From: Rhodococcus sp. IEGM 1379
GTDB lineage: Bacteria > Actinomycetota > Actinomycetes > Mycobacteriales > Mycobacteriaceae
Length of the DNA stretch: 64,000 nucleotides
Reading direction: 5' to 3'
Assembly: GCF_030056815.1 (NCBI RefSeq)
Contig: NZ_JASHKR010000003.1
Location: 62,001-126,000, forward strand
Below the pieces are notes generated by a model. That model was given only the letters and a program-made list of their open reading frames with translations. It did not search any database and was not told the DNA's origin. This document shows, in pieces, positions 1 to 64,000 of the stretch. The translations under genes were made by a program, and so were the position numbers. Within the stretch, counting starts at the first letter, position 1. Each line of letters begins with the position of its first letter.

Positions 1-420
1 GTGAAGATCGCGGCTGCAGGAATTTTTGTGTGCCCGACAATCAATCTGAATGCCGAAACGTACAGCGAACGTTTCGGTACGAAGATCGGCGAGAATTTGC
101 CCGAGATGAAGCGTCTCGGCATCAGCATCGTGGCGGGCACTGATGCCGGCATCGTAAATACTCCACACGACGAATATGCCGGCGGATTGGAATACTTAGC
201 ATCGCTGGGCTTCTCCAACGAGGAAGTCATTGCGATGGCCACGCGCGACGCTGCAGAAGCACTCGGCATCGCCGGCACGACCGGCAGACTCGAGGCAGAC
301 TTCGATGCCGATCTACTGGTAGTCGACGGCGATCCGCGCGCAGATATCTCGGTTGTCCGCCGACTGTCACGCATCATTGCGCGCGGACGGGATTACCCGG
401 TCATCAACCAGCCACGATGA
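1..420 (+). CDS. Amidohydrolase family protein, C-terminal part (5' end outside window)
   Basis: The reading frame is open from the first base and ends at a TGA at 418-420, giving 139 residues of the C-terminal half of an imidazolonepropionase-like metal-dependent amidohydrolase. The GTDAG stretch near residue 47 supplies the Asp expected at the end of strand 8 of the TIM barrel, and the HDEY that follows is typical of the family. The tail (ADFDADLLVVDGDP) is the returning beta-sandwich segment of cyclic amidohydrolases. The usual length is about 400 residues, so the metal-binding HxH motif lies upstream of the window. The GTG at position 1 is probably internal. The gene heads the plus-strand catabolic group that follows. 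The substrate cannot be judged from this fragment. Confidence 0.75.
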   Translation: MKIAAAGIFVCPTINLNAETYSERFGTKIGENLPEMKRLGISIVAGTDAGIVNTPHDEYAGGLEYLASLGFSNEEVIAMATRDAAEALGIAGTTGRLEADFDADLLVVDGDPRADISVVRRLSRIIARGRDYPVINQPR

Positions 421-503
421 AGTGACCAGATTGAGTCGACTTCCGTGCAACTAGCCGATTACAACGCAGCGTTCGTTCATTCACAGTGCCTCAAGGAGCT
501 CCC

Positions 504-1694
504 ATGTCAACGTCGGGTTCGGAACACCCCTTCGACCGGTTGTCGATCGAAGATCTTCGCCGGCGGAGCTCACTGAAATGGACGGCCCATCCAGAGGATG
601 TACTCCCCCTCTGGATTGCCGAGATGGATTTCCCCACAGCCGAACCCGTGGTCGAAGCCCTACGCAACGCAGTCGAACACGAGGAGTTCGGCTATGCCCC
701 ACGCGGACAAAGTACGGATCTTCCTGCAGCAGTTGCTGATTGGCAATCGAGGCACTACGGTTGGACTGTAGATCCCGCTCGAGTACACATACTTCCCGAT
801 GTAGTTCACTCAATCGGGGTGGCGATCGAAACCTTCTCCCCGGCTGGATCCGGGGTCGTTATTCCGACTCCCGCGTACATGCCGTTCTTCGCGCTGGCAC
901 ACAATCTGGAGCGTCCAGTCATGGAGGCTCCCATGCTCGGCCACGGTCTCGATGCCTCGCTCAATCTTCCCGCTGTCGAGGCCGCGTTCGCGCGCGGCGC
1001 CAAAACCCTCATCCTCTGCCAACCTCACAACCCGATCGGTCGCGTGTTCCGACGCGACGAACTTACGGCACTGAGCGCAATCGTCGATTCATACGGAGCT
1101 CGGGTCGTCTCCGACGAGATCCATTCTCCCCTGGTATTTCCCGGCGCCCAACACATTCCGTATGCAAGTATTTCCGAAACCACTGCAGCGCATACGATCA
1201 CGGCAGTATCCGCGACCAAAGCCTGGAATCTTGCTGGGCTGAACTGTTCACAGGTGATCCTCTCCAACGATGCCGATCAGGAACGCTGGGAGTCGCTGTC
1301 GCTCCTGAAAACCCACGGCGCCACTCCATTCGGCATCCGTGCGAGCATTGCCGCGTACCGCGACGGCAGTGAATGGCTCGACGACGTGGTGAGCTACCTC
1401 GACGGAAACCGCCGCTTGCTGGCCGAATTGCTGGCAGATCGGCTTCCGGGAATCGGATACGTCGCGCCCGAAGCCACCTACCTCGGTTGGCTGGACTGCA
1501 GTGACCTGGAACTCAACACCGAGCCTGCTGATTTCTTTCTCCAACACGCCCGGGTCGCGCTCAGCGCCGGATCCCCTTTCGGACCGAACGGCCGCGGACA
1601 CGCCCGATTCAACTTCGCCACATCTCGCCCGGTCATCGAACGGGCTGTGGCGGCCATGGCCGGCGCGCTCAAGCAGCGTCGGATCACTAAGTAA
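504..1694 (+). CDS. MalY/PatB-type PLP-dependent aminotransferase / C-S lyase
   Basis: This 396-residue fold-type I PLP enzyme belongs to the MalY/PatB (cystathionine beta-lyase-like) branch of aminotransferase classes I/II. The N-terminal LPLWIAEMDFPT and the PHNPIGRVF stretch are characteristic, and the PLP lysine is Lys239 in SATKAWNLAG. Members cleave C-S bonds of cystathionine-like substrates or transaminate. I chose the ATG at 504 because AAGGAG lies at 493-498; an upstream GTG at 486 in the same frame lacks such a site. It follows the amidohydrolase by about 80 bp and precedes a small YdhR-like gene by 22 bp, so all three are probably cotranscribed. The exact substrate is unknown. Confidence 0.82.
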   Translation: MSTSGSEHPFDRLSIEDLRRRSSLKWTAHPEDVLPLWIAEMDFPTAEPVVEALRNAVEHEEFGYAPRGQSTDLPAAVADWQSRHYGWTVDPARVHILPDVVHSIGVAIETFSPAGSGVVIPTPAYMPFFALAHNLERPVMEAPMLGHGLDASLNLPAVEAAFARGAKTLILCQPHNPIGRVFRRDELTALSAIVDSYGARVVSDEIHSPLVFPGAQHIPYASISETTAAHTITAVSATKAWNLAGLNCSQVILSNDADQERWESLSLLKTHGATPFGIRASIAAYRDGSEWLDDVVSYLDGNRRLLAELLADRLPGIGYVAPEATYLGWLDCSDLELNTEPADFFLQHARVALSAGSPFGPNGRGHARFNFATSRPVIERAVAAMAGALKQRRITK

Positions 1695-1716
1695 CACAAC
1701 ATATAAGGAGAACACT

Positions 1717-2004
1717 ATGTGGATCGTCTCTATGCGCATGAAGATCGAGGCATCTGACGAGGAAACCGAGCGCAAGTCCCGTGAGGGTTTCGAGAAGTTT
1801 CGCGCACTCGAAGGTCTCACACAGAAGTACTACATCCGGAACCACGAGACCGGCGAACTGGGTGGCGTCTACCTCTTCGAAACCAAGGAAGCCGTCGACG
1901 CCTACGTCAACGGCCCCATCGTCGCCAGTGTCGCTGAGCGCTTCGGCGTAATCGGCGAGGTCAAGCTCGAGGTCGTCGAAGTTCTGATGACTCTGGACGA
2001 CTGA
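1717..2004 (+). CDS. Small YdhR-like dimeric alpha/beta-barrel protein
   Basis: This 95-residue protein begins MWIVSMRMK after a strong AAGGAG at 1705-1710. Alternating beta strands and a helix, with YYIRNHETGELGGVYLFE followed by a segment on the pattern 'AVDAYVNGPI', match YdhR-type putative monooxygenases of the dimeric alpha/beta-barrel (ABM/EthD-like) superfamily. Such proteins are soluble and often sit beside oxidative or CoA-dependent catabolic genes; few have proven activities. The in-frame extension upstream to about 1501 runs inside the PLP-enzyme gene and is not used. The gene follows the PatB-type gene by 22 bp. Its role here, oxygenation or isomerisation or binding of a small ring compound, is open. 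Confidence 0.72.
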   Translation: MWIVSMRMKIEASDEETERKSREGFEKFRALEGLTQKYYIRNHETGELGGVYLFETKEAVDAYVNGPIVASVAERFGVIGEVKLEVVEVLMTLDD

Positions 2005-2110
2005 AAATCGTTGCCGGTGGTGTGCTTTCGATGAGGGAGACACACCACCGGTATGTCGTCATGCCACGTACCGTCCGCCGCGCACCGATTCAAACCAGAA
2101 AGAGATTGGT

Positions 2111-3664
2111 ATGTCCTTCAACCTTGCCACCATGCTGCGCGAATCGCGCCGCAAAGTTCCGCGCAAGCCCCTGGTGTACTTCGGCGATGACGTCGTGAGT
2201 TACGAAGATGTGGACTCCGCTTCCGATCGCGTTGCCGCCGGATTGATCTCCGCAGGGATGGAACGCGGCGCCCGGATTGCCGTTCAGCTGCCCAACCAGC
2301 CCGAGTTCCTTTTTGCCTACTTCGGGATTCTGAAGGCCGGACTGGTGATGGTTCCGCTGAACCCACTCCTCCATCCGGCAGAAGTCGCCTACCAACTGGC
2401 GGACAGCGATGCCTCGATGCTGATTACACTGCGCGCACTAACCAACCAAGCCGTCGAAGCCGTGTCGACGGTCGGTGACGTGAAGATCTATGCCGTCGGC
2501 GCGGCCGGATCCGGTGACGTCACACACGAAATTCGCGACTTTGCCGACCTGATGCAAAGCCGGGCTCATACCGAGATCTCGGCAACAAGCGCAGATGACA
2601 CAGCAGTACTTCTGTACACGAGCGGGACAACCGGCAAGCCGAAGGGCGCTGAGCTCACCCACTACCAGCTCTACATGAACTGCACCGTCACAGGGGAATT
2701 GCTCGGATACCAGCCCGATGACGTGAGCTTGGCTGCCCTGCCGATGTTTCATGTTTTCGGACTGTCCAGCGTTCTCAACACTGCAGTTCGGTTCGGCACG
2801 ACACTCGCGTTGGTCCCCCGTTTCGAGATCGAACCTGTACTGGACACTGTGGCCGCGAGACGTGTCACCATCTTGCCCGGAGTTCCGACGATCTTCGCCG
2901 GCCTTCTCCATGCGGACACGTCCGGTCACGATCTGTCCTCGCTGCGAGTCGGAGTTTCCGGTGGTGCCGCGATCCCGGGTGAACTTCTACGCGCATTCGA
3001 GGAGAAGTTCGACGGCATGGTGATTCTCGAAGGCTACGGACTGTCCGAATCTGCGAGTGTTGCGACATTCAACGTCAGTGCACAGGCACGCAAGGTGCGC
3101 TCGATCGGAAAACCCATCTGGGGCGTCGAAATTCGACTCGTCGACGATCAGGGAACCGTGTTGGAAGCCGGTGAGGAGAATATCGGAGAGCTCCAGATCT
3201 CCGGGCACAACATCATGAAGGGCTACTACAATCGTCCCGAAGCAACCGCAGAAGCGCTGCGCGACGGTTGGTTCTCGACCGGAGACCTCGGATACCGAGA
3301 TGAAGACGACTACTACTTCATCGTCGACCGTAAGAAGGATCTTGTCGTCCGCGGCGGATACAACGTCTACCCGAGGGAAGTCGAGGAAATCCTCTACACC
3401 CATCCTGCCGTCGCCGAAGCAGCCGTCATCGGCGAGGACCACGACCGCTTGGGCGAAGAGGTCGTCGCCGTCATCAGTCTGAAGCCGGGCCACACCGTCG
3501 AACCCGAAGATCTCGTAACTTTCGCCAAAGAGCGCATGGCCGCATACAAGTACCCGCGCAGAGTGACGATCATCGACACTCTGCCCAAGGGTTCCACCGG
3601 AAAAATCCTCAAGAAAGAACTCCGCGCACCATCAGCGCGGAGTATGAACGGAGCAAACTCATGA
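2111..3664 (+). CDS. AMP-forming acyl-CoA synthetase (class I adenylate-forming ligase)
   Basis: The 517-residue protein is a FadD/CaiC-like ligase converting a carboxylic acid, ATP and CoA to acyl-CoA, AMP and PPi. The A3 P-loop LYTSGTTGKPKGAELTH lies near residues 170-186. GYGLSESA (A5), the STGDLG motif (A7), DRKKDLVVRGGYNVYP (A8) and the final lysine in GSTGKILKKELR (A10, about residue 499) are all present, so the enzyme looks intact. The stop overlaps the next start (ATGA, 3661-3664), so translation is coupled to the SDR. About 106 bp separate it from the YdhR-like gene. It probably activates the acid produced by the upstream enzymes; chain or ring specificity cannot be read from sequence. 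Confidence 0.88.
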   Translation: MSFNLATMLRESRRKVPRKPLVYFGDDVVSYEDVDSASDRVAAGLISAGMERGARIAVQLPNQPEFLFAYFGILKAGLVMVPLNPLLHPAEVAYQLADSDASMLITLRALTNQAVEAVSTVGDVKIYAVGAAGSGDVTHEIRDFADLMQSRAHTEISATSADDTAVLLYTSGTTGKPKGAELTHYQLYMNCTVTGELLGYQPDDVSLAALPMFHVFGLSSVLNTAVRFGTTLALVPRFEIEPVLDTVAARRVTILPGVPTIFAGLLHADTSGHDLSSLRVGVSGGAAIPGELLRAFEEKFDGMVILEGYGLSESASVATFNVSAQARKVRSIGKPIWGVEIRLVDDQGTVLEAGEENIGELQISGHNIMKGYYNRPEATAEALRDGWFSTGDLGYRDEDDYYFIVDRKKDLVVRGGYNVYPREVEEILYTHPAVAEAAVIGEDHDRLGEEVVAVISLKPGHTVEPEDLVTFAKERMAAYKYPRRVTIIDTLPKGSTGKILKKELRAPSARSMNGANS

Positions 3665-4422
3665 GTGTCCTGGATATGTTTCGACTCGACGGCAAGGTCG
3701 CCGTAGTCACCGGTGCGTCTTCGGGCTTGGGCGTTGCCTTCGCCAAGGGCTTTGCCGAAGCCGGCGCGAATGTTGTTCTTGCAGCGCGGCGTTTGGATCG
3801 GCTTGAAGAAACGAAGTCGATGATCGAAGCTCTGGGTGGGCGTGCGATCACGGTACAGGCCGACGTTTCCAAGCCGGAGGACGCGACTGCCATCGTCGAT
3901 GCCGCAATCGCGGCCTACGGCAAAGTCGATATCCTCGTCAACAACGCCGGTCTGTCGTCCGCCGTGCCTGCAACTCGCGAAACTCCCGAACAGTTTCGCA
4001 GCATTGTCGACGTCAACCTCTTCGGAACCTATTGGATGGCACAGGCCTGTGGACGGGTAATGAATCCGGGCAGCGCCATCATCAACATCTCGAGCGTTCT
4101 CGCCTTGACGACGGCCGGGCTTCCCCAGGCGGCATATGCATCGAGCAAGGCGGGTGTTATTGCACTCACACGCGATCTGGCGTCACAGTGGACTGGCCGC
4201 AAGGGAATTCGTGTGACTGCCATTGCTCCGGGCTTCTTCGAATCGGAGATGACGGCGACCTACCCGGATGGGTACATCGAGAGCATGAACCACCGTGTTC
4301 TTGCCGGGCGTGTCGGACGCGGCGAAGAATTGGCAGCAGCCGCAGTTTTCCTGGCCAGCGATGCCGGCGGATACGTCACCGGAACGACGCTGTGCGTCGA
4401 CGGCGGAATCACTACAACCTGA
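3661..4422 (+). CDS. SDR family NAD(P)-dependent oxidoreductase
   Basis: This is a classical short-chain dehydrogenase of 253 residues. The cofactor motif TGASSGLG is near residues 13-20, NNAG near residue 97, the catalytic Ser in NISSVLALTTAG, and YASSK carries the catalytic Tyr and Lys. The C-terminal ASDAGGYVTGTTLCVDGG is the usual SDR ending. The start overlaps the ligase stop by four bases. Such enzymes linked to an acyl-CoA ligase usually oxidise a 3-hydroxyacyl-CoA or a ring alcohol. Residues RR after the glycine motif (AARRLDRL) hint at NADP preference. The substrate is inferred only from context. Confidence 0.85.
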   Translation: MSVLDMFRLDGKVAVVTGASSGLGVAFAKGFAEAGANVVLAARRLDRLEETKSMIEALGGRAITVQADVSKPEDATAIVDAAIAAYGKVDILVNNAGLSSAVPATRETPEQFRSIVDVNLFGTYWMAQACGRVMNPGSAIINISSVLALTTAGLPQAAYASSKAGVIALTRDLASQWTGRKGIRVTAIAPGFFESEMTATYPDGYIESMNHRVLAGRVGRGEELAAAAVFLASDAGGYVTGTTLCVDGGITTT

Positions 4423-4467
4423 CATGAACAGTTCGAGCAATACACGTCAAGCACTGGAGGATCTGCG

Positions 4468-5493
4468 ATGACCGACGTTTCCCCGAATACCAACCGAAAG
4501 TTGCTCCTCGACCGCCGTCCGGTGGGCTTCGCCAAGGAAAGCGACTGGAAATTGGTCAGCGAGCCTGTCCCAGTTCCGGACGAGGGCCGTTTCGTCGTTC
4601 GCGTCCGACAGATTTCACTCGACCCCGCGATGCGCGGGTGGATGAATTCAGGCCGCTCTTACATTCCGCCGGTAGCAATCGGCGAAGTAATGCGAGCTTT
4701 TGCACTCGGCGAGGTCGTGGACTCGAAGGCTACGGACTTTCCGGTCGGCACTCTGGTGACCGGTGCATTCGGAGTTCAAGAATACGCAGTCAGTTCGGGC
4801 GACGGGGTCAGTGTCATCAACCAGAATCTTGATGTTCCGGCCAGCGCATACCTCGGCGTTCTCGGCATTACCGGCGCCACAGCGTATTTCGGACTGACAG
4901 ATGTCGGCGAATTCCAGCCAGGCCAGACGGTTTTCGTCTCGGGCGCCGCGGGTGCCGTGGGTAGCACCGTCGGCCAGATCGTGAAGATTCTGGGCGGCAA
5001 GGTAATCGGCACCGCAGGCGGACGCGCGAAGTGCGATTTCCTGGTGAACGAACTCGGTTTCGACGGCGCGATCGACTACAAGTCCGAGAATGTGGGCGAG
5101 GAATTACGTCGTCTCGCACCAGGTGGGGTCAACGTCTTCTTCGACAATGTCGGCGGAGAGATCCTCGATGCCGGACTGTCGAATCTCGCGATGCGGGCAC
5201 GAGTTGTCGTCTGCGGAGCGATCTCCCAGTACAATTCGACAGAGGTCACGGCTGGACCCACTAACTATCGGGCACTGCTGGTCAAGCGCGCCCGTATGGA
5301 GGGCATGGTTGTCTTCGACTACGAAGACAGGATGGCCGAAGCTGTAACTCCCCTGGCGCAGTGGATGTCCGAGGGAAAGCTGAACAACATCGAGGACATC
5401 GTCACCGGCTCCATCCTCGAGTTTCCGCAAACCTTGATGAGACTCTTCGAGGGTCAGAACGTAGGCAAGCAGATCCTCGATCTGGGTGCGTGA
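4468..5493 (+). CDS. NADP-dependent oxidoreductase, zinc-free MDR (CurA/PTGR-like)
   Basis: The 341-residue protein belongs to the zinc-independent medium-chain reductase family of leukotriene B4 12-hydroxydehydrogenase and curcumin reductase CurA. These enzymes reduce alpha,beta-unsaturated ketones or aldehydes with NADPH. DPAMRGWM near residue 52 and YFGLTDVGEFQPGQTVFVSGAAGAVGS (cofactor loop near residue 158) are hallmarks, as is FFDNVGGEILD. No zinc-ligand cysteine or histidine set is present. GGAGGATCTGCG directly before the ATG is a good ribosome site. It closes the plus-strand group begun by the PLP enzyme, 45 bp after the SDR. It probably saturates an enone intermediate. Confidence 0.85.
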   Translation: MTDVSPNTNRKLLLDRRPVGFAKESDWKLVSEPVPVPDEGRFVVRVRQISLDPAMRGWMNSGRSYIPPVAIGEVMRAFALGEVVDSKATDFPVGTLVTGAFGVQEYAVSSGDGVSVINQNLDVPASAYLGVLGITGATAYFGLTDVGEFQPGQTVFVSGAAGAVGSTVGQIVKILGGKVIGTAGGRAKCDFLVNELGFDGAIDYKSENVGEELRRLAPGGVNVFFDNVGGEILDAGLSNLAMRARVVVCGAISQYNSTEVTAGPTNYRALLVKRARMEGMVVFDYEDRMAEAVTPLAQWMSEGKLNNIEDIVTGSILEFPQTLMRLFEGQNVGKQILDLGA

Positions 5494-5722
5494 ATCAATC
5501 AACGCAATTCGCCCGACGGCGCATTCCTCGACACTTTCTCGGAGTGCGGCGTCGGTACGGCGGACACGGGGAGCATGGAGCACCAGCTACTATGCGCAGT
5601 TGGAAGTATCTGGCTATGCCAAGCAGTTCTGACTTATGGGGGATCGCTACACATGAATATTTCCGAAAAGAATGACACGTTTCCTCGAGTTCCAATCGGC
5701 CCGACGGCGTAGGTCTGAGAAT

Positions 5723-6319
5723 ATGACAACCATGCAATCCACCAACGCGTTTGTCGGCCGAAACGTGAAGCGATACCGACTGCAGTGCAGACTCTCGGTC
5801 TCCGAGCTGGCGCGACGCTCCGGAGTCTCGAAGACGACGCTCCTCGCCCTCGAAATCGGAGAATCGAATTCGACGATCGATACGCTCCAGTCGATTGCCC
5901 TGGCACTGGAAGTATCGTTGACCGACTTAGTCTCGAAGTTTGATTCGGCTCCGCCAACGGTAGTTCGCCGTGAGAGCGACGAAGATTGGCACGATTACCA
6001 CGATTACAAATTTCGCGCGATGGGGACTATCTACGGCGCGGACATGGTTCATGTCCTGCACTGTGTGGTCAATGAAACCGGCTATTCGTCGGAAGGACAC
6101 GAGTCAGACAGTGTTGAGTTCATTTGCGTCTTGAGCGGCACGCTCTTGGCCGGTGACCCCGACGATCCGGTCGAACTTCACCAAGGCGACTGGATTCGCT
6201 ATGCCGCGGATAGACCACACTCGTTTCGAGCAATTGGCGGTCATTCCGAGGCGGTCCTCGTCATGCGTCGGAGTGAGTCGTCGAGGAATTCGATGCCGAT
6301 CGAGCATCCACACGACTGA
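5723..6319 (+). CDS. XRE-family regulator with C-terminal cupin
   Basis: The 198-residue protein has an N-terminal helix-turn-helix of the Cro/CI type (about residues 10-65; SVSELARRSGVSKTTLLALE) and a C-terminal cupin_2 beta-barrel (about 115-190; SVEFICVLSGTLLAG and HQGDWIRYAADRPHSF). This layout is common in local regulators of catabolic operons, where the cupin binds an effector. The ATG at 5723 puts the HTH at the usual distance; the frame stays open to 5672 but that extension is arginine-rich and shows no ribosome site. It follows the reductase gene by 229 bp on the same strand, so it probably controls the 0.5-5.5 kb group. Confidence 0.82.
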   Translation: MTTMQSTNAFVGRNVKRYRLQCRLSVSELARRSGVSKTTLLALEIGESNSTIDTLQSIALALEVSLTDLVSKFDSAPPTVVRRESDEDWHDYHDYKFRAMGTIYGADMVHVLHCVVNETGYSSEGHESDSVEFICVLSGTLLAGDPDDPVELHQGDWIRYAADRPHSFRAIGGHSEAVLVMRRSESSRNSMPIEHPHD

Positions 6320-6396
6320 GCTCGAGGTCAGTGAGTTGTACGACCGTCCCGGATCGATTGGTAGTTCGTTCTTCGGATGCCGCGTCCAGACGCGTT

Positions 6397-6465
6397 CTTG
6401 AGTGCACACAAGTCGCTGCACGCGGTCACATCTGGCCATATGCGACCGGGTTATGTGCACTCAAG
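6397..6465. repeat. Long inverted repeat upstream of treZ
   Basis: Two perfect 12-bp arms, CTTGAGTGCACA at 6397-6408 and TGTGCACTCAAG at 6454-6465, are separated by 45 bp. A smaller CGGTC/GACCG pair lies inside. The element is in the 183-bp gap between the XRE-cupin gene and treZ, ending 37 bp before the treZ GTG. It could be a pair of operator half-sites, a terminator-like cruciform or a recombination scar. The TGTGCAC core is notable, but I cannot assign a binding protein. Confidence 0.55.
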
Positions 6466-6502
6466 TGCGGCACATCAGCACTGAACCAGGCATGCTGATC
6501 GG

Positions 6503-8224
6503 GTGCACACTTTCGAGGTCTGGGCGCCCATTCCAGAATCAGTTCAGGTTGACGTCGACGGCATAGTTCACGAGATGACACGAGCCGCCGACGGTTGGTG
6601 GCGCCGCGAGATCGAATGCCGCGAAGACGCGCGGTACGGATTTGTGGTCGACGGCGACACACTCCCCGACCCACGGTCGCCGCGCCAACCCGCAGGCGTG
6701 CACAAACTTTCCCAGCTCCACGTCCTCGATGAATCGGTGTGGACGGATGCGAGCTGGACCGGACGCCAACTTGCCGGATCATCGGTGTACGAACTGCACA
6801 TCGGAACGTTCACTCCCGAGGGAACATTCGACGCCGCGATCTCCCGCCTCGATCACCTCGTGAATCTCGGTGTCGGGTTCGTGGAACTGATGCCGGTCAA
6901 CGGTTTCAACGGCACCCACAACTGGGGCTACGACGGCGTGCTCTGGTACACGGTCCACGAAGGGTACGGCGGTCCGGACGGGTTGCAGCGCTTGATAAAT
7001 GCCGCCCACGATCGCGGACTCGGAGTGATCCTGGATGTCGTCTACAACCATCTCGGACCGTCGGGAAACTATCTCGAGCGTTTCGGTCCGTACATTGCCG
7101 ACGGTGCAAACACCTGGGGTCGAACCATCAACATCGGCGGTCCGCAGTCCGGCGAAGTACGTGAGTACATCATCGAGAACGCATTGCGCTGGATGCGCGA
7201 TTTCCACATCGACGGCCTGCGCCTCGACGCCGTCCACGCACTGGTCGACCACAGCAGCACACACATTCTCGAGGAACTCGCAGTCCGCACCGAAACACTG
7301 TCTGCCCATGTCGGCCGGCCGCTTACGCTGATCGCCGAAAGCGATCTCAACGACGCCACTCTCATCACTCCCCGAGCAGCGGGCGGATTCGGGCTTGACG
7401 CGCAATGGGACGACGACGTCCACCATGCGATCCACACTGCTGTTTCCGGCGAGCGGCAGGGTTACTACGCGGACTTCGGATCTCTGGAATCACTGGCGAA
7501 CACGTTGCGGCGCGGCTTCTTTCATGCGGGCACGTACTCGTCGTTCCGCGGACGGGTTCATGGCCGTCCCATCGACATTTCGCAACAGGCCGCCAGCGCC
7601 CTGCTGGCCTACACATGCACTCACGATCAGATCGGCAACCGTGCAATCGGCGACCGCCCCAGCGCCTATCTGACGCCGGGGCAATTGGCCGTCAAAGCCG
7701 CGCTCGTCCTGCTCGCGCCGTATACGCCGATGCTGTTCATGGGCGAGGAATGGGGCGCGTCGACGCCGTTCCAGTTCTTCACTTCGCATCCGGAACCGGA
7801 ACTGGGGGCGGCTACTGCACGCGGACGTAAGGCCGAATTCGCGGCCCACGGCTGGAACACCGACGACATCCCCGATCCGCAAGACCCCCAGACGTTTCTG
7901 CGATCGAAGTTGAACTGGGATGAGCTCGACGCGGAACCCCACGCACGCCTGCTGACCTGCTATCGCGATCTACTTGCATTGCGCACGAAGCGAATCGAGC
8001 TCACCGATCCCTGGCTGGGGCACCTGCGCGTCGACTACGACGAGGACAAGAAGTGGATCACGCTGCGACGCGGCACATTACAGATCGTCTGCAATCTGGG
8101 AACGGACGCGGCCCACGTCCCGTCCGGCGGAACCCCCATTCTCTGGTGGGATCTGCCGACTCAGGACGAGACCGCGTCCGCAACTGTGGTGCCAGGGCAT
8201 TCATTTGTGGTGCTGGAGAACTAA
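6503..8224 (+). CDS. treZ: Malto-oligosyltrehalose trehalohydrolase
   Basis: The 573-residue GH13 enzyme hydrolyses maltooligosyl-trehalose to free trehalose, the last step of the TreY-TreZ route from glycogen. An N-terminal beta-sandwich (FEVWAPIPESVQVD) precedes the (beta/alpha)8 barrel. The nucleophile is Asp242 in GLRLDAVHAL, the acid/base Glu279 in LIAESDLND, and the third acid Asp375 in THDQIGNR. DAQWDDDVHHA and FMGEEWG are family marks. The start is a GTG; no strong ribosome site is visible. Length is normal. Its usual partners treX and treY do not lie directly upstream, where an XRE-cupin gene sits instead. Downstream are the exporter and ilvA, a partly conserved actinobacterial order. 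Confidence 0.95.
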   Translation: MHTFEVWAPIPESVQVDVDGIVHEMTRAADGWWRREIECREDARYGFVVDGDTLPDPRSPRQPAGVHKLSQLHVLDESVWTDASWTGRQLAGSSVYELHIGTFTPEGTFDAAISRLDHLVNLGVGFVELMPVNGFNGTHNWGYDGVLWYTVHEGYGGPDGLQRLINAAHDRGLGVILDVVYNHLGPSGNYLERFGPYIADGANTWGRTINIGGPQSGEVREYIIENALRWMRDFHIDGLRLDAVHALVDHSSTHILEELAVRTETLSAHVGRPLTLIAESDLNDATLITPRAAGGFGLDAQWDDDVHHAIHTAVSGERQGYYADFGSLESLANTLRRGFFHAGTYSSFRGRVHGRPIDISQQAASALLAYTCTHDQIGNRAIGDRPSAYLTPGQLAVKAALVLLAPYTPMLFMGEEWGASTPFQFFTSHPEPELGAATARGRKAEFAAHGWNTDDIPDPQDPQTFLRSKLNWDELDAEPHARLLTCYRDLLALRTKRIELTDPWLGHLRVDYDEDKKWITLRRGTLQIVCNLGTDAAHVPSGGTPILWWDLPTQDETASATVVPGHSFVVLEN

Positions 8225-8228
8225 CTAG

Positions 8229-8302
8229 CGCTTCGCATTCTGCTGCATCATGCGTTAACGCTTCGCGTTCTGCTGCATCATGCGTTAACGCTTCGCGTTC
8301 TC
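8229..8302. repeat. 30-bp tandem repeat, 2.5 copies, derived from the exporter gene 3' end
   Basis: A 30-bp unit starts at 8229, 8259 and 8289. The first two copies differ at one position (GCATTC against GCGTTC), and the third is cut after about 14 bases where it enters coding sequence. Read on the minus strand, the third copy encodes the last residues and stop of the exporter (NAKR-stop), so the repeats are duplicated gene-end sequence. They fill the 60-bp gap between the convergent treZ and exporter genes. GTTAAC recurs in each unit. Confidence 0.8.
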
Positions 8303-9829
8303 GGGCGTACTCCGCAACATCCGCAGCACCAGCGCAGCGCTGATGAACAGCACGAGAGCAGTAGCACCGGAGGCGACGTGCATGCCGTCGACGAAGGCCG
8401 ACTTCGCAGAATCGACCAGCGCCGATCCTGCCTCGACGGGCAGATGCTTGGCTTCTTCGAGCGCGCCGCCGAGGGTGCCCTGCGCTGCGTGTGCTTGATC
8501 GGAATCAAGCATGGAGATGTCGATTCCCTTGCGGAAGATCGCCATGACCACACTGCCGAGGATTGCCACGCCGAGCGCGATACCGAGTTCGTAGGCTGTC
8601 TCGGACACCGCTGACGCGGCACCGGCACGCTCGGGCTCAACCGCGCTGACCACGAGGTCGTTAGTCAGAGTCAGTGCGACGCCAACTCCGGCTCCGACCA
8701 AACCGAAGCCGATCACGAACATCACCGGACCACTGTCGACACCGAGCGCCAGCAACATACCCGCACCGATTCCAGCGACAATCAACCCGACGCTGAGCAC
8801 CTGTGACACTGTCCACCGGCGGATCAGCCAGGCACCCGCCACGGCAGTCAAGGCGCTCAGCAACATGCCGGGCAGCATCAACAGGCCGGCATTGAAGGCT
8901 CCGTTACCCAAGACCAACTGCAGGTATTGGGAACCGAAGAACAGGACACCGGCCAGCGCGAAGACTGACAGCAGATTGGTGAGAACAGCGGTGGAGAAGG
9001 CAGCGTTGGAGAACAGCTTCAGATCCAGCATCGGATCCTTCAGGCTCCGCTGACGACGAACGAAGGCGACACCCGCTGCCAGGCCGACCAGGGCGATGGC
9101 GAACAACGTGAAGCTGACGCCGTGGACAACCGATTCCTTGATCGCGTAGACCAACGGCAGCATGGCTGCCATCGACAGAGCCGCACTGATCAGATCGAAT
9201 CGACCAGGGTTGGGGTCCTTGGACTCCGGAATCAGGATCGGACCGAGAACGACCAGGGCGATCATGACGGGGATGTTGATGAGGAAAACGGAACCCCACC
9301 AGTAGTGCTCGAGCATCCAACCGCCGATCAGCGGGCCGGCTGCAGTACCGCCGCCGGCCATGGCACCCCAGACGCCGATTGCCTCGGTGCGCTGACGCGG
9401 GTTGACGAAGATGGTGCGGATCAGACCCAGCGTCGCAGGCATAAGCGTCGCACCGGAAATGCCTTGCAGCACACGGGCTGCGATCAGCATTTCCGGGGTA
9501 GTGGCCATAGCCGCGATGATCGACGCGAGACCGAAGCCCACCGCGCCGATGAGCAGGAGCTTTCGCCTGCCGATGCGGTCACCGAGCGTGCCCATCGTGA
9601 TGAGGAGACCCGCGAGAATGAACGAGTAGACGTCGATGATCCAGAGCAGCTGAGTGCTGCTCGGTTCCAGGTCCGCGCTGATGAACGGCAGGGCCAGATC
9701 GAGCACCGTGCCGTCGACCGCGATGAGCAACACCGCAAACGCGAGGACCACCAAGCCCGCCCAGTCGCGCTTGGTTGCCCGAACATCCTCGGGATTGATT
9801 GCAGACGTCTGATCTGCCGACACTGACAT
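8285..9829 (-). CDS. DHA2-family MFS multidrug exporter (EmrB/QacA type)
   Basis: The 514-residue membrane protein has about 14 hydrophobic segments, as expected for DHA2 drug:proton antiporters. Segment 1 (VVLAFAVLLIAVDGTVLDLALP) carries the family's D-x-T-x-V-x-x-A-L-P motif, and GDRIGRRKLLL is motif A between helices 2 and 3. The central region near residues 140-180 (GVWGAMAGGGTAAGPLIGG) is motif C. An inserted hydrophilic segment rich in Asp and Ala lies near residue 440 before the last helix. It is transcribed away from a TetR gene across a 128-bp gap holding two matching operators, so it is probably repressed by that protein. Export substrate unknown. Confidence 0.9.
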   Translation of the reverse strand: MSVSADQTSAINPEDVRATKRDWAGLVVLAFAVLLIAVDGTVLDLALPFISADLEPSSTQLLWIIDVYSFILAGLLITMGTLGDRIGRRKLLLIGAVGFGLASIIAAMATTPEMLIAARVLQGISGATLMPATLGLIRTIFVNPRQRTEAIGVWGAMAGGGTAAGPLIGGWMLEHYWWGSVFLINIPVMIALVVLGPILIPESKDPNPGRFDLISAALSMAAMLPLVYAIKESVVHGVSFTLFAIALVGLAAGVAFVRRQRSLKDPMLDLKLFSNAAFSTAVLTNLLSVFALAGVLFFGSQYLQLVLGNGAFNAGLLMLPGMLLSALTAVAGAWLIRRWTVSQVLSVGLIVAGIGAGMLLALGVDSGPVMFVIGFGLVGAGVGVALTLTNDLVVSAVEPERAGAASAVSETAYELGIALGVAILGSVVMAIFRKGIDISMLDSDQAHAAQGTLGGALEEAKHLPVEAGSALVDSAKSAFVDGMHVASGATALVLFISAALVLRMLRSTPENAKR

Positions 9830-9870
9830 TGCTCTTCTGCAACTTTCCGTGAGTCGAGTACGAATTCCAC

Positions 9871-9931
9871 TGAACCGTCCAGCCGGTACAGTGACGGTTT
9901 TACACTAACAGTGAACCGTCTCGGCGGTAAA
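9871..9931. promoter_or_regulatory. Two TetR-type operators between exporter and regulator
   Basis: Two copies of ACCG-N6-CGGT lie at 9874-9887 and 9915-9928, each in the wider context TGAACCGTC...CGGTA. They are 41 bp apart, about four helical turns, placing both on one face of the DNA. A GACGGTT/AACCGTC pair also links the first site to the second. The location, between the divergent exporter and TetR genes, fits autorepression plus repression of the exporter. Confidence 0.65.
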
Positions 9932-9957
9932 GTTATTTCCCGGTACAGTTCCATCAC

Positions 9958-10479
9958 ATGGCTCAAGGCACACGTGATCGCATTCTCGACGCACTGGAGA
10001 AGTTGCTACTGGTCAGCAGCGTCGCCCAGGTCACGCTCGAAGGAGTTGCCACCGAAGCCGGGGTATCAAAGGGCGGGTTGCTGTACCACTTCCCCAGTAA
10101 GGAAGCTCTCCTCGCGGCGATGGTCCGCAGACTTGGGGAACGGTCCGATCAGCAGCTTGCCGACGCCGTTGCCGGTGGCACGTCCGCGACCGAGTTCTAT
10201 CTTCAGATTCCGGATTCGAGCACAGCCGAAGAACTGTCGCTGTTCCGCTCGATCATCGCCGCACTGCGCACCGTCGACGGCCAGCACGACGAAATCCAGA
10301 AAGCTGTCATCGAAGTGATGCGCAGCTGGGACCAGGGTCTGCAGACGGAGAATGCTGATCCCGTTCAAGCCGAAATCATCCGCCTTGTCGGCGACGGCAT
10401 CTACCTCGCCGCGATGCTCGGACTCCCCCAACCGGATCCCGAACTGCACCGTCAGGTGATCGAGCGGCTGATGCCGTGA
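9958..10479 (+). CDS. TetR-family transcriptional regulator of the adjacent exporter
   Basis: This 173-residue repressor has an N-terminal TetR helix-turn-helix (about residues 8-55; VTLEGVATEAGVSKGGLLYHFPSKEALLAAMV). The C-terminal half is a helical ligand domain, shorter than average for the family. No good ribosome site precedes the ATG (TTCCATCAC), so translation may be leaderless or weak. Divergent orientation and paired operators argue that it represses the DHA2 exporter and itself, released by a toxic ligand. It ends 19 bp before the convergent ilvA gene. Confidence 0.85.
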   Translation: MAQGTRDRILDALEKLLLVSSVAQVTLEGVATEAGVSKGGLLYHFPSKEALLAAMVRRLGERSDQQLADAVAGGTSATEFYLQIPDSSTAEELSLFRSIIAALRTVDGQHDEIQKAVIEVMRSWDQGLQTENADPVQAEIIRLVGDGIYLAAMLGLPQPDPELHRQVIERLMP

Positions 10480-10498
10480 CCACCTGACGGAACATTCC

Positions 10499-11854
10499 CT
10501 ACGTCAGATAGCGGTACGCCGGGCTCCCCGGCTCGAGCCGCTCGGACTTCATCGGTGCATGCTCCATACGTTCGAGCAACGACGACAAACCGTCGGCGGA
10601 GCCCAGTTCGATACCGACCAACGCAGCGCCCGTCTCACGGTTGTTGCGCTTGACGTACTCGAACAGCGAAATGTCGTCGTCCGGGCCCAGCACCTCGGAG
10701 AGGAATCGACGCAGCGCTCCCGGCTCCTGCGGGAAATCCACCAGGAAGTAGTGCTTGAGTCCTAGATGCACCAACGAACGCTCGAGGATTTCTCCGTAGC
10801 GCGAGACGTCGTTATTTCCACCGGAAATCAGGCACACGACGGTCGACCCCGGCTCGAGAGTCAAATTCTGAAGTGCTGCAACGGAAAGCGCGCCCGCCGG
10901 TTCAGCAATGATGCCCTCGTTCTGATAGATCTCGAGCATCGCCGTGCAGATAGCGCCTTCGTCGATCTGGTTCACTACAAACGAGCCCGAACCCGGAAGC
11001 CCTGACAGCTGACGGGCCACCAACGGCAACGACGCATGGGAAACCACGGCAGCACCCAAGCGCGAGACCACTTCGTACGGAAGATCACCGATTCGCTTGA
11101 CCGCCGCGCCGTCCACAAACGGATCCACCACCGGCAGCGTCACGGGGGCACCAGCCACCAGGGCCGCCGTCATCGACGCCGCACCGGACGGCTCGATGCC
11201 GACAATGGATGTCTTCGGCGAACGCTCATGCAGGTAGGTTGCGATTCCCGCGATGCACCCGCCGCCGCCAACCGGTACAACAATCGCGTCGAGGGGCGCA
11301 TCCAACTGCTGCAGGATCTCTGCGGCGATTGTCCCCTGGCCGGCCGCGGTACGCGGGTCGTCAAAGGGAGCAACCATGGTGGCACCCGTTCGCGCGACAT
11401 CCTCCACCGCTGCCGCAGCAGCCGCGTCGTACGTTTCACCAATCGTGAAAAGTTCGACAAATTCGCCACCGTGAGCGCGGATCCGGTCGCGCTTCTGCTT
11501 CGGCGTGTTGGCCGGAACGTAGATCCGGCCCTGGATCTGCATCCGTCGGCAGGCATACGCGACGCCCTGTGCGTGGTTTCCGGCACTGGCAGCCACGACG
11601 CCCGCGGCAAGTTCCTCGTCGGTCAACTGTGCGATCAGGTTGAACGCACCGCGGATCTTGTACGAGCGAACACTTTGCAGGTCTTCGCGCTTGAGATACA
11701 CCTTGGCACCGGTCAGCGCTGACAGCCTCTCGCTGTATTGCAAAGGTGTGGCCGCAATAACGTCTTGAATTCGCTCGATAGCCGCGTCAATTTCCCGCGC
11801 GTCAAGCGCTGGCAGGGTGGACTTGGTAGCTACGACCTCGGGCGAGTTAGACAC
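10499..11854 (-). CDS. ilvA: Threonine dehydratase (threonine deaminase)
   Basis: The 451-residue fold-type II PLP enzyme deaminates threonine to 2-oxobutanoate, the first step of isoleucine synthesis. The PLP lysine is Lys66 in SYKIRGAFN. The serine/asparagine loop AASAGNHAQGVAYAC and the glycine-rich phosphate loop VPVGGGGCIAG are intact. The C-terminal about 100 residues form one ACT-like regulatory domain (KHYFLVDFPQEPGALRRFL), matching the shorter actinobacterial form rather than the E. coli form with two. The GTG at 11854 is used, although the GGAG in front of it is very close. It is divergent from the amidohydrolase at 12059. Feedback inhibition by isoleucine is expected from the family. 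Confidence 0.93.
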   Translation of the reverse strand: MSNSPEVVATKSTLPALDAREIDAAIERIQDVIAATPLQYSERLSALTGAKVYLKREDLQSVRSYKIRGAFNLIAQLTDEELAAGVVAASAGNHAQGVAYACRRMQIQGRIYVPANTPKQKRDRIRAHGGEFVELFTIGETYDAAAAAAVEDVARTGATMVAPFDDPRTAAGQGTIAAEILQQLDAPLDAIVVPVGGGGCIAGIATYLHERSPKTSIVGIEPSGAASMTAALVAGAPVTLPVVDPFVDGAAVKRIGDLPYEVVSRLGAAVVSHASLPLVARQLSGLPGSGSFVVNQIDEGAICTAMLEIYQNEGIIAEPAGALSVAALQNLTLEPGSTVVCLISGGNNDVSRYGEILERSLVHLGLKHYFLVDFPQEPGALRRFLSEVLGPDDDISLFEYVKRNNRETGAALVGIELGSADGLSSLLERMEHAPMKSERLEPGSPAYRYLT

Positions 11855-12058
11855 TCCGCCATTTTTGCACGTCCGACGCCAACCTTCCCACCGCGGTCAC
11901 CGCAGAAGATTCGCGCCGATTCGAAGACGCTGGGTGCGCACTCACCTACTCTCATCACAAAGCCGGAAATAGAACGAAGTTCAATGGTCCACGGCCCCCA
12001 ACGCGACGCCTGGCCTTACGCGCGCATCAGACGCAACGAAACCCGAGGAGTGCACCGC

Positions 12059-12925
12059 ATGACCCCCTACGACGGAGTCCCGATTATCGACACACACATC
12101 GGGTTTCGCGAGTCCGGCTACGACGAGTACGCCTTCATCACACGTCAGACCAAGGACCAGCAGAGCCTCAACGAGTTCAGCATGCCGGCGCAGTACATGT
12201 TCAAGGGCGTGCCCGACAACCTTTCCACCGACGATCCCGTCTCCGTGACCCTGAAGGAGATGGACAAGCACGGCATCGAGATCGGCATGGTCAGCATGGC
12301 GAAGGAGTCGGGAAAGCGCGCGGTCACACTCTTCCCGGACCGGTTCGTTCCGCAGGGTTCCGCGGTCGACCCCAACGACATCATGGGCACACTCAACCGA
12401 ATGACGCGCGAGTACGAAGAATTCGGCATCGTCTCGGTGAGTTCTTTTGCAGCAGGAACGTTCCCGCAAGTGGCACTCAACGCGCCGCAGATGTACCCGA
12501 TCTACGCCAAGTGCGTCGAACTGGATATCCCGATCTTCGCGTGCGCCGGTATCGCCGGGCCCAGGCTCAAATCCGCGGTCCAGCACGTCGAATTGATCGA
12601 CGACGTGATGTTCGATTTTCCGGACCTGGTTTTTGTCACCCGGCACGGCTGCGAACCCTGGGAGGAGTTGGCCGTCAAGCTGATGCTCAAATGGCCCAAT
12701 CTGTACTACTCCACCTCGGCGTTCGCCCCCAAGCATTACCCGAAGACGATCGTCGACTACGCGAACACTCGCGGCGCCGACAAGATCATCTACGCCGGCT
12801 ACTTTCCAGCCGGACTAACGCTGGACCGGATCTTCGGAGATATGCCGCACGTTCCGTTCAACGCCGACGTGTGGCCGAAGTTCCTCCATGAAAACGCCCG
12901 CAAGGTACTGAAACTGAAAGGCTGA
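12059..12925 (+). CDS. Amidohydrolase-2 family protein
   Basis: The 288-residue protein resembles the amidohydrolase_2 (ACMSD/gamma-resorcylate decarboxylase-like) TIM-barrel group: PIIDTHIGF at the N-terminus in place of the usual HxH, VTRHGCEPWEELAVKLML in the middle, and IIYAGYFPAGLTLDR near the C-terminus where the family has an Asp ligand. The first motif reads DTHIGF rather than DxHxH, so metal binding may be altered. GAGGAG lies about 10 bp before the ATG at 12059; earlier in-frame ATGs such as 11983 lack a site. It is convergent with the pyruvate-oxidase-type gene, with only 12 bp between the stops. Family members act on aromatic carboxylates or lactones; no function can be assigned. 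Confidence 0.75.
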   Translation: MTPYDGVPIIDTHIGFRESGYDEYAFITRQTKDQQSLNEFSMPAQYMFKGVPDNLSTDDPVSVTLKEMDKHGIEIGMVSMAKESGKRAVTLFPDRFVPQGSAVDPNDIMGTLNRMTREYEEFGIVSVSSFAAGTFPQVALNAPQMYPIYAKCVELDIPIFACAGIAGPRLKSAVQHVELIDDVMFDFPDLVFVTRHGCEPWEELAVKLMLKWPNLYYSTSAFAPKHYPKTIVDYANTRGADKIIYAGYFPAGLTLDRIFGDMPHVPFNADVWPKFLHENARKVLKLKG

Positions 12926-12937
12926 GATGACGCCTTC

Positions 12938-14713
12938 TCAGCCCCTCGGGTTGAACTGCGACGGGCGCGGCACGTTCCGCAGATTGGACTTCGCCATCTG
13001 CACGGCCTCCCCCACACCGCCGTTCATCACCATCTTCGACATGGCGAGCGCGAATCCCTTGACCTGACCTCCGGTGATGTTGGGCGGCAACGACAATGCC
13101 AGCGGATCCGTCACAAGATCGACCAATGCCGGACCATCGTGATCGAGGGCAGCGCGAATACCGGATTCGATATCATCAGGGCTTTCGATACGACGCGCGA
13201 AGATCCCCAAGGCCGCAGCCACGGCCGCATAGTCGACTGGCGGAACGTCGACGCCGAAATCGGGTAGACCGTCCACCAACATCTCGAGTTTGACCATTCC
13301 CAAGGTCGAGTTGTTGAACACAACGATCTTGACCGGCAGTCGGTACATCGCGACCGTCACCAGTTCGCCGAGCAACATCGACAGTCCCCCGTCGCCGGAG
13401 ACCGAAATGACTTGCCGTCCCGGGCTTGCCCATTGCGCACCCAGAGCGTGTGGCAGTGCATTGGCCATGGAACCATGCAAGGCCGACGAAAGAAATCGCC
13501 GGGAACCGTTGGGATTGAGATATCGTGCCGTCCACACATTGCACATGCCGGTGTCAGCAGTGAAGATCGCGTCCTCCGCGGCAAGGTCGTCGAGGATCGA
13601 TGCTGCATATTCGGGATGAATCGGCGTTCGCTGCTTCACCGGATCGGTATACGCCCCTACAACTTTGGTCATGAGAGTGTTGTGCGTAGCGAGCATGTCC
13701 TCGAGGAAAACCCGGTCAGCCTTGCGGTCCAATTGAGGAATCAACGCCGCGAGTGTGGCTGCAACATCTCCGTGCACCGCAAGATCCAAGCTGGTTCGAC
13801 GACCCAATTTCTCTGCTGCAGAATCTATCTGAGCGGTCCGCACAGTGTGTGGCAGAAATTGATCGTACGGAAAATCCGTTCCGATCAGGAGCAGCAGGTC
13901 AGCGCCATGCATACCGTCGTGTGCGGCACCGTAACCCAGAAGACCCGTCATCCCGACGTCGTACGGGTTGTCGTACTGAATCCACTCTTTGCCCCGCAAG
14001 CTGTGGCCGATGGGCGCGCCAACAGTTTCGGCCAATTCGAGGACTTCGTCTCGGGCGCCTCGCACCCCGGCGCCGGCGAAGATCGCCACCTTTTCCGACG
14101 CGTTGATCACCTCGGCCAACGCCGTAACGTCACCCGCATCCGGAACGAGCGCCGGCCTGCGCGTTTCCACAAGAGTCGGCGGCGTTCCTTCCGCGGGACA
14201 TTCCGCGATGTCACCCGGCAAGACAATCACCGAGACACCGTTGCCGGCCACCGAATGCTGGATTGCAGACTGTACGACCCGCGGCGACTGCACTGCGGTG
14301 CTGATCAGTTCGGTGTAGCTCGAACACTCGATGAAGATGCGCTCGGGATGGGTTTCCTGGAAGTAACCCATCCCGATCTGAGCACTCGGAATGTGCGACG
14401 CAATCGCAAGGACCGGCGCGCCCGAGCGATGTGCGTCGTAAAGCCCGTTGATCAGATGCAGGTTTCCGGGGCCGCACGAACCGGCGCAGACCGCCAACCG
14501 TCCCGTGATCTGCGCATCCGCTGCTGCAGCAAAAGCTGCTGCTTCCTCATGCCGGACATGAATCCAATCGATACCACCCGTCGTGGATCCGCCGGTGCGC
14601 CGCACTGCGTCCACGATGGGGTTGAGACTGTCTCCGACGATCCCGTAGATTCGACTGACACCGGCATCAACTAGCTGCCGAACCAATTGATCTGCAACAG
14701 TTTTCGGACTCAT
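12938..14713 (-). CDS. ThDP-dependent pyruvate oxidase / quinone pyruvate dehydrogenase-like enzyme
   Basis: The 591-residue protein is a PoxB-type ThDP enzyme converting pyruvate to acetate and CO2 with FAD and a quinone or oxygen as acceptor. IYGIVGDSLNPIVDAV at the N-terminus and HVRHEEAAAFAAAADAQITG with the catalytic glutamate are typical of PoxB. The ThDP/Mg motif runs from SGDGGLSMLLGE to VVFNNSTLGMV. The C-terminus ends in a basic segment (NVPRPSQFNPRG) where E. coli PoxB has its membrane-binding helix. It is transcribed in the same direction as the Ddn-like gene, 15 bp downstream of it. Other possibilities are an acetolactate-synthase-like or oxalyl-type enzyme, but the N-terminal signature favours PoxB. 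Confidence 0.85.
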   Translation of the reverse strand: MSPKTVADQLVRQLVDAGVSRIYGIVGDSLNPIVDAVRRTGGSTTGGIDWIHVRHEEAAAFAAAADAQITGRLAVCAGSCGPGNLHLINGLYDAHRSGAPVLAIASHIPSAQIGMGYFQETHPERIFIECSSYTELISTAVQSPRVVQSAIQHSVAGNGVSVIVLPGDIAECPAEGTPPTLVETRRPALVPDAGDVTALAEVINASEKVAIFAGAGVRGARDEVLELAETVGAPIGHSLRGKEWIQYDNPYDVGMTGLLGYGAAHDGMHGADLLLLIGTDFPYDQFLPHTVRTAQIDSAAEKLGRRTSLDLAVHGDVAATLAALIPQLDRKADRVFLEDMLATHNTLMTKVVGAYTDPVKQRTPIHPEYAASILDDLAAEDAIFTADTGMCNVWTARYLNPNGSRRFLSSALHGSMANALPHALGAQWASPGRQVISVSGDGGLSMLLGELVTVAMYRLPVKIVVFNNSTLGMVKLEMLVDGLPDFGVDVPPVDYAAVAAALGIFARRIESPDDIESGIRAALDHDGPALVDLVTDPLALSLPPNITGGQVKGFALAMSKMVMNGGVGEAVQMAKSNLRNVPRPSQFNPRG

Positions 14714-14728
14714 GCGGCCTCCGTAAAG

Positions 14729-15163
14729 CTACTTGGGTTCGAGCACGAATACCGGAATCTCGCGATCCGTCTTCTTCTGATACTCCGCATAGTCGGGGAA
14801 GGCAGCAACTGCACGTTCCCACCAGATCGCCTTCTCGTCGCCGGTCACCTCACGCGCAACCATGTCCGAGACCTGCGTCGCGTCACGCAGGGTGACATTC
14901 GGATTCGCTTTGACGTTGTAGTACCAGACCGGATTCTTGGGAGCGCCGCCCAAGGACGCCACGACGGCGTACTTACCGTCGTGCTCGACGCGCATCAACG
15001 GCGTCTTGCGAATCTTGCCGGACTTCGCACCGACAGTCGTGAGGACAACGACGGCCATGCCGTTCAGTTCGTTGCCCTCGGTCCCGCCGGACTTCTCGAT
15101 GAGTTCAACCTGGTCGGCAGCCCACGTTGCGGGACTGGGTTCATATTCACCTGTAATTGGCAT
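14729..15163 (-). CDS. Ddn-like deazaflavin-dependent nitroreductase / F420H2-quinone reductase
   Basis: The 144-residue split-barrel protein closely resembles M. tuberculosis Rv1558, a member of the deazaflavin-dependent nitroreductase (Ddn) family that uses reduced F420 to reduce quinones. [20 protein letters not shown] and [16 protein letters not shown] are family hallmarks. The ATG at 15163 aligns with the Rv1558 start, so I reject the longer frame to 15298. Its position two genes beyond ilvA mirrors the mycobacterial ilvA-Rv1558 neighbourhood. It is divergent from a small membrane protein. The enzyme probably acts in respiratory or oxidative-stress quinone reduction; the natural acceptor is not known. 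Confidence 0.88.
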
Positions 15164-15325
15164 GGGTCCAGTGAACACCCACTCCCACCCCATTGCCACC
15201 GAACGAACAAATCTGCCGGTGTATCGATAAAGTGAGCTGCTGATCAATAAAGTTCGCTTGCCCGAAACCAAGTATCTGGATACCCTGAAAGTCCACAACA
15301 GGACACAACAAGGGCAGGTGACGGC

Positions 15326-15556
15326 ATGACAACCGCAGAAATCTCCACCCGCGAATCACGCCGGACCACCGACAACTGCGTCGACATCGCCGGCACACCC
15401 TGGCCTCTGTACAAGATCGAAGCCATGATCCTCGGCTTGATTCTGTTCGTGGTCATCCTCGCCGTGACGACGTCCATGCAGGTCGCTGTACTGACCGCAG
15501 CGTCAGCAGCAGTCACAACCTGGTGGGTACGACGCTTCCATTACTCCCGCATCTAG
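15326..15556 (+). CDS. Small two-helix membrane protein of unknown function
   Basis: This 76-residue protein has a short hydrophilic N-terminus and two hydrophobic segments (about residues 33-51 and 52-66), the first read as [17 protein letters not shown], ending in a basic tail ([11 protein letters not shown]). The ATG at 15326 follows AGGTGACGGC, a modest ribosome site. I do not recognise a family with certainty. The basic cytoplasmic end suggests both termini are inside. It is divergent from the Ddn-like gene and ends 20 bp before a convergent SDR gene, so it marks the edge between the core-like block and the catabolic region. Confidence 0.6.
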
Positions 15557-15575
15557 AGGATGCCAATCCTCCCCC

Positions 15576-16400
15576 TCAGTTCCGTCCGTCGAATACCGCG
15601 TCGGGACGCAGCTTTCCGGCGAGGACCTTCGCTCGTTTGCCGGCAAGTCGTTCGAAGGCCTCAGGATGAGTGAGTATCCAGAATTCATCTCGTGAAAGAC
15701 CGTCGAAGTACAGCTTCGCAGCGGTCTGCGGTGTCATTCCGCCGCGAATGTTCTCTCGCCAGAATTCGGCGTCCTCATCGGAGTCGTGGCGTACTTCGAC
15801 ATCGTCGAAGATTCTGGTGGCCACCTGCGCCGGACTGAATACCGAAACCTGTATCTGCGGAAACTTCTCGGCGCATTCCAGATACACGCACTCACTGAGC
15901 GCCTGCACTCCATGCTTTGACGCCGCGTACGCCGTCATCCGTGGAGTGATCGAGACACCGCCGACCGACACAGTGTTGACCAGATGCGAGTGCTGTGGAT
16001 CCGCCCCCATTCGAGGAATGAACGAACGAATACCGTGAAAGACGCCGGTGAGATTGACGTCGATGACACGTTGCCATTCGTCTGCCGGTATGTCCCAGGT
16101 GTATCCGACCGATTCGAGACCGGCGTTGTTGGCTAGCAGTGCGACAGAACCGAATTCGGCATACGCCGCGTCAGCGAGCGCATCCACTTGGGCTGCCACT
16201 CGGACATCGGTCGGTACGGCGAGCACGCGATGGCCGTCCGCGCGCAGGTTCACTGCTACCGCATCCAGCCGCTCAGCCGAGATATCTGCAAGTACCAGAT
16301 TCATTCCGAGTGAAGCTGCTTCGTGTGCCAGCGCTTCACCGATTCCGCTTCCGGCGCCGGTGATCACGGCAGTTCCGCCGCGCAATTCTTCGAGTTTCAC
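15576..16400 (-). CDS. SDR family NAD(P)-dependent oxidoreductase
   Basis: The 274-residue classical SDR has TGAGSGIGEA near residue 16, LANNAG, a catalytic serine in NTVSVGGVSIT and YAASKHG with the Tyr/Lys pair. I use the GTG at 16400, which has TAGGAGAG just upstream; the longer frame to 16433 would overlap the preceding gene. The C-terminus (EAFERLAGKRAKVLAGKLRPD) is longer and more basic than in sugar or acyl reductases and resembles SDRs that act on lipophilic alcohols. It is the last gene of a minus-strand trio of SDRs, 7 bp after the preceding stop. It probably oxidises an alcohol released by the neighbouring sulfatases. Confidence 0.82.
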   Translation of the reverse strand: MKLEELRGGTAVITGAGSGIGEALAHEAASLGMNLVLADISAERLDAVAVNLRADGHRVLAVPTDVRVAAQVDALADAAYAEFGSVALLANNAGLESVGYTWDIPADEWQRVIDVNLTGVFHGIRSFIPRMGADPQHSHLVNTVSVGGVSITPRMTAYAASKHGVQALSECVYLECAEKFPQIQVSVFSPAQVATRIFDDVEVRHDSDEDAEFWRENIRGGMTPQTAAKLYFDGLSRDEFWILTHPEAFERLAGKRAKVLAGKLRPDAVFDGRN

Positions 16401-16407
16401 AGCTCTC

Positions 16408-17241
16408 CTACTTTTGGCAGTGACCGGCGTCAACGGGCAGGGTTACGCCGGTAATGTATCGCGCCTCGTCGGAAGCCAGGAACAAGCTGGCATTGGCGAT
16501 GTCTCGCGGCTCGAGCATCGCGACCGGCAACATGTGCATGGACTGCAGTCCCGCCTCGAAGTCTTCCTGCGTGGGGTTCTCCAGATCAGGCCGCACGGTC
16601 TTCATAGTTCCGGGGTTCTGCAGCATCGTCGTACGTGTGTTGGCGGGGTGAACCGTGTTCACCCGAATACTGTGCGGCGCAAGTTCTTGCGAAAGGGACC
16701 GCATCAATCCAACGACGCCGTGCTTTGCGGCCGTGTAGTGGCCGACGCTCACCAAACCACGCAATCCGGCGATCGAACTGATCAACACGATGGACCCACC
16801 GGCACCGCCGTCGATCACATGTGGAATTCCAGCCTTGCACGTACGCCAGACACCGGTCAGGTTGACGTCGAGCATGGTCTGCCAACGCTCGGCTGACAGT
16901 TCGAGAGCCTTTCCCGCGGAGCTGACGCCGGCCGTCCCGCAGATGATGTCCAACCGACCAAGCGCAACAACACCTTCGGCAACTGCAGCGTCCAGCGCCT
17001 TCTGATCGCGAACGTCCGCCTCGAAAGAGGCAATCTTGCGCCCCAGACCTTCTACCAAACTCACGGTCTCGGCCAGGTCGGCACTGCTCGAACCGGGCGT
17101 CGTCGAATGTTCCACCGCCTCACCGATGTCCACGACGATGATGTCGGCACCTTCTTCGGCGAATCGAACCGCTTGGGCGCGGCCGATTCCCCTCGCACCA
17201 CCGCTGATCAGTGCAACTTTGCCTGCCAACCGCCCACCCAT
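16408..17241 (-). CDS. Mycofactocin-coupled SDR oxidoreductase
   Basis: The 277-residue protein matches the mycofactocin-dependent SDR subgroup. It has SGGARGIGRAQAVRFAEEGADIIVVD followed by the subgroup's insertion (EAVEHSTTPGSSSADLAETVSLVEGLGR), and it ends YITGVTLPVDAGHCQK. In this subgroup NAD is bound non-exchangeably and electrons pass to the peptide-derived cofactor mycofactocin. YTAAKHG holds the catalytic Tyr and Lys. The ATG at 17241 shares one base with the TGA of the preceding gene, so the two are translationally coupled. The mycofactocin biosynthesis genes are not in this window. Its location opposite a sulfatase gene suggests oxidation of a desulfated alcohol. Confidence 0.85.
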   Translation of the reverse strand: MGGRLAGKVALISGGARGIGRAQAVRFAEEGADIIVVDIGEAVEHSTTPGSSSADLAETVSLVEGLGRKIASFEADVRDQKALDAAVAEGVVALGRLDIICGTAGVSSAGKALELSAERWQTMLDVNLTGVWRTCKAGIPHVIDGGAGGSIVLISSIAGLRGLVSVGHYTAAKHGVVGLMRSLSQELAPHSIRVNTVHPANTRTTMLQNPGTMKTVRPDLENPTQEDFEAGLQSMHMLPVAMLEPRDIANASLFLASDEARYITGVTLPVDAGHCQK

Positions 17242-18050
17242 CACGCCACCTTCTGGGTCTGGCCGGCGTCGACAACCATCTGTAGGCCTGTGACGTAACG
17301 GGATTCGTCCGAGGCTAGGAACAGTACTGCGTTGCTCACATCGACGGATTCGACCCACGGCACGGGCAACAACGTATTCGCTCGGAGCACTTCGGCCGCA
17401 TCAGCCGCGGTGGGCGCTACGAGGTCTGGTCGAAGTCTGGCAAAAGTTTCCGGGTTGAGCACCATGTCAGTTCCTACGGCTCCGGGATGAACTGTATTCA
17501 CGCGGATGGATTGTCTCCCGAGTTCATTGGCCAATGTGCGGGCAAGACCGACAACGGCATGCTTGGATGCGGAGTATTGAGATCGACCGGCTGCGCCGGA
17601 GATACCGGCGGTGGAACTGATGATGATCACCGAGCCTCCGGCCGCACTCAGCGCGGCCACTCCGGCTTTCACCGTATTCCAGGCTCCCGTCAGATTGATG
17701 TCGATCGCCCGGTTCCAGACCTCTTCATCGATGGTCCACGAAGGCCCTGGTGTCTCGCAGATGCCCGCGTTGGCAACAATCACGTCCACTGAACCCAGTC
17801 GTGCGACACCGGTAGCCACGGCATCATCGAGCGCGCCGTGATCGCGCACATCAGCGGTTGCGGTGACAATGCTGCGGCCGAGCGCCTGCACCAATCTGGA
17901 CGTCTCTGCCAACCCTTGTTCGCCAACCTCGCCGGGCAGATCAACGGCGATGATATCGGCGCCTTCTTCGGCCAGTCGCACTGCGTGACTTCGCCCCATT
18001 CCGGCGCCGGCACCCGTGATCAGTACGACCTTGTCAGTCATTCGTGACAT
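17241..18050 (-). CDS. Mycofactocin-coupled SDR oxidoreductase (paralogue)
   Basis: The 269-residue SDR is a diverged paralogue of the next gene. TGAGAGMGRSHAVRLAEEG and IIAVDLPGEVGEQGLAETSRLVQALGR show the mycofactocin-type insertion in shortened form, and it ends YVTGLQMVVDAGQTQKVA. The catalytic segment is YSASKHA. The ATG at 18050 is preceded by AGGACA; the frame runs on to 18179 into the divergent promoter region without a ribosome site. The gene faces away from the first arylsulfatase across 127 bp, so one regulatory region probably serves both. Two tandem mycofactocin SDRs may handle different stereoisomers or successive oxidations. This is inferred from family and arrangement. Confidence 0.82.
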   Translation of the reverse strand: MSRMTDKVVLITGAGAGMGRSHAVRLAEEGADIIAVDLPGEVGEQGLAETSRLVQALGRSIVTATADVRDHGALDDAVATGVARLGSVDVIVANAGICETPGPSWTIDEEVWNRAIDINLTGAWNTVKAGVAALSAAGGSVIIISSTAGISGAAGRSQYSASKHAVVGLARTLANELGRQSIRVNTVHPGAVGTDMVLNPETFARLRPDLVAPTAADAAEVLRANTLLPVPWVESVDVSNAVLFLASDESRYVTGLQMVVDAGQTQKVA

Positions 18051-18177
18051 ACATTGTCCTTTGCTCCGTCTCGTACTTCGGGACACTATTGATTCCGCGT
18101 CGCGATCATCAGTGCATCTCCCGAGGAGCGGGATTCCCCCTCGGCACGGTCTGCATCGCACTCGTAACGTCGCCACC

Positions 18178-20532
18178 ATGTCCAGCTCAGATAAACGAGG
18201 GATCCCCGCCGATATCGCGCCGGAACGTCGCGCCTACCAAGACTTCCGGGGCCGTATTGGACGCACACTGGCCGAATCCGAGTCGTGGTGGCCGGAACGT
18301 GCCACTCCCCCTGCCGGCGCACCCAACGTCGTGGTAGTGATGTGTGATGATCTCGGATTCTCCGACGTGGGCTGTTTCGGATCCGAAATCGATACACCGA
18401 ACATCGACCTGCTGGCGCAAGAAGGGCTGCGGTACAGCAATTTCCATGTCACCCCGATGTGCTCGCCCACTCGTGCTGCACTGCTGACCGGCCGTAACGC
18501 TCACGCTGCCGGAGTTGGCTACGTCGCACACGCAGATCCTGGATTCCCTTCGCTCGCTATGGAACTCGGCGACGATGTCCCCACCCTTGCCGAGACACTC
18601 CGCGACGCCGGCTACGCAACGATGGCGGTGGGAAAGTGGCACCTATGCAAGGACAATGACGATCACGACGGCGCATCGATGCAGTCATGGCCGCTGCAAC
18701 GAGGTTTCGAGCGCTTCTACGGATTTCTCGGCGGCATGACCGACCTACACAATCCGCCGGCGATCTTGCGCGGAAACGAGCAGGTCAGTCCCGATGAGTA
18801 CCCGACCGGCTACTACTTCACCGACGACATCACTGACGAAGCAATCCGAATGCTGAAGTCCGTCAAAGCGTCCGATCCCACAAAGCCCGCGTTTCTCTAC
18901 GTCGCACACGGAGCAGTTCATGCACCGTTGCACGCCAAGCCTGTGGATATCGAGAAGTATCGCGGCACCTATTCGCAAGGCTGGGATGCGCTGCGGGAAT
19001 CGCGTTTCGCGAAGCAACTCCACCTCGGTGTCATCCGTGACGGAACCCGACTTGCGCCGCGCAATACCGAGGAAGGCGACGACGTTGTCGCCTGGGACAG
19101 TCTCACTGCGGACGAGCAGATAGTTTTCGCCCGATACATGGAGGTTTACGCGGCGATGGTCGACAGCGTCGATCAGAGCCTCGGCCGCATTCGGAAAACC
19201 TTGGAGGACTTGGGAGAATGGGACAACACCATTGTGTTGTTCACGTCCGACAACGGCGCGTCACGCGAGGGCGAGGCCGACGGGACGATGCAGTACTTCG
19301 ATGCGCTGCGCCGATTCCATGACAAGGGAGTCCGAACCGACGGCTTCGCTCGCGATCTCGAGACTATCGACATGGTAGGCGGACCCCGCTCGATGCCGCA
19401 CTATCCACGGGGGTGGGCGATGGCATCCAATACTCCGTTCCGCCTGTACAAGGTCAACACGCACGCCGGAGGGCATTCAGTGCCCGCCGTGATGTCGTGG
19501 CCGACCAGGCTTCGTAATTTCGGCGGCGGGATCCGGCGGCAGTACGTGCACGTCACCGATCTCTTTCCCACATTGCTCGAGCTGATCGGGATTGCGAATC
19601 CGACTCACCGACAGGGAGTTCCGCTCAAACCTGAAGACGGCTCCAGCTTCGCAAAAACTATGCTCGACGCTGAAGCACCACACGAACGCGGTGGACAAAT
19701 CTACGAAATGTTCGGTCATCGCGGCTATTACGAGGACGGCTGGGAGATCGTCAGCCGTCATGTTCCGCTAAGTCCGTTCGACGACGCAGAGTACGAGCTC
19801 TATCACCTCGACGAAGATCCGACGGAATGTCGCAACCTCGCTGCCGAGCGCCCCGACAAGGTGGCCGAACTTTCGAAATGGTGGGAGCGCGCCGCCTGGG
19901 AGAATCAAGTGTTTCCACTCGATGAAGGTTCCGGGCTGAAGCGGGCATTGCGTCCGCAGCGAGAAGAGCGCCTGTCCCTCCCCGTACGGATACTGCCCGG
20001 AACTCCTACCCTGGAGCGGTATCGGTCTGCCCAGTTGGTTGCTCTACGGTCCTATCGGATCGCCGTCGAGGTCGATTTTCATCCGGGCGACCGCGGAACC
20101 CTGGTAGCCCACGGCGGACAGAGCAGCGGATACTCGCTCTATATCGACAACGACCGAGTCACATACCTGCACAATGCTTACGGAACCGTCGACACAATCA
20201 GTTCCGAGCCTTTGAATCCCGGTAGGCAGGAGCTGACGCTCGATGTGCAGGCGCACGACGCATCCACACTCACGGTGCGCCTCGAGATCGCCGGCGAGTG
20301 TGCCGGTGAGCTCACCGAAGTTTCGTCCATGGCCGGTCAAGCACTCTTCCAAGGAATCGACGTCGGCATCGACCGACGCTCGCCGGTTTCCTGGGCCAGA
20401 CACATCACAGACGGAACCTTCGGTTACACAGGAACTTTGATTGCTGCGCGGTACCTGCCCGGAACTCCCCTGCGAAATATCGGCACTGACGCCGTGGCGC
20501 GACTCCGGGCGATGGCTCTGGCAGCTGAGTAA
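18178..20532 (+). CDS. Type I arylsulfatase (large, AtsD-like)
   Basis: The 784-residue formylglycine sulfatase hydrolyses sulfate esters. The motif CSPTR starts at Cys95, which must be converted to formylglycine; CDDLGFSD supplies the metal-binding Asp pair near residue 57, and GKWHL and HGAVHAP are conserved active-site segments. The C-terminal about 200 residues form a beta-rich, concanavalin-like domain (LVAHGGQSSGYSLYIDNDRVTY). The length matches large mycobacterial sulfatases rather than the 530-residue Pseudomonas AtsA. No signal peptide is seen, so it is probably cytoplasmic. The ATG at 18178 is chosen because the family homology begins there; its ribosome site is poor. A TauD-type gene follows after 46 bp on the same strand. 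Confidence 0.9.
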   Translation: MSSSDKRGIPADIAPERRAYQDFRGRIGRTLAESESWWPERATPPAGAPNVVVVMCDDLGFSDVGCFGSEIDTPNIDLLAQEGLRYSNFHVTPMCSPTRAALLTGRNAHAAGVGYVAHADPGFPSLAMELGDDVPTLAETLRDAGYATMAVGKWHLCKDNDDHDGASMQSWPLQRGFERFYGFLGGMTDLHNPPAILRGNEQVSPDEYPTGYYFTDDITDEAIRMLKSVKASDPTKPAFLYVAHGAVHAPLHAKPVDIEKYRGTYSQGWDALRESRFAKQLHLGVIRDGTRLAPRNTEEGDDVVAWDSLTADEQIVFARYMEVYAAMVDSVDQSLGRIRKTLEDLGEWDNTIVLFTSDNGASREGEADGTMQYFDALRRFHDKGVRTDGFARDLETIDMVGGPRSMPHYPRGWAMASNTPFRLYKVNTHAGGHSVPAVMSWPTRLRNFGGGIRRQYVHVTDLFPTLLELIGIANPTHRQGVPLKPEDGSSFAKTMLDAEAPHERGGQIYEMFGHRGYYEDGWEIVSRHVPLSPFDDAEYELYHLDEDPTECRNLAAERPDKVAELSKWWERAAWENQVFPLDEGSGLKRALRPQREERLSLPVRILPGTPTLERYRSAQLVALRSYRIAVEVDFHPGDRGTLVAHGGQSSGYSLYIDNDRVTYLHNAYGTVDTISSEPLNPGRQELTLDVQAHDASTLTVRLEIAGECAGELTEVSSMAGQALFQGIDVGIDRRSPVSWARHITDGTFGYTGTLIAARYLPGTPLRNIGTDAVARLRAMALAAE

Positions 20533-20578
20533 ACACTCCACGACTATCTACTCCATTCACAACCAATCAGGAGGCACG

Positions 20579-21514
20579 ATGACTGCAGAAATCGAAGACC
20601 GCGCTGTTGTTCCGGTCCCACAAGGAACTCGAAACCCCAAGTCCGCCGTTTATGTTCGTCCGCTGTATCGGACCGCCGACGACTCGGCGCAGAAGCCGTA
20701 CACGATGTTCGACATCACACCGTACTCACGGACCATCGGTGCCGAAATCAGTGGCGTCGATCTGTCGAAGCCGATCAGCCCGGAACTCCATGCTGAACTG
20801 CATCGCTGCTTGCTCGAATGGAAAGTGATCTTCTTCCGCGATCAGAACCTCGATTCTCACGTGCATCGTGACATGGCCGAACTTTGGGGCACGCCCGAAA
20901 TTCACCCCTTCATCCCGAAGGCAGATATTCCGGAGGTTGTGCGTCTCGCTCGCGGGCCCGCCGATATTCCGGTCGAAAACGTCTGGCACAGTGACGCTTC
21001 CTTCGAGCAGACGCCGCCGATGGGCTCGATCCTGAAGGCCGTCAGCGTTCCTACGACCGGCGGCGACACACTCTGGTCCGACATGGCCGTCGCCTACGAC
21101 GGACTCTCCGACGAGGTCAAGGCACGCATCGACGGCAAGGTCGCGGTGCACGACTTCATGCAGACGTTCGGACGTCGACTGCCACCAGATATCAAGGCAC
21201 AGAAGGCCTTGGAGTACCCGCCCCAGGAACACCCGGTGGTTCGAATTCATCCGGAGACCGGGCAGAAGCTGATCTACGTCAACACAATTTTCACCACACA
21301 CATCGTCGGCATTCCCAAGGACGAGAGTGACGAACTGTTGAAGATCTTGATGCACGAGGCGACACATCCGGAATATCAGTGCCGGTTCCATTGGAAGCCT
21401 GGATCCGTGGCATTCTGGGACAACCGTGCCACCCAGCACTACGCGTGCGGTGACTACTTCCCCGATCCTCGGATAATGGAGCGCGTCACCATTCTCGGCG
21501 ACAAACCGTTCTGA
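20579..21514 (+). CDS. TauD/TfdA-family 2-oxoglutarate dioxygenase
   Basis: The 311-residue Fe(II)/2-oxoglutarate oxygenase has the iron triad His137-x-Asp139 in VWHSDASF and His287 in ATQHYA, with the 2-oxoglutarate arginine in PDPRIMERV. PMGSILKAV and GGDTLWSDM are typical of the TauD/AtsK branch, which removes sulfite or sulfate-linked carbon units. Its placement 46 bp after an arylsulfatase fits oxidative cleavage of alkyl sulfates or sulfonates. AGGAGG at 20569-20574 fixes the ATG at 20579. The N-terminus carries about 40 extra residues before the core. A strong hairpin terminator follows. A non-sulfur substrate is also possible. Confidence 0.88.
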   Translation: MTAEIEDRAVVPVPQGTRNPKSAVYVRPLYRTADDSAQKPYTMFDITPYSRTIGAEISGVDLSKPISPELHAELHRCLLEWKVIFFRDQNLDSHVHRDMAELWGTPEIHPFIPKADIPEVVRLARGPADIPVENVWHSDASFEQTPPMGSILKAVSVPTTGGDTLWSDMAVAYDGLSDEVKARIDGKVAVHDFMQTFGRRLPPDIKAQKALEYPPQEHPVVRIHPETGQKLIYVNTIFTTHIVGIPKDESDELLKILMHEATHPEYQCRFHWKPGSVAFWDNRATQHYACGDYFPDPRIMERVTILGDKPF

Positions 21515-21527
21515 CCTCACACACCAC

Positions 21528-21558
21528 AGAGCCCCGCGTGTTGTCCACGCGGGGCTCT
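21528..21558. terminator. Bidirectional hairpin terminator
   Basis: A perfect 13-bp stem (AGAGCCCCGCGTG with its complement) encloses a 5-nt loop at 21541-21545. It lies between the convergent dioxygenase and second sulfatase genes and can serve both. Confidence 0.85.
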
Positions 21559-21572
21559 ACTACTGCTCTTTC

Positions 21573-23915
21573 CTACTGAGTAGCTCGAACGATATCCTCG
21601 AGCGCCTTCGCCTCCTGCGGAGGACGCGCAGCTTCGACATCGATTCGTACGTGCTCGAGCGCACCGTCGAAAGCGTCACCACCAACAGGAATTTCAGGCG
21701 TTACCGGAGTTCCTCGACTCAGCCCGACGTCGAGATGCTCGTTCAGGCTGAACATCGCCGGCGTCGTCTGCGACACTCGTTCCTTGCTCACCGGTAGTCC
21801 GTCGACCAGGAGGGTGAACATTCCGCCCAGGCCCATTCCGCCGCCGTCGTAGTCGAAATCGATGGTCACCTCACGCATTCCGGGTTCGAGCTGTGTTGCA
21901 CCACGAAGATACGTGTGCGAAACATAGGAGTTGTTGTAGCAGAACACCGGAACCGAATCGCGCACGTACAGCGCTAACCCGCCGAAGCGTCCGCCGAAAC
22001 TCATCAGGACCCCGTTCAGAATCTTGACTCCGACATCGATCTTCGCGGTGATCGTGTACGAACTGCTGAATACTCGCGGCGCTGCTGTCTCGACCAACCC
22101 GTTCATATGTGGATACAGGGTCAGCCCGGTCCTGCCACGCAAAACGTGCGGAGCGCGTGTTGCCGGGTCGATGTTTCGAGTTCTGGTGCGGTCGTCGATC
22201 GGGAACACCTGGTAGCGAGCGCCTTCGAGAAGGAATTTCTCTTGTAGCTCACGTAGTTTGGCCGGATATTCGGCCGCCAGGTTCCGGGCCTGCGACCAGT
22301 CGACCGAGGTGTCGTACAGCTCCCACGTGTCATCGGCGTAGTCCTGGCCGGGCAGCGCCAACTCCCACGGCCGGCGGTGCGCTGTCACGGCCGTCCAGCC
22401 GTGATCGTAGAGGCCTCGATTGCCGAAAATCTCGAAGTACTGGGTCACATGCTGATCTGTTGCTTCCGCGTCGTCGAACGTGTAGTTCATCGCGGTGCCC
22501 TCGATCGGCTGCTGCGGAACACCGTCCACCATCGTCGGTGACGGGATGCCGACCGCCTCGAGAATCGTCGGAGTGATGTCCACGCAGTGATGCCACTGAT
22601 TGCGAACCTCGCCCCTGGCCCCGATTCCGTCGGGCCAATGCATAACCAGCCCGTTGCGCGTTCCGCCGTAGTGCGACGCAACCTGCTTGGCCCACTGGTA
22701 CGGAGTGTCCAGCGCGAGCGCCCATCCCACGGGATAGTGCGCGTAGCTGTCCTCGGTTCCGATATCGTCGAGGCGCGCGTTGATCTCCTCCGGTGTCTGC
22801 GGATACCCGTTGAGAGTGGCCATGTAGTTGAACGAACCGTCCAGGCCGCCTTCCGCGGACGCGCCATTGTCACCAATCATGTAGATGACCAGCGTATTGT
22901 CCAGCAATTCACGCTTCTCGAGGTGATCGACGAGGCGTCCGACCTGATCGTCGGTGTGCTCGAGGAACGCCGCATACGTTTCCATCAGACGCGCGGAAAC
23001 CGTGCGTTGGACGTCGGTCAATGTGTCCCAATGCGGCACCCCCGGTGCCCACGGCGCCAACTCGGTGTCCTCGCCGACAACGCCGAGTTCCTTCTGCCGA
23101 GCGAGGGTGATCTCGCGCTGCTCGTCCCAACCGTGATCGAACTTGCCGCGGTATTTTTCCTGGTACGAGTCGGGAATCTGCAACGGCGCATGAACGGCTC
23201 CGAACGGTACGTAGCAGAACCACGGCTTGTCGGGGTCCATCGTATTGACGCCGTCGATCCACTTGATCGACTGGTCCACAAGGTCTTCGGAGAGGTGGTA
23301 GCCCTCCTCGGCGGTCTTCGGTGGGGCGATCATGGTGTAGCCGTCGTAGAGCACCGGCGCGAACTGATCTGCCTCGGCGCCGAGGAATCCGTAGAACTTG
23401 TCGAAGCCTTCACGCAGTGGCCAGTGGTCGAACGGGCCGGCTGCGGTTGTTTCCCACGGCGGCGTCTGGTGCATCTTGCCGAAGGCGCCGGTCGCATATC
23501 CGTTGCCCTGCAACACTCGTGCGACGGTCGCTGCACTGGCCGGACGCATTCCGTTATAGCCGGGGGATGTCGTGGAGACCTCGGCGATGTTGCCGAATCC
23601 GACGCTGTGATGATTACGTCCGGTCAGTGTCGCCGCACGAGTCGGTGAGCACAAAGCTGTTGTGTGAAACTTGCTGTACTTCAAGCCTTCCGAAGCCAAC
23701 CGGTCTGCGGTAGGCGTGCGGCACGGTCCGCCGAACGTGGATGCGGCACCAAATCCCACGTCGTCGATCATGACGAGAAGTACGTTGGGTGCGCCTTCCG
23801 GCGGTCGCACCGGATCCACCCGATTGAATTTCGGAACCTGATCTTGGACGAACACAGCCGGTTTTGGCTGTGCCACGTTGTTGACGATCGGAATTGTGAA
23901 ACGGTTTACCGTCAT
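21573..23915 (-). CDS. Type I arylsulfatase (large, second copy)
   Basis: The 780-residue sulfatase carries CSPTR at Cys89 (formylglycine precursor), the metal-binding IDDVGFG near residue 51, HHSVGFGNI after the signature, and FGAVHAPLQ. Like its neighbour it has a C-terminal beta-rich domain (GRFGGLALYVRDSVPVF). It is closer to the sulfatase at 48776 than to the one at 18178, as shown by the shared FHTTA-CSPTRAA segment, PAGPFDHWP and the FGGPxxTPxxD stretch. The ATG at 23915 overlaps the preceding TGA by four bases (23912-23915), so it is coupled to the flavin reductase gene. No signal peptide is visible. The maturation enzyme is not in the window. Confidence 0.9.
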   Translation of the reverse strand: MTVNRFTIPIVNNVAQPKPAVFVQDQVPKFNRVDPVRPPEGAPNVLLVMIDDVGFGAASTFGGPCRTPTADRLASEGLKYSKFHTTALCSPTRAATLTGRNHHSVGFGNIAEVSTTSPGYNGMRPASAATVARVLQGNGYATGAFGKMHQTPPWETTAAGPFDHWPLREGFDKFYGFLGAEADQFAPVLYDGYTMIAPPKTAEEGYHLSEDLVDQSIKWIDGVNTMDPDKPWFCYVPFGAVHAPLQIPDSYQEKYRGKFDHGWDEQREITLARQKELGVVGEDTELAPWAPGVPHWDTLTDVQRTVSARLMETYAAFLEHTDDQVGRLVDHLEKRELLDNTLVIYMIGDNGASAEGGLDGSFNYMATLNGYPQTPEEINARLDDIGTEDSYAHYPVGWALALDTPYQWAKQVASHYGGTRNGLVMHWPDGIGARGEVRNQWHHCVDITPTILEAVGIPSPTMVDGVPQQPIEGTAMNYTFDDAEATDQHVTQYFEIFGNRGLYDHGWTAVTAHRRPWELALPGQDYADDTWELYDTSVDWSQARNLAAEYPAKLRELQEKFLLEGARYQVFPIDDRTRTRNIDPATRAPHVLRGRTGLTLYPHMNGLVETAAPRVFSSSYTITAKIDVGVKILNGVLMSFGGRFGGLALYVRDSVPVFCYNNSYVSHTYLRGATQLEPGMREVTIDFDYDGGGMGLGGMFTLLVDGLPVSKERVSQTTPAMFSLNEHLDVGLSRGTPVTPEIPVGGDAFDGALEHVRIDVEAARPPQEAKALEDIVRATQ

Positions 23916-25144
23916 GGAACCACAACTTTCTCTCCGGCAGTCGGCATCGTCGGCGACTCGGGGCGCAGTACACAGTGAGTATTGAAGAAATTGGTCGGCA
24001 TGCATTTGTTGCAGTGAATACACAGTGAACGTGTGGCGTTGTCTGCCTGCAGTTTTCGAACCAGATCTGGTTCACGCAGCAGCGCGCGACCCATCGCGAC
24101 AAACTCGAAGCCGGACTCCATCGCGGTATTCATTCCCAGCAGGTCAGTGACACCACCGAGCAGAATGAGCGGAATCTTGACTGCCGCCCTGATCTGACGC
24201 GCCTGTTCGAGCATGAACAGCGGTTCGTACGGGTAGCTGTGCAGCATGTACTTACCGACCACCTTGAGCCCGAGCTTACGAACCGGAGGCATCAACGCTG
24301 CCATTTCTCGAATCGGCGCCTCGCCGCGGAAGAGGTACATCGGATTGAGAGGCGAGCTTCCCACCGTCATCTGCAGAGCGTCGACCAACCCCTCCGCCTC
24401 GAGTAGCTGTGCAAGGCGCACGGCCTCTTCGATCCAGAACCCGCCGGCGACACCGTCATCCATGTTCATCTTCGCGGTGACGGCCATGCGGTCCCCGACT
24501 CGGTCCCGCACCGCGCGCAAGGAGTTGAGCGCTACCTTAGATCGATTTTCGAAGGAACCACCGTATTCGTCCTTGCGCTTGTTAATCTTGGGACTGAGGA
24601 ACGAACTCGCAAAATAGTTGTGCCCCAAGTGGACCTCGACCGAATCGAAGCCGGACTCCAGTGCGAGCTCGGCGGCAGTGCCATGCGATCGCGCGATGCG
24701 AGTGATATCGTCAACCGTTGCACTACGGGAGAACTTCGCCTTGGCCGGATCCCACCTGTTCGTGGGCCCCAGCGCCGGCAACCCAGTGGACGTCGAATTT
24801 GCGACGATTCCCGCATGACCGATCTGAGCCTGAGCTGCGGCGCCCTGTGAGTGCACGGCATCGGTGAGCTTGCGGAGGCCCGGCACGGCATCCGGGCGCA
24901 TCCAGATCTGTCCCCCCTGGGTGCGCCCCTCAGGCTGCACGGCGCAGTAAGCGACAGTGGTCATTGCAGCGCCACCTGCTGCCACCTCGGCATGGAAAGC
25001 GATCAACTCGTCGGTAACCAATGCGTCAGGCGTTCGACCTTCGAACGTCGCGGCTTTGATGATGCGGTTTCGAAGAGTCAGCGGTCCAATTCGACCCGGC
25101 GTGAACACAACTGAACTCTGCGTGCCTTGCTCGTTCACCGTCAT
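23912..25144 (-). CDS. Old-Yellow-type FMN oxidoreductase with C-terminal Cys cluster
   Basis: The 410-residue protein has the FMN TIM barrel of the 2,4-dienoyl-CoA reductase/OYE family: PLTLRNRIIKAATFEGR, QIGHAGIV, VEVHLGHNYFASSFLSP and EYGGSFENRSK. Near the end, LCIHCNKCMP followed by THC about 8 residues later resembles the [4Fe-4S] cluster of DCR-type enzymes, but the FAD/NAD(P) domain that normally follows (about 250 residues) is missing. Electrons must come from NAD(P)H at the FMN or from a partner. GGAGGAG before the ATG at 25144 fixes the start. It is coupled to the downstream sulfatase gene. It probably reduces an enone or dienoyl intermediate. Confidence 0.85.
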   Translation of the reverse strand: MTVNEQGTQSSVVFTPGRIGPLTLRNRIIKAATFEGRTPDALVTDELIAFHAEVAAGGAAMTTVAYCAVQPEGRTQGGQIWMRPDAVPGLRKLTDAVHSQGAAAQAQIGHAGIVANSTSTGLPALGPTNRWDPAKAKFSRSATVDDITRIARSHGTAAELALESGFDSVEVHLGHNYFASSFLSPKINKRKDEYGGSFENRSKVALNSLRAVRDRVGDRMAVTAKMNMDDGVAGGFWIEEAVRLAQLLEAEGLVDALQMTVGSSPLNPMYLFRGEAPIREMAALMPPVRKLGLKVVGKYMLHSYPYEPLFMLEQARQIRAAVKIPLILLGGVTDLLGMNTAMESGFEFVAMGRALLREPDLVRKLQADNATRSLCIHCNKCMPTNFFNTHCVLRPESPTMPTAGEKVVVP

Positions 25145-25269
25145 TTCGCTCCTCCGTCTGTGATGTCGCTCCACTATGGACCGCGGGAACCACGTGCCGT
25201 TACTCCCCGTCTCACGAGACGGGAGGTTTTATTGCAATCTCGGCAAACAGGTCGGTCGAACCCGCCGGA

Positions 25270-26091
25270 CTAGAACGGGCGATCCCCGTCGATCACTACG
25301 CGGTGCATAAGTCGCGGCTGCGTGTAGTCCGCTACTGCATAGTGCTGAGTACAGCGGTTGTCCCAGAACGCGACGGACCCTGCTTCCCAGGTGAATCGGC
25401 ACTGAAACTCGGGGCCGCGAACGTGATCACACAGGAAGGGCAACAGCATTTCGTTCTCACGTTCACTGAGTCCGTCGATTCGCGTGGTGAACGTCCGGTT
25501 GACGTACAACGACTTTCGTCCCGTAACCGGATGCGTCCGGACAACCGGTTGCGAGATCGGCGGGTAGACGTCACCGAGAGGATGGTTACGGTGCGTACTC
25601 GAATTCTTGAAGTCGTGTGTCGCCGTCATACCGTCGAGCATCTCCTGCAACCGAGGTGACAATGCTTCGTAGGCAGCTTCCATGTTGGCCCACAAGGTAT
25701 CTCCACCAGTGGCGGGCGAGATCAGCGAACGCAGAATCGATCCCATCGGTGGAGTGGCCTGGAAGGTCGCGTCGGAGTGCCAGATATCGGCATTGGAACG
25801 CTTCGGTTTGGTTCCACCACTGGCGAGCGCGTGAACCTCGGGTACGTCCTCGGCTACCGGCGGCAAGAAGGCGAAGTGCTGAGGAACTCCGAAGTGTGCA
25901 GCGAAGTCCGCGTGTGCACGATCGTCGAGTTCTTGATCGCGGAAGAACAGCACCTTGTGTTCGAGCAGTGCCTTCGACACGAATTCGATGTCCGAGGGCT
26001 TGGTGCGGGCAAGATCGATCCCGATAATTTCGGCACCGATGACAGAAGTGAGCGGGCGGATGACTGGGTTCACCAGCGACTGTAGACGCAT
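25270..26091 (-). CDS. TauD/TfdA-family dioxygenase, apparently leaderless
   Basis: The 273-residue 2-oxoglutarate oxygenase has His105-x-Asp107 in IWHSDATF, His250 in CTQHYA and arginines in QPRLMHRV. It is a paralogue of the enzyme at 20579, sharing PPMGSIL, GGDTLW and GSVAFWDNR, but lacks that protein's N-terminal extension. The ATG at 26091 lies just where transcription should begin from a promoter at 26125-26098, so the mRNA is probably leaderless. A palindrome covers the start. It is divergent from a TetR gene, which is the likely repressor, and it lies 125 bp upstream of the reductase-sulfatase pair on the same strand. Alkyl-sulfate or sulfonate cleavage is plausible but unproven. Confidence 0.87.
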   Translation of the reverse strand: MRLQSLVNPVIRPLTSVIGAEIIGIDLARTKPSDIEFVSKALLEHKVLFFRDQELDDRAHADFAAHFGVPQHFAFLPPVAEDVPEVHALASGGTKPKRSNADIWHSDATFQATPPMGSILRSLISPATGGDTLWANMEAAYEALSPRLQEMLDGMTATHDFKNSSTHRNHPLGDVYPPISQPVVRTHPVTGRKSLYVNRTFTTRIDGLSERENEMLLPFLCDHVRGPEFQCRFTWEAGSVAFWDNRCTQHYAVADYTQPRLMHRVVIDGDRPF

Positions 26092-26125
26092 GTCTACAGA
26101 GTAGGGATTCTGTCGGCCATGTCAA
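26081..26125 (-). promoter_or_regulatory. Promoter and palindromic operator at the dioxygenase start
   Basis: On the minus strand, TTGACA (26125-26120) and TACTCT (26103-26098) are 16 bp apart, placing the transcription start close to the ATG at 26091. The palindrome TGTAGAC-GCAT-GTCTACA at 26081-26098 spans the start codon. A repressor bound there would block initiation directly. The divergent TetR gene starts at 26176. Confidence 0.6.
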
Positions 26126-26175
26126 GAGCAAGTTTGTTGCCACCCAACATTTCTCGCTCACGATAGGGTGGACCA

Positions 26176-26769
26176 ATGGCACCTGAATCCATCCCCAAAC
26201 CGACCGGCGCAGACGAGGTCAGAGCTGCCGTCATCGAGGTCGCGGGCCGTCATTTCGCAAGAGTGGGAACCAAAGCGTCACTTCGTGACATCGCGACCGA
26301 GGCGCGGGTCAACCTAGGACTCATCCACCGCCACATCGGCAACAAGGACGACTTGTTGCGCGCAGTACTGGAATCCCGCAGCCAATCCGGGCTTCAGATC
26401 GTCGAATCGACAGCCGACCCCAGCGAGGCGATGTCGGAGATCTTTCGTGCCACCATCGCCAACGGCCTGTCCGTTCGAACGATGGCCTGGCTATTGCTTT
26501 CGGACGAGGACCGTGACAAGTTCCCGGTCCAGTTCCCAGCGATCGAAGAACTCAAGCGCCGACTCGGATCCGATTCCCACATCGACCTGATCGGGGCATT
26601 TGCCCTCACCTACGGATGGACCGTCTTCGGCGAACAACTTGTCGACGCCTTCGGAAACAATCCCGAGAACAAGAGCGACATCGACGAACGACTGGCCCTC
26701 CTGGTCGGCAGGCTCGTCTTACAACCGATCGCACCGGAGTCACCACCGCCTGCGCGTGGACGACACTGA
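26176..26769 (+). CDS. TetR-family transcriptional regulator
   Basis: The 197-residue repressor has an N-terminal helix-turn-helix (about residues 15-60; TKASLRDIATEARVNLGLIHRHIGNKDDLLRAVL). The following helices (SVRTMAWLLLSDEDRDKFPVQFP and GAFALTYGWTVFGEQLV) resemble actinobacterial regulators of the TetR_C family. The ribosome site AGGGTGGACC precedes the ATG. It is divergent from the leaderless dioxygenase gene, whose start is covered by a palindrome, and 223 bp upstream of an MFS gene on its own strand. It probably represses the dioxygenase and possibly the reductase/sulfatase genes beyond. The ligand is unknown. Confidence 0.85.
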   Translation: MAPESIPKPTGADEVRAAVIEVAGRHFARVGTKASLRDIATEARVNLGLIHRHIGNKDDLLRAVLESRSQSGLQIVESTADPSEAMSEIFRATIANGLSVRTMAWLLLSDEDRDKFPVQFPAIEELKRRLGSDSHIDLIGAFALTYGWTVFGEQLVDAFGNNPENKSDIDERLALLVGRLVLQPIAPESPPPARGRH

Positions 26770-26992
26770 CCGCACAGGGCTCGAACATCTTCTCCCCCAG
26801 CACACTTCGCACATGAACCGGACCAATTGGTTTGATTGACAGATTGCGCACTGCCGCACCCACGAGAAGGTCATGGGCGCCAGATTCGTCGAAGTGCGAT
26901 CCCTCCCGATGACTGGGAGAACTCCTAGACGAAGATCACTTACTACACGGAAAGTGACTGGCATCACGTTAACTACCAACCTTGGAGATGCC

Positions 26993-28492
26993 ATGGCAAA
27001 CGCCGTGCCAGCAGCTACACCGTCGGGCTTTGACTCCGATACCGAATCGCGCTCCAAAAAACAGTCGATTCTCATCATCGCGCTCATCGCGTTGATGACC
27101 GAAATCGTCGCCTTCGAATTCACTCTCATCAGTCCCGGGCTCACCGACATGGCCATCGCGTTCAAGACCAATCAAGTGGGACTGGTCATGACCGTTCCCT
27201 TGCTCGTCGGTGGCGTGGTCGTTCCGATCCTCGGAAAACTTGCCGATGTACACGGTAAGAAGAAGATGCTGATGTGGGCGAGCGCATTTTTCCTCCTCGG
27301 CACCGCGATCTGCGCAACCGTCACCAACTTCAACTTCTTCCTCGTCGGGCGTGGCCTGCAGGCGGTCGGCTTGGCATCGGCGGTTATCTGCTACGGATTG
27401 ATCCGCGACTTGATCCCCGCTCGCTGGGTCCCTTTGGGCGTAGGCGGAATTGGTGTCGGGATCGGCGCATCGTCCCTCGGCGGACCACTGATCGGTGGCT
27501 GGCTCATCGACAATCACGGCTTCCGATCGGCCTTCTGGTTTCTCTTCGTCTACTCCGCAGTGGTCATCCTCGCCACTGCGGTGTTCGTTCCCGAGTCGAA
27601 GGTCCGCATCAATCACACCATCGACTACCTCGGCGCAGCGCTGCTCGGACTCGGTGCCAGTTCACTAATCTTCGGAGCGATCCGGCCTGATTACCGGGCG
27701 GTCGCCTTCACCGTCGGTGTAGCGATGATCGTCGCGTTCATCGTCGCCGAACGCCGCATCGAACAGCCTCTGATCTCGATGGGGCTCCTCTCACGGCCCG
27801 GGGTCTGGATGACGCTGCTGATTGCCGCCTGCTTCGGCGTGTACAACGGCGCAAACGGCGCGCTGATGCCCCAGATGCTCCGTACCCCCGCTATTCCCGG
27901 CAACGACGAGTCCGGTCTGGGCTTCACTGCCACCGGATACGCTATGCACTACGGCTTGCCGTCCGGACTGGCCGCAGCGATCTGCGGCATCGTCGGCGGC
28001 TGGTTAGCCCGTAAGTACTCACCGCGTTTGGTGATGATCTTCGCGCTCACTATGTGCCTGCTCACTGCTGTCCTCATCGGAGTCGGCGCAGTGGATACAC
28101 CCTCCATGACAATCCTGGTAGCCATGGTGGCCGGCACCGGAATGGGACTTTACTTTGTCGCCTCCACCAATCTCCTGATCGAAGCGGTTCCTGCCAATAC
28201 CCAAGCAGTAACGGGTTCGATGAAGTTCACGTCGGAGCAGGTCTCCGGAGCACTCTCAAGCGCCTTCCTGGGAGCCCTGGCCGCAAACTACATCCTCATG
28301 CTCAATCCGACTACGCAGCAGCCGATTTCCTCCGTACAAGGCTTCGAATACGGATATCTCATCTGCGCGATCGTGCTAGTCGTGGGCATCGGCGTAGCGC
28401 TGATCATGCGTCACGGACGCACACCGGCGACCGGTGGTGTCGGCTCAAACGAGGCCGAAAACTCTATCTCCGCAGCACAACTCGCACACTAG
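26993..28492 (+). CDS. MFS transporter (DHA2-like)
   Basis: The 499-residue membrane protein has 12-14 hydrophobic segments. Helix 1 is IIALIALMTEIVAFEFTLISPGL, motif A is GKLADVHGKKKMLM and motif C-like glycine pattern is IGVGIGASSLGGPLIGGW. The ATG at 26993 follows GGAG; the frame stays open to 26873 but the extension is basic and carries no ribosome site. The 223-bp upstream gap contains a 10-bp palindrome ACCAATTGGT at 26822-26831 and a TCACTT/AAGTGA pair at about 26936-26957, possible regulator sites. A large hairpin follows. It may import the substrate of the sulfatase/dioxygenase group or export a product; the direction is not evident. Confidence 0.85.
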   Translation: MANAVPAATPSGFDSDTESRSKKQSILIIALIALMTEIVAFEFTLISPGLTDMAIAFKTNQVGLVMTVPLLVGGVVVPILGKLADVHGKKKMLMWASAFFLLGTAICATVTNFNFFLVGRGLQAVGLASAVICYGLIRDLIPARWVPLGVGGIGVGIGASSLGGPLIGGWLIDNHGFRSAFWFLFVYSAVVILATAVFVPESKVRINHTIDYLGAALLGLGASSLIFGAIRPDYRAVAFTVGVAMIVAFIVAERRIEQPLISMGLLSRPGVWMTLLIAACFGVYNGANGALMPQMLRTPAIPGNDESGLGFTATGYAMHYGLPSGLAAAICGIVGGWLARKYSPRLVMIFALTMCLLTAVLIGVGAVDTPSMTILVAMVAGTGMGLYFVASTNLLIEAVPANTQAVTGSMKFTSEQVSGALSSAFLGALAANYILMLNPTTQQPISSVQGFEYGYLICAIVLVVGIGVALIMRHGRTPATGGVGSNEAENSISAAQLAH

Positions 28493-28502
28493 GACTCGAC
28501 AC

Positions 28503-28558
28503 GCAAACAGCTTCACCGAAATGGCGCCGTCCACAAGGCGCCATTTCGCACTGTTTGC
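28503..28558. terminator. Large two-tier hairpin terminator
   Basis: An 11-bp perfect stem (GAAATGGCGCC at 28518-28528 with its complement at 28537-28547) is nested in an outer 8-bp stem GCAAACAG/CTGTTTGC. It begins 11 bp after the MFS stop and separates that gene from the GC-richer pair that follows. Confidence 0.75.
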
Positions 28559-28668
28559 AGTACTCGTGCTCGGCAACAGTGTTGTCCGCCAAGGATGCAG
28601 TTCGACGACGGCTCTTGCGACAGGCCCAGCGAGGTCGTTCAGGATCGCGACTCACGAAGAGGGAGACA

Positions 28669-30408
28669 ATGAACAATTTTGATCTCGTCATCCGCAACGG
28701 CACCGTCATCGACGGCTCGGGCCGACCCCCACAGCAGGCCGATGTAGCTGTCTCTGGCGGCGTCATCGTGAAGGTGGGAGACGTCACCGGTGGTGGACGT
28801 CAGGAGATCGATGCTCGTGGTCAGCTGGTCACCCCGGGCTTCATCGATGTCCACACCCACTACGACGGTCAGGCCACCTGGGCGAACCGGCTGGTGCCGT
28901 CGACCAACCACGGGGTGACGACTGTCGTCATGGGCAACTGCGGTGTGGGATTTGCGCCGTGCAAGCCCGAGCAGCGCGACATGTTGATCAAGCTCATGGA
29001 AGGCGTCGAGGATATTCCCAACGTCGTACTCACCGAGGGATTGGACTGGCAGTGGACCACCTACCCCGAGTACCTCGACTATCTGGGTCGGCGTCGGTTC
29101 GACGCCGACATCTGCAGCTACGTCCCGCATGCCGCCTTACGCACCTATGTCATGGGAGAGCGGGCATTTCACCGCGAACCCGCTACTTCGGAGGAGATCG
29201 AGAAGATGGCTGCTCTTCTCGAGGAGTCGATCCGTGCCGGCGCTTTCGGGTTCGGCACGTCACAGACGATGTTCCACCGTTCCAGTGACGGCCAGCTCAC
29301 GCCGACCCTGGCCGCGACCGAGGAAGAGTACGCCGGACTGGCCGCTGCCCTCGACCGAGCCGGAGCGGGCCTGATCCAGTTCGTCATCGATTACAACGAC
29401 AACTGGGAGCAGGTCTTGGACATGGGCTTGCGCCAGGCGAAGGCGTTCCACCGGCCCTTCAGCATGTCACTGGTCCAAAGTCACGGTAATCCAAAGGCCT
29501 GGCGCACCGTCGTGAACAAGTTCGACACGTTCAACGCAGCGGGCGGCGAGGCCACGATGCAGGTCCTGCCGCGGCCGTTGGGTGTCCTGCTGGGTCTCGA
29601 GCTGACCCTGAGCCCCTTCTACTCGACCGAGACCTACCTCTCGATGGCCGACCGGCCACTTGCCGACCGCGTCCGAGAACTGCGCCGACCGGAGGTCAAG
29701 GCGCGCATCCTCGCCGAGAGCAATGATCCCGATCCTGATATGGCGATCGGGATGCGCGTACGGGACTTCGACCAGCTCTACGAGATGGGTGAGGGTTTCG
29801 ACTACGAACCCGCCCGCGGCAGCAGCATCGGTGCGCAGGCCGAACGTTTGGGTGTCGCCCCCGAGAGCCTCGCCTACGACAAGCTGCTGGACAAGGGCGG
29901 CCGCAATATCCTCTATCTGGCCTTCTCGAACTACGCCGACTACACGCTGGAACCGACCCGCGAGATGCTGCTCAACGCCCGCGCTGTTCCAGGTTTGGGG
30001 GACGGCGGGGCCCATCTCGGGGTTATCTGCGACGGCAGCATCTACACCCACCTGCTCACACACTGGGGTAGGGACCGCGTCCAGGGTGAACGGTTGTCCC
30101 TGCCCTATCTGATCCATGTGATGACCAAGCGATGCGCAGAGATGATGGGCCTGCAGGACCGTGGCCTCATCGCGCCGGGATACCGAGCCGACCTGAACGT
30201 CATCGATCTGCAGAACCTCGAATTGGAGCTGCCGCGCGTAGTCCGCGATCTACCGGCAGGCGGCCGACGCCTGATGCAGGACGCACGGGGCTACACCGCC
30301 ACCATCGTCAACGGCATCGTCGTCACTCGCGGCGGGCAGCACACCGGTGCCTTGCCGGGGAACCTGGTTCGAGGCCCACAACCTGCACCGTCCCGTCTCT
30401 CGGCCTGA
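28669..30408 (+). CDS. N-acyl-D-amino-acid deacylase-like amidohydrolase
   Basis: The 579-residue zinc amidohydrolase resembles D-aminoacylase/dihydroorotase-like enzymes. [22 protein letters not shown] is the N-terminal sandwich, [15 protein letters not shown] carries the metal ligands and [13 protein letters not shown] is a family mark. The C-terminal [12 protein letters not shown] supplies the conserved Asp, and the closing sandwich reads [17 protein letters not shown]. Family members hydrolyse N-acyl-D-amino acids or related amides and lactams. The ATG at 28669 follows AGAGGGAGACA. It is coupled by 28 bp to a dioxygenase gene. Its third codon positions are visibly richer in G and C than those of the neighbouring genes. 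Confidence 0.87.
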
Positions 30409-30436
30409 AAATTCCACGCTCTGTCCAGGAGGAACT

Positions 30437-31510
30437 ATGAACGACACCCTTGCATCGGTCGGCGGTCGCCGCGCCTGGCTCGGCAGCACCATTGACTACC
30501 GTCAGGACGGCCTGTGGCAATTGTCCACAGCAGAACTCGCCGAGATCGACGCGGCACTGGCCACGCTGAAGGCCCGCGGCGACCTGGACCTGGCCGAGAT
30601 CACCGTCGACACTTTCCCGCTGCACACCGTTGGCCGGTTTCTGTCTCGACTGCGCGACGAACTGTGGTCGGGCTTGGGCTTCGTGCTCATCCGCGGGCTG
30701 TCACGCGAACGGTACAGCGACGACGACCTGGCACGAATCTACTGTGGCCTGGGCGCCCACCTGGGCGTCATCATCCCGCAGTCGGGAAACGGCGAGATCC
30801 TGGGCCATGTACTGAACGTGGCCGACCTGGTCGACGAACAGGTCCGCGGTTACCGGTCGGCGCAGTCGATGAACATGCATTGCGACGGCCATGACGTGGT
30901 CTCACTCCTCTGCTTGCGTGAGGCGAAGGACGGCGGCGCCAGCCGGATCGCCAGTGCGGCGGCCGTCCACGACCGCATGGTCGAGACGAACCCGGACCTG
31001 GCCCGCATGCTCTACGAGGGTATGCCGGTGATGCGCAGTCAGATGGATGCCGAACGCGGCGACGGCAACATCGTGACGCCCTCCAACGTCGCGCTCTTCG
31101 CCCAAACCGACGGGGTGTTCAGCTCATGTGTCCACGTAGCCCAGACCCGCGACGCCGCCCGGGCCGGCTACTTCGACATCACCCCGGAGCAGGAAGCCGC
31201 GTTGGAGCTGTTCTGCGAACTGTCGTCCTCACCGGAGTTCTACCTCGATATGAGCATTGCGCCCGGAGACATCCAGTTCCTCAACAACCGACTGATCGTC
31301 CACGGCCGCACGCCATACGGGGACCATGAGAATGTTAACCAGCGACGGCACTTGATGCGACTCTGGGTGAACATCCCGTCGTGGCCGCGTCGTCCGGACA
31401 ATCAGCAGGACATCTACTCGATGGCTGACCTGCCGCGGTGGGCGCGGTTTCGCACGCCCTTCATGGAGATGCCGGAACGCTACATGGCCCAGATCGCCGC
31501 CAAACAGTAG
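30437..31510 (+). CDS. TauD/TfdA-fold oxygenase of the clavaminate-synthase-like group
   Basis: The 357-residue protein has the 2-oxoglutarate oxygenase fold: GLGFVLIRGL, then SMNMHCDGHDVVSLLCL with His-x-Asp iron ligands (about residues 155-157), and DIQFLNNRLIVHGRTPYGDHENVNQRRHLMRLWV with the distal His and the 2-oxoglutarate arginine. It is distant from the two TauD paralogues in this window. AGGAGG at 30427-30432 sets the ATG. It is the second gene of a pair with the D-aminoacylase-like enzyme, 28 bp apart, so the two probably process one nitrogenous substrate. A hairpin at 31624 follows. The exact reaction is unknown. Confidence 0.85.
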   Translation: MNDTLASVGGRRAWLGSTIDYRQDGLWQLSTAELAEIDAALATLKARGDLDLAEITVDTFPLHTVGRFLSRLRDELWSGLGFVLIRGLSRERYSDDDLARIYCGLGAHLGVIIPQSGNGEILGHVLNVADLVDEQVRGYRSAQSMNMHCDGHDVVSLLCLREAKDGGASRIASAAAVHDRMVETNPDLARMLYEGMPVMRSQMDAERGDGNIVTPSNVALFAQTDGVFSSCVHVAQTRDAARAGYFDITPEQEAALELFCELSSSPEFYLDMSIAPGDIQFLNNRLIVHGRTPYGDHENVNQRRHLMRLWVNIPSWPRRPDNQQDIYSMADLPRWARFRTPFMEMPERYMAQIAAKQ

Positions 31511-31623
31511 GCGAGCCCGGAGGAGTGCCTGATTGACAATGAATCCTGTTCTAGCACATATGTTTAGCGCTCACCCGGAGACTGAGAGCAGCCATCTGGC
31601 TGCGTATATCCGGCCAAACTCAA

Positions 31624-31648
31624 CGTTTCGCTCATCATGAGCGAAACG
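31624..31648. terminator. Hairpin terminator after the oxygenase gene
   Basis: CGTTTCGCTC (31624-31633) pairs perfectly with GAGCGAAACG (31639-31648) around a 5-nt loop, and the pairing can extend two more bases inward. It lies 113 bp after the oxygenase stop, and the rest of that gap holds no recognisable gene. Confidence 0.75.
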
Positions 31649-31847
31649 CACACGGCATGACAGGCCACTTGTCCGTGTGCTGTTGTCCCAGAACATTATT
31701 CCGGACGTAACTGTAGATACGTGCGGTCAGTTCGGACTCCGGTTCGTCTTCCAGTCCGGCGATCACACGGATGAACGGACCGAACAAACCCAGCCCCATT
31801 GCGGTACGTGTCTTACGCGAAACACCCGAACCAGGGGGAGATTTCAT
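31635..31847 (-). other. Unrecognised open frame in the 335-bp gap before the ThDP gene
   Basis: A 70-codon minus-strand frame fills most of the 31511-31845 gap. The middle stretch (TAMGLGLFGPFIRVIAGLE, then ESELTARIYSYVRNNV) looks protein-like, with alternating helix-forming residues, and could be the remnant of a regulator C-terminus. It begins inside the start region of the ThDP gene and has no ribosome site, so it is probably not expressed. Nothing else is evident in this gap apart from the hairpin. Confidence 0.2.
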
Positions 31848-33519
31848 GAAGTTCGGCGAAGCTGTAGCCCGAATTCTCGAAGCAGAAGGAATCGAGATCG
31901 TGTGCGGGTACCCCCTGAACTACGTCTTCGAATACGCGGCGGACGCGGATATTCGGCCGGTCATCACGCGAGCCGAACGAACCGGCGGGCACATCGCAGA
32001 TGCAATTTCACGAGTGACGAGTGGTCGCAAGATCGGTGTCTACGCCACGCAGCACGGACCGGGAATCGAGAACGGTCTGGGAGCCGTAGCGCAGGCGTAC
32101 GGTGAGTCGGTTCCCCTCCTGGTGCTCCCGATGGGCTATCGCCGGGACGAGGCCCACCTCGCGCCGAACTTCAACTCCACCATCAGCCTGCGGTCGATCT
32201 CGAAGTCCGTCGAACCGATCAACGACCCGAACCAGGTCGTTCCGGTTTTCCGCAGAGCCTTCAGCCGATTGAAGAACGGAAGAGGTGGGCCGGTCGTGGT
32301 GGAGATTCCCCGCGACCTGTGGTTCGAAGACGTCACCGTGCCCTTTGAATATCAACCGGTTGTCAGAACCCGATCGGGTCCGGACCCGGTCGCGGTGCGC
32401 TGCGCGGCGGAGATACTCGTCGCGGCTGAGCGCCCGGTCATATACGCCGGTCAGGGTGTGCACTACGGGCAGGCCTGGCCACAGCTGCAGCGGTTGGCGG
32501 AAATGCTCGCCATCCCGGTCACCACGAGCCAGGAAGGCAAGAGCGCCTTTCCGGAAAACCATCCACTGTCTCTCGGGACAGGCGGACGTGCGATGCCTCG
32601 CACGGTCCATCACTTCCTCGAAAATGCAGATGTGATTCTCGGTATCGGGTGCAGTTTCACGCCAACCGATTTCGGTGTCGCGATTCCGAAAGGTAAGCGG
32701 GTGATTCATGCGACGCTGGATCCGGCACACCTCGACAACGGTGTCGTAGCGGAGATTGGGTTGGTCGGCGACGCTGCGCTCACCCTCGACGCGTTGCTGG
32801 AGGCTGTGACAGAACTGACCGACGGCACCATTCGAGACAGTGAAGCCGTCGTGAGCGAAATTCGTGAGGTGTACGACGCGTGGTTGGCGGAATGGATGCC
32901 GCTGCTCACGTCCGACGAGGATCCTGTTTCAGCATATCGAGTGGTCTGGGAACTCATCCAGGCGACCAATCCCGCAGACACCATCATCACGCACGACGCG
33001 GGCTCGCCACGGGACCAGCTGTCACCGTTCTGGAAATCCGTCGAACCGCTGTCCTACCTCGGGTGGGGAAAGACAACACAGCTCGGCTACGGGCTCGGCC
33101 TTGTGATGGGCGCGAAGCTCGTTCACCCCGAGAAATTGTGCATCAACGTATGGGGAGACGCTGCTATCGGATTCACCGGACTCGAGCTGGAAACCTGCGT
33201 GCGAGAGCAGATTCCCATCTTGTCGATCCTTTTGAACAACTCGTACATGGCGATGGAGACCAACGCCATGGGGTTGTCCCAGAAGAAGTTCGGCACGATG
33301 AACATCTCGGGTGACTACACCGCGATGGCCCGCTCGCTGGGTGTATACGCCGAGCGCATCGACGATCCGAGTGAGATTGCCGACGCCCTGAAACGCGGAA
33401 TCGCTCAGACGGAGGCCGGTCGCCCCGTGCTCCTGGAGTTCATCACCTCGCGAGAGCTACGCATTTCCACACACGGCGGCGACACGTACATGTCGCCGGT
33501 ACCCGACAACTTCCGCTGA
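31846..33519 (+). CDS. ThDP-dependent enzyme, acetolactate-synthase-like
   Basis: The 557-residue protein has the three-domain ThDP decarboxylase/synthase layout. The N-terminal catalytic glutamate lies in TRAERTGGHIADAISR, the central domain begins AERPVIYAGQGVHYG, and the ThDP/Mg motif runs from NVWGDAAIGFTGLE to SILLNNSYMAM. The start region FGEAVARILEAEGIEIVCGYPLN is typical of acetolactate synthase-like and oxalyl-CoA or sulfo-pyruvate decarboxylase-like enzymes. GGGGAG before the ATG at 31846 fixes the start. It is convergent with the monooxygenase gene across a strong terminator. A piece of a close homologue lies inverted at 37271-37410. The carbon-carbon bond it makes or breaks is unknown. 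Confidence 0.82.
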   Translation: MKFGEAVARILEAEGIEIVCGYPLNYVFEYAADADIRPVITRAERTGGHIADAISRVTSGRKIGVYATQHGPGIENGLGAVAQAYGESVPLLVLPMGYRRDEAHLAPNFNSTISLRSISKSVEPINDPNQVVPVFRRAFSRLKNGRGGPVVVEIPRDLWFEDVTVPFEYQPVVRTRSGPDPVAVRCAAEILVAAERPVIYAGQGVHYGQAWPQLQRLAEMLAIPVTTSQEGKSAFPENHPLSLGTGGRAMPRTVHHFLENADVILGIGCSFTPTDFGVAIPKGKRVIHATLDPAHLDNGVVAEIGLVGDAALTLDALLEAVTELTDGTIRDSEAVVSEIREVYDAWLAEWMPLLTSDEDPVSAYRVVWELIQATNPADTIITHDAGSPRDQLSPFWKSVEPLSYLGWGKTTQLGYGLGLVMGAKLVHPEKLCINVWGDAAIGFTGLELETCVREQIPILSILLNNSYMAMETNAMGLSQKKFGTMNISGDYTAMARSLGVYAERIDDPSEIADALKRGIAQTEAGRPVLLEFITSRELRISTHGGDTYMSPVPDNFR

Positions 33520-33686
33520 CGACTCGCGGGGTCCTGAAGAAACCCGCCAGACTTCACGTCCGAGAGTACGTAAACTATCTCGAAGGGGGGCTTAAGTGGT
33601 TGTCTTCCATATATTTTCAGTGGTTGGCGAAAGTGATCCGGCCCAATGCGCTGTAGTACGCCGCCCATGCCCAGCCAGATTCGAGA

Positions 33687-33735
33687 CAGAAATGGTTGTA
33701 CCCCGCCACCTCTAGTGACGGGGTACAACCATTTC
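33687..33735. terminator. Bidirectional terminator with 18-bp stem
   Basis: AGAAATGGTTGTACCCCG (33687-33704) pairs perfectly with 33718-33735 around a 13-nt loop. It sits between the convergent ThDP and monooxygenase genes. The 235-bp gap otherwise shows no gene. Confidence 0.85.
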
Positions 33736-33754
33736 TCGAGAAGCCGACGGTAGA

Positions 33755-35389
33755 TCAGTCTTCGGCGGCGATCATCTCGAACCCCTTGTACCCGGAAGCA
33801 CTGACGTCTTCACAAATCTGCCGGTAGGTACCGAACCCGCCGATGAACGGCATGAACACCCGCGGCTTACCTGGAATGTTCGCACCCATGTACCACGAGT
33901 TGGCCGAAGGGAAGAGAGTACGAGAGGCCCGTTCGGAGCACTCCTCCACCCAGGCATCGGTGGCCGATGTCGTGGCTTCGGCAGTACGTAGGCCGTGATC
34001 ATCGAGATAGGTGATGAAATCGGAGATCCAGTCCGCATGTTGCTCACCGGCCAGAATCACGTTCGCGAGCACACCGGGGCTACCCGGCCCGGTCATGATG
34101 AACAGGTTCGGGAAGCCCGGAACTCCCAGTCCCAGATAAGTTCTCGGTCCCGCTTCCCAAGCCTGCTTGAGAGTGACACCCTCCCGACCGGTGACGGAGA
34201 TTCGCTCCAAAGCACCCGTCATGGCGTCGAAGCCGGTAGCAAAGACTATGTCGTCGAGTTCGTAATGCTCGGATGCAGTCTTGATCCCGTCCGCGTCAAT
34301 GGAATCGATCGGGTTGGACTTGAGATCCACCAGGGTGACATTGTCCCGGTTGTACGTCTCGTAATAGTTAGTGTCCGTGACGATGCGTTTGGTACCGATC
34401 GGGTGATCTTTGGGGATCAACAATTCTGCGACCTCGGGATCGTCGATCAGCGAACGAATCTTGCCCTCGGCAAACCGTCGAGCAGTGTCGTTGGCTTCGA
34501 GGTTGCTGGTTTGATCAGCGAACGTCTTGCCGAACAGCACTCCACCGAGCGTCCAACGTTTGTCGTACGCCTCAATTCGTTCTTCTTCCGACACTTCCAG
34601 CGCACTGCGAGGATCCGCGTTGAACGGCGACCCACCGCCACTGATCCGCGACAACCGGCGCCGCTCTGCGTAATTGGCTTTCTGCTCCTGACGGGTTGCT
34701 TCGTCGAGGGTCGCATTCCCGGCCGGCACGCTGTAGTTCGCGCTGCGCTGGAAGACGAAGAGTTGATCGGCTTGTTCGGCTAGGACCGGGATCGACTGAA
34801 TTCCGGACGAGCCTGTTCCGATGACTCCGACTCGACGTCCGGTGAAGTCCACACCCTCGTGCGGCCAATGTCCGGTGTGATAAGTGTTGCCCGCAAAGGT
34901 GTCTCGCCCCTCGATGTTCGGAACATTCGCGGCTGAAAGACAACCCGTGGCAAAGATGCAGAACCGCGCAGTGACGTCGAGCCCTTGATCTGTGGTCACG
35001 CGCCACACTGAAGTCGCCTCGTCGAATTCGGCGCTGAGAACCCGGGTGTCGAAGGCGAAATCACTGCGCAGATCGAAACGCTCCGCAACAAAGTTGATGT
35101 ACGAGAGAATCTCAGGCTGGGTAGCGTACTTCTCGCTCCAATCCCATTCCTGCTGAACCTCTTCGGAGAACGAGAATGAGTAGTCGACGCTCTCCACATC
35201 GCAGCGTGCACCCGGGTAACGATTGAAGTACCAGGTCCCGCCGACATCGGATCCAGCTTCGAAACCCTGGACTGTCAAGCCACTTTGGCGTAACTTGTGC
35301 ATCGCGTACATACCGGAAACTCCGGCGCCGACCAGCACCACGTCAACTGTTGCAGCTTCTCGCGAATGTCCGCGGGACGGTTTACTCAT
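33755..35389 (-). CDS. Baeyer-Villiger-type flavin monooxygenase
   Basis: The 544-residue class B monooxygenase inserts an oxygen beside a ketone to give an ester or lactone using FAD and NADPH. The first Rossmann motif is GAGVSGMYAMH; GGTWYFNRYPGARCD is strongly conserved in cyclohexanone and steroid monooxygenases; the fingerprint F-x-G-x-x-x-H-x-x-x-W is met by FAGNTYHTGHWP; and GTGSSGIQS is the NADPH site. The ATG at 35389 follows AAAGGAATAAGG. It lies between two ThDP genes, pointing at the first. Length and motifs are typical of CHMO-like enzymes acting on cyclic ketones, which fits an alicyclic degradation role. Confidence 0.9.
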   Translation of the reverse strand: MSKPSRGHSREAATVDVVLVGAGVSGMYAMHKLRQSGLTVQGFEAGSDVGGTWYFNRYPGARCDVESVDYSFSFSEEVQQEWDWSEKYATQPEILSYINFVAERFDLRSDFAFDTRVLSAEFDEATSVWRVTTDQGLDVTARFCIFATGCLSAANVPNIEGRDTFAGNTYHTGHWPHEGVDFTGRRVGVIGTGSSGIQSIPVLAEQADQLFVFQRSANYSVPAGNATLDEATRQEQKANYAERRRLSRISGGGSPFNADPRSALEVSEEERIEAYDKRWTLGGVLFGKTFADQTSNLEANDTARRFAEGKIRSLIDDPEVAELLIPKDHPIGTKRIVTDTNYYETYNRDNVTLVDLKSNPIDSIDADGIKTASEHYELDDIVFATGFDAMTGALERISVTGREGVTLKQAWEAGPRTYLGLGVPGFPNLFIMTGPGSPGVLANVILAGEQHADWISDFITYLDDHGLRTAEATTSATDAWVEECSERASRTLFPSANSWYMGANIPGKPRVFMPFIGGFGTYRQICEDVSASGYKGFEMIAAED

Positions 35390-35544
35390 AGTCCTTATTC
35401 CTTTCGTGTGAAACACACCGACCACCACAAGGGCTGCCGAGATCATGGACGGGACGGTACAAGTGATGCGTCCCCAGACGGAACACAGTCTCCCGGCCAG
35501 TGGGCTACTCGAAATCAGCAGCAGATAACTCTCAGGGAAAGAGA

Positions 35545-37221
35545 ATGTCGATGAAACTGTTCGAAGAAACAGACGAAATCACCGGCGGAACGAGTGTCGC
35601 GTTGGCGCTCCAATTCATGAACGTCACTACTGTCTTCACCATTCCCAGCGCGCACAACATGACGATTCTGCGATCGATCGAAGAACTCGGGACCATCAGG
35701 GTTGTCGGCTGCCGCCACGAACAAGGCGTCCTTCACAGCGCCGACGCCTACGCCCGGGTCAGTGGTGGACTGGGCGTGGCGATAGTCAGTGGCGGTCCCG
35801 GCACCGCCAATACGATGGGCGGATTGTACGAGGCTCATCATGCGTCTTCACCGGTCCTTCTGATCACCAGCCAAGTTGAAACCGGCCATCTCGGCCGCGG
35901 GCGCGGCTACGTTCACGAGGCCGAGCATCAGAGCGAGATGTTGCGCACCGCGTCCAAGGAGACGGTGACGGTCGAATCGGTCGACGACATCGCGGCGACT
36001 GTCCTGAGACTCGGCCGCGCGGCCCGTTCGGGCCGTCCACGGCCGACATGTGTCGAGATTCCGTTGGACCTTCAGGATGCGGTCATCGGTGACCCGCACG
36101 CACTCGACTGCCTCGACTCGGATATACGTCCACTGGTTCGGAAGGTCCCCGAGGCAGTCAGTGTCAAAGAAGCCGTGGCGTTGCTTTCCCAGGCACAGGC
36201 GCCGATCATCTGGGCCGGAGGCGGCGTGGTCCGCTCGGACGCCGGTGCTGCATTGAAGCTCTTCGCAGAGCGATGGGATGCTCCGGTGATCACCAGCCGC
36301 GAGGGTCGCGGGGCCATCTCGGAATTGGATCCTCGCAGTCTCGGTGGCTATGCGACACTTCCGGCGATGCGCGAGTTCCTGGATACGTGCGATGTGATGC
36401 TCGCAGTGGGCACACGGTTCCAGATGTATCCGACGGCGCAGTGGAATCTGAAACTACCGCCCACCGTGGTTCATCTCGACATAGATCCGACGATGATCGG
36501 ATTGAACTATCCGGCAGCGGCCTCCGTGATCGCCGACGCCGCTGCCGGACTCGACAGTCTCACAAAATCCATGCCGTCGACCGTCGATGCCCCAACCAGA
36601 GCCGCCCACCTCGAGGCCGGCCGCGACGCTGCGGCGGCAGCACGCGAACTGGTGGCACGTCAGGCCGGCACAGATCACCTTGCAATCAGTGAAATCATCA
36701 CGAGACTGCGGCCCACCGACGGCGCGTTGGTCTGTGACGCCACAGTTCCCGCTTATGTGTGGGGCGATCGCCTGGTCCCCGTCACGGATGCCGGAACCTC
36801 GGTTCGTTCGACGGCAGCCGGCATCGGACCTGGCATGGCGATGGCGGTGGGCGCGGCTCTCGCCGCCGACCAACACACGGTCCTGTTGCAGGGCGACGGT
36901 GGATTCATGTTGGGTGTGGCCGAATTAGCCACCGCCGTACAGTCTTCCGCGAAGGTGATCGTGTGTCTTTTCGACGATCACGGATACGGAATGCTGCGTG
37001 GCATCCAGAGCAGCACCGGAGACGGTTCACATCATCACGTCGATCTCGCAACCCCCGACTTCACTGCCCTGGCGTCGGCATTCGGCGCCCAGGCCCGTCG
37101 GGTTTCCAATGTCGGCCAGTTCGAAGCGGCGTTCACCGAGGCGCTCGGACATCACGGTCCGACGCTCATTCATGTCGAGATGGCAGCTCTGGCTCCACTG
37201 CAGCGAAACCTCGGGACTTGA
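35545..37221 (+). CDS. ThDP-dependent enzyme, benzoylformate-decarboxylase/ALS-like
   Basis: The 558-residue ThDP enzyme has CRHEQGVLHSADAYARVSG with the catalytic glutamate, VSGGPGTANTMGGLYEAH, and the cofactor motif starting LLQGDGGFMLGVAE. The second part of that motif reads CLFDDHGYGML where most relatives have NN, so a magnesium ligand is altered. The ATG at 35545 (MSMKLFEE) follows AGGGAAAGAG; another ATG lies six bases on. It is divergent from the monooxygenase gene with 155 bp between. Directly after it the sequence becomes degenerate. Reaction unknown; decarboxylase, carboligase and oxidase relatives share this fold. Confidence 0.8.
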   Translation: MSMKLFEETDEITGGTSVALALQFMNVTTVFTIPSAHNMTILRSIEELGTIRVVGCRHEQGVLHSADAYARVSGGLGVAIVSGGPGTANTMGGLYEAHHASSPVLLITSQVETGHLGRGRGYVHEAEHQSEMLRTASKETVTVESVDDIAATVLRLGRAARSGRPRPTCVEIPLDLQDAVIGDPHALDCLDSDIRPLVRKVPEAVSVKEAVALLSQAQAPIIWAGGGVVRSDAGAALKLFAERWDAPVITSREGRGAISELDPRSLGGYATLPAMREFLDTCDVMLAVGTRFQMYPTAQWNLKLPPTVVHLDIDPTMIGLNYPAAASVIADAAAGLDSLTKSMPSTVDAPTRAAHLEAGRDAAAAARELVARQAGTDHLAISEIITRLRPTDGALVCDATVPAYVWGDRLVPVTDAGTSVRSTAAGIGPGMAMAVGAALAADQHTVLLQGDGGFMLGVAELATAVQSSAKVIVCLFDDHGYGMLRGIQSSTGDGSHHHVDLATPDFTALASAFGAQARRVSNVGQFEAAFTEALGHHGPTLIHVEMAALAPLQRNLGT

Positions 37222-37270
37222 AAACCTGTCAGCTCACAGTGAATGGGCTGCCTCGCACCCGCGAGTCACT

Positions 37271-37410
37271 GCGCTCGGCGTACGCACCCAGCGAGCGGGC
37301 CATCGCGGTGTAGTCACCCGAGATGTTCATCGTGCCGAACTTCTTCTGGGACAACCCCAGGGCGTTGGTCTCCATCGCCACGGGGTTGTTCAGGAGGATC
37401 GACAAGATGA
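37271..37410 (-). pseudogene. Inverted fragment of a ThDP enzyme gene
   Basis: The reverse strand here nearly repeats the 33225-33355 part of the ThDP gene at 31846. It encodes ILSILLNN, then AMETNALGLSQKKFGTMN and ISGDYTAMARSLGAYAER, with a small deletion after LNN. It has no start, promoter or remaining domains. It lies on the opposite strand from its relative, in a 527-bp stretch (37222-37748) with no intact gene. Apart from this fragment and an operator, I see nothing in that stretch. Confidence 0.85.
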
Positions 37411-37513
37411 GGCTCGCACGCTCACGAGATCCTCGGAGCTGCCGGGTTCCGCGGAGTTACGAATCATCCTGTCCCCCAAGACGCGACGGTACGAATTGCC
37501 CAGCGATCGAGCT

Positions 37514-37531
37514 GTAGCAAATGTTTGATAC
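37514..37531. promoter_or_regulatory. KstR2-like operator, site 1
   Basis: GTAGCAAATGTTTGATAC is an 18-bp near-palindrome (7 of 8 arm pairs). It is identical to the site at 54461-54478 and lies 218 bp before the dead transketolase gene. Confidence 0.7.
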
Positions 37532-37748
37532 ACCGGTTGGTGTTGGTGCCTGGATGACTTGTCGACAACAACGGGAGAACGAGCGGGCATGGCGGAGCGA
37601 GACCAAATCCCATCCCCGACACCGGGTGGGTAACTCCATCAGAAACAACGTTCATCAGGACTCCTGGCCAATTGTGCCGACGTCGTATGCATCGCGGCGC
37701 AGCAAGGACGACATCTTCAGCCGAACAAAGTACTCGAGGAAGGATCAC

Positions 37749-38646
37749 ATGACGACAACAATCGCAATCGAACCGCAGAACACTCGATTGGAACGGGACC
37801 GCGCCATCTCGGTCGCTGAGCTGGAGAACCGCGCGGACTGGCTCCGGATCGAAGTGATCCGAATGATCGACGGCGCCGGACTAGGCCACTATTCGAGCGT
37901 GTTCTCCTGCGCGGAGATCCTCTCGGTCCTCTACTACCAAGCACTGAGGCTCGACCCGGAAAATCCGGATTGGGCCGACCGCGACCGATTTCTGCTCGGC
38001 AAGGGACATGCCGATGTCGGTCTCTGGCCGATCCTGTGCGATCTCGGTTTCTTCGCACGCGAGGAATTGGAGCGCTTCGGCTACGTGGGGAGCCGGCTCG
38101 GTGACCACCCCGACCTGCGCAAGGCTCCCGGTGTCGACTTCAGTTCGGGCTCGTTGGGCCACAATCTGTCCGTTGGCCTCGGAATGGCGATGGCCGCCCG
38201 GCTGAGCGGTTCAGACCGTCGGACCCTTCGTACTCACCGGCGACGGTGAGATCCACGCAGGTCAGGTATGGGAGGCCGCCATGGCAGCCTCTCACTATCG
38301 ACTCGGGAACCCCGTGGCGATCGTCGACGCCAATGGGTACATCGGCAGCGGTCCTACTTCCGAGATGATGGGTATCGAACCGCTCGCCGCACGTTTCGAA
38401 GCATTCGGCTGGCACGTTGTCGAACTCGACGGACGCGACGTCGCGGCGCTTGTCGACACATTCTCCGCGCTGCCCTCCCCGAGTGGGGACCGGACCGATA
38501 TGCATCGTCGTCAGAACTCGGAAAGAGAAGGGCCTCGCGCTCATGGAGGAGGCCCCCGGGCGTGGCACGTCGGCTGCCTGACCCCAGAGCAGCGCGACGC
38601 GGCCATTTCCGAGATCACCACGCGTATGCAGGAGGCAACAGCATGA
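37749..38646 (+). pseudogene. Transketolase N-terminal subunit, frameshifted
   Basis: The ATG at 37749 opens a transketolase alpha-type subunit of a split enzyme: RIEVIRMIDGAGLGHYSS, GKGHADVGLWPIL and GSLGHNLSVGLGMA. At 38224-38226 an extra C shifts the frame, and the original frame stops at 38249, while the true sequence continues in another frame as FVLTGDGEIHAGQVWEAAM with the ThDP motif. A second shift occurs near 38480-38497 (then ICIVVRTRKEKGLALMEEAP) and a third near 38555-38560, after which AWHVGCLTPEQRDAAI finishes the subunit. Three lesions in 340 bp make a sequencing error or programmed frameshift unlikely. The end overlaps the next subunit by ATGA, as in a once-functional operon. 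Confidence 0.88.
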
Positions 38647-39293
38647 CCGCCACGACAAACAATCGAGCCGCCGCGATGGAGGACGTCTTCTCCGACGGAG
38701 GCCAGGCGTCGTCCCTCAACTTGCTCGGACATGCCCTGCCAGAGCTCGCCGACCGGCACCCTGATGTGGTCGTCCTCTCCGCAGATCTAGGCTCGTCCCT
38801 GACGGAACTGCGGGAACGGCACCCGAACCGGCACATCGAAATGGGTATCGCCGAAACCAACTCGATCTCGGCGGCGACGATGATGCCCGTAACCCTGGTG
38901 GCCCGGCTTTCCGGCCTTGCGATGAGCTACTTCGGCGCTAGCCACCACGCAGGCGTGGGAGCCGCCAAGCTACTCGAAGGGCTCGGGATCAACGCCGCCG
39001 TGCTCGACGCGGCCTACATCAAACCGCTCGACGAGGACACAATCTTGGATGCCGCCCGCACGACCGGCGCGATCCTGACGGTGTAGGAGCACAACGTAAT
39101 TGGGGGTCTGGGTTCCGCGGTGGCCGAAGCTCGGCCACCACGGCGCCTCCGCCACGGCGCCTCCGCCCGACTCGGGATCGTGGCACTACCAGACGAGGAT
39201 CTCGAAGTCGGCGTTCCTGCGGACCTACTTGCCCACTACGGCGTTACAGCCGAGGGCGTCACCCGGCAGGCATTGGCACTGCTGTCCAGATGA
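38643..39293 (+). pseudogene. Transketolase C-terminal subunit, deleted and truncated
   Basis: This begins as a transketolase beta-type subunit (LSADLGSSLTELRERHPNRH; IEMGIAETNSISAA), but about 40 residues are missing before LVARLSGLAMSYFGASHHA and about 90 before AAKLLEGLGINAAVLDAAYI. A TAG at 39084-39086 replaces the glutamate codon expected in the conserved V-E-E-H-N stretch. The remaining frame (EHNVIGGLGSAVAE, later LPDEDLEVGVPADLLAHYG) runs on to TGA at 39291-39293. A duplicated CCACGGCGCCTCCG near 39135-39165 scrambles part of it. The intact subunit would be about 310-330 residues. The gene is therefore dead. Confidence 0.88.
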
Positions 39294-39308
39294 CATCAGT
39301 AGTCGCGT

Positions 39309-39348
39309 GGAAGTTGGCCGTCTCACACTCGCGAGACGGCTAACTTCC
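39309..39348. terminator. Hairpin overlapping the ligase stop codon
   Basis: GGAAGTTGGCCGTCTC (39309-39324) pairs with 39333-39348 with one G-T pair around an 8-nt loop. The stop codon of the ligase gene (39325-39323) lies within the stem, so the last codons double as the terminator. Confidence 0.7.
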
Positions 39349-40942
39349 GCACCTCGCTCTTGGCGACTTTCCCACCGGGCCCAGTGGGAAGATCGTCGAC
39401 CAGGACAACATATTCCGGAATGTATTCGGTGGTAATTCCCTGCGCGCGCATCCATTCCGACAGCATCGCCATGGAGAGTTCGACACCGGATTCGGTGACC
39501 ACCACGGCGCACACCCGCTCCCCGAACACGTCGTCGAGCACCCCGACAACGGAAACAGCTCGAACTGACGGATGCGCGCAAATCAGATCTTCGACGTCGA
39601 CTGCGGAGATATTCTTACCTCCGCGGATGATGAGGTCGGCAATGCGTCCGACCACACGTATCCGGCCGGCGACATCGATATCGACGATGTCCCCAAGCAA
39701 CATCCATCCATCAGCGGTGTACAGCTCTGCGTTCGCGTCTTCGTCCTGCCAGTAGCCCAGCGATTCGAGCGGCCCGTGAACTGCAGGTTGTCCGCGCCGA
39801 GGCTCACTCTCACTGCCATTGTCATTGTCAGAGAGAATCCGCACGTTCATGGACTCGATGACATGTCCGCAGGTTTTCAACCGAGTCTCGTGGTCGTCAT
39901 CGAGAGTGGTCTGGCTGACAGCACCGGCTTCGTTCGAACCGTAGAACTGCAAAACCTTGGCACCCGTTCGCTCTTCGAATGCCAGCGCCTCGGAGTAGGG
40001 AACCGCTTCTCCACCGGTGTAGAGCACTCGAAGACTGGACAGGTCTGCTGTACGCACCCGTTCCGATCGAAGCAACATCTTGAATTGTGTACTGACACAA
40101 CATAGCACTGTGACTCGTTCACGCTCGATCAGATCTATCATCACCTCGACGTCGAACTTCTCCAGGACGACGGTGCGTGCACCGAGCAGGGTCGGCAGAA
40201 AATGTGCAGACCACAGCCCGAAGCCGAATGGCGCCGGCACTGCCGAGCAGAAGACATCGACATCGGTGATACGCGCACCCACCATCGCCAATCGAGCGAA
40301 CTCGATCCACTTCTTCTCGTTGTGTGCCACTACCTTCGGCAGTCCGGTGGTGCCCGAGGTCGAGTTCAGCAATGTGGTGTCGGACGTAGTGAACACTCCA
40401 GTACCGTCGGATGATTCGAGTGAGTTGACGCGCCTACGCACCTCCGTGCGATCGGCTGCACCCCACTCCACTGCCCCGTCGTCATCCACCACTATGACAC
40501 TGAGTACCTGTGCGCCGCTTCGCTGCAGATCATCGACTACGTCGTAACAGCTCCGCCCGCGGACCGTCGCAGTGGTGATCAGAACCCGACAGTCAGCCTT
40601 GATCATCAAGTGCGCGATCTCTCTTGTCCCGGAACGGAAACCGATCCCAGCAGCGACCCTGCCCGCTCGATAAGCGCCACACAATGCGGCATGCACCGCC
40701 ATGGTGTCGGGGAGGTAGATCGCCACGCCGGAACCGCCGACCGATTCAATACACGCTAGTGCGGCAGCGATTCGGTCGGCGGTCAGATCGTAGTCGCGCC
40801 AGGTGCAACTGCGGTCCGCGGTGACGAAGGCTACTACATCGGGCGTGTTCGCGGCGCGATGACGGACAACCTCGCTGATACTGATGTCCGAAAATGATTC
40901 AGGTTTGTCTGCGAACGCAATTCGACCCAACACCTTGGACAT
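39323..40942 (-). CDS. AMP-forming acyl-CoA synthetase
   Basis: The 539-residue adenylate-forming ligase has the P-loop NSTSGTTGLPKVVAHN (about residues 192-207), FYGSNEAGAVSQT (A5), GWMLLGDIVDIDVAGRIRVVGR (A7-A8, with IIRGGKNIS) and the final lysine in GPGGKVAKSEVRKL. The aspartate of the usual TGD motif is kept as LGD. The ATG at 40942 follows AGAGGGATTAG. It is the last gene of a minus-strand operon (44980 to 39323) with a dehydrogenase, a quinone-oxidoreductase-type enzyme, paired hydratases and an SDR, so it probably activates the acid entering this beta-oxidation-like set. Its specificity differs from the ligase at 2111, with which it shares only family motifs. Confidence 0.87.
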   Translation of the reverse strand: MSKVLGRIAFADKPESFSDISISEVVRHRAANTPDVVAFVTADRSCTWRDYDLTADRIAAALACIESVGGSGVAIYLPDTMAVHAALCGAYRAGRVAAGIGFRSGTREIAHLMIKADCRVLITTATVRGRSCYDVVDDLQRSGAQVLSVIVVDDDGAVEWGAADRTEVRRRVNSLESSDGTGVFTTSDTTLLNSTSGTTGLPKVVAHNEKKWIEFARLAMVGARITDVDVFCSAVPAPFGFGLWSAHFLPTLLGARTVVLEKFDVEVMIDLIERERVTVLCCVSTQFKMLLRSERVRTADLSSLRVLYTGGEAVPYSEALAFEERTGAKVLQFYGSNEAGAVSQTTLDDDHETRLKTCGHVIESMNVRILSDNDNGSESEPRRGQPAVHGPLESLGYWQDEDANAELYTADGWMLLGDIVDIDVAGRIRVVGRIADLIIRGGKNISAVDVEDLICAHPSVRAVSVVGVLDDVFGERVCAVVVTESGVELSMAMLSEWMRAQGITTEYIPEYVVLVDDLPTGPGGKVAKSEVRKLAVSRV

Positions 40943-40960
40943 CTAATCCCTCTGTTCCTG

Positions 40961-42160
40961 TCAGCGATACTTGCGGATCTCGGTCCGAGCGACACTGCGG
41001 ATATGAACTTCGTCCGGACCGTCGGCAATTCCCAAAATCCTGGCACTGGCCCACATCCGGGCGATGGGGAAATCTTCGGTGACTCCCCCGCCACCGTGGC
41101 ATTGGATGGACCGTTCGAGAACGGAGCGTGCCACTCGCGGCGCGATGACCTTGACCGCGGCAATTTCGATCGCGGCTTCCTTGACACCCATCTGATCGAT
41201 GATCCACGCGGTCTTGAGAACCAGCAGACGCGCCTGCTCGATCTCCATGCGGGACTCCGCAATCCACGTTCGTACAACACCTTGATCCGAAATCGGACCA
41301 CCGAAAGCGTCTCGCGACAACGTTCGTCGGACCATCAATTCCAGTCCACGTTCCGCCATTCCGATGCAACGCATCGCGTGATGGATTCGGCCCGGACCCA
41401 ACCGAGCTTGTGCGATGGCAAATCCTTCACCTTCCCCGGCGAGAATGTTGGTTACGGGCACTCGCACGTCCGTGAATGTAATTTCGCAGTGTCCATGCTG
41501 ATCGTGGTAACCGAAGATCGGTAGTGACCGAATGATCTCGACGCCCGGCGTGTTCACAGGTACCAGGACCATCGACTGCTGACGGTGGGGCGACGCGTCA
41601 GGGTCCGTCTTTCCCATCAAAACCAGGATCTCGCAACGTGGGTCGGCGGCGCCTGTTGTCCACCACTTGCGACCGTTGATGACGTAGTCGTCGCCGTCAC
41701 GAACGACGGAGGTGCTGATGTTTCGAGCATCTGACGACGCGACAGCCGGCTCGGTCATGGAGAACCCCGAACGCATACGGCCGTCCAGCAGTGGCTCGAG
41801 CCACTGCTCCTTCTGCTCGGGCGTGCCGAACATATGAAGGATTTCCATGTTGCCGGTATCAGGTGCCGCACAATTCAGCGCTTCCGGCGCGATGTAAGGC
41901 GACCGTCCGGTGATCTCAGCGATGTGCGCATAGTCGAGGTGTGAGAGCCCGGACAGCGAGGGTAGGAACAGATTCCACATCCCCTGACGCCGAGCCTCTG
42001 CCTTCAGTTCCTCGACCACAGGCGGTAACGTGTGATTACGCGGCCCCATCTCTTCCATCTGCTGCGCGTACACCGGCTCGGCCGGGTACACATGATCGAC
42101 CATGAACGCGTTCAAGCGGTCCATGATCTCCTGGGCTGCCGGGCTGGGAGCTAGGTCCAC
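40961..42160 (-). CDS. ACAD11-like acyl-CoA dehydrogenase
   Basis: The 399-residue flavoprotein strikingly resembles the dehydrogenase domain of mammalian ACAD11: WNLFLPSLSGLSHLDYAHIAE, APDTGNMEILHMFGTPEQK, SGFSMTEPAVASSDARNI, GRLGPGRIHH-type ARLGPGRIHHAMRCIG, and GPDEVHIRSVARTEIRKY at the end. In ACAD10/11 and in the bacterial levulinate enzyme LvaC this domain acts on phosphorylated 4-hydroxyacyl-CoA. A stand-alone kinase matching the other ACAD11 half lies at 52685. I use the GTG at 42160 because AGAGGA lies 8 bp before it; a GTG at 42184 is the alternative. It is 18 bp before the ligase gene in the same operon. Confidence 0.88.
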   Translation of the reverse strand: MDLAPSPAAQEIMDRLNAFMVDHVYPAEPVYAQQMEEMGPRNHTLPPVVEELKAEARRQGMWNLFLPSLSGLSHLDYAHIAEITGRSPYIAPEALNCAAPDTGNMEILHMFGTPEQKEQWLEPLLDGRMRSGFSMTEPAVASSDARNISTSVVRDGDDYVINGRKWWTTGAADPRCEILVLMGKTDPDASPHRQQSMVLVPVNTPGVEIIRSLPIFGYHDQHGHCEITFTDVRVPVTNILAGEGEGFAIAQARLGPGRIHHAMRCIGMAERGLELMVRRTLSRDAFGGPISDQGVVRTWIAESRMEIEQARLLVLKTAWIIDQMGVKEAAIEIAAVKVIAPRVARSVLERSIQCHGGGGVTEDFPIARMWASARILGIADGPDEVHIRSVARTEIRKYR

Positions 42161-42228
42161 GATAGAAATCCTCTCAGTTCTCACAATATGAATGCGTATG
42201 TATGCAAGGAAGATCGATTCCGAACCGA

Positions 42229-43197
42229 TCAGTCACGGACCAGAATCACCTTGCCGGCAGCCTGCCGGTTCATGACGATGTTCAGCGCTTCGGACGCGGC
42301 GTCGAACGGCAAGGTCCGAGACACGTGTGGCACCAACAGCCCATGCTCGTACCAGTCCAGCAACTGACGCATGTTGCTCGCATTCTCGGCCGGGTTCCGT
42401 TTTGCCCACGCTCCCCACAACACTCCGAGAAGTGAGGCCGAGGAGATGAGTAGACGGTTCATTCCCACTTTGGGAATGTCGCCACTCGCGTATCCGACGG
42501 TCAGGTACCGGCCGCCCCATTGGAGCGCCCTGATTGCAGCCTGCGCCGCGTCGCCGCCTACCGGGTCGTAGACGACGTCGATGCGTTCGCGTGTCTTCAG
42601 TTCGGATGCCAGGTCGCACTCTGCATAGTTGATCAGTGTCGACGCACCGTGCTCTTCGCACAGTGCCAACTTCTCCGCGGTAGATGCTGCGGCAATGACC
42701 TCGGCTCCCAATGCTCGACCGATCTCGACAGCGGTGAGCCCTACACCTCCAGCCGCACCGAGCACCAGAAGTCGCTCTCCGGCTGCAAGTCCCGCTCGAT
42801 CGACGAGGCCATGGTAGGAGGTTCCGTACGTCACGGAGAATCCTGCGGCGTCAGGGTAGGACATCGAACCGGGAATCGCGAAGACTTGTGACGCAGGAAC
42901 CGAGACCTGCTCGGCGTAACCGCCGATTCCACAGAACGCCAGGACACGAGTTCCCACGTTCAAACCTTCGACACCGTCTCCGACTGCCCGAATCACGCCA
43001 GCCACTTCGGACCCCGGAGTGAATGGCAGCGGCGGCTTGGTCTGGTAGTTTCCGGCAACCATCAGTCCGTCCGGGAAGTTGATGCCGCAAGCCCGGACAT
43101 CCACGATCACAGTTCCCGGTGCCGCCACCGGGTCGGGAACATCGGTGAGCCGGAGGACATCCGGCTCACCGAGGGTGTGACACTGGTGCGCCTTCAC
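42229..43197 (-). CDS. Quinone-oxidoreductase-type NADPH enzyme (zinc-free MDR)
   Basis: The 322-residue MDR protein matches NADPH:quinone oxidoreductases: RACGINFPDGLMVAGNYQ, FTPGSEVAGVI, GYAEQVSVPASQVF, and the cofactor loop GAAGGVGLTAVEIG (about residues 143-156). LWGAWAKRNP near the C-terminus is typical of actinobacterial members. The GTG at 43197 overlaps the TGA of the hydratase gene (GTGA), so it is coupled to it, and the long upstream frame is a shadow. No zinc site is present. In this operon it may reduce an enoyl or quinonoid intermediate rather than a quinone. It lies 68 bp upstream of the dehydrogenase gene. Confidence 0.85.
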   Translation of the reverse strand: MKAHQCHTLGEPDVLRLTDVPDPVAAPGTVIVDVRACGINFPDGLMVAGNYQTKPPLPFTPGSEVAGVIRAVGDGVEGLNVGTRVLAFCGIGGYAEQVSVPASQVFAIPGSMSYPDAAGFSVTYGTSYHGLVDRAGLAAGERLLVLGAAGGVGLTAVEIGRALGAEVIAAASTAEKLALCEEHGASTLINYAECDLASELKTRERIDVVYDPVGGDAAQAAIRALQWGGRYLTVGYASGDIPKVGMNRLLISSASLLGVLWGAWAKRNPAENASNMRQLLDWYEHGLLVPHVSRTLPFDAASEALNIVMNRQAAGKVILVRD

Positions 43198-43625
43198 ACC
43201 GACACCACACCGGGAGCGGTGACGAAGGTTGCCCACACCCGCACAGCGACGCCGCCGGTCTGGCGTGCGCACTCCAGTTCCACATCCACCTTGTTCTCCG
43301 TGTTGTCCTGATACTCCTTGACAACTTTTCCGGTACACGTCAGGACATCGCCCGGCCACACTTGTTCGAGGAACCGGATGCGGAAAGAACGTACGTTCTC
43401 GGCGCCGAGCCAGTCCGTCGCGTAGGTGCCCAGCACTCCGGCCTGGAACATTCCCACCGAGAACGGACTCTCGAATCCCGCCGCCCTGGCGAAGGTCTCA
43501 TCATGATGAATCGGATTCATATCGCCCGACGCACCTTGGTAGCGCACGAAGTCCGTGCGGGTAACCGGTCCGATCGTCCACGGTGACGGTGCGGTGATCG
43601 CCGCGGGCTGTGCTGTCAGGGTCAT
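43194..43625 (-). CDS. MaoC-like dehydratase, C-terminal partner
   Basis: The 143-residue hot-dog protein has the hydratase 2 motif in DFVRYQGASGDMNPIHHDETFARAAGF, with the catalytic Asp and His. The rest (SFRIRFLEQVWPGDVLTCTGKVV) completes the fold. Its start overlaps the preceding stop by four bases (43622-43625). With the neighbouring small hydratase it forms the heterodimeric enoyl-CoA hydratase seen in steroid catabolism (the ChsH1-ChsH2 type), in which one subunit carries the catalytic residues. It hydrates a 2-enoyl-CoA. The catalytic residues are visible in this subunit. Confidence 0.86.
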   Translation of the reverse strand: MTLTAQPAAITAPSPWTIGPVTRTDFVRYQGASGDMNPIHHDETFARAAGFESPFSVGMFQAGVLGTYATDWLGAENVRSFRIRFLEQVWPGDVLTCTGKVVKEYQDNTENKVDVELECARQTGGVAVRVWATFVTAPGVVSV

Positions 43626-44071
43626 GATTCCTCCGACGGTGCTCGTCCGGTCTCGACGCCGGTCATCTTTGCCTGCGCAACCAAAGTCCCGTTCTCGTCC
43701 ACGAAATCGGTGACCATGACTGCGAAGGTCATCTCACCACCTCGTCGACCTTCCTTGGTGAAGACATCGGTGATACGCGAGCGGGCCTCGAGTTTGGTTC
43801 CCGCACGCGGCGGCGGCCCGAAGAAGGTGTACTCCTGTTCAGCATGCAGTCCACGCTGCTGATTCAGTTCGACTGCGCTCCAAGGGTTCTGATCGCCGGA
43901 CTGCCAGAAGAACGTGGTGGTCAGGAAGGTCGGCGGACTTACTGGGTTTTCCGAGTCGAGGTACTCAGGATTAGTACTGCGGATCGCGTGGGCAAATTCG
44001 CGAACCTTTCCTCGTTCCACGTCGAGACGGAACGGTGTCCCCGTAACACCCACGGCATCTTTGTTTGCCAT
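43622..44071 (-). CDS. MaoC-like dehydratase, N-terminal (FAS1-type) partner
   Basis: The 149-residue hot-dog protein resembles FAS1-like dehydratase domains: GTPFRLDVERGKVREFAHAI, SPPTFLTTTFFW and GLHAEQEYTFFGPPPRAGTKL. It has no D-x-x-H hydratase motif, so it is the non-catalytic partner of the next gene, with which it is coupled by ATGA. GGAGTG precedes the ATG at 44071. Such pairs form tunnel-shaped active sites that accept bulky ring-containing acyl-CoA esters. That suits a polycyclic or alicyclic substrate here, although straight-chain substrates cannot be excluded. The SDR gene lies 33 bp upstream. Confidence 0.84.
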   Translation of the reverse strand: MANKDAVGVTGTPFRLDVERGKVREFAHAIRSTNPEYLDSENPVSPPTFLTTTFFWQSGDQNPWSAVELNQQRGLHAEQEYTFFGPPPRAGTKLEARSRITDVFTKEGRRGGEMTFAVMVTDFVDENGTLVAQAKMTGVETGRAPSEES

Positions 44072-44104
44072 AGCTCACTCCGAGTTTCGTTGTCGTAAGG
44101 AAAA

Positions 44105-44980
44105 TTACGCGAATGTCTTCATTTCCGTTGCCAACTCTTCGAGCGTCCAGCGCGCATCCTTGACGATGCTCTTGCCGTACGACCAACCGAGGAACTGCTT
44201 GATCTCGCCGCCCTTGGCGTAGAAGACCGAGCCGGTGGTGTCGCAGTCGGCGGTGAGCAGGTGAGCGACCACTGGAGACACGTTGCCCGGGTGGTAGACG
44301 TCGAAATCGTTCGGATCCGCCGGGACCGCCACCATCTCGGCGATTCCGGGAACGTTCTCTGTCATCCGAGTGCGTGCGACCGGGGTAATGGCATTAACGC
44401 GCACTCCGTAGCGGCCGATTTCCTGCGCCAAAATCACAGTGAGCGCCGCAATCCCAGCTTTGGCGGCGCCGTAGTTACTCTGGCCGACTGCACCGAGAAG
44501 CCCCGACGTGGACGAGACGTTCACGATGGATGCTGCCACGGCGTCGCCGGCTTTGGAACGATCACGCCAGTGCGCGCCGAACACGCGGCAGGGAGCAAAC
44601 GTCGCGCGAAGCTGACCCGCGATCACGGTGTCCCATTCTTCTTCACTCATGTTCACGAACATCCGGTCGCGGAGAACACCCGCATTGTTGACCAGTCCGT
44701 GAACTGCGCCGAAGTTCCCTACTGCCAGATCGAGAAGCGCCTGAGCTCCCGCAACAGTGGTGACGTCCGCAGTACTCGCGATTGCGCTGCCACCGAGAGC
44801 TGTGATCTCGGCAGCGACGGCTGAGGCCAAGGCGTCATCCGTTCCCGAACCGTCGGCGGCGGCACCGGTGTCGTTGACTACGACGTGCGCGCCTTCCGCG
44901 GCAGCCAGGAGCGCGTGTTCGCGGCCGATTCCACGGCCGGCTCCGGTGACGACAACAACACGACCTTCAAGTTGATTCAT
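44105..44980 (-). CDS. SDR, MFE-2-type 3-hydroxyacyl-CoA dehydrogenase
   Basis: The 291-residue SDR looks like the dehydrogenase unit of multifunctional enzyme type 2: TGAGRGIGREHALLAAAEGAHVVVND, LVNNAGVLRDRMFVNMSEEEWD, NVSSTSGLLGAVGQSNYGAAK (catalytic Ser, Tyr, Lys) and a C-terminal extension (FYAKGGEIKQFLGWS) peculiar to MFE-2-like proteins. It should oxidise the 3-hydroxyacyl-CoA made by the paired hydratase encoded next. It is the first gene of the six-gene minus-strand operon. A degenerate operator half-site lies upstream at 45002. Confidence 0.87.
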   Translation of the reverse strand: MNQLEGRVVVVTGAGRGIGREHALLAAAEGAHVVVNDTGAAADGSGTDDALASAVAAEITALGGSAIASTADVTTVAGAQALLDLAVGNFGAVHGLVNNAGVLRDRMFVNMSEEEWDTVIAGQLRATFAPCRVFGAHWRDRSKAGDAVAASIVNVSSTSGLLGAVGQSNYGAAKAGIAALTVILAQEIGRYGVRVNAITPVARTRMTENVPGIAEMVAVPADPNDFDVYHPGNVSPVVAHLLTADCDTTGSVFYAKGGEIKQFLGWSYGKSIVKDARWTLEELATEMKTFA

Positions 44981-45001
44981 CCAAGTCCCTTTCGAATACG
45001 T

Positions 45002-45019
45002 GTATCAAACATGTCAAGC
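45002..45019. promoter_or_regulatory. Degenerate KstR2-like operator, site 2
   Basis: GTATCAAACATGTCAAGC keeps the first 11 bases of the reverse-complement consensus (GTATCAAACAT) and then diverges. It lies 22 bp before the SDR start and overlaps the end of the IpdC-like gene. Lower confidence because one arm is lost. Confidence 0.4.
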
Positions 45020-46087
45020 AGAGAGTCGAACGAGAACCGAATTTGCCTCGGCCACAATTCTGTTGATCAATTCGCTACAGCTGGGCACGTCCTCGATCAG
45101 CCCGACTACCTGTCCTGTTGCCATGACGCCGACATCGACGCGGCCGTCCACCAGTGCGGACCGATACAGCATCGGAGCGTTGGCGGCCATCACCACCTGA
45201 CTCCAGCCCAGTTCGTGGCTCTTCTTCATCGCGAGACCCTCACGGATCATGTCGCGCCACGGTGTGCCGGAGAGCTTCTGGAACGCCAGGGCGTTACGTC
45301 CCGCACGGATCATCCTCCCCGGGCCCGTTGTGGACTCCAGTTGATCGATTGTCCCCGCACGCAGAACACGTTGCGGCACACCGTCGATCTCGAGTGTGAC
45401 AACCGTGTCGTTGACTGACTTCGACAGGTAGACGTCCTTGACCTGCTTCGCTACCGGGGAATCGCTTGTCATCATGAATCGTGTGCCCATCGCGATTCCG
45501 GCGGCGCCGTAGGACAGTGCGGAAACCAACCCGCGGCCGTCGAAGTAACCACCGGCCGCGATCACCGGGATGTCCACGGCGTCGACTACCTGAGGCAAAA
45601 GCAATGAGGTCGGTACAGCACCGGTGTGGCCGCCGCCCTCACCGCCCTGAACGATAACCGCATCAACGCCCCACGAAGCAACTTTTTCCGCGTGACGGCG
45701 TGCCCCGATCGACGGAACGACCACCAATCCGGCGTCTTTCAGTCGGCCGATGAGTGCCTGCTTTGGCGCCAGAGCGAACGATGCAACCTTGACACCGGAT
45801 CGGATCAGCAGATCGATTCGCTTGTCGATGTCTGCCTGATCTGCTCTCAGGTTTACGCCGAATGGATTATCCGTCTGGGCTTGAACTTCCGCGATCGCCG
45901 CAGCGAGTTCCTCGTAGGTCAACATTCCACCGGCGATAATGCCGAGTCCGCCGGCTGCCGCTGTGGCAGCGGTCAGTGTCGAGTTGGAGACGTAGCCCAT
46001 TCCGGTCTGCACGATCGGGTATTTGATCCCGAAGAGGTCGCAGGCCCGCGTGTGAAGTGCCTGGTGGTCTGCAGCAATGTCAGTCAT
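45014..46087 (-). CDS. IpdC-like flavin reductase (nitronate monooxygenase fold)
   Basis: The 357-residue FMN TIM-barrel protein belongs to the 2-nitropropane dioxygenase/FabK superfamily: IKYPIVQTGMGYVSNSTLTAAT, QGGEGGGHTG, IPVIAAGGYFDGRGLVSALSYGAAGIAMGTRF. In steroid catabolism IpdC is an NAD(P)H-dependent flavin reductase encoded beside IpdA and IpdB, and the order here is the same. The ATG at 46087 overlaps the IpdB-like stop by four bases. It is the last gene of the ipdABC-like operon. Without that context it would be annotated only as a nitronate monooxygenase, and its own substrate is unknown. Confidence 0.84.
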   Translation of the reverse strand: MTDIAADHQALHTRACDLFGIKYPIVQTGMGYVSNSTLTAATAAAGGLGIIAGGMLTYEELAAAIAEVQAQTDNPFGVNLRADQADIDKRIDLLIRSGVKVASFALAPKQALIGRLKDAGLVVVPSIGARRHAEKVASWGVDAVIVQGGEGGGHTGAVPTSLLLPQVVDAVDIPVIAAGGYFDGRGLVSALSYGAAGIAMGTRFMMTSDSPVAKQVKDVYLSKSVNDTVVTLEIDGVPQRVLRAGTIDQLESTTGPGRMIRAGRNALAFQKLSGTPWRDMIREGLAMKKSHELGWSQVVMAANAPMLYRSALVDGRVDVGVMATGQVVGLIEDVPSCSELINRIVAEANSVLVRLSA

Positions 46088-46860
46088 GCCGAAACCTCCT
46101 TGTTGCGCAGCCCCTTGGGATCGATGACGTCCCGAATGAGCTGTAGCTCTTCGGCGCTCGGAAGCCGGGTCTGTGGAACCGACTCGGGAATCTCGAGATC
46201 GAATCCGGTTGCTGCCACCACGTCGTCGACGCTGACCCCCGGATGCACCGACACGAGTCGAAGTCGACCTGAGTCTGCGTAATCGAGCACCGCCAAGTTT
46301 GTTACGACGTGGCGCAGATCGTGGTGCTTGCTTGCAGCCGGACCTGCCTTGGCCGCGTTGTCGTTACCGACTCCCGAGACCATGTCTACGCGTGGCACGA
46401 ACACTCGGGTGCTGTGTGCGGGAACCCAGTAGCTGGTGGGGTGGTACACACTGTTTCCCGGTGCACCACGCACGCCCAGAAGCTGCACCTTGGGCGCCGC
46501 GTGATCACCGATCGCCGAGATATTGCTGTTGCCGTAGACGTCGAGCTGGGTGGGGATCATCATGATGTGACGCTTGCCGTTCCACACCAGATTGAAGATC
46601 GCGCTGAACGGCATCCACGCTTCGATCTCCCCTTCGGCCGGCCCGCCGACGGCCCAGGTGCCACGAACTCCATGTGCCTCGCCGTCGGAGATCACCAGAT
46701 CCTGTTCGAAGGTGTGTCGTGCCAAACGAACTCCGATGGCCGGAATGGTGCCGAAGGCACTCGCGATGACCTCACCGTTGCCGCGATACGCTTCGGCGCA
46801 AGCAATGACGCACACTTCGGCTCGGGTAGCAGGAGCCATGTTCACACTCGACTGGCTCAT
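46084..46860 (-). CDS. IpdB-like CoA-transferase-family hydrolase, beta subunit
   Basis: The 258-residue protein matches IpdB (M. tuberculosis Rv3552), the beta subunit of a class I CoA-transferase relative that hydrolytically opens the last steroid ring. Landmarks are TRAEVCVIACAEAYRGNGE, EAWMPFSAIFNLVWNGKRH, QLDVYGNSNISAIG, GVRGAPGNSVYHPTSYWV and the ending IRDVIDPKGLRNKEV. The start overlaps the IpdA-like stop (46857-46860) and its stop overlaps the next start, so all three are coupled. IpdAB hydrolyses a C-C bond in a ring-ketone CoA ester rather than transferring CoA. Whether this pair has the same substrate is unknown, as no other steroid gene is nearby. Confidence 0.88.
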   Translation of the reverse strand: MSQSSVNMAPATRAEVCVIACAEAYRGNGEVIASAFGTIPAIGVRLARHTFEQDLVISDGEAHGVRGTWAVGGPAEGEIEAWMPFSAIFNLVWNGKRHIMMIPTQLDVYGNSNISAIGDHAAPKVQLLGVRGAPGNSVYHPTSYWVPAHSTRVFVPRVDMVSGVGNDNAAKAGPAASKHHDLRHVVTNLAVLDYADSGRLRLVSVHPGVSVDDVVAATGFDLEIPESVPQTRLPSAEELQLIRDVIDPKGLRNKEVSA

Positions 46861-47723
46861 GCCGACACCGCCTGGGAATCGCGCAGCGCGACAGCGCGTT
46901 GGTAGTCCGCTTCGCTACCGGAAAGGTACTCGCCGACAAAGGCTTTCCACTGTTGTGGATCGCGGGCGGCGGCCGCATATTCCCGCTGGAAGGATTCGTC
47001 GCGTTCGTAGTTCGGCACGCACGAGGTGAAATGTGCGCCGTTCGGTGCCTCGATCACACCGGAGACCAGCAGACGGGCGATCCGCAGCGTCGACGGATGA
47101 GCATCGGCTGTCAAGGCCTTGGTGGGCACGATTTCCTCGCACGACACATAGGCATCCTCGGCTGCCATGCAGAACAGATCGTCGAAATACAGATCAGGGC
47201 CCAAGAATTGGGCATTGCCATGCATGTCTGCACGGTTCATGTGCACCAGTGCCGCATCGAGATTCAAGGCGGGCATCGCTGCAAAAATCTCGTCTCCGTA
47301 CGGGTCGGATACGGTACGCATATCGGGGTTGACCGTCATGACGTCCGATCCCAGTCCAGCTCGGGTCGGCAAGAAGGGCATCCGGATACCGGCAGCGTAC
47401 AGACCCCACTGCAACATTCCCTCGTCGTACTCTGCCACCTCTACCGCACCCGCCTGCCGGATGGCCCGGAAGTGCGGATCGAGCGCGATCGAGTCCAACG
47501 AAACGAACCCGAAAATCACCTTCTTGACTTTCCCTGCTGCACAGAGCAATCCGACGTCCGGACCACCGTAGGACACGATGGTCAGATCCTTCAGGTCGGA
47601 TCGAAGAATTGCACGCACGAGGGACATCGGCTTGCGCCGTGACCCCCAACCACCGATACCGATCGTCATACCGGACCTCAGGCGACGTACGACATCGTCC
47701 TCGGTCATCGTCTTGTCACTCAA
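46857..47723 (-). CDS. IpdA-like CoA-transferase-family hydrolase, alpha subunit
   Basis: The 288-residue protein matches IpdA (Rv3551): LRSGMTIGIGGWGSRRKPM at the N-terminus, SYGGPDVGLLCAAGKVKKV, FGFVSLDS, and YLSGSEADYQRAV near the C-terminus. The acidic EYDEGML stretch (Glu near 101) lies where I believe IpdA enzymes keep their catalytic glutamate. I use the TTG at 47723, which aligns with Rv3551 and is 8 bp from AAAGGG; a GTG at 47732 is an alternative. It heads an operon with the IpdB- and IpdC-like genes, with an operator at 47777. Family members hydrolyse ring-ketone CoA esters. Confidence 0.88.
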   Translation of the reverse strand: MSDKTMTEDDVVRRLRSGMTIGIGGWGSRRKPMSLVRAILRSDLKDLTIVSYGGPDVGLLCAAGKVKKVIFGFVSLDSIALDPHFRAIRQAGAVEVAEYDEGMLQWGLYAAGIRMPFLPTRAGLGSDVMTVNPDMRTVSDPYGDEIFAAMPALNLDAALVHMNRADMHGNAQFLGPDLYFDDLFCMAAEDAYVSCEEIVPTKALTADAHPSTLRIARLLVSGVIEAPNGAHFTSCVPNYERDESFQREYAAAARDPQQWKAFVGEYLSGSEADYQRAVALRDSQAVSA

Positions 47724-47776
47724 TGGGTCCACCCTTTCGAATTCGGGGAAACGTTGCTCTGCCGCGTCTCAGTCGC

Positions 47777-47794
47777 GTAGCAAACGTTTGATTC
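47777..47794. promoter_or_regulatory. KstR2-like operator, site 3 (ipdABC-like operon)
   Basis: GTAGCAAACGTTTGATTC matches the consensus in 16 of 18 positions and lies 54 bp before the IpdA-like start. The CAAACGTTTG core is a perfect 10-bp palindrome. Confidence 0.7.
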
Positions 47795-47800
47795 ACATCA

Positions 47801-48655
47801 TCATGCTTTCATCTCCGCGTCAACCGCCAACTGCGCGGTGAGCCAGGAATACGCTCGCCCGAGCGCACTCTCCGGCCCTTCCTCCTCAATCGCAGGACCG
47901 AGAATCTCCAGCTCAACGGCACCGCGGTAGCCGAGACCGAGCACTTCACGCAACAATCGATCCATCGGAAGATCTCCGTCGCCTGGTACCCACCGATTGG
48001 GAACCGAGAGCGTTCCTACCCGAAAATCACTTACCTGCACGATCTGCACCCGTCCGAGTTCGCGGCGCAAAGTACCGAGCAGATCCGACTCTTGGAATGC
48101 GCAGTAGAGATCGACGACCATTCCGATGTCCAGGCGCCGTGCGATAACCGCAGCATCGCGAACTGTATGAACGAAACTCAGATCCGAACGCATCTGCATC
48201 GTGTTCTCCAGGGATAGCCGAACCCCCAACTGTTTGGCCCGCTCGGCCACCGGCGACACACGATCGATCAGTCGATCTGCCGCATCTTCCCAGCTGTGAC
48301 GTCCGGACGGCCCCGTTGTGAACAGCACCGTCGGTGCTCCCAGACCTGCCGCGCCGACAACTGCTGCGTCGAGTGCCGCAATCTCGCTCTCCCAGGCAGT
48401 TCCATCGTCCGGATCGGCTGTGATTCCGTGCGCGATACAGGCGACCGCGACGCCGAACTCACGGGCCAGCGATACGGTTTCCGGCCAACCGGTTCGAACC
48501 GCTTTGTACGCGGACAAAGTCACCGTGGAAATTCCGACGCGCCGACAGAGCGCCAACTCGTCACGCAATGCCCAACTTGCGGTCGTAATCAGGCTGACGG
48601 AAGGAAACGGGCCTCGCACCGGGTCCATCTGGCGGGATATGTCATTGTGATCCAT
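47801..48655 (-). CDS. Sugar-phosphate isomerase/epimerase-like TIM-barrel protein
   Basis: The 284-residue protein belongs to the xylose-isomerase-like/AP endonuclease 2 TIM-barrel group: TVTLSAYKAVRTGWPETVSLA, GVRLSLENTMQM (Glu metal ligand), MVVDLYCAFQESD, VQVSDFRVG and GYRGAVELEILGP. Members isomerise or epimerise sugars and sugar-like acids with a divalent metal. AGGAGC precedes the ATG at 48655. It is divergent from the arylsulfatase at 48776 with a shared operator between. Its stop is 69 bp from the IpdA-like GTG, so it may also be read through into that operon. The role in the pathway is not clear. Confidence 0.75.
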   Translation of the reverse strand: MDHNDISRQMDPVRGPFPSVSLITTASWALRDELALCRRVGISTVTLSAYKAVRTGWPETVSLAREFGVAVACIAHGITADPDDGTAWESEIAALDAAVVGAAGLGAPTVLFTTGPSGRHSWEDAADRLIDRVSPVAERAKQLGVRLSLENTMQMRSDLSFVHTVRDAAVIARRLDIGMVVDLYCAFQESDLLGTLRRELGRVQIVQVSDFRVGTLSVPNRWVPGDGDLPMDRLLREVLGLGYRGAVELEILGPAIEEEGPESALGRAYSWLTAQLAVDAEMKA

Positions 48656-48717
48656 AGTCGCTCCTGCTTTCCTCGATTAACCGTGAAACACACCGTAATC
48701 CCAATGTGGAACATTGC

Positions 48718-48735
48718 GTAGCAAATGCTTGATAC
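48718..48735. promoter_or_regulatory. KstR2-like operator, site 4 (isomerase/sulfatase)
   Basis: GTAGCAAATGCTTGATAC differs from the sites at 37514 and 54461 at one base. It lies in the gap between the divergent isomerase and sulfatase genes and can control both. Confidence 0.72.
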
Positions 48736-48775
48736 GGTGCGTACGGCCTTCAGAATCCATTCCAGGAGTGCACAT

Positions 48776-51025
48776 ATGAACGTCGATACCTGCACGAGCA
48801 CCTCGGGTTCACAGCGCCGCGAACCCAGCGAATCCGATGCACCGAAATGGCCGGTTCCCGTGTCGGCGCCCGCAAGCGCGCCGAATGTTCTCGTGATCAT
48901 GACCGATGACGTCGGTTACGGGGCAAGCAGCACTTTCGGTGGACCGATTCCCACTCCGGCGCTCGACGGACTCGCCGAAACCGGTCTGCGTTACACGCAG
49001 TTTCATACAACTGCGATGTGTTCTCCGACCCGCGCGGCACTCATGACCGGTCGCAACCACCACAAGGTCGGTGCAGGGCGCGTCACCGAGATGGCACTTG
49101 CCTACGACGGATACACCAGTATCATCCCCGACAGCGCTGCCACGGTTGCCGAAATGCTGCGGTGCAACGGATATTCCACCGCACAGTTCGGTAAGTACCA
49201 CAATGTCCCCGTGTACGAGACCGGGCCGGCCGGACCGTTCGACCATTGGCCCACAAACATGGGATTCCAACATTTCTACGGCTACCTCGGCGGCAGCACC
49301 GACAATTGGGCCCCGGCACTGTACGAGGGCACCAGTCCGGTGGAACCACCTACGGACGATGCCACCTACCACCTCGAAAATGACCTGGCAAACAAGGCAA
49401 TTACCTGGATTCGTCGACAGAAGTCGGCTGCACCGAACAAGCCCGTCTACATCCAGTACAGCAATGCCGCTACCCACGCACCGCACCACGCACCGCGGGA
49501 TTGGATCGACCGATTCCGCGGTCAGTTCGATCAGGGCTGGGATGCCATACGCGAGGAAACGATCGCTCGACAGAAGCAACTCGGTGTTATACCCGCAGAC
49601 ACCGAACTGACCGAACGCCCCGAACAGATCGCATCGTGGGACTCCCTCACCGCCGACCATCAAAAAGTGGCGGCCCGCATGATGGAGGTCTACGCTGGCG
49701 CTCTCGCTTACGCCGACTCCCAGATAGGCCGTGTACTCGAAGAATTGGAACGCATCGGTGAACTCGACAACACGCTGGTCTTCTACATCCAGGGCGACAA
49801 CGGAGCCAGTCCCGAAGGTGGAGCCAACGGCTCTCTCAACGAGATGAGTTACGTCAACCGTATGGAAGACAGCATCGAATCACTCCTCGAGCACCTCGAC
49901 GAACTCGGCGGCCCGCTGCACTACAACCACTTTCCGGCCGGTTGGGCACACGCGACGGATACCCCGTTCAAGTGGTTCAAGATGGTCGCGTCGCATTTCG
50001 GGGGCACGCGCAACGGAATGGTGCTCTCGCACGCTGCGCGTATCACGGACGCCGGCGGGATCCGCACGCAATTCCATCACGTCATCGACGTCGTTCCCAC
50101 TATCCTCGAGGTCATCGGAATAGAAGCGCCCAAACAGATTCGGGGCGCAGAACAGATGCCGCTGTGCGGAGTCCCAATGGCCTACACCTTCGATGACCCG
50201 GCTGCACCTTCGACCCGAACGACACAATATTTCGAATTGATGGGCAACCTCGCAATCTATTCCGAAGGGTGGGTTGCCGCTACTACGCCCCGGGAAATGC
50301 CGTGGGAATTCGCCACCGGCGCAGACTCTCTCGACGATGTGAACTGGGAGTTGTATCACGTCGAGAACGACTACAGCCAGTCCGACGATCTGTCGGCGCA
50401 GTACCCCGACAAACTCGGCGCGCTGGTCGATCTGTTCTGGGAAGAGGCCGAAGCCAACCAGGTTCTTCCCGTTATCGTCAAGGCACTCAATCCTGGACCA
50501 CCCAAACCCAATCCGACTTTCGGCCTGGCCACATTCGTCTACTACGACGGGGTGACGCGAGTGACCCCTGGTAGTGCGCCCGATGTCACCAACAAGCCGT
50601 TCAGCATTACCGCGGACGTAGTGTTGACTTCGAACCACGCAGACGGCATGCTCCTCTCCCAAGGTGGTCGATTCGGTGGCCATGCTCTGTATTTGGCAAA
50701 CGGTGTCCTTACCTATCACTACAACCTTTTGGGCCGCGAGCGCTCCACGGTCACTTCCGAATTCGCTCTTCCTGCCGGACGGCACCAACTCGTGGCCGTG
50801 GTCGACATCGACCCCACGCAGCGCGGCGGATCCGCAGCGGTCACCCTGCTCTGCGATGACGAGAAGGTCGGATCCGGAACGGTGGCGAATACCGCCCCAT
50901 TCCGCCTCAACTACATCGAAGGCCTGAGCGTCGGCCGCGACACCGGAACCCCGGTGTCCGAGCAATACCAGCTGCCGTTCGCATTCGACGGAGTACTCGA
51001 CAAAGTCACCGTCACGCTTGACTGA
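48776..51025 (+). CDS. Type I arylsulfatase (third copy)
   Basis: The 749-residue sulfatase has CSPTR at Cys82, the metal-binding MTDDVGYG near residue 42, FGKYHNVP, and SNAATHAPHH. The C-terminal beta domain (GGRFGGHALYLANGVLTYHYN) matches the copy at 21573. AGGAG precedes the ATG at 48776. It starts a plus-strand series with a binding lipoprotein, a kinase and the KstR2-like regulator, under the operator at 48718. This placement links sulfate-ester cleavage to the CoA-dependent pathway encoded around it. No signal peptide is visible, so the substrate is probably imported intact. Confidence 0.9.
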   Translation: MNVDTCTSTSGSQRREPSESDAPKWPVPVSAPASAPNVLVIMTDDVGYGASSTFGGPIPTPALDGLAETGLRYTQFHTTAMCSPTRAALMTGRNHHKVGAGRVTEMALAYDGYTSIIPDSAATVAEMLRCNGYSTAQFGKYHNVPVYETGPAGPFDHWPTNMGFQHFYGYLGGSTDNWAPALYEGTSPVEPPTDDATYHLENDLANKAITWIRRQKSAAPNKPVYIQYSNAATHAPHHAPRDWIDRFRGQFDQGWDAIREETIARQKQLGVIPADTELTERPEQIASWDSLTADHQKVAARMMEVYAGALAYADSQIGRVLEELERIGELDNTLVFYIQGDNGASPEGGANGSLNEMSYVNRMEDSIESLLEHLDELGGPLHYNHFPAGWAHATDTPFKWFKMVASHFGGTRNGMVLSHAARITDAGGIRTQFHHVIDVVPTILEVIGIEAPKQIRGAEQMPLCGVPMAYTFDDPAAPSTRTTQYFELMGNLAIYSEGWVAATTPREMPWEFATGADSLDDVNWELYHVENDYSQSDDLSAQYPDKLGALVDLFWEEAEANQVLPVIVKALNPGPPKPNPTFGLATFVYYDGVTRVTPGSAPDVTNKPFSITADVVLTSNHADGMLLSQGGRFGGHALYLANGVLTYHYNLLGRERSTVTSEFALPAGRHQLVAVVDIDPTQRGGSAAVTLLCDDEKVGSGTVANTAPFRLNYIEGLSVGRDTGTPVSEQYQLPFAFDGVLDKVTVTLD

Positions 51026-51084
51026 AAACACACGTACCGCTGATCGACAACATTCCTTCGAGCGCGATCGAAAAGAGGCAAACC

Positions 51085-52659
51085 ATGACACACACCCGGT
51101 TCGGCAAGGGAAAGCTCGTCACTGCTCTTGCCGTGGCAGCGCTGTCACTTTCCGCCTGTGGCGGAGGCGCAAGCGGTACGACGAACAGTGGAAGCACCGG
51201 CGGTGAGGTCGACCCCGCTGCAGTGATACGGATTGCCTCCGCCGGTACGTCCAACAATCTCGACCCCCAGCAACAGATGACCATCGGCGGCTGGAGTCAC
51301 CTCACTGCACTCTTCGATCGACTCATGACCGTCGACAGCAACGACAAAATTGTTCCCGGACTTGCCAAATCGTGGGAATTCAGCTCGGACGGCAAGTATC
51401 TGGAGCTGAAGCTGCGTGACGACGTCACCTTCAACGACGGAACCCGCTTCGATGCCGAGGCGGTTGCCGCCACCCTGAAACGAGGCAAAACACTCGCAGG
51501 CAGTACCTCGGCTGCGGCGCTCGCCGGCGTCATCGATATCACTGCACCTGACATGTACACCGCGCGCATCGAACTGGCGCCGGGAGCCGGTGTCGAACTA
51601 CCCGGAGTATTCACCACTCCGGTAGGCATGATGATCAGTCCCGCCGTGATCGCCGCCGGCACCGATATCCGCAACGATCCGGGACTTGCAGGTTCCGGCG
51701 CCTACGTCGTCACCAAATACGTTCCCGGAGAGTCGCTTATATTGAAGCGGTCCGATCGTCCGTACTGGGACGCGGAGGGCGGACGTCTCGGCGGCATCGA
51801 CATCACTCTTGTCCCAGACGCGTCGACGCGACTGAACGCCATCCAAACCGGAGCACTGGATCTCACGTGGGTCAGTTCGGCCAGCGAAGTGGTGCAGGCA
51901 AATACGCTTGCCGACCGCGGCGCCTTCGCTATCGACAAAGTTCCGTTCCGAAGCACCCTCGGTGTCTATCTGCGTCCGACGGGTCAGCTGGCCGATCAAG
52001 AAATACGTCAAGCGGTTGCACAGTCGATCAATCCGGATGAGATCAATGCACTGTTCTCCGGGAACTGCACACCACACAACCAGATGTTCCCGAAGACGAG
52101 CTCGGCATTCGATCCCGACTACAAGTATCCGTACGCCTTCGATCCGGAGGCGGCTAAGGCATTGGTCCAGAAGAACGGAAACACCAAGATCACGCTAACG
52201 TTCGGTGCCGGTAGCAACACCGAAAAGCCCGCCAACGTCATCCAGTCTGCCCTGTCCACTTCGGGCTTCGATGCCGAGCTCAATCCCGTTCCGCTCAACC
52301 AGCTCGAACCACGCTACATTGCCGGTGAATTCGATCAGATGGTCGCCAACTCGTTCACACCCAAAGTCGATCCTGCGGAAACCGTGAACTTCTACTTGGT
52401 CAACAACTTCAAGTTCGCTGCCGACGACCCGGAAATCCTGGGCATGATCAAGCAGGCTGCCGATCCGACGATGTCCGAGAACGACCGTGCCGAGCTGTAC
52501 CACAAGATCTCGGCGAAGACGCTGGAGAAGGCTCTGTGGGTCCCGATCTGCAACCAGACCAACGCCACGCTCTCGAGCAACAAAGTGGTCGGCGCCGACG
52601 ACGTCCCGTGGGTCAACGTCGGAATCTACGATCTTCGCCATCTTGCGATGACAAAGTAG
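51085..52659 (+). CDS. ABC transporter substrate-binding lipoprotein (family 5)
   Basis: The 524-residue protein has a lipoprotein signal peptide with the lipobox LSAC (lipid-modified Cys25) followed by a Gly/Ser/Thr linker, then an SBP_bac_5 domain of the DppA/OppA type: SWEFSSDGKYLELKLRDDVTFNDGTRFDAE is the family signature region. The C-terminus (LWVPICNQTNATLSSNKVVG) is typical. The ATG follows AAAGAGGC. It lies between the sulfatase and the ACAD11-type kinase genes. The only permease/ATPase set in the window lies at 58930-62691, so this is probably one of its two binding proteins. Family members bind peptides, but also oligosaccharides and acidic solutes. Confidence 0.88.
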   Translation: MTHTRFGKGKLVTALAVAALSLSACGGGASGTTNSGSTGGEVDPAAVIRIASAGTSNNLDPQQQMTIGGWSHLTALFDRLMTVDSNDKIVPGLAKSWEFSSDGKYLELKLRDDVTFNDGTRFDAEAVAATLKRGKTLAGSTSAAALAGVIDITAPDMYTARIELAPGAGVELPGVFTTPVGMMISPAVIAAGTDIRNDPGLAGSGAYVVTKYVPGESLILKRSDRPYWDAEGGRLGGIDITLVPDASTRLNAIQTGALDLTWVSSASEVVQANTLADRGAFAIDKVPFRSTLGVYLRPTGQLADQEIRQAVAQSINPDEINALFSGNCTPHNQMFPKTSSAFDPDYKYPYAFDPEAAKALVQKNGNTKITLTFGAGSNTEKPANVIQSALSTSGFDAELNPVPLNQLEPRYIAGEFDQMVANSFTPKVDPAETVNFYLVNNFKFAADDPEILGMIKQAADPTMSENDRAELYHKISAKTLEKALWVPICNQTNATLSSNKVVGADDVPWVNVGIYDLRHLAMTK

Positions 52660-52684
52660 GCCTACGCATGAACAAGGACCGCAC

Positions 52685-53743
52685 ATGACCGATAGATCCA
52701 CTGCTACTGGAACCACTGCCACGCTCGGTATCGACCATCTCGCGGTCACCGCCTGGCTCGAGCGCGCAGTCCCGAATGCTCTCGCTCCGTTCACCTTCGA
52801 ACAAATAGCCGGTGGCCGTTCGAATCTGACGTACCTGGTCACCGACGCCGAGGGTACTCGTTGGGTACTCCGGCGACCCCCGTTGGGAAAGATCGTGGCC
52901 ACCGCCCACGACGTCGTCCGTGAGGCAGGCATCATGTCGCGACTCTCAGGTACCGGCGTTGCGGTTCCAACGGTCGTCGGGGTCTGTACTGACCTCGAGG
53001 TCAACGGATCTCCATTCTTCGTCATGGAATTCCTGGATGGAGAAATCCTGCGGGACTCGGACGCTGTGGAGGCCTTCCTCCCTCTCACAGAACGCCGCGC
53101 ACTTGGCGATTCGCTCGTCGACACTCTCGCGCGCCTGCACTCGTTGGACCCCGCGGCTCACGGTTGGTCGCAGCGCTCGGCATCGGGAGGCTATGTCGAA
53201 CGGCAACTCTCACGCTGGTCCGCCAGCTGGGAAGGAGATCGTGTGCGAGTCCTCGAGGACATCAGTCGCGCCCGTGACGCATTGAGTCGTCGGATCCCAC
53301 CCCAATTGCGCTCGAGCGTCGTACACGGCGACTATCGCCTCGACAACGCTCTGATGGGTACACAGGGCCAGGTGCTCGGAGTGCTCGACTGGGAACTGTC
53401 GACAGTCGGTGACCCATTGGCGGACCTGGGGCAGTTCTTGATGTACTGGGCGCAACCTGGCGACGAGGTAACCGCGCTCGAGACGCCCCCGACGTTCGCG
53501 GCCGGTCTACCCACCCGAGACGAACTGGCTGAACGCTATCTGACTGCGACCGGATTGCCTGGCGACGACTTGGAGTACTACCTGGCATTCAACTGGTGGA
53601 AAACGGCCTGCATCGTCGAAGGCGTCTACACCCGGGTATCTCGCGGATCGATGGGCCGTACAGACCGCACCCCCGAATCGTTCGGCGTCCAGGCACAGCG
53701 TCTGGCTGCACAGGCCTGGTCGCGCGCACAGAACCTCGCGTGA
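52685..53743 (+). CDS. ACAD10/11-type kinase domain protein (APH fold, LvaA-like)
   Basis: The 352-residue protein has the aminoglycoside phosphotransferase fold and closely resembles the N-terminal half of ACAD11: FEQIAGGRSNLTYLVT (ATP loop), VLRRPPLGKI, GSPFFVMEFLDGEILRD, VVHGDYRLDNALMG (catalytic loop), VLDWELSTVGDPLADLG (metal Asp) and GVYTRVSRGSMG. In ACAD10/11 and LvaA this domain phosphorylates the 4-hydroxyl of 4-hydroxyacyl-CoA. The matching dehydrogenase half is at 40961, so the pair looks like a split enzyme. The ATG is 25 bp after the lipoprotein gene. Despite the fold, drug resistance is not suggested. Confidence 0.85.
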   Translation: MTDRSTATGTTATLGIDHLAVTAWLERAVPNALAPFTFEQIAGGRSNLTYLVTDAEGTRWVLRRPPLGKIVATAHDVVREAGIMSRLSGTGVAVPTVVGVCTDLEVNGSPFFVMEFLDGEILRDSDAVEAFLPLTERRALGDSLVDTLARLHSLDPAAHGWSQRSASGGYVERQLSRWSASWEGDRVRVLEDISRARDALSRRIPPQLRSSVVHGDYRLDNALMGTQGQVLGVLDWELSTVGDPLADLGQFLMYWAQPGDEVTALETPPTFAAGLPTRDELAERYLTATGLPGDDLEYYLAFNWWKTACIVEGVYTRVSRGSMGRTDRTPESFGVQAQRLAAQAWSRAQNLA

Positions 53744-53772
53744 AACGCCGCGGCGCCCTTTTCGCCGGGCGC

Positions 53773-53790
53773 GCATCAAACCTTTGTTCA
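53773..53790. promoter_or_regulatory. Degenerate KstR2-like operator, site 5 (regulator gene)
   Basis: GCATCAAACCTTTGTTCA matches the reverse-complement consensus at 13 of 18 positions. It lies 51 bp before the TetR start and would allow weak autoregulation. Confidence 0.4.
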
Positions 53791-53840
53791 ACTGTCGTAG
53801 AATTCGCGACGCGATCCTTGCACAAACATCGGAGGTAGGC

Positions 53841-54419
53841 ATGGAGTGGTCTGAGCGCCACGACCTGATTCTCGGGCAGGCAGCATCACTGTTTGCCACC
53901 AAGGGAATCGCAGGCACCCCGGTGCGGGATATTGCCGACGGAGTCGGCATCCTCTCCGGCAGCCTTTATCACTACTTCGAATCCAAGGATGCAATCGCGT
54001 ACATGATCGTGTCGAGGTATCTCGACGATCTGACTGCTCGATACGAAGCGATTACCGACGCCGATCCGCGGGATCGGCTTACCTCGATCGTTCACGCCTC
54101 GCTGGCCGCAAGCGTTGCGCACCCACATGCCTCGGAGATCTATCAGAACAATTCCGAGTATCTTCGAAAACTTCCCGGGAACAACACTATTCGTTCCGCT
54201 GCCCGCACCACCAAGGCAACGTGGATGGATGCGATCGCCTCCGGAATCGAAGCCGGACAGCTACGCGCGGATCTACCCGCAGACGTGATCTACGGATTGA
54301 TGCGCGACGCGGTCTGGTTGTCGCTGCGGTGGTTCACCCCCACCAAGAACTATTCGATCGAACAGTTCGGCGATACCTTGATCTCGGTCTTCCTCGAAGG
54401 CATCGAACCACAAGAATGA
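53841..54419 (+). CDS. KstR2-like TetR-family regulator
   Basis: The 192-residue repressor resembles KstR2 (Rv3557c), the regulator of steroid C/D-ring catabolism: VRDIADGVGILSGSLYHYFESKDA is nearly the KstR2 recognition region, and the C-terminal EIYQNNSEYLRKL and DAVWLSLRWFTPTKNYSIEQFGD follow it too. KstR2 responds to a ring-containing CoA ester, and IpdABC belongs to its regulon. The same pairing here suggests that this protein binds the GTAGCAAAYRTTTGATAC sites. GGAGG lies before the ATG at 53841; the longer frame to 53784 is unlikely. The ligand is inferred to be an acyl-CoA pathway intermediate. Confidence 0.85.
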   Translation: MEWSERHDLILGQAASLFATKGIAGTPVRDIADGVGILSGSLYHYFESKDAIAYMIVSRYLDDLTARYEAITDADPRDRLTSIVHASLAASVAHPHASEIYQNNSEYLRKLPGNNTIRSAARTTKATWMDAIASGIEAGQLRADLPADVIYGLMRDAVWLSLRWFTPTKNYSIEQFGDTLISVFLEGIEPQE

Positions 54420-54460
54420 CCGACCCCGCACAGTTCACACCACCGACTACATTCTCCTAC

Positions 54461-54478
54461 GTAGCAAATGTTTGATAC
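54461..54478. promoter_or_regulatory. KstR2-like operator, site 6
   Basis: GTAGCAAATGTTTGATAC, identical to site 1, lies 18 bp before the SDR start and 41 bp after the regulator stop. It probably controls the SDR-SDR-lipoprotein series. Confidence 0.75.
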
Positions 54479-54496
54479 ATACTCGAGAGGTGCACG

Positions 54497-55288
54497 ATGA
54501 TCGACAAGAATTACTATGGCCCCTGGGCTGTCATCGCCGGCGGATCCGAAGGTGTGGGCAGTGCCTACGCCCGCCAATTAGCCACTGCCGGTATTAATCT
54601 CGTACTTCTCGCCCGCAAGAGTGGCCCACTCGAAGAGACCGCATCCGAGGCGCGCGCCCTGGGTGTCGAGGTCACGACACTCGAACTCGACTTACTGGAC
54701 GACGATGCGCTCGATCTCTTGCGAACGGTCACGGACCCACTCGACGTGGGACTGCTCGTTTTCAACGCCGGGGCAGGATCATATGCCAGCGAATTCGTCA
54801 GCAGTGACCTCGCGGCCGTGCAGCGCACTATCGATCTGAACATCAAGAGCCAACTGGCCCTCACCCACCACTTCGGCGGCCGGATGAAAAATCGTGGCAG
54901 TGGCGGCATCATCCTGATGGGGTCGATCTCCGGATACCTCGGAACCGAGCACATCAGTTTCTATGCTGCAGCAAAAGCTTTCGGAAGAATTTTTGCCGAG
55001 GGTTTGTGGCTCGAACTGGCTCCGCACGGTGTTCACGTCCTCGAAGTAATTCCCGGCGCAACACGAACGCCTGCATTAGGTCGCCTCGGATTGAACCTCG
55101 ATATGCCGGGCTTGGTCTTGGCTGATCCCGAAGACGTAGCCCGCGAAGGCATCGAGCACCTCGATCAGGGCCCGATCTGGATTACCACCGGCCACTTCGA
55201 GACGGCACAGAAGCAAAGCGGCTTCGACCGCAGCGCACTGCTTCTCGAAGCTGCCGAGCGATTCCGAAAGATGTCGTCAGCGACGTAA
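54497..55288 (+). CDS. SDR family oxidoreductase with atypical cofactor loop
   Basis: The 263-residue SDR has AGGSEGVGSAYARQLA in place of the usual TGxxxGIG loop, LLARKSGPLEE (arginine favouring NADP), NAGAGSYAS, a catalytic Ser in MGSISGYLG and YAAAKAFG with Tyr and Lys. The C-terminal region (PEDVAREGIEHLDQGP) is of the DHRS/KCR-like type. The ATG follows GAGAGGTGCAC. It is directly downstream of an operator and 34 bp before a second SDR gene. It probably works on a lipophilic hydroxy or keto intermediate of the regulon. Confidence 0.84.
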   Translation: MIDKNYYGPWAVIAGGSEGVGSAYARQLATAGINLVLLARKSGPLEETASEARALGVEVTTLELDLLDDDALDLLRTVTDPLDVGLLVFNAGAGSYASEFVSSDLAAVQRTIDLNIKSQLALTHHFGGRMKNRGSGGIILMGSISGYLGTEHISFYAAAKAFGRIFAEGLWLELAPHGVHVLEVIPGATRTPALGRLGLNLDMPGLVLADPEDVAREGIEHLDQGPIWITTGHFETAQKQSGFDRSALLLEAAERFRKMSSAT

Positions 55289-55322
55289 ATCCCCTGCAAT
55301 CCCAGAGAGAATCGAGAAGACC

Positions 55323-56099
55323 ATGGGCAGAAAGCTCAGCAACAAGATTGCTGTTATCACCGGCGCCGGCAGCGGTATCGGACGGGCCTCTGCGATACGT
55401 TTCGCAGCCGACGGAGCTACCGTCGTGGTCAGCGATATCAACGGCGATTCTGCGACAGCCACGGCTGATCTGATCACCGACGCCGGTGGCGACGCCACTG
55501 CCGTGACGACGGACGTCACCGACGCCGGCGAGGTTTCCTTCCTCGTCACCGGTGCCGTCCAGAAATACGGTCGACTGGACATCCTCTACAGCAATGCCGG
55601 TGGGCAGCAACCAAAACCCACCCTGGAGGTCACTCCCGCCGCCTTCGCCAATACCGTTGTGCTCAACCTGAATTCCATGTACTACGGGATCTCGGCCGCA
55701 CTACCATTCATGCTCGAACAGAAATCTGGGGTCTTCCTCTCGACAACTTCGGGAGCAGGCATCGGAGCGGTGCCGGGCCTGGCTGCATACGGAGCAGCAA
55801 AGGCCGGGATGATCAGCCTCACCCGAAGTATCGCAGTCGAATACGGGGCCTTGGGTATTCGAGCCAACGTGATCTCACCGGGATCGATGGACACCCCCGG
55901 TCTACGTCAATGGCTCACAACCCTTCCCGGCGGCTCCGAAGCCTATGCGTCGCAGATCCCGTCGGGACGCCTGGGCACTGCCGAGGAGATCGCGTCGGTA
56001 GCGTCATTCCTGGTGAGCGACGAGTCCGCCTACATCAACGGCACGCTGGTCCCGGTCGACGGAGCCGCCCATTCCAGGCTCAGCATTCCCCGCTTCTGA
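55323..56099 (+). CDS. SDR family NAD(P)-dependent oxidoreductase
   Basis: The 258-residue classical SDR has ITGAGSGIGRASAIRFAADG, SNAGGQQPKPTLEV, a serine in STTSGAGIGAVPG and YGAAKAGM with the catalytic Tyr/Lys. ESAYINGTLVPVDG is the normal C-terminal motif. DINGDSATATA after the third strand has an Asp, favouring NAD. It follows the other SDR gene by 34 bp and precedes a binding lipoprotein by 166 bp. The two SDRs may catalyse an oxidation and a reduction in the same route, as their cofactor loops differ. Confidence 0.84.
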   Translation: MGRKLSNKIAVITGAGSGIGRASAIRFAADGATVVVSDINGDSATATADLITDAGGDATAVTTDVTDAGEVSFLVTGAVQKYGRLDILYSNAGGQQPKPTLEVTPAAFANTVVLNLNSMYYGISAALPFMLEQKSGVFLSTTSGAGIGAVPGLAAYGAAKAGMISLTRSIAVEYGALGIRANVISPGSMDTPGLRQWLTTLPGGSEAYASQIPSGRLGTAEEIASVASFLVSDESAYINGTLVPVDGAAHSRLSIPRF

Positions 56100-56265
56100 G
56101 TACCCGACTGGATTCATCCAGAGCACCAAATCATTAGGGCTGCAAAGAAATACACATCTCCCGGTGAACGGGAAGATGAAACGACCGCCACGCACACCGC
56201 GCACTACGGTCATCACAGAACTTCGCCATCCGGACGCATTCGCGTCACCTCTGGAAGGAACTCTC

Positions 56266-57873
56266 ATGAGATCGAAACGTGAACAGCGTTGGCTGTCTGT
56301 GGCGGCCGTCGCGGCTGCCGGAGCGGTGACCTTGACCGGCTGTGGCAGCCCGAGTACGGCTGTCGGAGGCGCAGCGGCCGGCACGGGAAGTCAAGGCAAC
56401 ACCGGCGAGGTCGATACCAACGCCACGATACGCGTCGGGGCAACTGTCGCCACGTCGCTCGATCCGGTCGCGGCCCCCGAGGCAGTGCGGACCCTGATGT
56501 CGACATGGCCCGTCTACGACCGACTTCTCCAAGTCACCGAAGACGGCCAGTACGCCCCGATGCTCGCCACCGAGTGGAACTTCTCGGACAACGGCACAAC
56601 GCTGGATCTGAAACTGCGAGAAGGGGTTACGTTCACCGACGGCACACCGTTCAACGGCGATGCAGTAAAGGCGAACATCGACCGGTACCGGGCGGCAGCA
56701 GGATCTGCCTCCGCAACCGCGACCGCAGCCATCAGTTCGGTAGACGTAGTGGCACCCAACGAAGTGAAGCTTCGATTGAGCCGTCCCACTACAACCATCC
56801 TCAACACCATCGCCATCCCGATCGGTGGCGCGATGATCAGTCCCAAGGCACTCGGAAACTCCGATCTCGCAACAAAACCGGTTGGCACCGGTGCGTATGT
56901 CCTCGAATCATTCGAGCCCGGACAGAAGATCACCTACAAGCGGCGCTCCGACGGGAATATCTGGGATACCAATGCCGGAAAGCCCGCAGAAGTACAGATC
57001 GGTGCCTACGCTCCCGATGCCAGCAACAACGCCATTCGAACCGGGCAGTTGGACGTTGCGCAGGCCGGCGGCGGCACCACGCAACTGCAGAGTGAGATCG
57101 ACTCGGGCAAGGTGATTGTCCGACGCCAACCGACTGCCTCGACGGTTTCCGGAATGTTCTTGAACAGCACGATTCCCGCGCTGGCCAACATCAAGGTCCG
57201 TCAGGCTATCAACACTGCCCTCGATCGGGAGTCTTTGGTGGCGGCGTTCGGCGAAGGCCAGGCAGCACGTGTGCAACCCTTCCCGAGCACTCTGCCCGGA
57301 TTCTACGAGGCCGGCGAAAATTCCTACGCCTACGATGTCGACGCAGCCAAGAAACTTCTCGCAGAGGCCGGATACCCGAACGGGTTGGACCTCGGCGAGT
57401 TCCTGGTAGCCAACAGCGGCAGGATGCCGGCCCAGGCTCAGGCCATCCAGGCAGGATTGGCGGAGATCGGGATCCAGATCGGACTGCGCTCGGTCGATAT
57501 CCTGCAGTTGACCACTGAATACAGCAAGTCCAACGCACCCGGCATGTTCACGTACATGACCTCCGCGTCTCTTGATCCTTCCGCCTGGTTCACCTGGCTC
57601 TACACCAGCCCGCTCACCCTTCCCGGCGGCACTCCCGAAGCCATGAAGCCTCTTCTGGTCGGCATCGACGACTCTTCACTCTCGGACACCGAGCGCCAGG
57701 CGAAAGCTGAAGCCGTGAACAAGTTCTCGGTCGAGAATGCTATATACGCGCCGCTCATGCAGGGCGTCACGGGAATGCTGATCACCCCGAAGGTCGGCGG
57801 AACCGGCACGGGCAATCTTCCCTTCACTCCGTTCGGAGTTAGTGATCTGAGAAATGTGTACATCACCAAGTAG
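56266..57873 (+). CDS. ABC transporter substrate-binding lipoprotein (family 5, second copy)
   Basis: The 535-residue protein has a lipoprotein signal with lipobox LTGC (Cys26) and an alanine/glycine-rich linker, followed by an SBP_bac_5 domain: EWNFSDNGTTLDLKLREGVTFTDGTPFNGD is the family signature. RQAINTALDRESLVAAFGEG is the usual hinge region. It is only distantly similar to the lipoprotein at 51085. AAGGA precedes the ATG at 56266; the longer upstream frame is arginine- and proline-rich. A strong terminator follows. With the first copy it probably feeds the single permease set on the other strand, giving two substrate ranges. Confidence 0.88.
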   Translation: MRSKREQRWLSVAAVAAAGAVTLTGCGSPSTAVGGAAAGTGSQGNTGEVDTNATIRVGATVATSLDPVAAPEAVRTLMSTWPVYDRLLQVTEDGQYAPMLATEWNFSDNGTTLDLKLREGVTFTDGTPFNGDAVKANIDRYRAAAGSASATATAAISSVDVVAPNEVKLRLSRPTTTILNTIAIPIGGAMISPKALGNSDLATKPVGTGAYVLESFEPGQKITYKRRSDGNIWDTNAGKPAEVQIGAYAPDASNNAIRTGQLDVAQAGGGTTQLQSEIDSGKVIVRRQPTASTVSGMFLNSTIPALANIKVRQAINTALDRESLVAAFGEGQAARVQPFPSTLPGFYEAGENSYAYDVDAAKKLLAEAGYPNGLDLGEFLVANSGRMPAQAQAIQAGLAEIGIQIGLRSVDILQLTTEYSKSNAPGMFTYMTSASLDPSAWFTWLYTSPLTLPGGTPEAMKPLLVGIDDSSLSDTERQAKAEAVNKFSVENAIYAPLMQGVTGMLITPKVGGTGTGNLPFTPFGVSDLRNVYITK

Positions 57874-57891
57874 GTAGCTTCTGCCGCAAGA

Positions 57892-57933
57892 ATCGAGGCG
57901 TGTGTTCGGCGCAAGCCGAACACCCGCCTCGAT
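57892..57933. terminator. Strong hairpin terminator
   Basis: ATCGAGGCG (57892-57900) and GTGTTCGGC pair with GCCGAACAC and CGCCTCGAT around GCAA, with one mismatch. It begins 18 bp after the lipoprotein stop. The gap from there to about 58078 shows no gene. Confidence 0.85.
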
Positions 57934-58078
57934 CACTGGGTATTGCCATATCCGCCTCTGAATTCAGCCGCTAGTCCCGAACGAAGCTGATCACGACCGG
58001 TGGACACTGCAGTCTTGAATTCTCACCGGTAAAGAAGGAACCGATCTCGCTGTCACGGTAGGAAATACACCGTTGAGC

Positions 58079-58859
58079 CTGCCGGTCGTCCTCTCCCCAC
58101 TGGAATGACCGGACTGATCCACTGGCGGAGTGAGTGCGCCGCCCCCGCGCCGCCGAGCGTGCGGGAATGCGCGCCGTCATCTCGACTCCCTCGAGGTACA
58201 CAGCCGAAGAGGTAGCGGACGTAACGAGCGAGAACCACTTCTTCCAGCTTTATCCGTGGACAAGCGTCCGTACCGGCGGATCCTTGGCCAAGAAGTTCGT
58301 AGACCGAGCACGCAATGCCGGATATAGTGCATTGATTATCACCGTCGACGTACCCGTCCCCGGAAATCGAGAAGGTGAACGCAAGCGCGGCATGGGAATT
58401 CCGCCCACCCTGACACCCACCAGCATGCTCGACGCAGCACGCCGGCCACGGTGGGCAACGACTCAAAGGCATCCTCGATCCCGAGGACGCTGCCGCAGCG
58501 GTAGAACTGGGGGCCGACGGCATCGTGGTGTCGAACCACGGCGGGCATCAACTCAACGGCGCATTGTCGAGCATCGAAGCCCTTCCCGCAGCAGTGGACC
58601 GGGTCGGTGGCATTGGAAGAGTGCCCGTCTGCTTGGACGGCGGCATCCGACGCGGCAGCGACGTCGTGAAAGCTCTTGCGTTGGGCGAGCCTGCTGGTGG
58701 GAATCGGCCGCCCCTACGTCTACGGACTCGCTGCGGGCGGAGAAGACGGTGTCGCGAGTGGTCGAGATATTTCACGAGGAGATTGCCCGCACCCTGACGC
58801 TCATGGGAGTCAGTTCCGTGGCCGAACTCAACCGGTCACACATTGTGCGCCCCACCTGA
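58079..58859 (+). pseudogene. FMN-dependent lactate oxidase/dehydrogenase remnant
   Basis: Pieces of an alpha-hydroxyacid oxidase (LldD-like) occur in changing frames: LPVVLS and MTGLIHWRSE near 58079-58130, then AAERAGMRAVISTPSRYT through SENHFFQLYPW and ALIITVDVPVPGNREGE to about 58440. A deletion follows, then [18 protein letters not shown] and [11 protein letters not shown] in a second frame, [14 protein letters not shown] in a third, and finally [14 protein letters not shown] to the stop at 58859. The N-terminal about 60 residues and the central barrel segment are absent. Three or more frameshifts and a deletion mean it is dead. It lies between the lipoprotein gene and the convergent transporter operon. 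Confidence 0.85.
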
Positions 58860-58881
58860 AAATACCTCGATTCGGCCAGAT

Positions 58882-58919
58882 AGTAGGTACCGCCTGCAAT
58901 TTCGTCGACGGTACCTACT
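58882..58919. terminator. Hairpin terminator at the end of the transporter operon
   Basis: AGTAGGTACCG (58882-58892) pairs perfectly with 58909-58919 around a 16-nt loop. It lies just beyond the stop of the OppF-type gene (58930) and also after the lactate-oxidase remnant. Confidence 0.75.
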
Positions 58920-58929
58920 TACCCGGCGC

Positions 58930-59778
58930 TCAGCGCGAAAAGCGTCTCAAACGAGGACTACGACCAGGAATCGCCGAGAGCAGTTCTCGCGTGTACTCGT
59001 GCTGGGGATGATCGAACACCGCGACCGCGTCACCCGTCTCCATGATCCGTCCCCGCTTCATCACCGAAACGTTGTCTGCAATAAGGCGTACCAACCGAAG
59101 ATCATGTGAGATGAACAGATAGGCCAAGCCTCGCTCGGTTTGAAGGTCCCGAAGCAGGTTGATCACCTGCGCCTGGGTGGACACGTCCAACGCCGCCACC
59201 GGTTCATCACACACCATGAAACTCGGATCGGTAATCAATGCCCGTGCGATTGCCACACGCTGCAATTGTCCACCCGACATTTCGTACGGGTAGCGCTCGA
59301 GGTGAGCCGCCGTAAGACCCACTCGCTTGATCATGTCCGTGGCCTTGGCGTAACGCTGGGCGCGAGAGCTTCCGCCCTTGACCAACAGCGGCTCGGTCAC
59401 CGAATCCTTGATCAGCATACGAGGATTGAGCGAAGTGTACGGATCCTGGAAAATCATGGTGGCATCCGAACGCATCTTCTCGAGCTCACGGCGCCCGAGT
59501 GCTGCAATGTCGGTCCCGAGCAGTTCGATCGAACCCGAATCGGGTTCGATGAGGCGAAGCACCAACCGCCCGACTGTGGATTTGCCGGCCCCGCTCTCCC
59601 CCACCAACCCCATAGTCGTGCCGGGCGCGATATCGAGGTCCACCGAATCCACAGCTGTGAAGGTAGAACCCTTACGACGCAACAGAGTAGGTCCGTTCCC
59701 GTAAGTCTTTGTCAGGCCCCGAACGGACAGTGTTGCCTGGCCCGTCGACACTGCTAGTTCGCTCGGTTGCACAGTCAT
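58930..59778 (-). CDS. Opp/Dpp-type ABC transporter ATPase (OppF-like)
   Basis: The 282-residue ATPase has Walker A GESGAGKST, the Q-loop in MIFQDPYTSLNP, the signature MSGGQLQRVAIARAL, Walker B FMVCDEPVAALD and the H-loop FISHDL. It energises import through the permeases encoded upstream. Its ATG at 59778 overlaps the partner ATPase stop by four bases. The N-terminus TLSVRGLTKTYGNGPTLLRRKG with an inserted basic loop is typical of OppF/DppF. It is the last gene of the operon and lies 11 bp from a hairpin. It lacks the cysteine-rich tail seen in the partner. Confidence 0.92.
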   Translation of the reverse strand: MTVQPSELAVSTGQATLSVRGLTKTYGNGPTLLRRKGSTFTAVDSVDLDIAPGTTMGLVGESGAGKSTVGRLVLRLIEPDSGSIELLGTDIAALGRRELEKMRSDATMIFQDPYTSLNPRMLIKDSVTEPLLVKGGSSRAQRYAKATDMIKRVGLTAAHLERYPYEMSGGQLQRVAIARALITDPSFMVCDEPVAALDVSTQAQVINLLRDLQTERGLAYLFISHDLRLVRLIADNVSVMKRGRIMETGDAVAVFDHPQHEYTRELLSAIPGRSPRLRRFSR

Positions 59779-60809
59779 GCGGACACTCCTGGTAAAGCCA
59801 GATCGGCAGCTCGGGCACACCGGGTCAGGTGCGCTGCACTCACAGTCTCGAGATTCACTGCGCGGCCACACACGGATTCGACTGCGTGTGTGCAGCGCTC
59901 CTGGAAACGGCATGACGACGGAAACAGATGCGGAGGCGGAACGGATCCGGGGATGTAGCCCAACGGTTCTCCGCGCCCAGAGGGCTCCAACATCGACTGC
60001 AGCAAGGCACTCGTGTACGGATTCTTCGGCGTATAGAACAAGGGATCCACTTCTGCCGACTCCACAACTTGTCCGGCGTACATGACGGTCACCCGATCAC
60101 ACATCTCGGCAACGACACTCAGATCGTGGGTGATGAGCAGGACTCCCAGGCCCAACTCTCCCTGCAACCTTCGGATGAGTTCGAGAACCTGGCGCTGCAC
60201 GGTCACGTCCAGAGCCGTGGTCGGTTCGTCTGCGATCAACAGTTCGGGATCACAGGCCAACGCCATTGCAAGCATGACGCGTTGGCACATGCCACCGCTG
60301 AACTCGTGCGGGTACTGATCAATTCGACGAGCCGCATCGGGGATCTCGACAAGCTCGAACAGTTCGATGACTCGCGCCTTCGCCTGCTTGCGTGACCAAC
60401 CACGGTGTCTACGTAAGGATTCAGCCACCTGATCGCCCACCGTGAATGCCGGATTCAAACAACGCCGAGGCTCCTGGAAGATCATCGCGGCCTGAACACC
60501 GCGGATGTCACTGAGCGCCTTCTCCGACAACCCGGAGATGGTTCGTCCGGACAGTCTCACGTCGCCGCGGCTGATTCGTGCGTTCTCCGGGAGCAACCCC
60601 ATGACCGCAAGCGAAGTCAGTGTCTTTCCGGATCCGGATTCACCGACCAGTCCCACGGTCTCGTTACGCCGAACCGTCAGATCAACGCCGTCCACGACCT
60701 CAACCCAACCGTGCTCAGTACTGACCTCCACTGTGAGACCGGTGGTCTGCAGAACGACGTCCGAACCGGCGGCCTTGTCGACGACCACCGCCTGATCAAG
60801 AGTAGTCAC
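59775..60809 (-). CDS. Opp/Dpp-type ABC transporter ATPase (OppD-like)
   Basis: The 344-residue ATPase has Walker A GESGSGKTL, MIFQEPRRCLNP, signature FSGGMCQRVMLAMAL (Cys in place of the usual Arg or Gln), Walker B LLIADEPTTALD and the H-loop LITHDL. A C-terminal oligopeptide-transporter domain (PSSCRFQERCTHAVESVC) has the cysteine pattern that binds an iron-sulfur cluster in some DppD/OppD proteins. The GTG at 60809 overlaps the permease stop (GTGA) and is preceded by AAGGAGGGAGG. The long upstream frame to 61118 is a shadow. It is coupled to both neighbours. Confidence 0.92.
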   Translation of the reverse strand: MTTLDQAVVVDKAAGSDVVLQTTGLTVEVSTEHGWVEVVDGVDLTVRRNETVGLVGESGSGKTLTSLAVMGLLPENARISRGDVRLSGRTISGLSEKALSDIRGVQAAMIFQEPRRCLNPAFTVGDQVAESLRRHRGWSRKQAKARVIELFELVEIPDAARRIDQYPHEFSGGMCQRVMLAMALACDPELLIADEPTTALDVTVQRQVLELIRRLQGELGLGVLLITHDLSVVAEMCDRVTVMYAGQVVESAEVDPLFYTPKNPYTSALLQSMLEPSGRGEPLGYIPGSVPPPHLFPSSCRFQERCTHAVESVCGRAVNLETVSAAHLTRCARAADLALPGVSA

Positions 60810-61738
60810 TTGCCTCCCTCCTTGTTCTGTCGTCCCATGGCGTCCCGCAGGCCGTCGCCGAGCAGTGACAGTGCCAAGATCGTCACCGAGATCATGATTG
60901 CGGGCGGAAAGAGTAGGTAGCTGCTGGTAGCAAGCGAGGACGCAGCTTCCTTGAGCATCAGACCCCAGGTCGCCTGCGGCGCACGGGCTCCGAGGCCCAA
61001 GTACGAGAGACTTGCCTCCGCGACGATGGCTGCCGAAGCAGCAAAGGAAGCCTGGACGAGCAACGGCGCTGATACTGCGGGTAGGACGTGCCTGAAGATG
61101 ATACGACCGTGCCCGCATCCAGCGGCGCGGGCACTTTCGATGTACAACTCGGAACGAGTGCTCTGGGTGGACGCGCGGACAACTCGGTAGATGGACGGGA
61201 TGATCAGGATGCCGATGGCCAGCATCGCCGTAGTCAGTCCGGGGCCGAGAATTCCGATGATCACCACCGCCAGGATGAGTGGAGGCAAGGTCATCAGAGC
61301 ATCGATGACTCGACTCGTCACGGCGTCACCGACTCCGCCGAAGTACCCGGCCAACAGACCGAGCGGCACGCCGATTACCAGCGCTATACCCACTGCTTCG
61401 AAGGACGCGAGCAAATCGAGTCGGGTGGCCACGATCAACCGACTGAGGACGTCCCGGCCGAGTTCATCGGTACCCAGCCAGTGCGCCGACGACGGTGGTT
61501 TCAGTCGATCCGCGATCGACGCCTTGTTCGGGTCCTGCGGGGCAAGCCAATCCGCAAATACAGCCACTGCGATCAGGAACGTGATGACTCCGACGGCAGC
61601 CATCGCGACCTTGTCTGCGAGCAGTCTCCGAAGGACTCTGCTGCGCTGGACCCACGACTTCGACTCGACCGGTGCCTCACTCTGCGAATCCGGCCGATTC
61701 ACAACAACTTCGAACTTTTCGAGCTCAGGTATCGTCAT
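60806..61738 (-). CDS. Opp/Dpp-type ABC transporter permease (OppC/DppC-like)
   Basis: The 310-residue permease has a hydrophilic N-terminus, then six membrane segments, the first VAMAAVGVITFLIAVAVFADWLA. HWLGTDELGRDVLSRLI is the DppC-type motif and ESARAAGCGHGRIIFRHVLP is the EAA loop that contacts the ATPase. Its ATG overlaps the preceding permease stop by four bases. It is the third-from-last gene of a four-gene operon. The length is normal for the family. Confidence 0.92.
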   Translation of the reverse strand: MTIPELEKFEVVVNRPDSQSEAPVESKSWVQRSRVLRRLLADKVAMAAVGVITFLIAVAVFADWLAPQDPNKASIADRLKPPSSAHWLGTDELGRDVLSRLIVATRLDLLASFEAVGIALVIGVPLGLLAGYFGGVGDAVTSRVIDALMTLPPLILAVVIIGILGPGLTTAMLAIGILIIPSIYRVVRASTQSTRSELYIESARAAGCGHGRIIFRHVLPAVSAPLLVQASFAASAAIVAEASLSYLGLGARAPQATWGLMLKEAASSLATSSYLLFPPAIMISVTILALSLLGDGLRDAMGRQNKEGGK

Positions 61739-62691
61739 CGGACTCTCAATCTCGGGTTGAAGTAGCCGTAGGAGGCGTCAACAAGTAGATTCACCGCGGT
61801 TACCACCAGTGCAATGAAGAGCACGAGGCCTTGCAAAGTCACCAGATCACCGGTCAGCACCGCGTCTACGCTCACCGACCCGAGTCCGGGGATGGCAAAG
61901 AGTTTCTCCACCACTACTGCGCCACCGACCATTTGGGTAACCACCAATCCCAAGACAGTCACTACTGGAACGGCAGCATTCTTGGCCGCGTGTTTTCCGA
62001 CCACGGTGACGCGTCGGAGCCCTTTCGCCCTCGCAGTTCGGATGTAGTCCTCTTCAAGAGCGTCGACCATGGCGCTGCGCACCTGGCGCGTAAGCAATGC
62101 TGCAGGAATCAGGGCGAGAGACAACGCGGGCAGGGTCATGTACGTGAGCCAAGGCACTAGTCCGTCCGACAGCGTCGCGTATCCGGTTGCCGGGAACATC
62201 TGCGACGAGACTGCGAGAAACAAGATGAGTAGAACTCCCGCGACAAACGGCGGGACTGACATCAACAGCGCGGCAACACTATTTGCGAACCAGTCCACGA
62301 CCCCTCCCTTGTAGACGGCAGCGAGGGTTCCGAGCGTGACACCCAGGACGACTGTAAAAATGAGTGAAAGCAGCACCAACGCGGCAGTGATCGGCAAGCG
62401 GAACATCAAGTCACTCAGTACTGATTGGTGAGTGATCGGCGAAGTCCCGAAATCACCTCGCACGGCGTTTCCCAGATATTCGACGTATCTGGCCAGCATG
62501 GGCCGATCCAGCCCCAACGCAGCTCGCGCTTCTGCCAGTTTTTCCGGAGTCGGATTATCGCCGGCCAGTGCCAGAGCAGGATCGGAAGGCGACAACTCCA
62601 TCAGGACGAAGACTAGAAATGTCACGATGAGGATCGTCGGTATGGCAAGTAACACCCGTTGCCTGATAAATCGCACCATCAGCTTCACCAT
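61735..62691 (-). CDS. Opp/Dpp-type ABC transporter permease (OppB/DppB-like)
   Basis: The roughly 318-residue permease begins near FIRQRVLLAIPTILIVTFLVFVLMELSP, a DppB-type first helix and motif, and has six membrane segments. The EAA loop is TARAKGLRRVTVVGKHAAKNA, and the ending VDASYGYFNPRLR is typical. I use the ATG at 62691; an ATG at 62679 is about equally likely because GAGG is adjacent to the first. It heads the operon permease-permease-ATPase-ATPase. Upstream is a 266-bp gap with a palindrome at 62778 that may bind the nearby IclR regulator. Confidence 0.9.
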   Translation of the reverse strand: MVKLMVRFIRQRVLLAIPTILIVTFLVFVLMELSPSDPALALAGDNPTPEKLAEARAALGLDRPMLARYVEYLGNAVRGDFGTSPITHQSVLSDLMFRLPITAALVLLSLIFTVVLGVTLGTLAAVYKGGVVDWFANSVAALLMSVPPFVAGVLLILFLAVSSQMFPATGYATLSDGLVPWLTYMTLPALSLALIPAALLTRQVRSAMVDALEEDYIRTARAKGLRRVTVVGKHAAKNAAVPVVTVLGLVVTQMVGGAVVVEKLFAIPGLGSVSVDAVLTGDLVTLQGLVLFIALVVTAVNLLVDASYGYFNPRLRVR

Positions 62692-62777
62692 CCTCGAGAA
62701 CCCGCGCGCACATCGGCGGTCGGGTCGACATGAACATTGACCGGAGCTCACGAATGGAATGAAATGTGCTGAAAAAT

Positions 62778-62790
62778 GTTGCATTGCAAC
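62778..62790. promoter_or_regulatory. Candidate IclR operator before the transporter operon
   Basis: GTTGCATTGCAAC is a perfect 6-bp inverted repeat about a single central base, the size usual for IclR operators. It lies 87 bp before the permease start. A second imperfect repeat, CGACGT-N7-ACGTCG, lies at 62817-62835. Otherwise the gap 62692-62957 shows no gene. Confidence 0.5.
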
Positions 62791-62957
62791 TGATTAAGAC
62801 ACATTGTGAGTCACCTCGACGTCAATTGAACGTCGCAGCGGAGATTTCCCGGTAGCCGCAACTGCGGGCAGTGCAGTGAGGATAGAGCCACCCGAGGGGC
62901 TGGGTCACACAACTCTCCCACTGAACGGGAGGCCGGAATCGGACCGATTATCTCAAG

Positions 62958-63800
62958 TCAGATTCGTTCGGTTCCACGACTCATATCGAGCATCCACGAC
63001 AACACCCGGCCACTCTCCGGTGCCGCGTTACCTTCGCGCACAACAGCATCGCCGGGCGCATCTGGGAACAGTGCCTCTGTCACGCGGCGCGCGGCGGCGA
63101 GCAAGACTGGCGCTGCGCGTTCGAGAACCCCGGACCTGAGGTCACCGGAAAGTGAGAAGCCGGCGTGCACACCGGTTGGCGCCCGCAATGCCGCGGCCAC
63201 ACAACCGATTCCGAAGGCGACTTCCTGACGGTCGAAGGCAAGTCCGTTGCGAGCACGGATTCGGGCAAGTTCATGATGCAATACGCTGCGGTCGACGATC
63301 GTCGACGCGGTACGGGCAGACAGCTTCGCAGGAAGTACGGTGTCCACCTGCTCAGGCAACCAAAACGACAACACCGATTTTCCCAGAGCGGTGGCATGCG
63401 CGGGAATCCGGATGCCTACTCGCGTCGGCACCCGCGGAAACGCCTGTCCCCCCACCTTGTCGAGATAGACGACGTCGGTTCCGTCCACGTACCCGAGATG
63501 CGCAACCAGTCCGGTTTCGGCGTGCAGCGTATGCAAAATCGGTGCAGCGGCGGTTCTCAGTCTGGAATGGTTGACCACCTTGGCGCCAAGCTCCTTGGAG
63601 CGGTCACCCAATAGATAGAAGTCGCCCGTGTGTCTAAGCCACCCGTAACCCACCAACTGGTCGAGAATCCGATGGGTAGTCGACCGTGCCAGCCCTGTGC
63701 GCTCGGTAACGTCCACGAGGCGCAACATCGACGTGTCGGTGTCGAAGACACTCATGATCAGAGTCATTCGCTCGATCATCGACGGAGATCCGGTAGTCAT
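62958..63800 (-). CDS. IclR-family transcriptional regulator
   Basis: The 280-residue regulator has an N-terminal winged helix (LRLVDVTERTGLARSTTHRILDQLVGYGWLRH) and a C-terminal effector domain with GIRIPAHATALGKSVLSF and ARNGLAFDRQEVAFGIGCVAAAL, typical of IclR/KdgR/PcaU proteins. AGGAGGCGAGG precedes the ATG at 63800. It lies upstream of the transporter operon in the same direction and may control both that operon and the gene at 63864. Effectors of the family are small aromatic or keto acids, so it may sense the transported solute. Confidence 0.9.
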   Translation of the reverse strand: MTTGSPSMIERMTLIMSVFDTDTSMLRLVDVTERTGLARSTTHRILDQLVGYGWLRHTGDFYLLGDRSKELGAKVVNHSRLRTAAAPILHTLHAETGLVAHLGYVDGTDVVYLDKVGGQAFPRVPTRVGIRIPAHATALGKSVLSFWLPEQVDTVLPAKLSARTASTIVDRSVLHHELARIRARNGLAFDRQEVAFGIGCVAAALRAPTGVHAGFSLSGDLRSGVLERAAPVLLAAARRVTEALFPDAPGDAVVREGNAAPESGRVLSWMLDMSRGTERI

Positions 63801-63863
63801 TTTCGCCTCGCCTCCTGGTCCGTATTTCTGCTGGTCCGATATCTCACTGTGTTGTCGCCTCGA

Positions 63864-64000
63864 TCAGATGGCCAGGAACCCGGCGCTCACATCCAGTCCG
63901 GTCGCCCACTGTCCATACACTTCGAGAGGGCGCTCCGCACTGTGGACGGTGTACACCTTGGCTGTGCGGGCATCTCGCCACACACGCTGCCGCGGATCGT
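63864..64000 (-). CDS. C-terminal end of an unidentified protein (start outside window)
   Basis: A minus-strand frame open to the window edge ends at TGA 63866-63864. It encodes about 45 residues ending VYTVHSAERPLEVYG, QWATGLDVSAGFLAI. Codon use and lack of stops suggest a real gene, which ends 64 bp before the IclR start in the same direction. I do not recognise the family from this fragment. Confidence 0.55.
   Translation of the reverse strand, partial: DPRQRVWRDARTAKVYTVHSAERPLEVYGQWATGLDVSAGFLAI

Follow-up and report, generated by a model that had tools for sequence, protein, structure and literature searches.

A TetR-family regulator encoded at 53841, an 18-bp operator and a gene set that includes a second ipdABC module are, judging from sequence, very probably linked as a dedicated repressor regulon in Rhodococcus sp. 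IEGM 1379. We draw this link within a 64-kb stretch of DNA (the window) because the operator sites are unique in the genome, the regulator is kin to KstR2 and belongs to a separate clade (support 100/99), this clade and the operator co-occur across genomes, and 55 of 55 sites lie beside homologues of the window genes. The sites, co-occurrence, gene adjacency and clade were all read directly from the DNA and its translations, and the features concerned are collected in Table 1.

Table 1. Operator sites and genes of the putative 53841 regulon (window coordinates)
Feature	Position	Strand	Remarks
Operator 1	37514..37531	+	GTAGCAAATGTTTGATAC, perfect; before transketolase-like pseudogene
Transketolase-like pseudogene	37749..39086	+	frameshift near 38220
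Acyl-CoA ligase	39323..40942	-	
Acyl-CoA dehydrogenase, ACAD11 type	40961..42184	-	2.8e-134 to ACAD11 domain
Quinone/enoyl reductase (MDR; QOR)	42229..43359	-	translation probably begins downstream of listed GTG
MaoC-like hydratase 2	43194..43625	-	
MaoC-like hydratase 1	43622..44071	-	FAS1_DH_region
SDR1	44105..44980	-	50% identical to SDR near second ipdA on contig C124
Weak half-site	45002..45019	-	before SDR1/MaoC operon; 2.1 bits
ipdC2, FabK/NMO-like FMN reductase	45014..46087	-	
ipdB2, IpdB-like beta subunit	46084..46860	-	6co6 match, 5.8e-71; DGEA glycine retained (Glu in glutaconate CoA-transferase)
ipdA2, IpdA-like alpha subunit	46857..47732	-	PDB 6co6 chain A, 1.9e-103
Operator 2	47777..47794	+	before ipdABC2 operon (- strand)
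Xylose-isomerase-like TIM barrel	47801..48655	-	
Operator 3	48718..48735	+	between divergent isomerase-like gene and sulfatase
Type I sulfatase	48776..51025	+	listed ORF start 48725 falls inside operator 3
SBP family 5 solute-binding protein	51085..52659	+	
APH-fold kinase, similar to ACAD11 kinase domain	52685..53743	+	5.7e-36; best match 3dxp, 3.4e-50
Weak operator-like site	53773..53790	-	before tetR; core CAAACCTTTG; 7.3 bits
TetR-family regulator, KstR2 paralogue	53841..54419	+	TetR_N + TetR_C_24
Operator 4	54461..54478	+	perfect; 18 bp before SDR2
SDR2	54497..55288	+	
SDR3	55323..56099	+	
Second SBP family 5 protein	56164..57873	+	regulon membership uncertain

The initial annotation had described six copies of the operator, every one in a promoter position. 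Four strong copies are present where it had placed them, at 37514, 47777, 48718 and 54461, with 0, 2, 1 and 0 mismatches, respectively, and they do precede the transketolase gene, ipdA2, the isomerase/sulfatase pair and the SDR gene at 54497. The expectation by chance is 0.02 matches per window, and four matches were reached in none of 100 shuffles. Across the entire genome (6,136,602 bases), exactly these four sites match at ≤3 mismatches, and a reversed control pattern gave no match in the genome at the same threshold. Chance occurrence was rejected on the shuffles and the four-copy count, and genome-wide repeats on the copy number. The window contains four copies of the core CAAANNTTTG (37518, 47781, 53777 and 54465), compared to 0.34 expected. 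The mechanically listed ORF starts at 37521 and 48725 overlap the sites at 37514 and 48718; translation likely begins at 37749 and 48776. A site before the transketolase gene is also present in four other genomes (G016, G114, G150 and G051) and one before SDR2 in three (G016, G022 and G114), while ipdA2 is preceded by a site in 14/14 clade genomes that hold it.

The remaining two copies, before tetR (53773) and before SDR1/MaoC (45002), are real letters but weak. On a matrix derived from 55 sites, which include the four strong window sites and thus make their scores of 33 to 37 bits partly circular, both weak sites fall inside the noise of 30 first-order Markov sequences of 64 kb each (mean maximum 6.6, largest 17.1). 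The site at 53773 is supported despite this score, since the tetR promoters in ten genomes of other genera all (10/10) carry a CAAA-N2-TTTG site with 1-3 mismatches in the same place; two g14 genomes have no site directly before tetR. Support for 45002 is lower and comes from sites at ≤3 mismatches before SDR1 in four genomes (G180, G207, G036 and G067); the remaining SDR1 promoters compared have no such site, with the window and two near relatives displaying a half-site only.

The regulator had been called KstR2-like, and this held insofar as KstR2 structures are its best matches by phmmer (4w1u and 4w97, 7.5e-38 and 8.4e-38) and the recognition helix is near-identical (ILSGSLYHYF vs ILSGSLYHHF). 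By sequence, the protein is, however, a KstR2-family paralogue and not the KstR2 orthologue. It is one of four such paralogues in the genome and falls in its own clade, separate from the KstR2 clade with support of 100/99 and 100/100 in a tree whose root and deep order are uncertain. What is presumably the true KstR2 is encoded separately, on contig C87, approximately 2 kb from a gene for a FadD3-type ligase that scores 707 on NF005801 (cut-off 657). The RDxxW motif (KstR2 162-166) is kept in 15/15 window-clade proteins. By manual count on the alignment, the 53841 protein reads RSAARTTKA where the published KstR2-3 signature is [ED][DE][RM]N[RK][QE]QRK, but because the Rhodococcus KstR2 (L008) fails this signature as well, it is uninformative here. 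Plasmid records held only distant relatives of the protein (10 records, the first-ranked at 43.8%).

The pairing of regulator and operator is evident from their distribution. The window clade is carried by 15 of 401 family genomes, and the operator at ≤1 mismatch was found in 15/15 of these compared to 1/386 of the others (Fisher 2e-26, with relatedness of the genomes ignored); the pattern had been widened to Y and R once the sites of relatives were known, so that the 15/15, but not the 1/386, is partly by construction. The pairing recurs in other genera. In the fetched regions, a homologue of a window gene starts within 221 bp of 55/55 sites, where three sulfatase rows overlap their own site by 11 bp owing to the mechanical ORF start, and where the transketolase query (37751-38218) was two bases out of frame, so that its matches mark the place of the gene, its percentages carry no meaning and the gaps measured with it may err by a few bases. 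The proposal that these previously unlinked genes form one regulon is strongly supported by this co-occurrence and adjacency, although most of the genes lie in a single cluster and are in that sense not unlinked. Members are distant from each other in G114 and G051; in G114, ipdA2 lies on a different contig, its locus nevertheless retaining two sites. The sulfatase, SBP and transketolase genes are less constant members than ipdABC2; G067 carries the clade TetR and lacks ipdA2, while G044 and G069 have an ipdA2 at 75% and lack the clade TetR.

Since paralogues reside in the same genome and the recognition helix is nearly common to all, the sites could belong to another KstR2-family member (on C115 or C74, or the true KstR2), with the 53841 protein having a different target. 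We consider this highly improbable. Among 21 congeners that lack the window clade but have another KstR2-family gene (E≤1e-30), 20 show no site at ≤2 mismatches; the other, G026, has a single site at 2. Moreover, of 33 related genes fetched from outside the clade, 27 have CAAGCGCTTG nearby and six have no core, and CAAA-N2-TTTG was found near none of the 33. The operator of the window clade, CAAA-N2-TTTG, differs from the KstR2 operator AnCAAGnnCTTGnT, and the sites were rejected as targets of the true KstR2 on account of this difference in operator class and the location of that gene elsewhere. At L142, the nearest core, CAAGACCTTG, is taken as chance, and an unambiguous CAAA site is located 1.26 kb upstream; L141 has none nearby.

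In 19 of the 55 sites, the GATRC half is followed at 2-7 bp by the start of a -10-like TANNNT box, which is absent beside the other 36, compared to 0-3 boxes in nine later windows and one directly beside the other half. TTGATA was rejected as a -35 box, the -35/-10 test holding at only 1/55 sites. It could be argued from these adjoining boxes that a shared promoter element or small repeat, rather than a regulator site, accounts for the motif, but with four genomic copies only, a tight link to the TetR clade and a near-palindromic KstR2 frame, this seems scarcely conceivable. That roughly a third of the operators run into a -10-like box instead suggests promoter occlusion, whereby bound repressor would block RNA polymerase at these sites. 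Activators are known among TetR-family proteins, and the 53841 protein might be one, but the placement of the operator just upstream of the -10-like box, together with the description of KstR2 as a TetR-family repressor (in the portion of PMC3068626 available), makes activation of these genes very unlikely.

The window ipdAB pair is strongly similar to both solved subunits of the COCHEA-CoA hydrolase IpdAB (6co6), with Gly at beta position 57 (counted on the printed chain) aligned in place of the transferase Glu, and is a putative hydrolase of the IpdAB type. A second ipdA (55-61%) is found in addition to ipdA2 in 14/15 clade genomes; exact CAAG or CAAA cores were found at 0/15 of these second loci, which are short and may not reach back to the start of the operon, and one near-match, CAAGCGATTG, occurs at L181:2207. 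The cluster might simply duplicate the canonical HIP (steroid C/D ring) pathway, with HIP-CoA also the effector of the 53841 regulator: ipdA2 is 60% and ipdB2 54% (over 168 residues, up to a contig end) identical to the second genomic copy, with 50% for SDR1, and R. equi IpdA2B2 can slowly support steroid growth when ipdAB is deleted (PMC3161971, in part). We regard this as rather unlikely. The regulator and operator are separate from those of KstR2, the ligase was rejected as FadD3 (213 bits on NF005801 against the cut-off of 657), and the KstR2 regulon table, as far as it was available, has no counterpart to the ACAD11-type pair, sulfatase, isomerase or transketolase of the window. In addition, the available part of PMC3161971 reports the second R. 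equi set to be dispensable for growth on AD.

From the dedicated regulon favored above, we infer binding, repression, effector, pathway order and substrate as follows. The 53841 protein would bind the operator GTAGCAAAYGTTTGATRC as a dimer, the operator retaining the KstR2 frame AnCAA-NN-TTGnT with base 4 of each half-site changed from G to A. In the majority of relatives at least, it would also repress the gene that encodes it; autoregulation would not be universal, given the weak tetR site in the window species and its absence in the two g14 genomes. The other repressed units would be ipdABC2; SDR1-MaoC-QOR-ACAD-ligase; the isomerase/sulfatase pair with the transporter subunit and APH kinase; SDR2-SDR3; and transketolase where intact. 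Release would most likely be effected by a pathway CoA thioester, by analogy with HIP-CoA for KstR2. The regulated enzymes most likely attach CoA to a cyclic keto acid, an IpdAB-type hydrolase most likely opens the ring, and the resulting 4-hydroxyacyl-CoA most likely enters beta-oxidation via the kinase and dehydrogenase pair, while the presence of a sulfatase points to a parent compound that carries sulfate. This substrate class is proposed only tentatively, as somewhat doubtful. We are slightly more inclined, if still short of even confidence, to the idea of an insulated unit made up of the KstR2 paralogue and the paralogous ipdABC module, in which a CAAG to CAAA change per half-site splits the 53841 regulon from its three sister regulators within one cell with the recognition helix almost unchanged, and which controls the breakdown of a sulfated cyclic terpenoid or steroid-like compound by an undescribed route, including a 4-hydroxyacyl-CoA kinase step. 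The recognition helix is nearly identical between the window clade and the CAAG-type clades; A and G might be told apart by the MEWSxRH stretch at the N terminus or by the residue that opens helix 2.

If correct, this assignment supplies the regulator, operator and target genes of a second ipdAB system, the gene list hinting at sulfated cyclic compounds as substrates, and implies that one repressor family may divide into parallel regulons within one genome via a single operator base. The second ipdAB set of R. equi has been on record since 2011 without an assigned primary role, and its control becomes testable if it is orthologous to the window genes.

A literature search, in the parts of texts it returned, yielded no account of a CAAA-N2-TTTG operator and none of the core GCAAATGTTTG together with Rhodococcus. 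The closest known system is comparable in several respects: as described in the available portions of PMC3068626 and PMC5380842, the KstR2 regulon of Mycobacterium and Rhodococcus likewise has a TetR-family regulator with a near-identical recognition helix and RDxxW, the 14-bp frame, and control of an ipdABC-type operon and SDR. In contrast, the 53841 system has a separate clade, A rather than G at operator base 4, and another ligase and acyl-CoA dehydrogenase; it adds an APH kinase, sulfatase, isomerase and transketolase, and the KstR2 gene lies elsewhere. R. equi ipdA2B2, which may be orthologous to the window genes, is likewise a second set of ipdAB genes located away from the steroid cluster; it is reportedly not clustered with an echA20 paralogue, and no crotonase was found among the window proteins scanned. 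Unlike for the window system, the accessible text of PMC3161971 describes no regulator or site. KstR3 of Mycolicibacterium neoaurum is also a further TetR-type repressor in sterol metabolism, but, by its description, it belongs to an atf1-chsH4-chsE6 operon for side-chain cleavage (PMC10398937, in part). Lastly, ACAD10/ACAD11 and LvaA/LvaC combine an APH-type kinase with an ACAD11-type dehydrogenase (PMC12440821 and PMC11342911, in part), as in the window, where each protein is similar to one of the two ACAD11 domains; unlike ACAD11, the window pair is encoded by two genes within a putative ring-degradation regulon, and its likeness to LvaA/LvaC is by description.

The initial annotation had proposed that an 18-bp near-palindrome with the core CAAA-N2-TTTG marks a KstR2-like regulon, and its four strong sites are borne out by the window itself, where they carry zero to two mismatches to the 18-bp sequence. 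Dinucleotide shuffles of the window gave a mean of 0.02 matches, and four were reached in 0/100. A search for equally good matches elsewhere in the genome (6,136,602 bases, 230 contigs; ≤3 mismatches) returned exactly the same four sites, and the scatter of comparable matches that the initial annotation had named as a refutation is absent.

The TetR protein and the strong putative operator sites of the window
Feature	Position	Detail
TetR protein	53841-54419	domains TetR_N + TetR_C_24
Operator site	37514	0 mismatches to 18-bp sequence
Operator site	47777	2 mismatches to 18-bp sequence
Operator site	48718	1 mismatch to 18-bp sequence
Operator site	54461	0 mismatches to 18-bp sequence

To follow the operator beyond this genome, we scanned family genomes with the pattern GTAGCAAAYGTTTGATRC, which was widened after the relatives' sites were known. 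The TetR protein is found at 98-99% in G016 and G022 alone among 27 congeners, and at ≥59% in 15/401 family genomes; a 49% relative in G105, a genome without a site, places in the clade of another regulator (C115). At ≤2 mismatches the pattern occurred in 35/401 genomes, comprising all 15 with the window clade of TetR proteins and 20/386 without it, and at ≤1 mismatch in 15/15 with the clade versus 1/386 without (G293), a co-occurrence whose Fisher values assume independent genomes, though the genomes are not independent.

Scanning the surroundings of the 15 clade tetR genes and three extra stretches, one of them without a site, yielded 55 sites (≤3 mismatches), each at most 221 bp from where a window-gene homologue starts. 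The adjoining homologues were those of ipdA2, SDR1, SDR2, the isomerase, the sulfatase, the APH kinase, the transketolase and TetR; for one site, in G022, the sole such neighbor was TPP1. None of the 55 lay within homologues of window genes, the only coding homologues checked. A site precedes ipdA2 in all 14 clade genomes that hold this gene. In G114, ipdA2 and TetR are on different contigs: C66 carries ipdA2 with two adjacent sites, and C24 carries TetR with four, one of which precedes the transketolase; in G051, 27 kb separate the transketolase sites from TetR. This split and this distance argue that the operator tag tracks the genes and not merely their neighborhood.

Several further genes were noted in these regions and in the window. 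In G051, ipdA2 and the isomerase are separated by a 155-aa reading frame (L153, 18071-18538) that follows two tandem operators. The window TPP enzyme (31771-33519) belongs to NF004807 (824 bits against a cut-off of 607), with relatives at 75-95% in the regions fetched from G016, G022, G051, G101, G114 and G252. The transketolase-like gene (37749-39086) contains at least one frameshift, yet its operator at 37514 is perfect; its place is taken by a single 623-aa open frame in G016 and by two genes in G114.

Two degenerate sites, at 53773 and 45002, had also been put forward. Scored with a matrix built from the 55 sites, they reached 7.3 and 2.1 bits, values that cannot stand alone; maxima from 30 random Markov sequences as long as the window averaged 6.6, the highest being 17.1. 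The first form gains from its relatives: since the tetR promoter holds a site with one to three mismatches at a like distance in 10/12 other-genus clade genomes, 53773 is probably a weakened operator. This weak form is found in the window species and two near relatives, and no site immediately precedes tetR in the two g14 genomes, the other two of the twelve. The second form, 45002, retains a single good half; a site before SDR1 is present in G180, G207, G036 and G067 and was not found in the remaining genomes whose promoters were listed.

The operator is an imperfect palindrome with a kept asymmetry (G at position 4 in 97%, A at position 15 in 90%). In 19/55 cases a TANNNT box starts 2-7 bp past the site on its GATRC side, compared to 0-3 in nine control windows farther on and one directly beside the opposite half, on whose side farther-out windows reached up to four. 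The operator would thus cover the stretch preceding the -10 box, fitting occlusion-type repression at those promoters.

The proposed kinship of the TetR protein with KstR2, a known repressor of steroid-breakdown genes, was upheld: KstR2 is its nearest solved structure (7.5e-38), and the recognition helix is nearly unchanged. The genome encodes four KstR2-family genes, namely 53841 and those on contigs C115 (44%), C74 (36%) and C87 (33%), with the next relative only at 8e-12. The C87 gene is taken as true KstR2 because its protein bears the helix ILSGSLYHHF and a ligase gene passing the FadD3 cut-off lies ~2 kb away. When 48 fetched proteins were placed in a tree, strongly supported branches set apart the window group (15), KstR2 (12), the C115 type (12) and the C74 type (5); four more rows fell outside all groups. 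The deeper splits have long branches and an uncertain order. The C115 and C74 regulators (L017, 14212-14769; L018, 8938-9495) each lie near a CAAGCGCTTG site, and the C115 cluster includes ABC-transporter-like genes and a ligase sharing 58% identity with that of the window.

IpdA2 and IpdB2 resemble their counterparts among the solved IpdAB chains (1.9e-103 and 5.8e-71, respectively), and IpdB2 keeps the beta-subunit glycine that stands where the transferase has glutamate (PMC5380842). A second ipdA, on C124, is 61% identical to ipdA2, has an SDR1 relative close by, and is taken as the canonical copy. A 55-61% copy is present in 15/15 clade genomes, 14 of which also hold ipdA2, the exception being G067, where TetR is present and ipdA2 absent. 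Across the 401 genomes, ipdA2 occurs at ≥75% in 16 (E≤1e-118), 14 with TetR and two without, and copies at 63-66% in 12 more. The two without, G044 and G069, carry ipdA2 at 75% and have neither the TetR clade nor an operator site. R. equi, called 'fairly unique' for its second ipdAB set (PMC5380842), is described as not requiring that set for growth on AD, although it can partly stand in for ipdAB (PMC3161971). No account of that set's regulator or of the window operator was seen in the literature searched.

The nearest match to the acyl-CoA dehydrogenase is ACAD11 (2.8e-134), whose kinase domain in turn resembles the APH protein (5.7e-36); the top match of that protein is 3dxp (3.4e-50). ACAD10/11, whose bacterial counterparts are LvaA/LvaC, are reported to act through phosphorylation of 4-hydroxyacyl-CoA en route to 2-enoyl-CoA (PMC12440821). 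Together with IpdAB2, the sulfatase, the solute-binding proteins and the transketolase, this ACAD11-type pair suggests a route in which a cyclic alcohol sulfate is imported, desulfated and activated with CoA, its ring is opened and a 4-hydroxyacyl step takes place; the choice of substrate is a guess. Overall, the window encodes three type I sulfatases (18016-20532, 21573-24023, 48776-51025) and three TauD-family dioxygenases (20441-21514, 25270-26091, 30347-31510), a number per 64 kb that suggests sulfate-ester use.

The published KstR2 binding sequence is AnCAAGnnCTTGnT (PMC3068626). The noted likeness of the CAAA-N2-TTTG core to that of KstR2 holds for the shared 14-bp frame, but the window operator forms a distinct class: CAAA-N2-TTTG was found near the gene for 0/33 proteins outside the window clade, 27 of which have CAAGCGCTTG nearby and six no core. 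Within the clade, 13/15 have the CAAA core nearby, one has none, and one has a CAAG core, probably by chance. Five of alignment columns 1-75 fully separate the clades: one follows the HTH and four lie at the N-terminus/helix 1, of which one consists mostly of gaps outside the window clade. Helix 2 begins with K/P/S in the window clade and mostly with T outside, where S and P also occur. These residues correlate with clade, which does not prove that they cause the operator switch. Compared to the other KstR2-family proteins, the 53841 protein combines a nearly identical recognition helix with a putative operator core of CAAA rather than CAAG, and because that helix is nearly unchanged, the G-to-A switch is probably read outside it.
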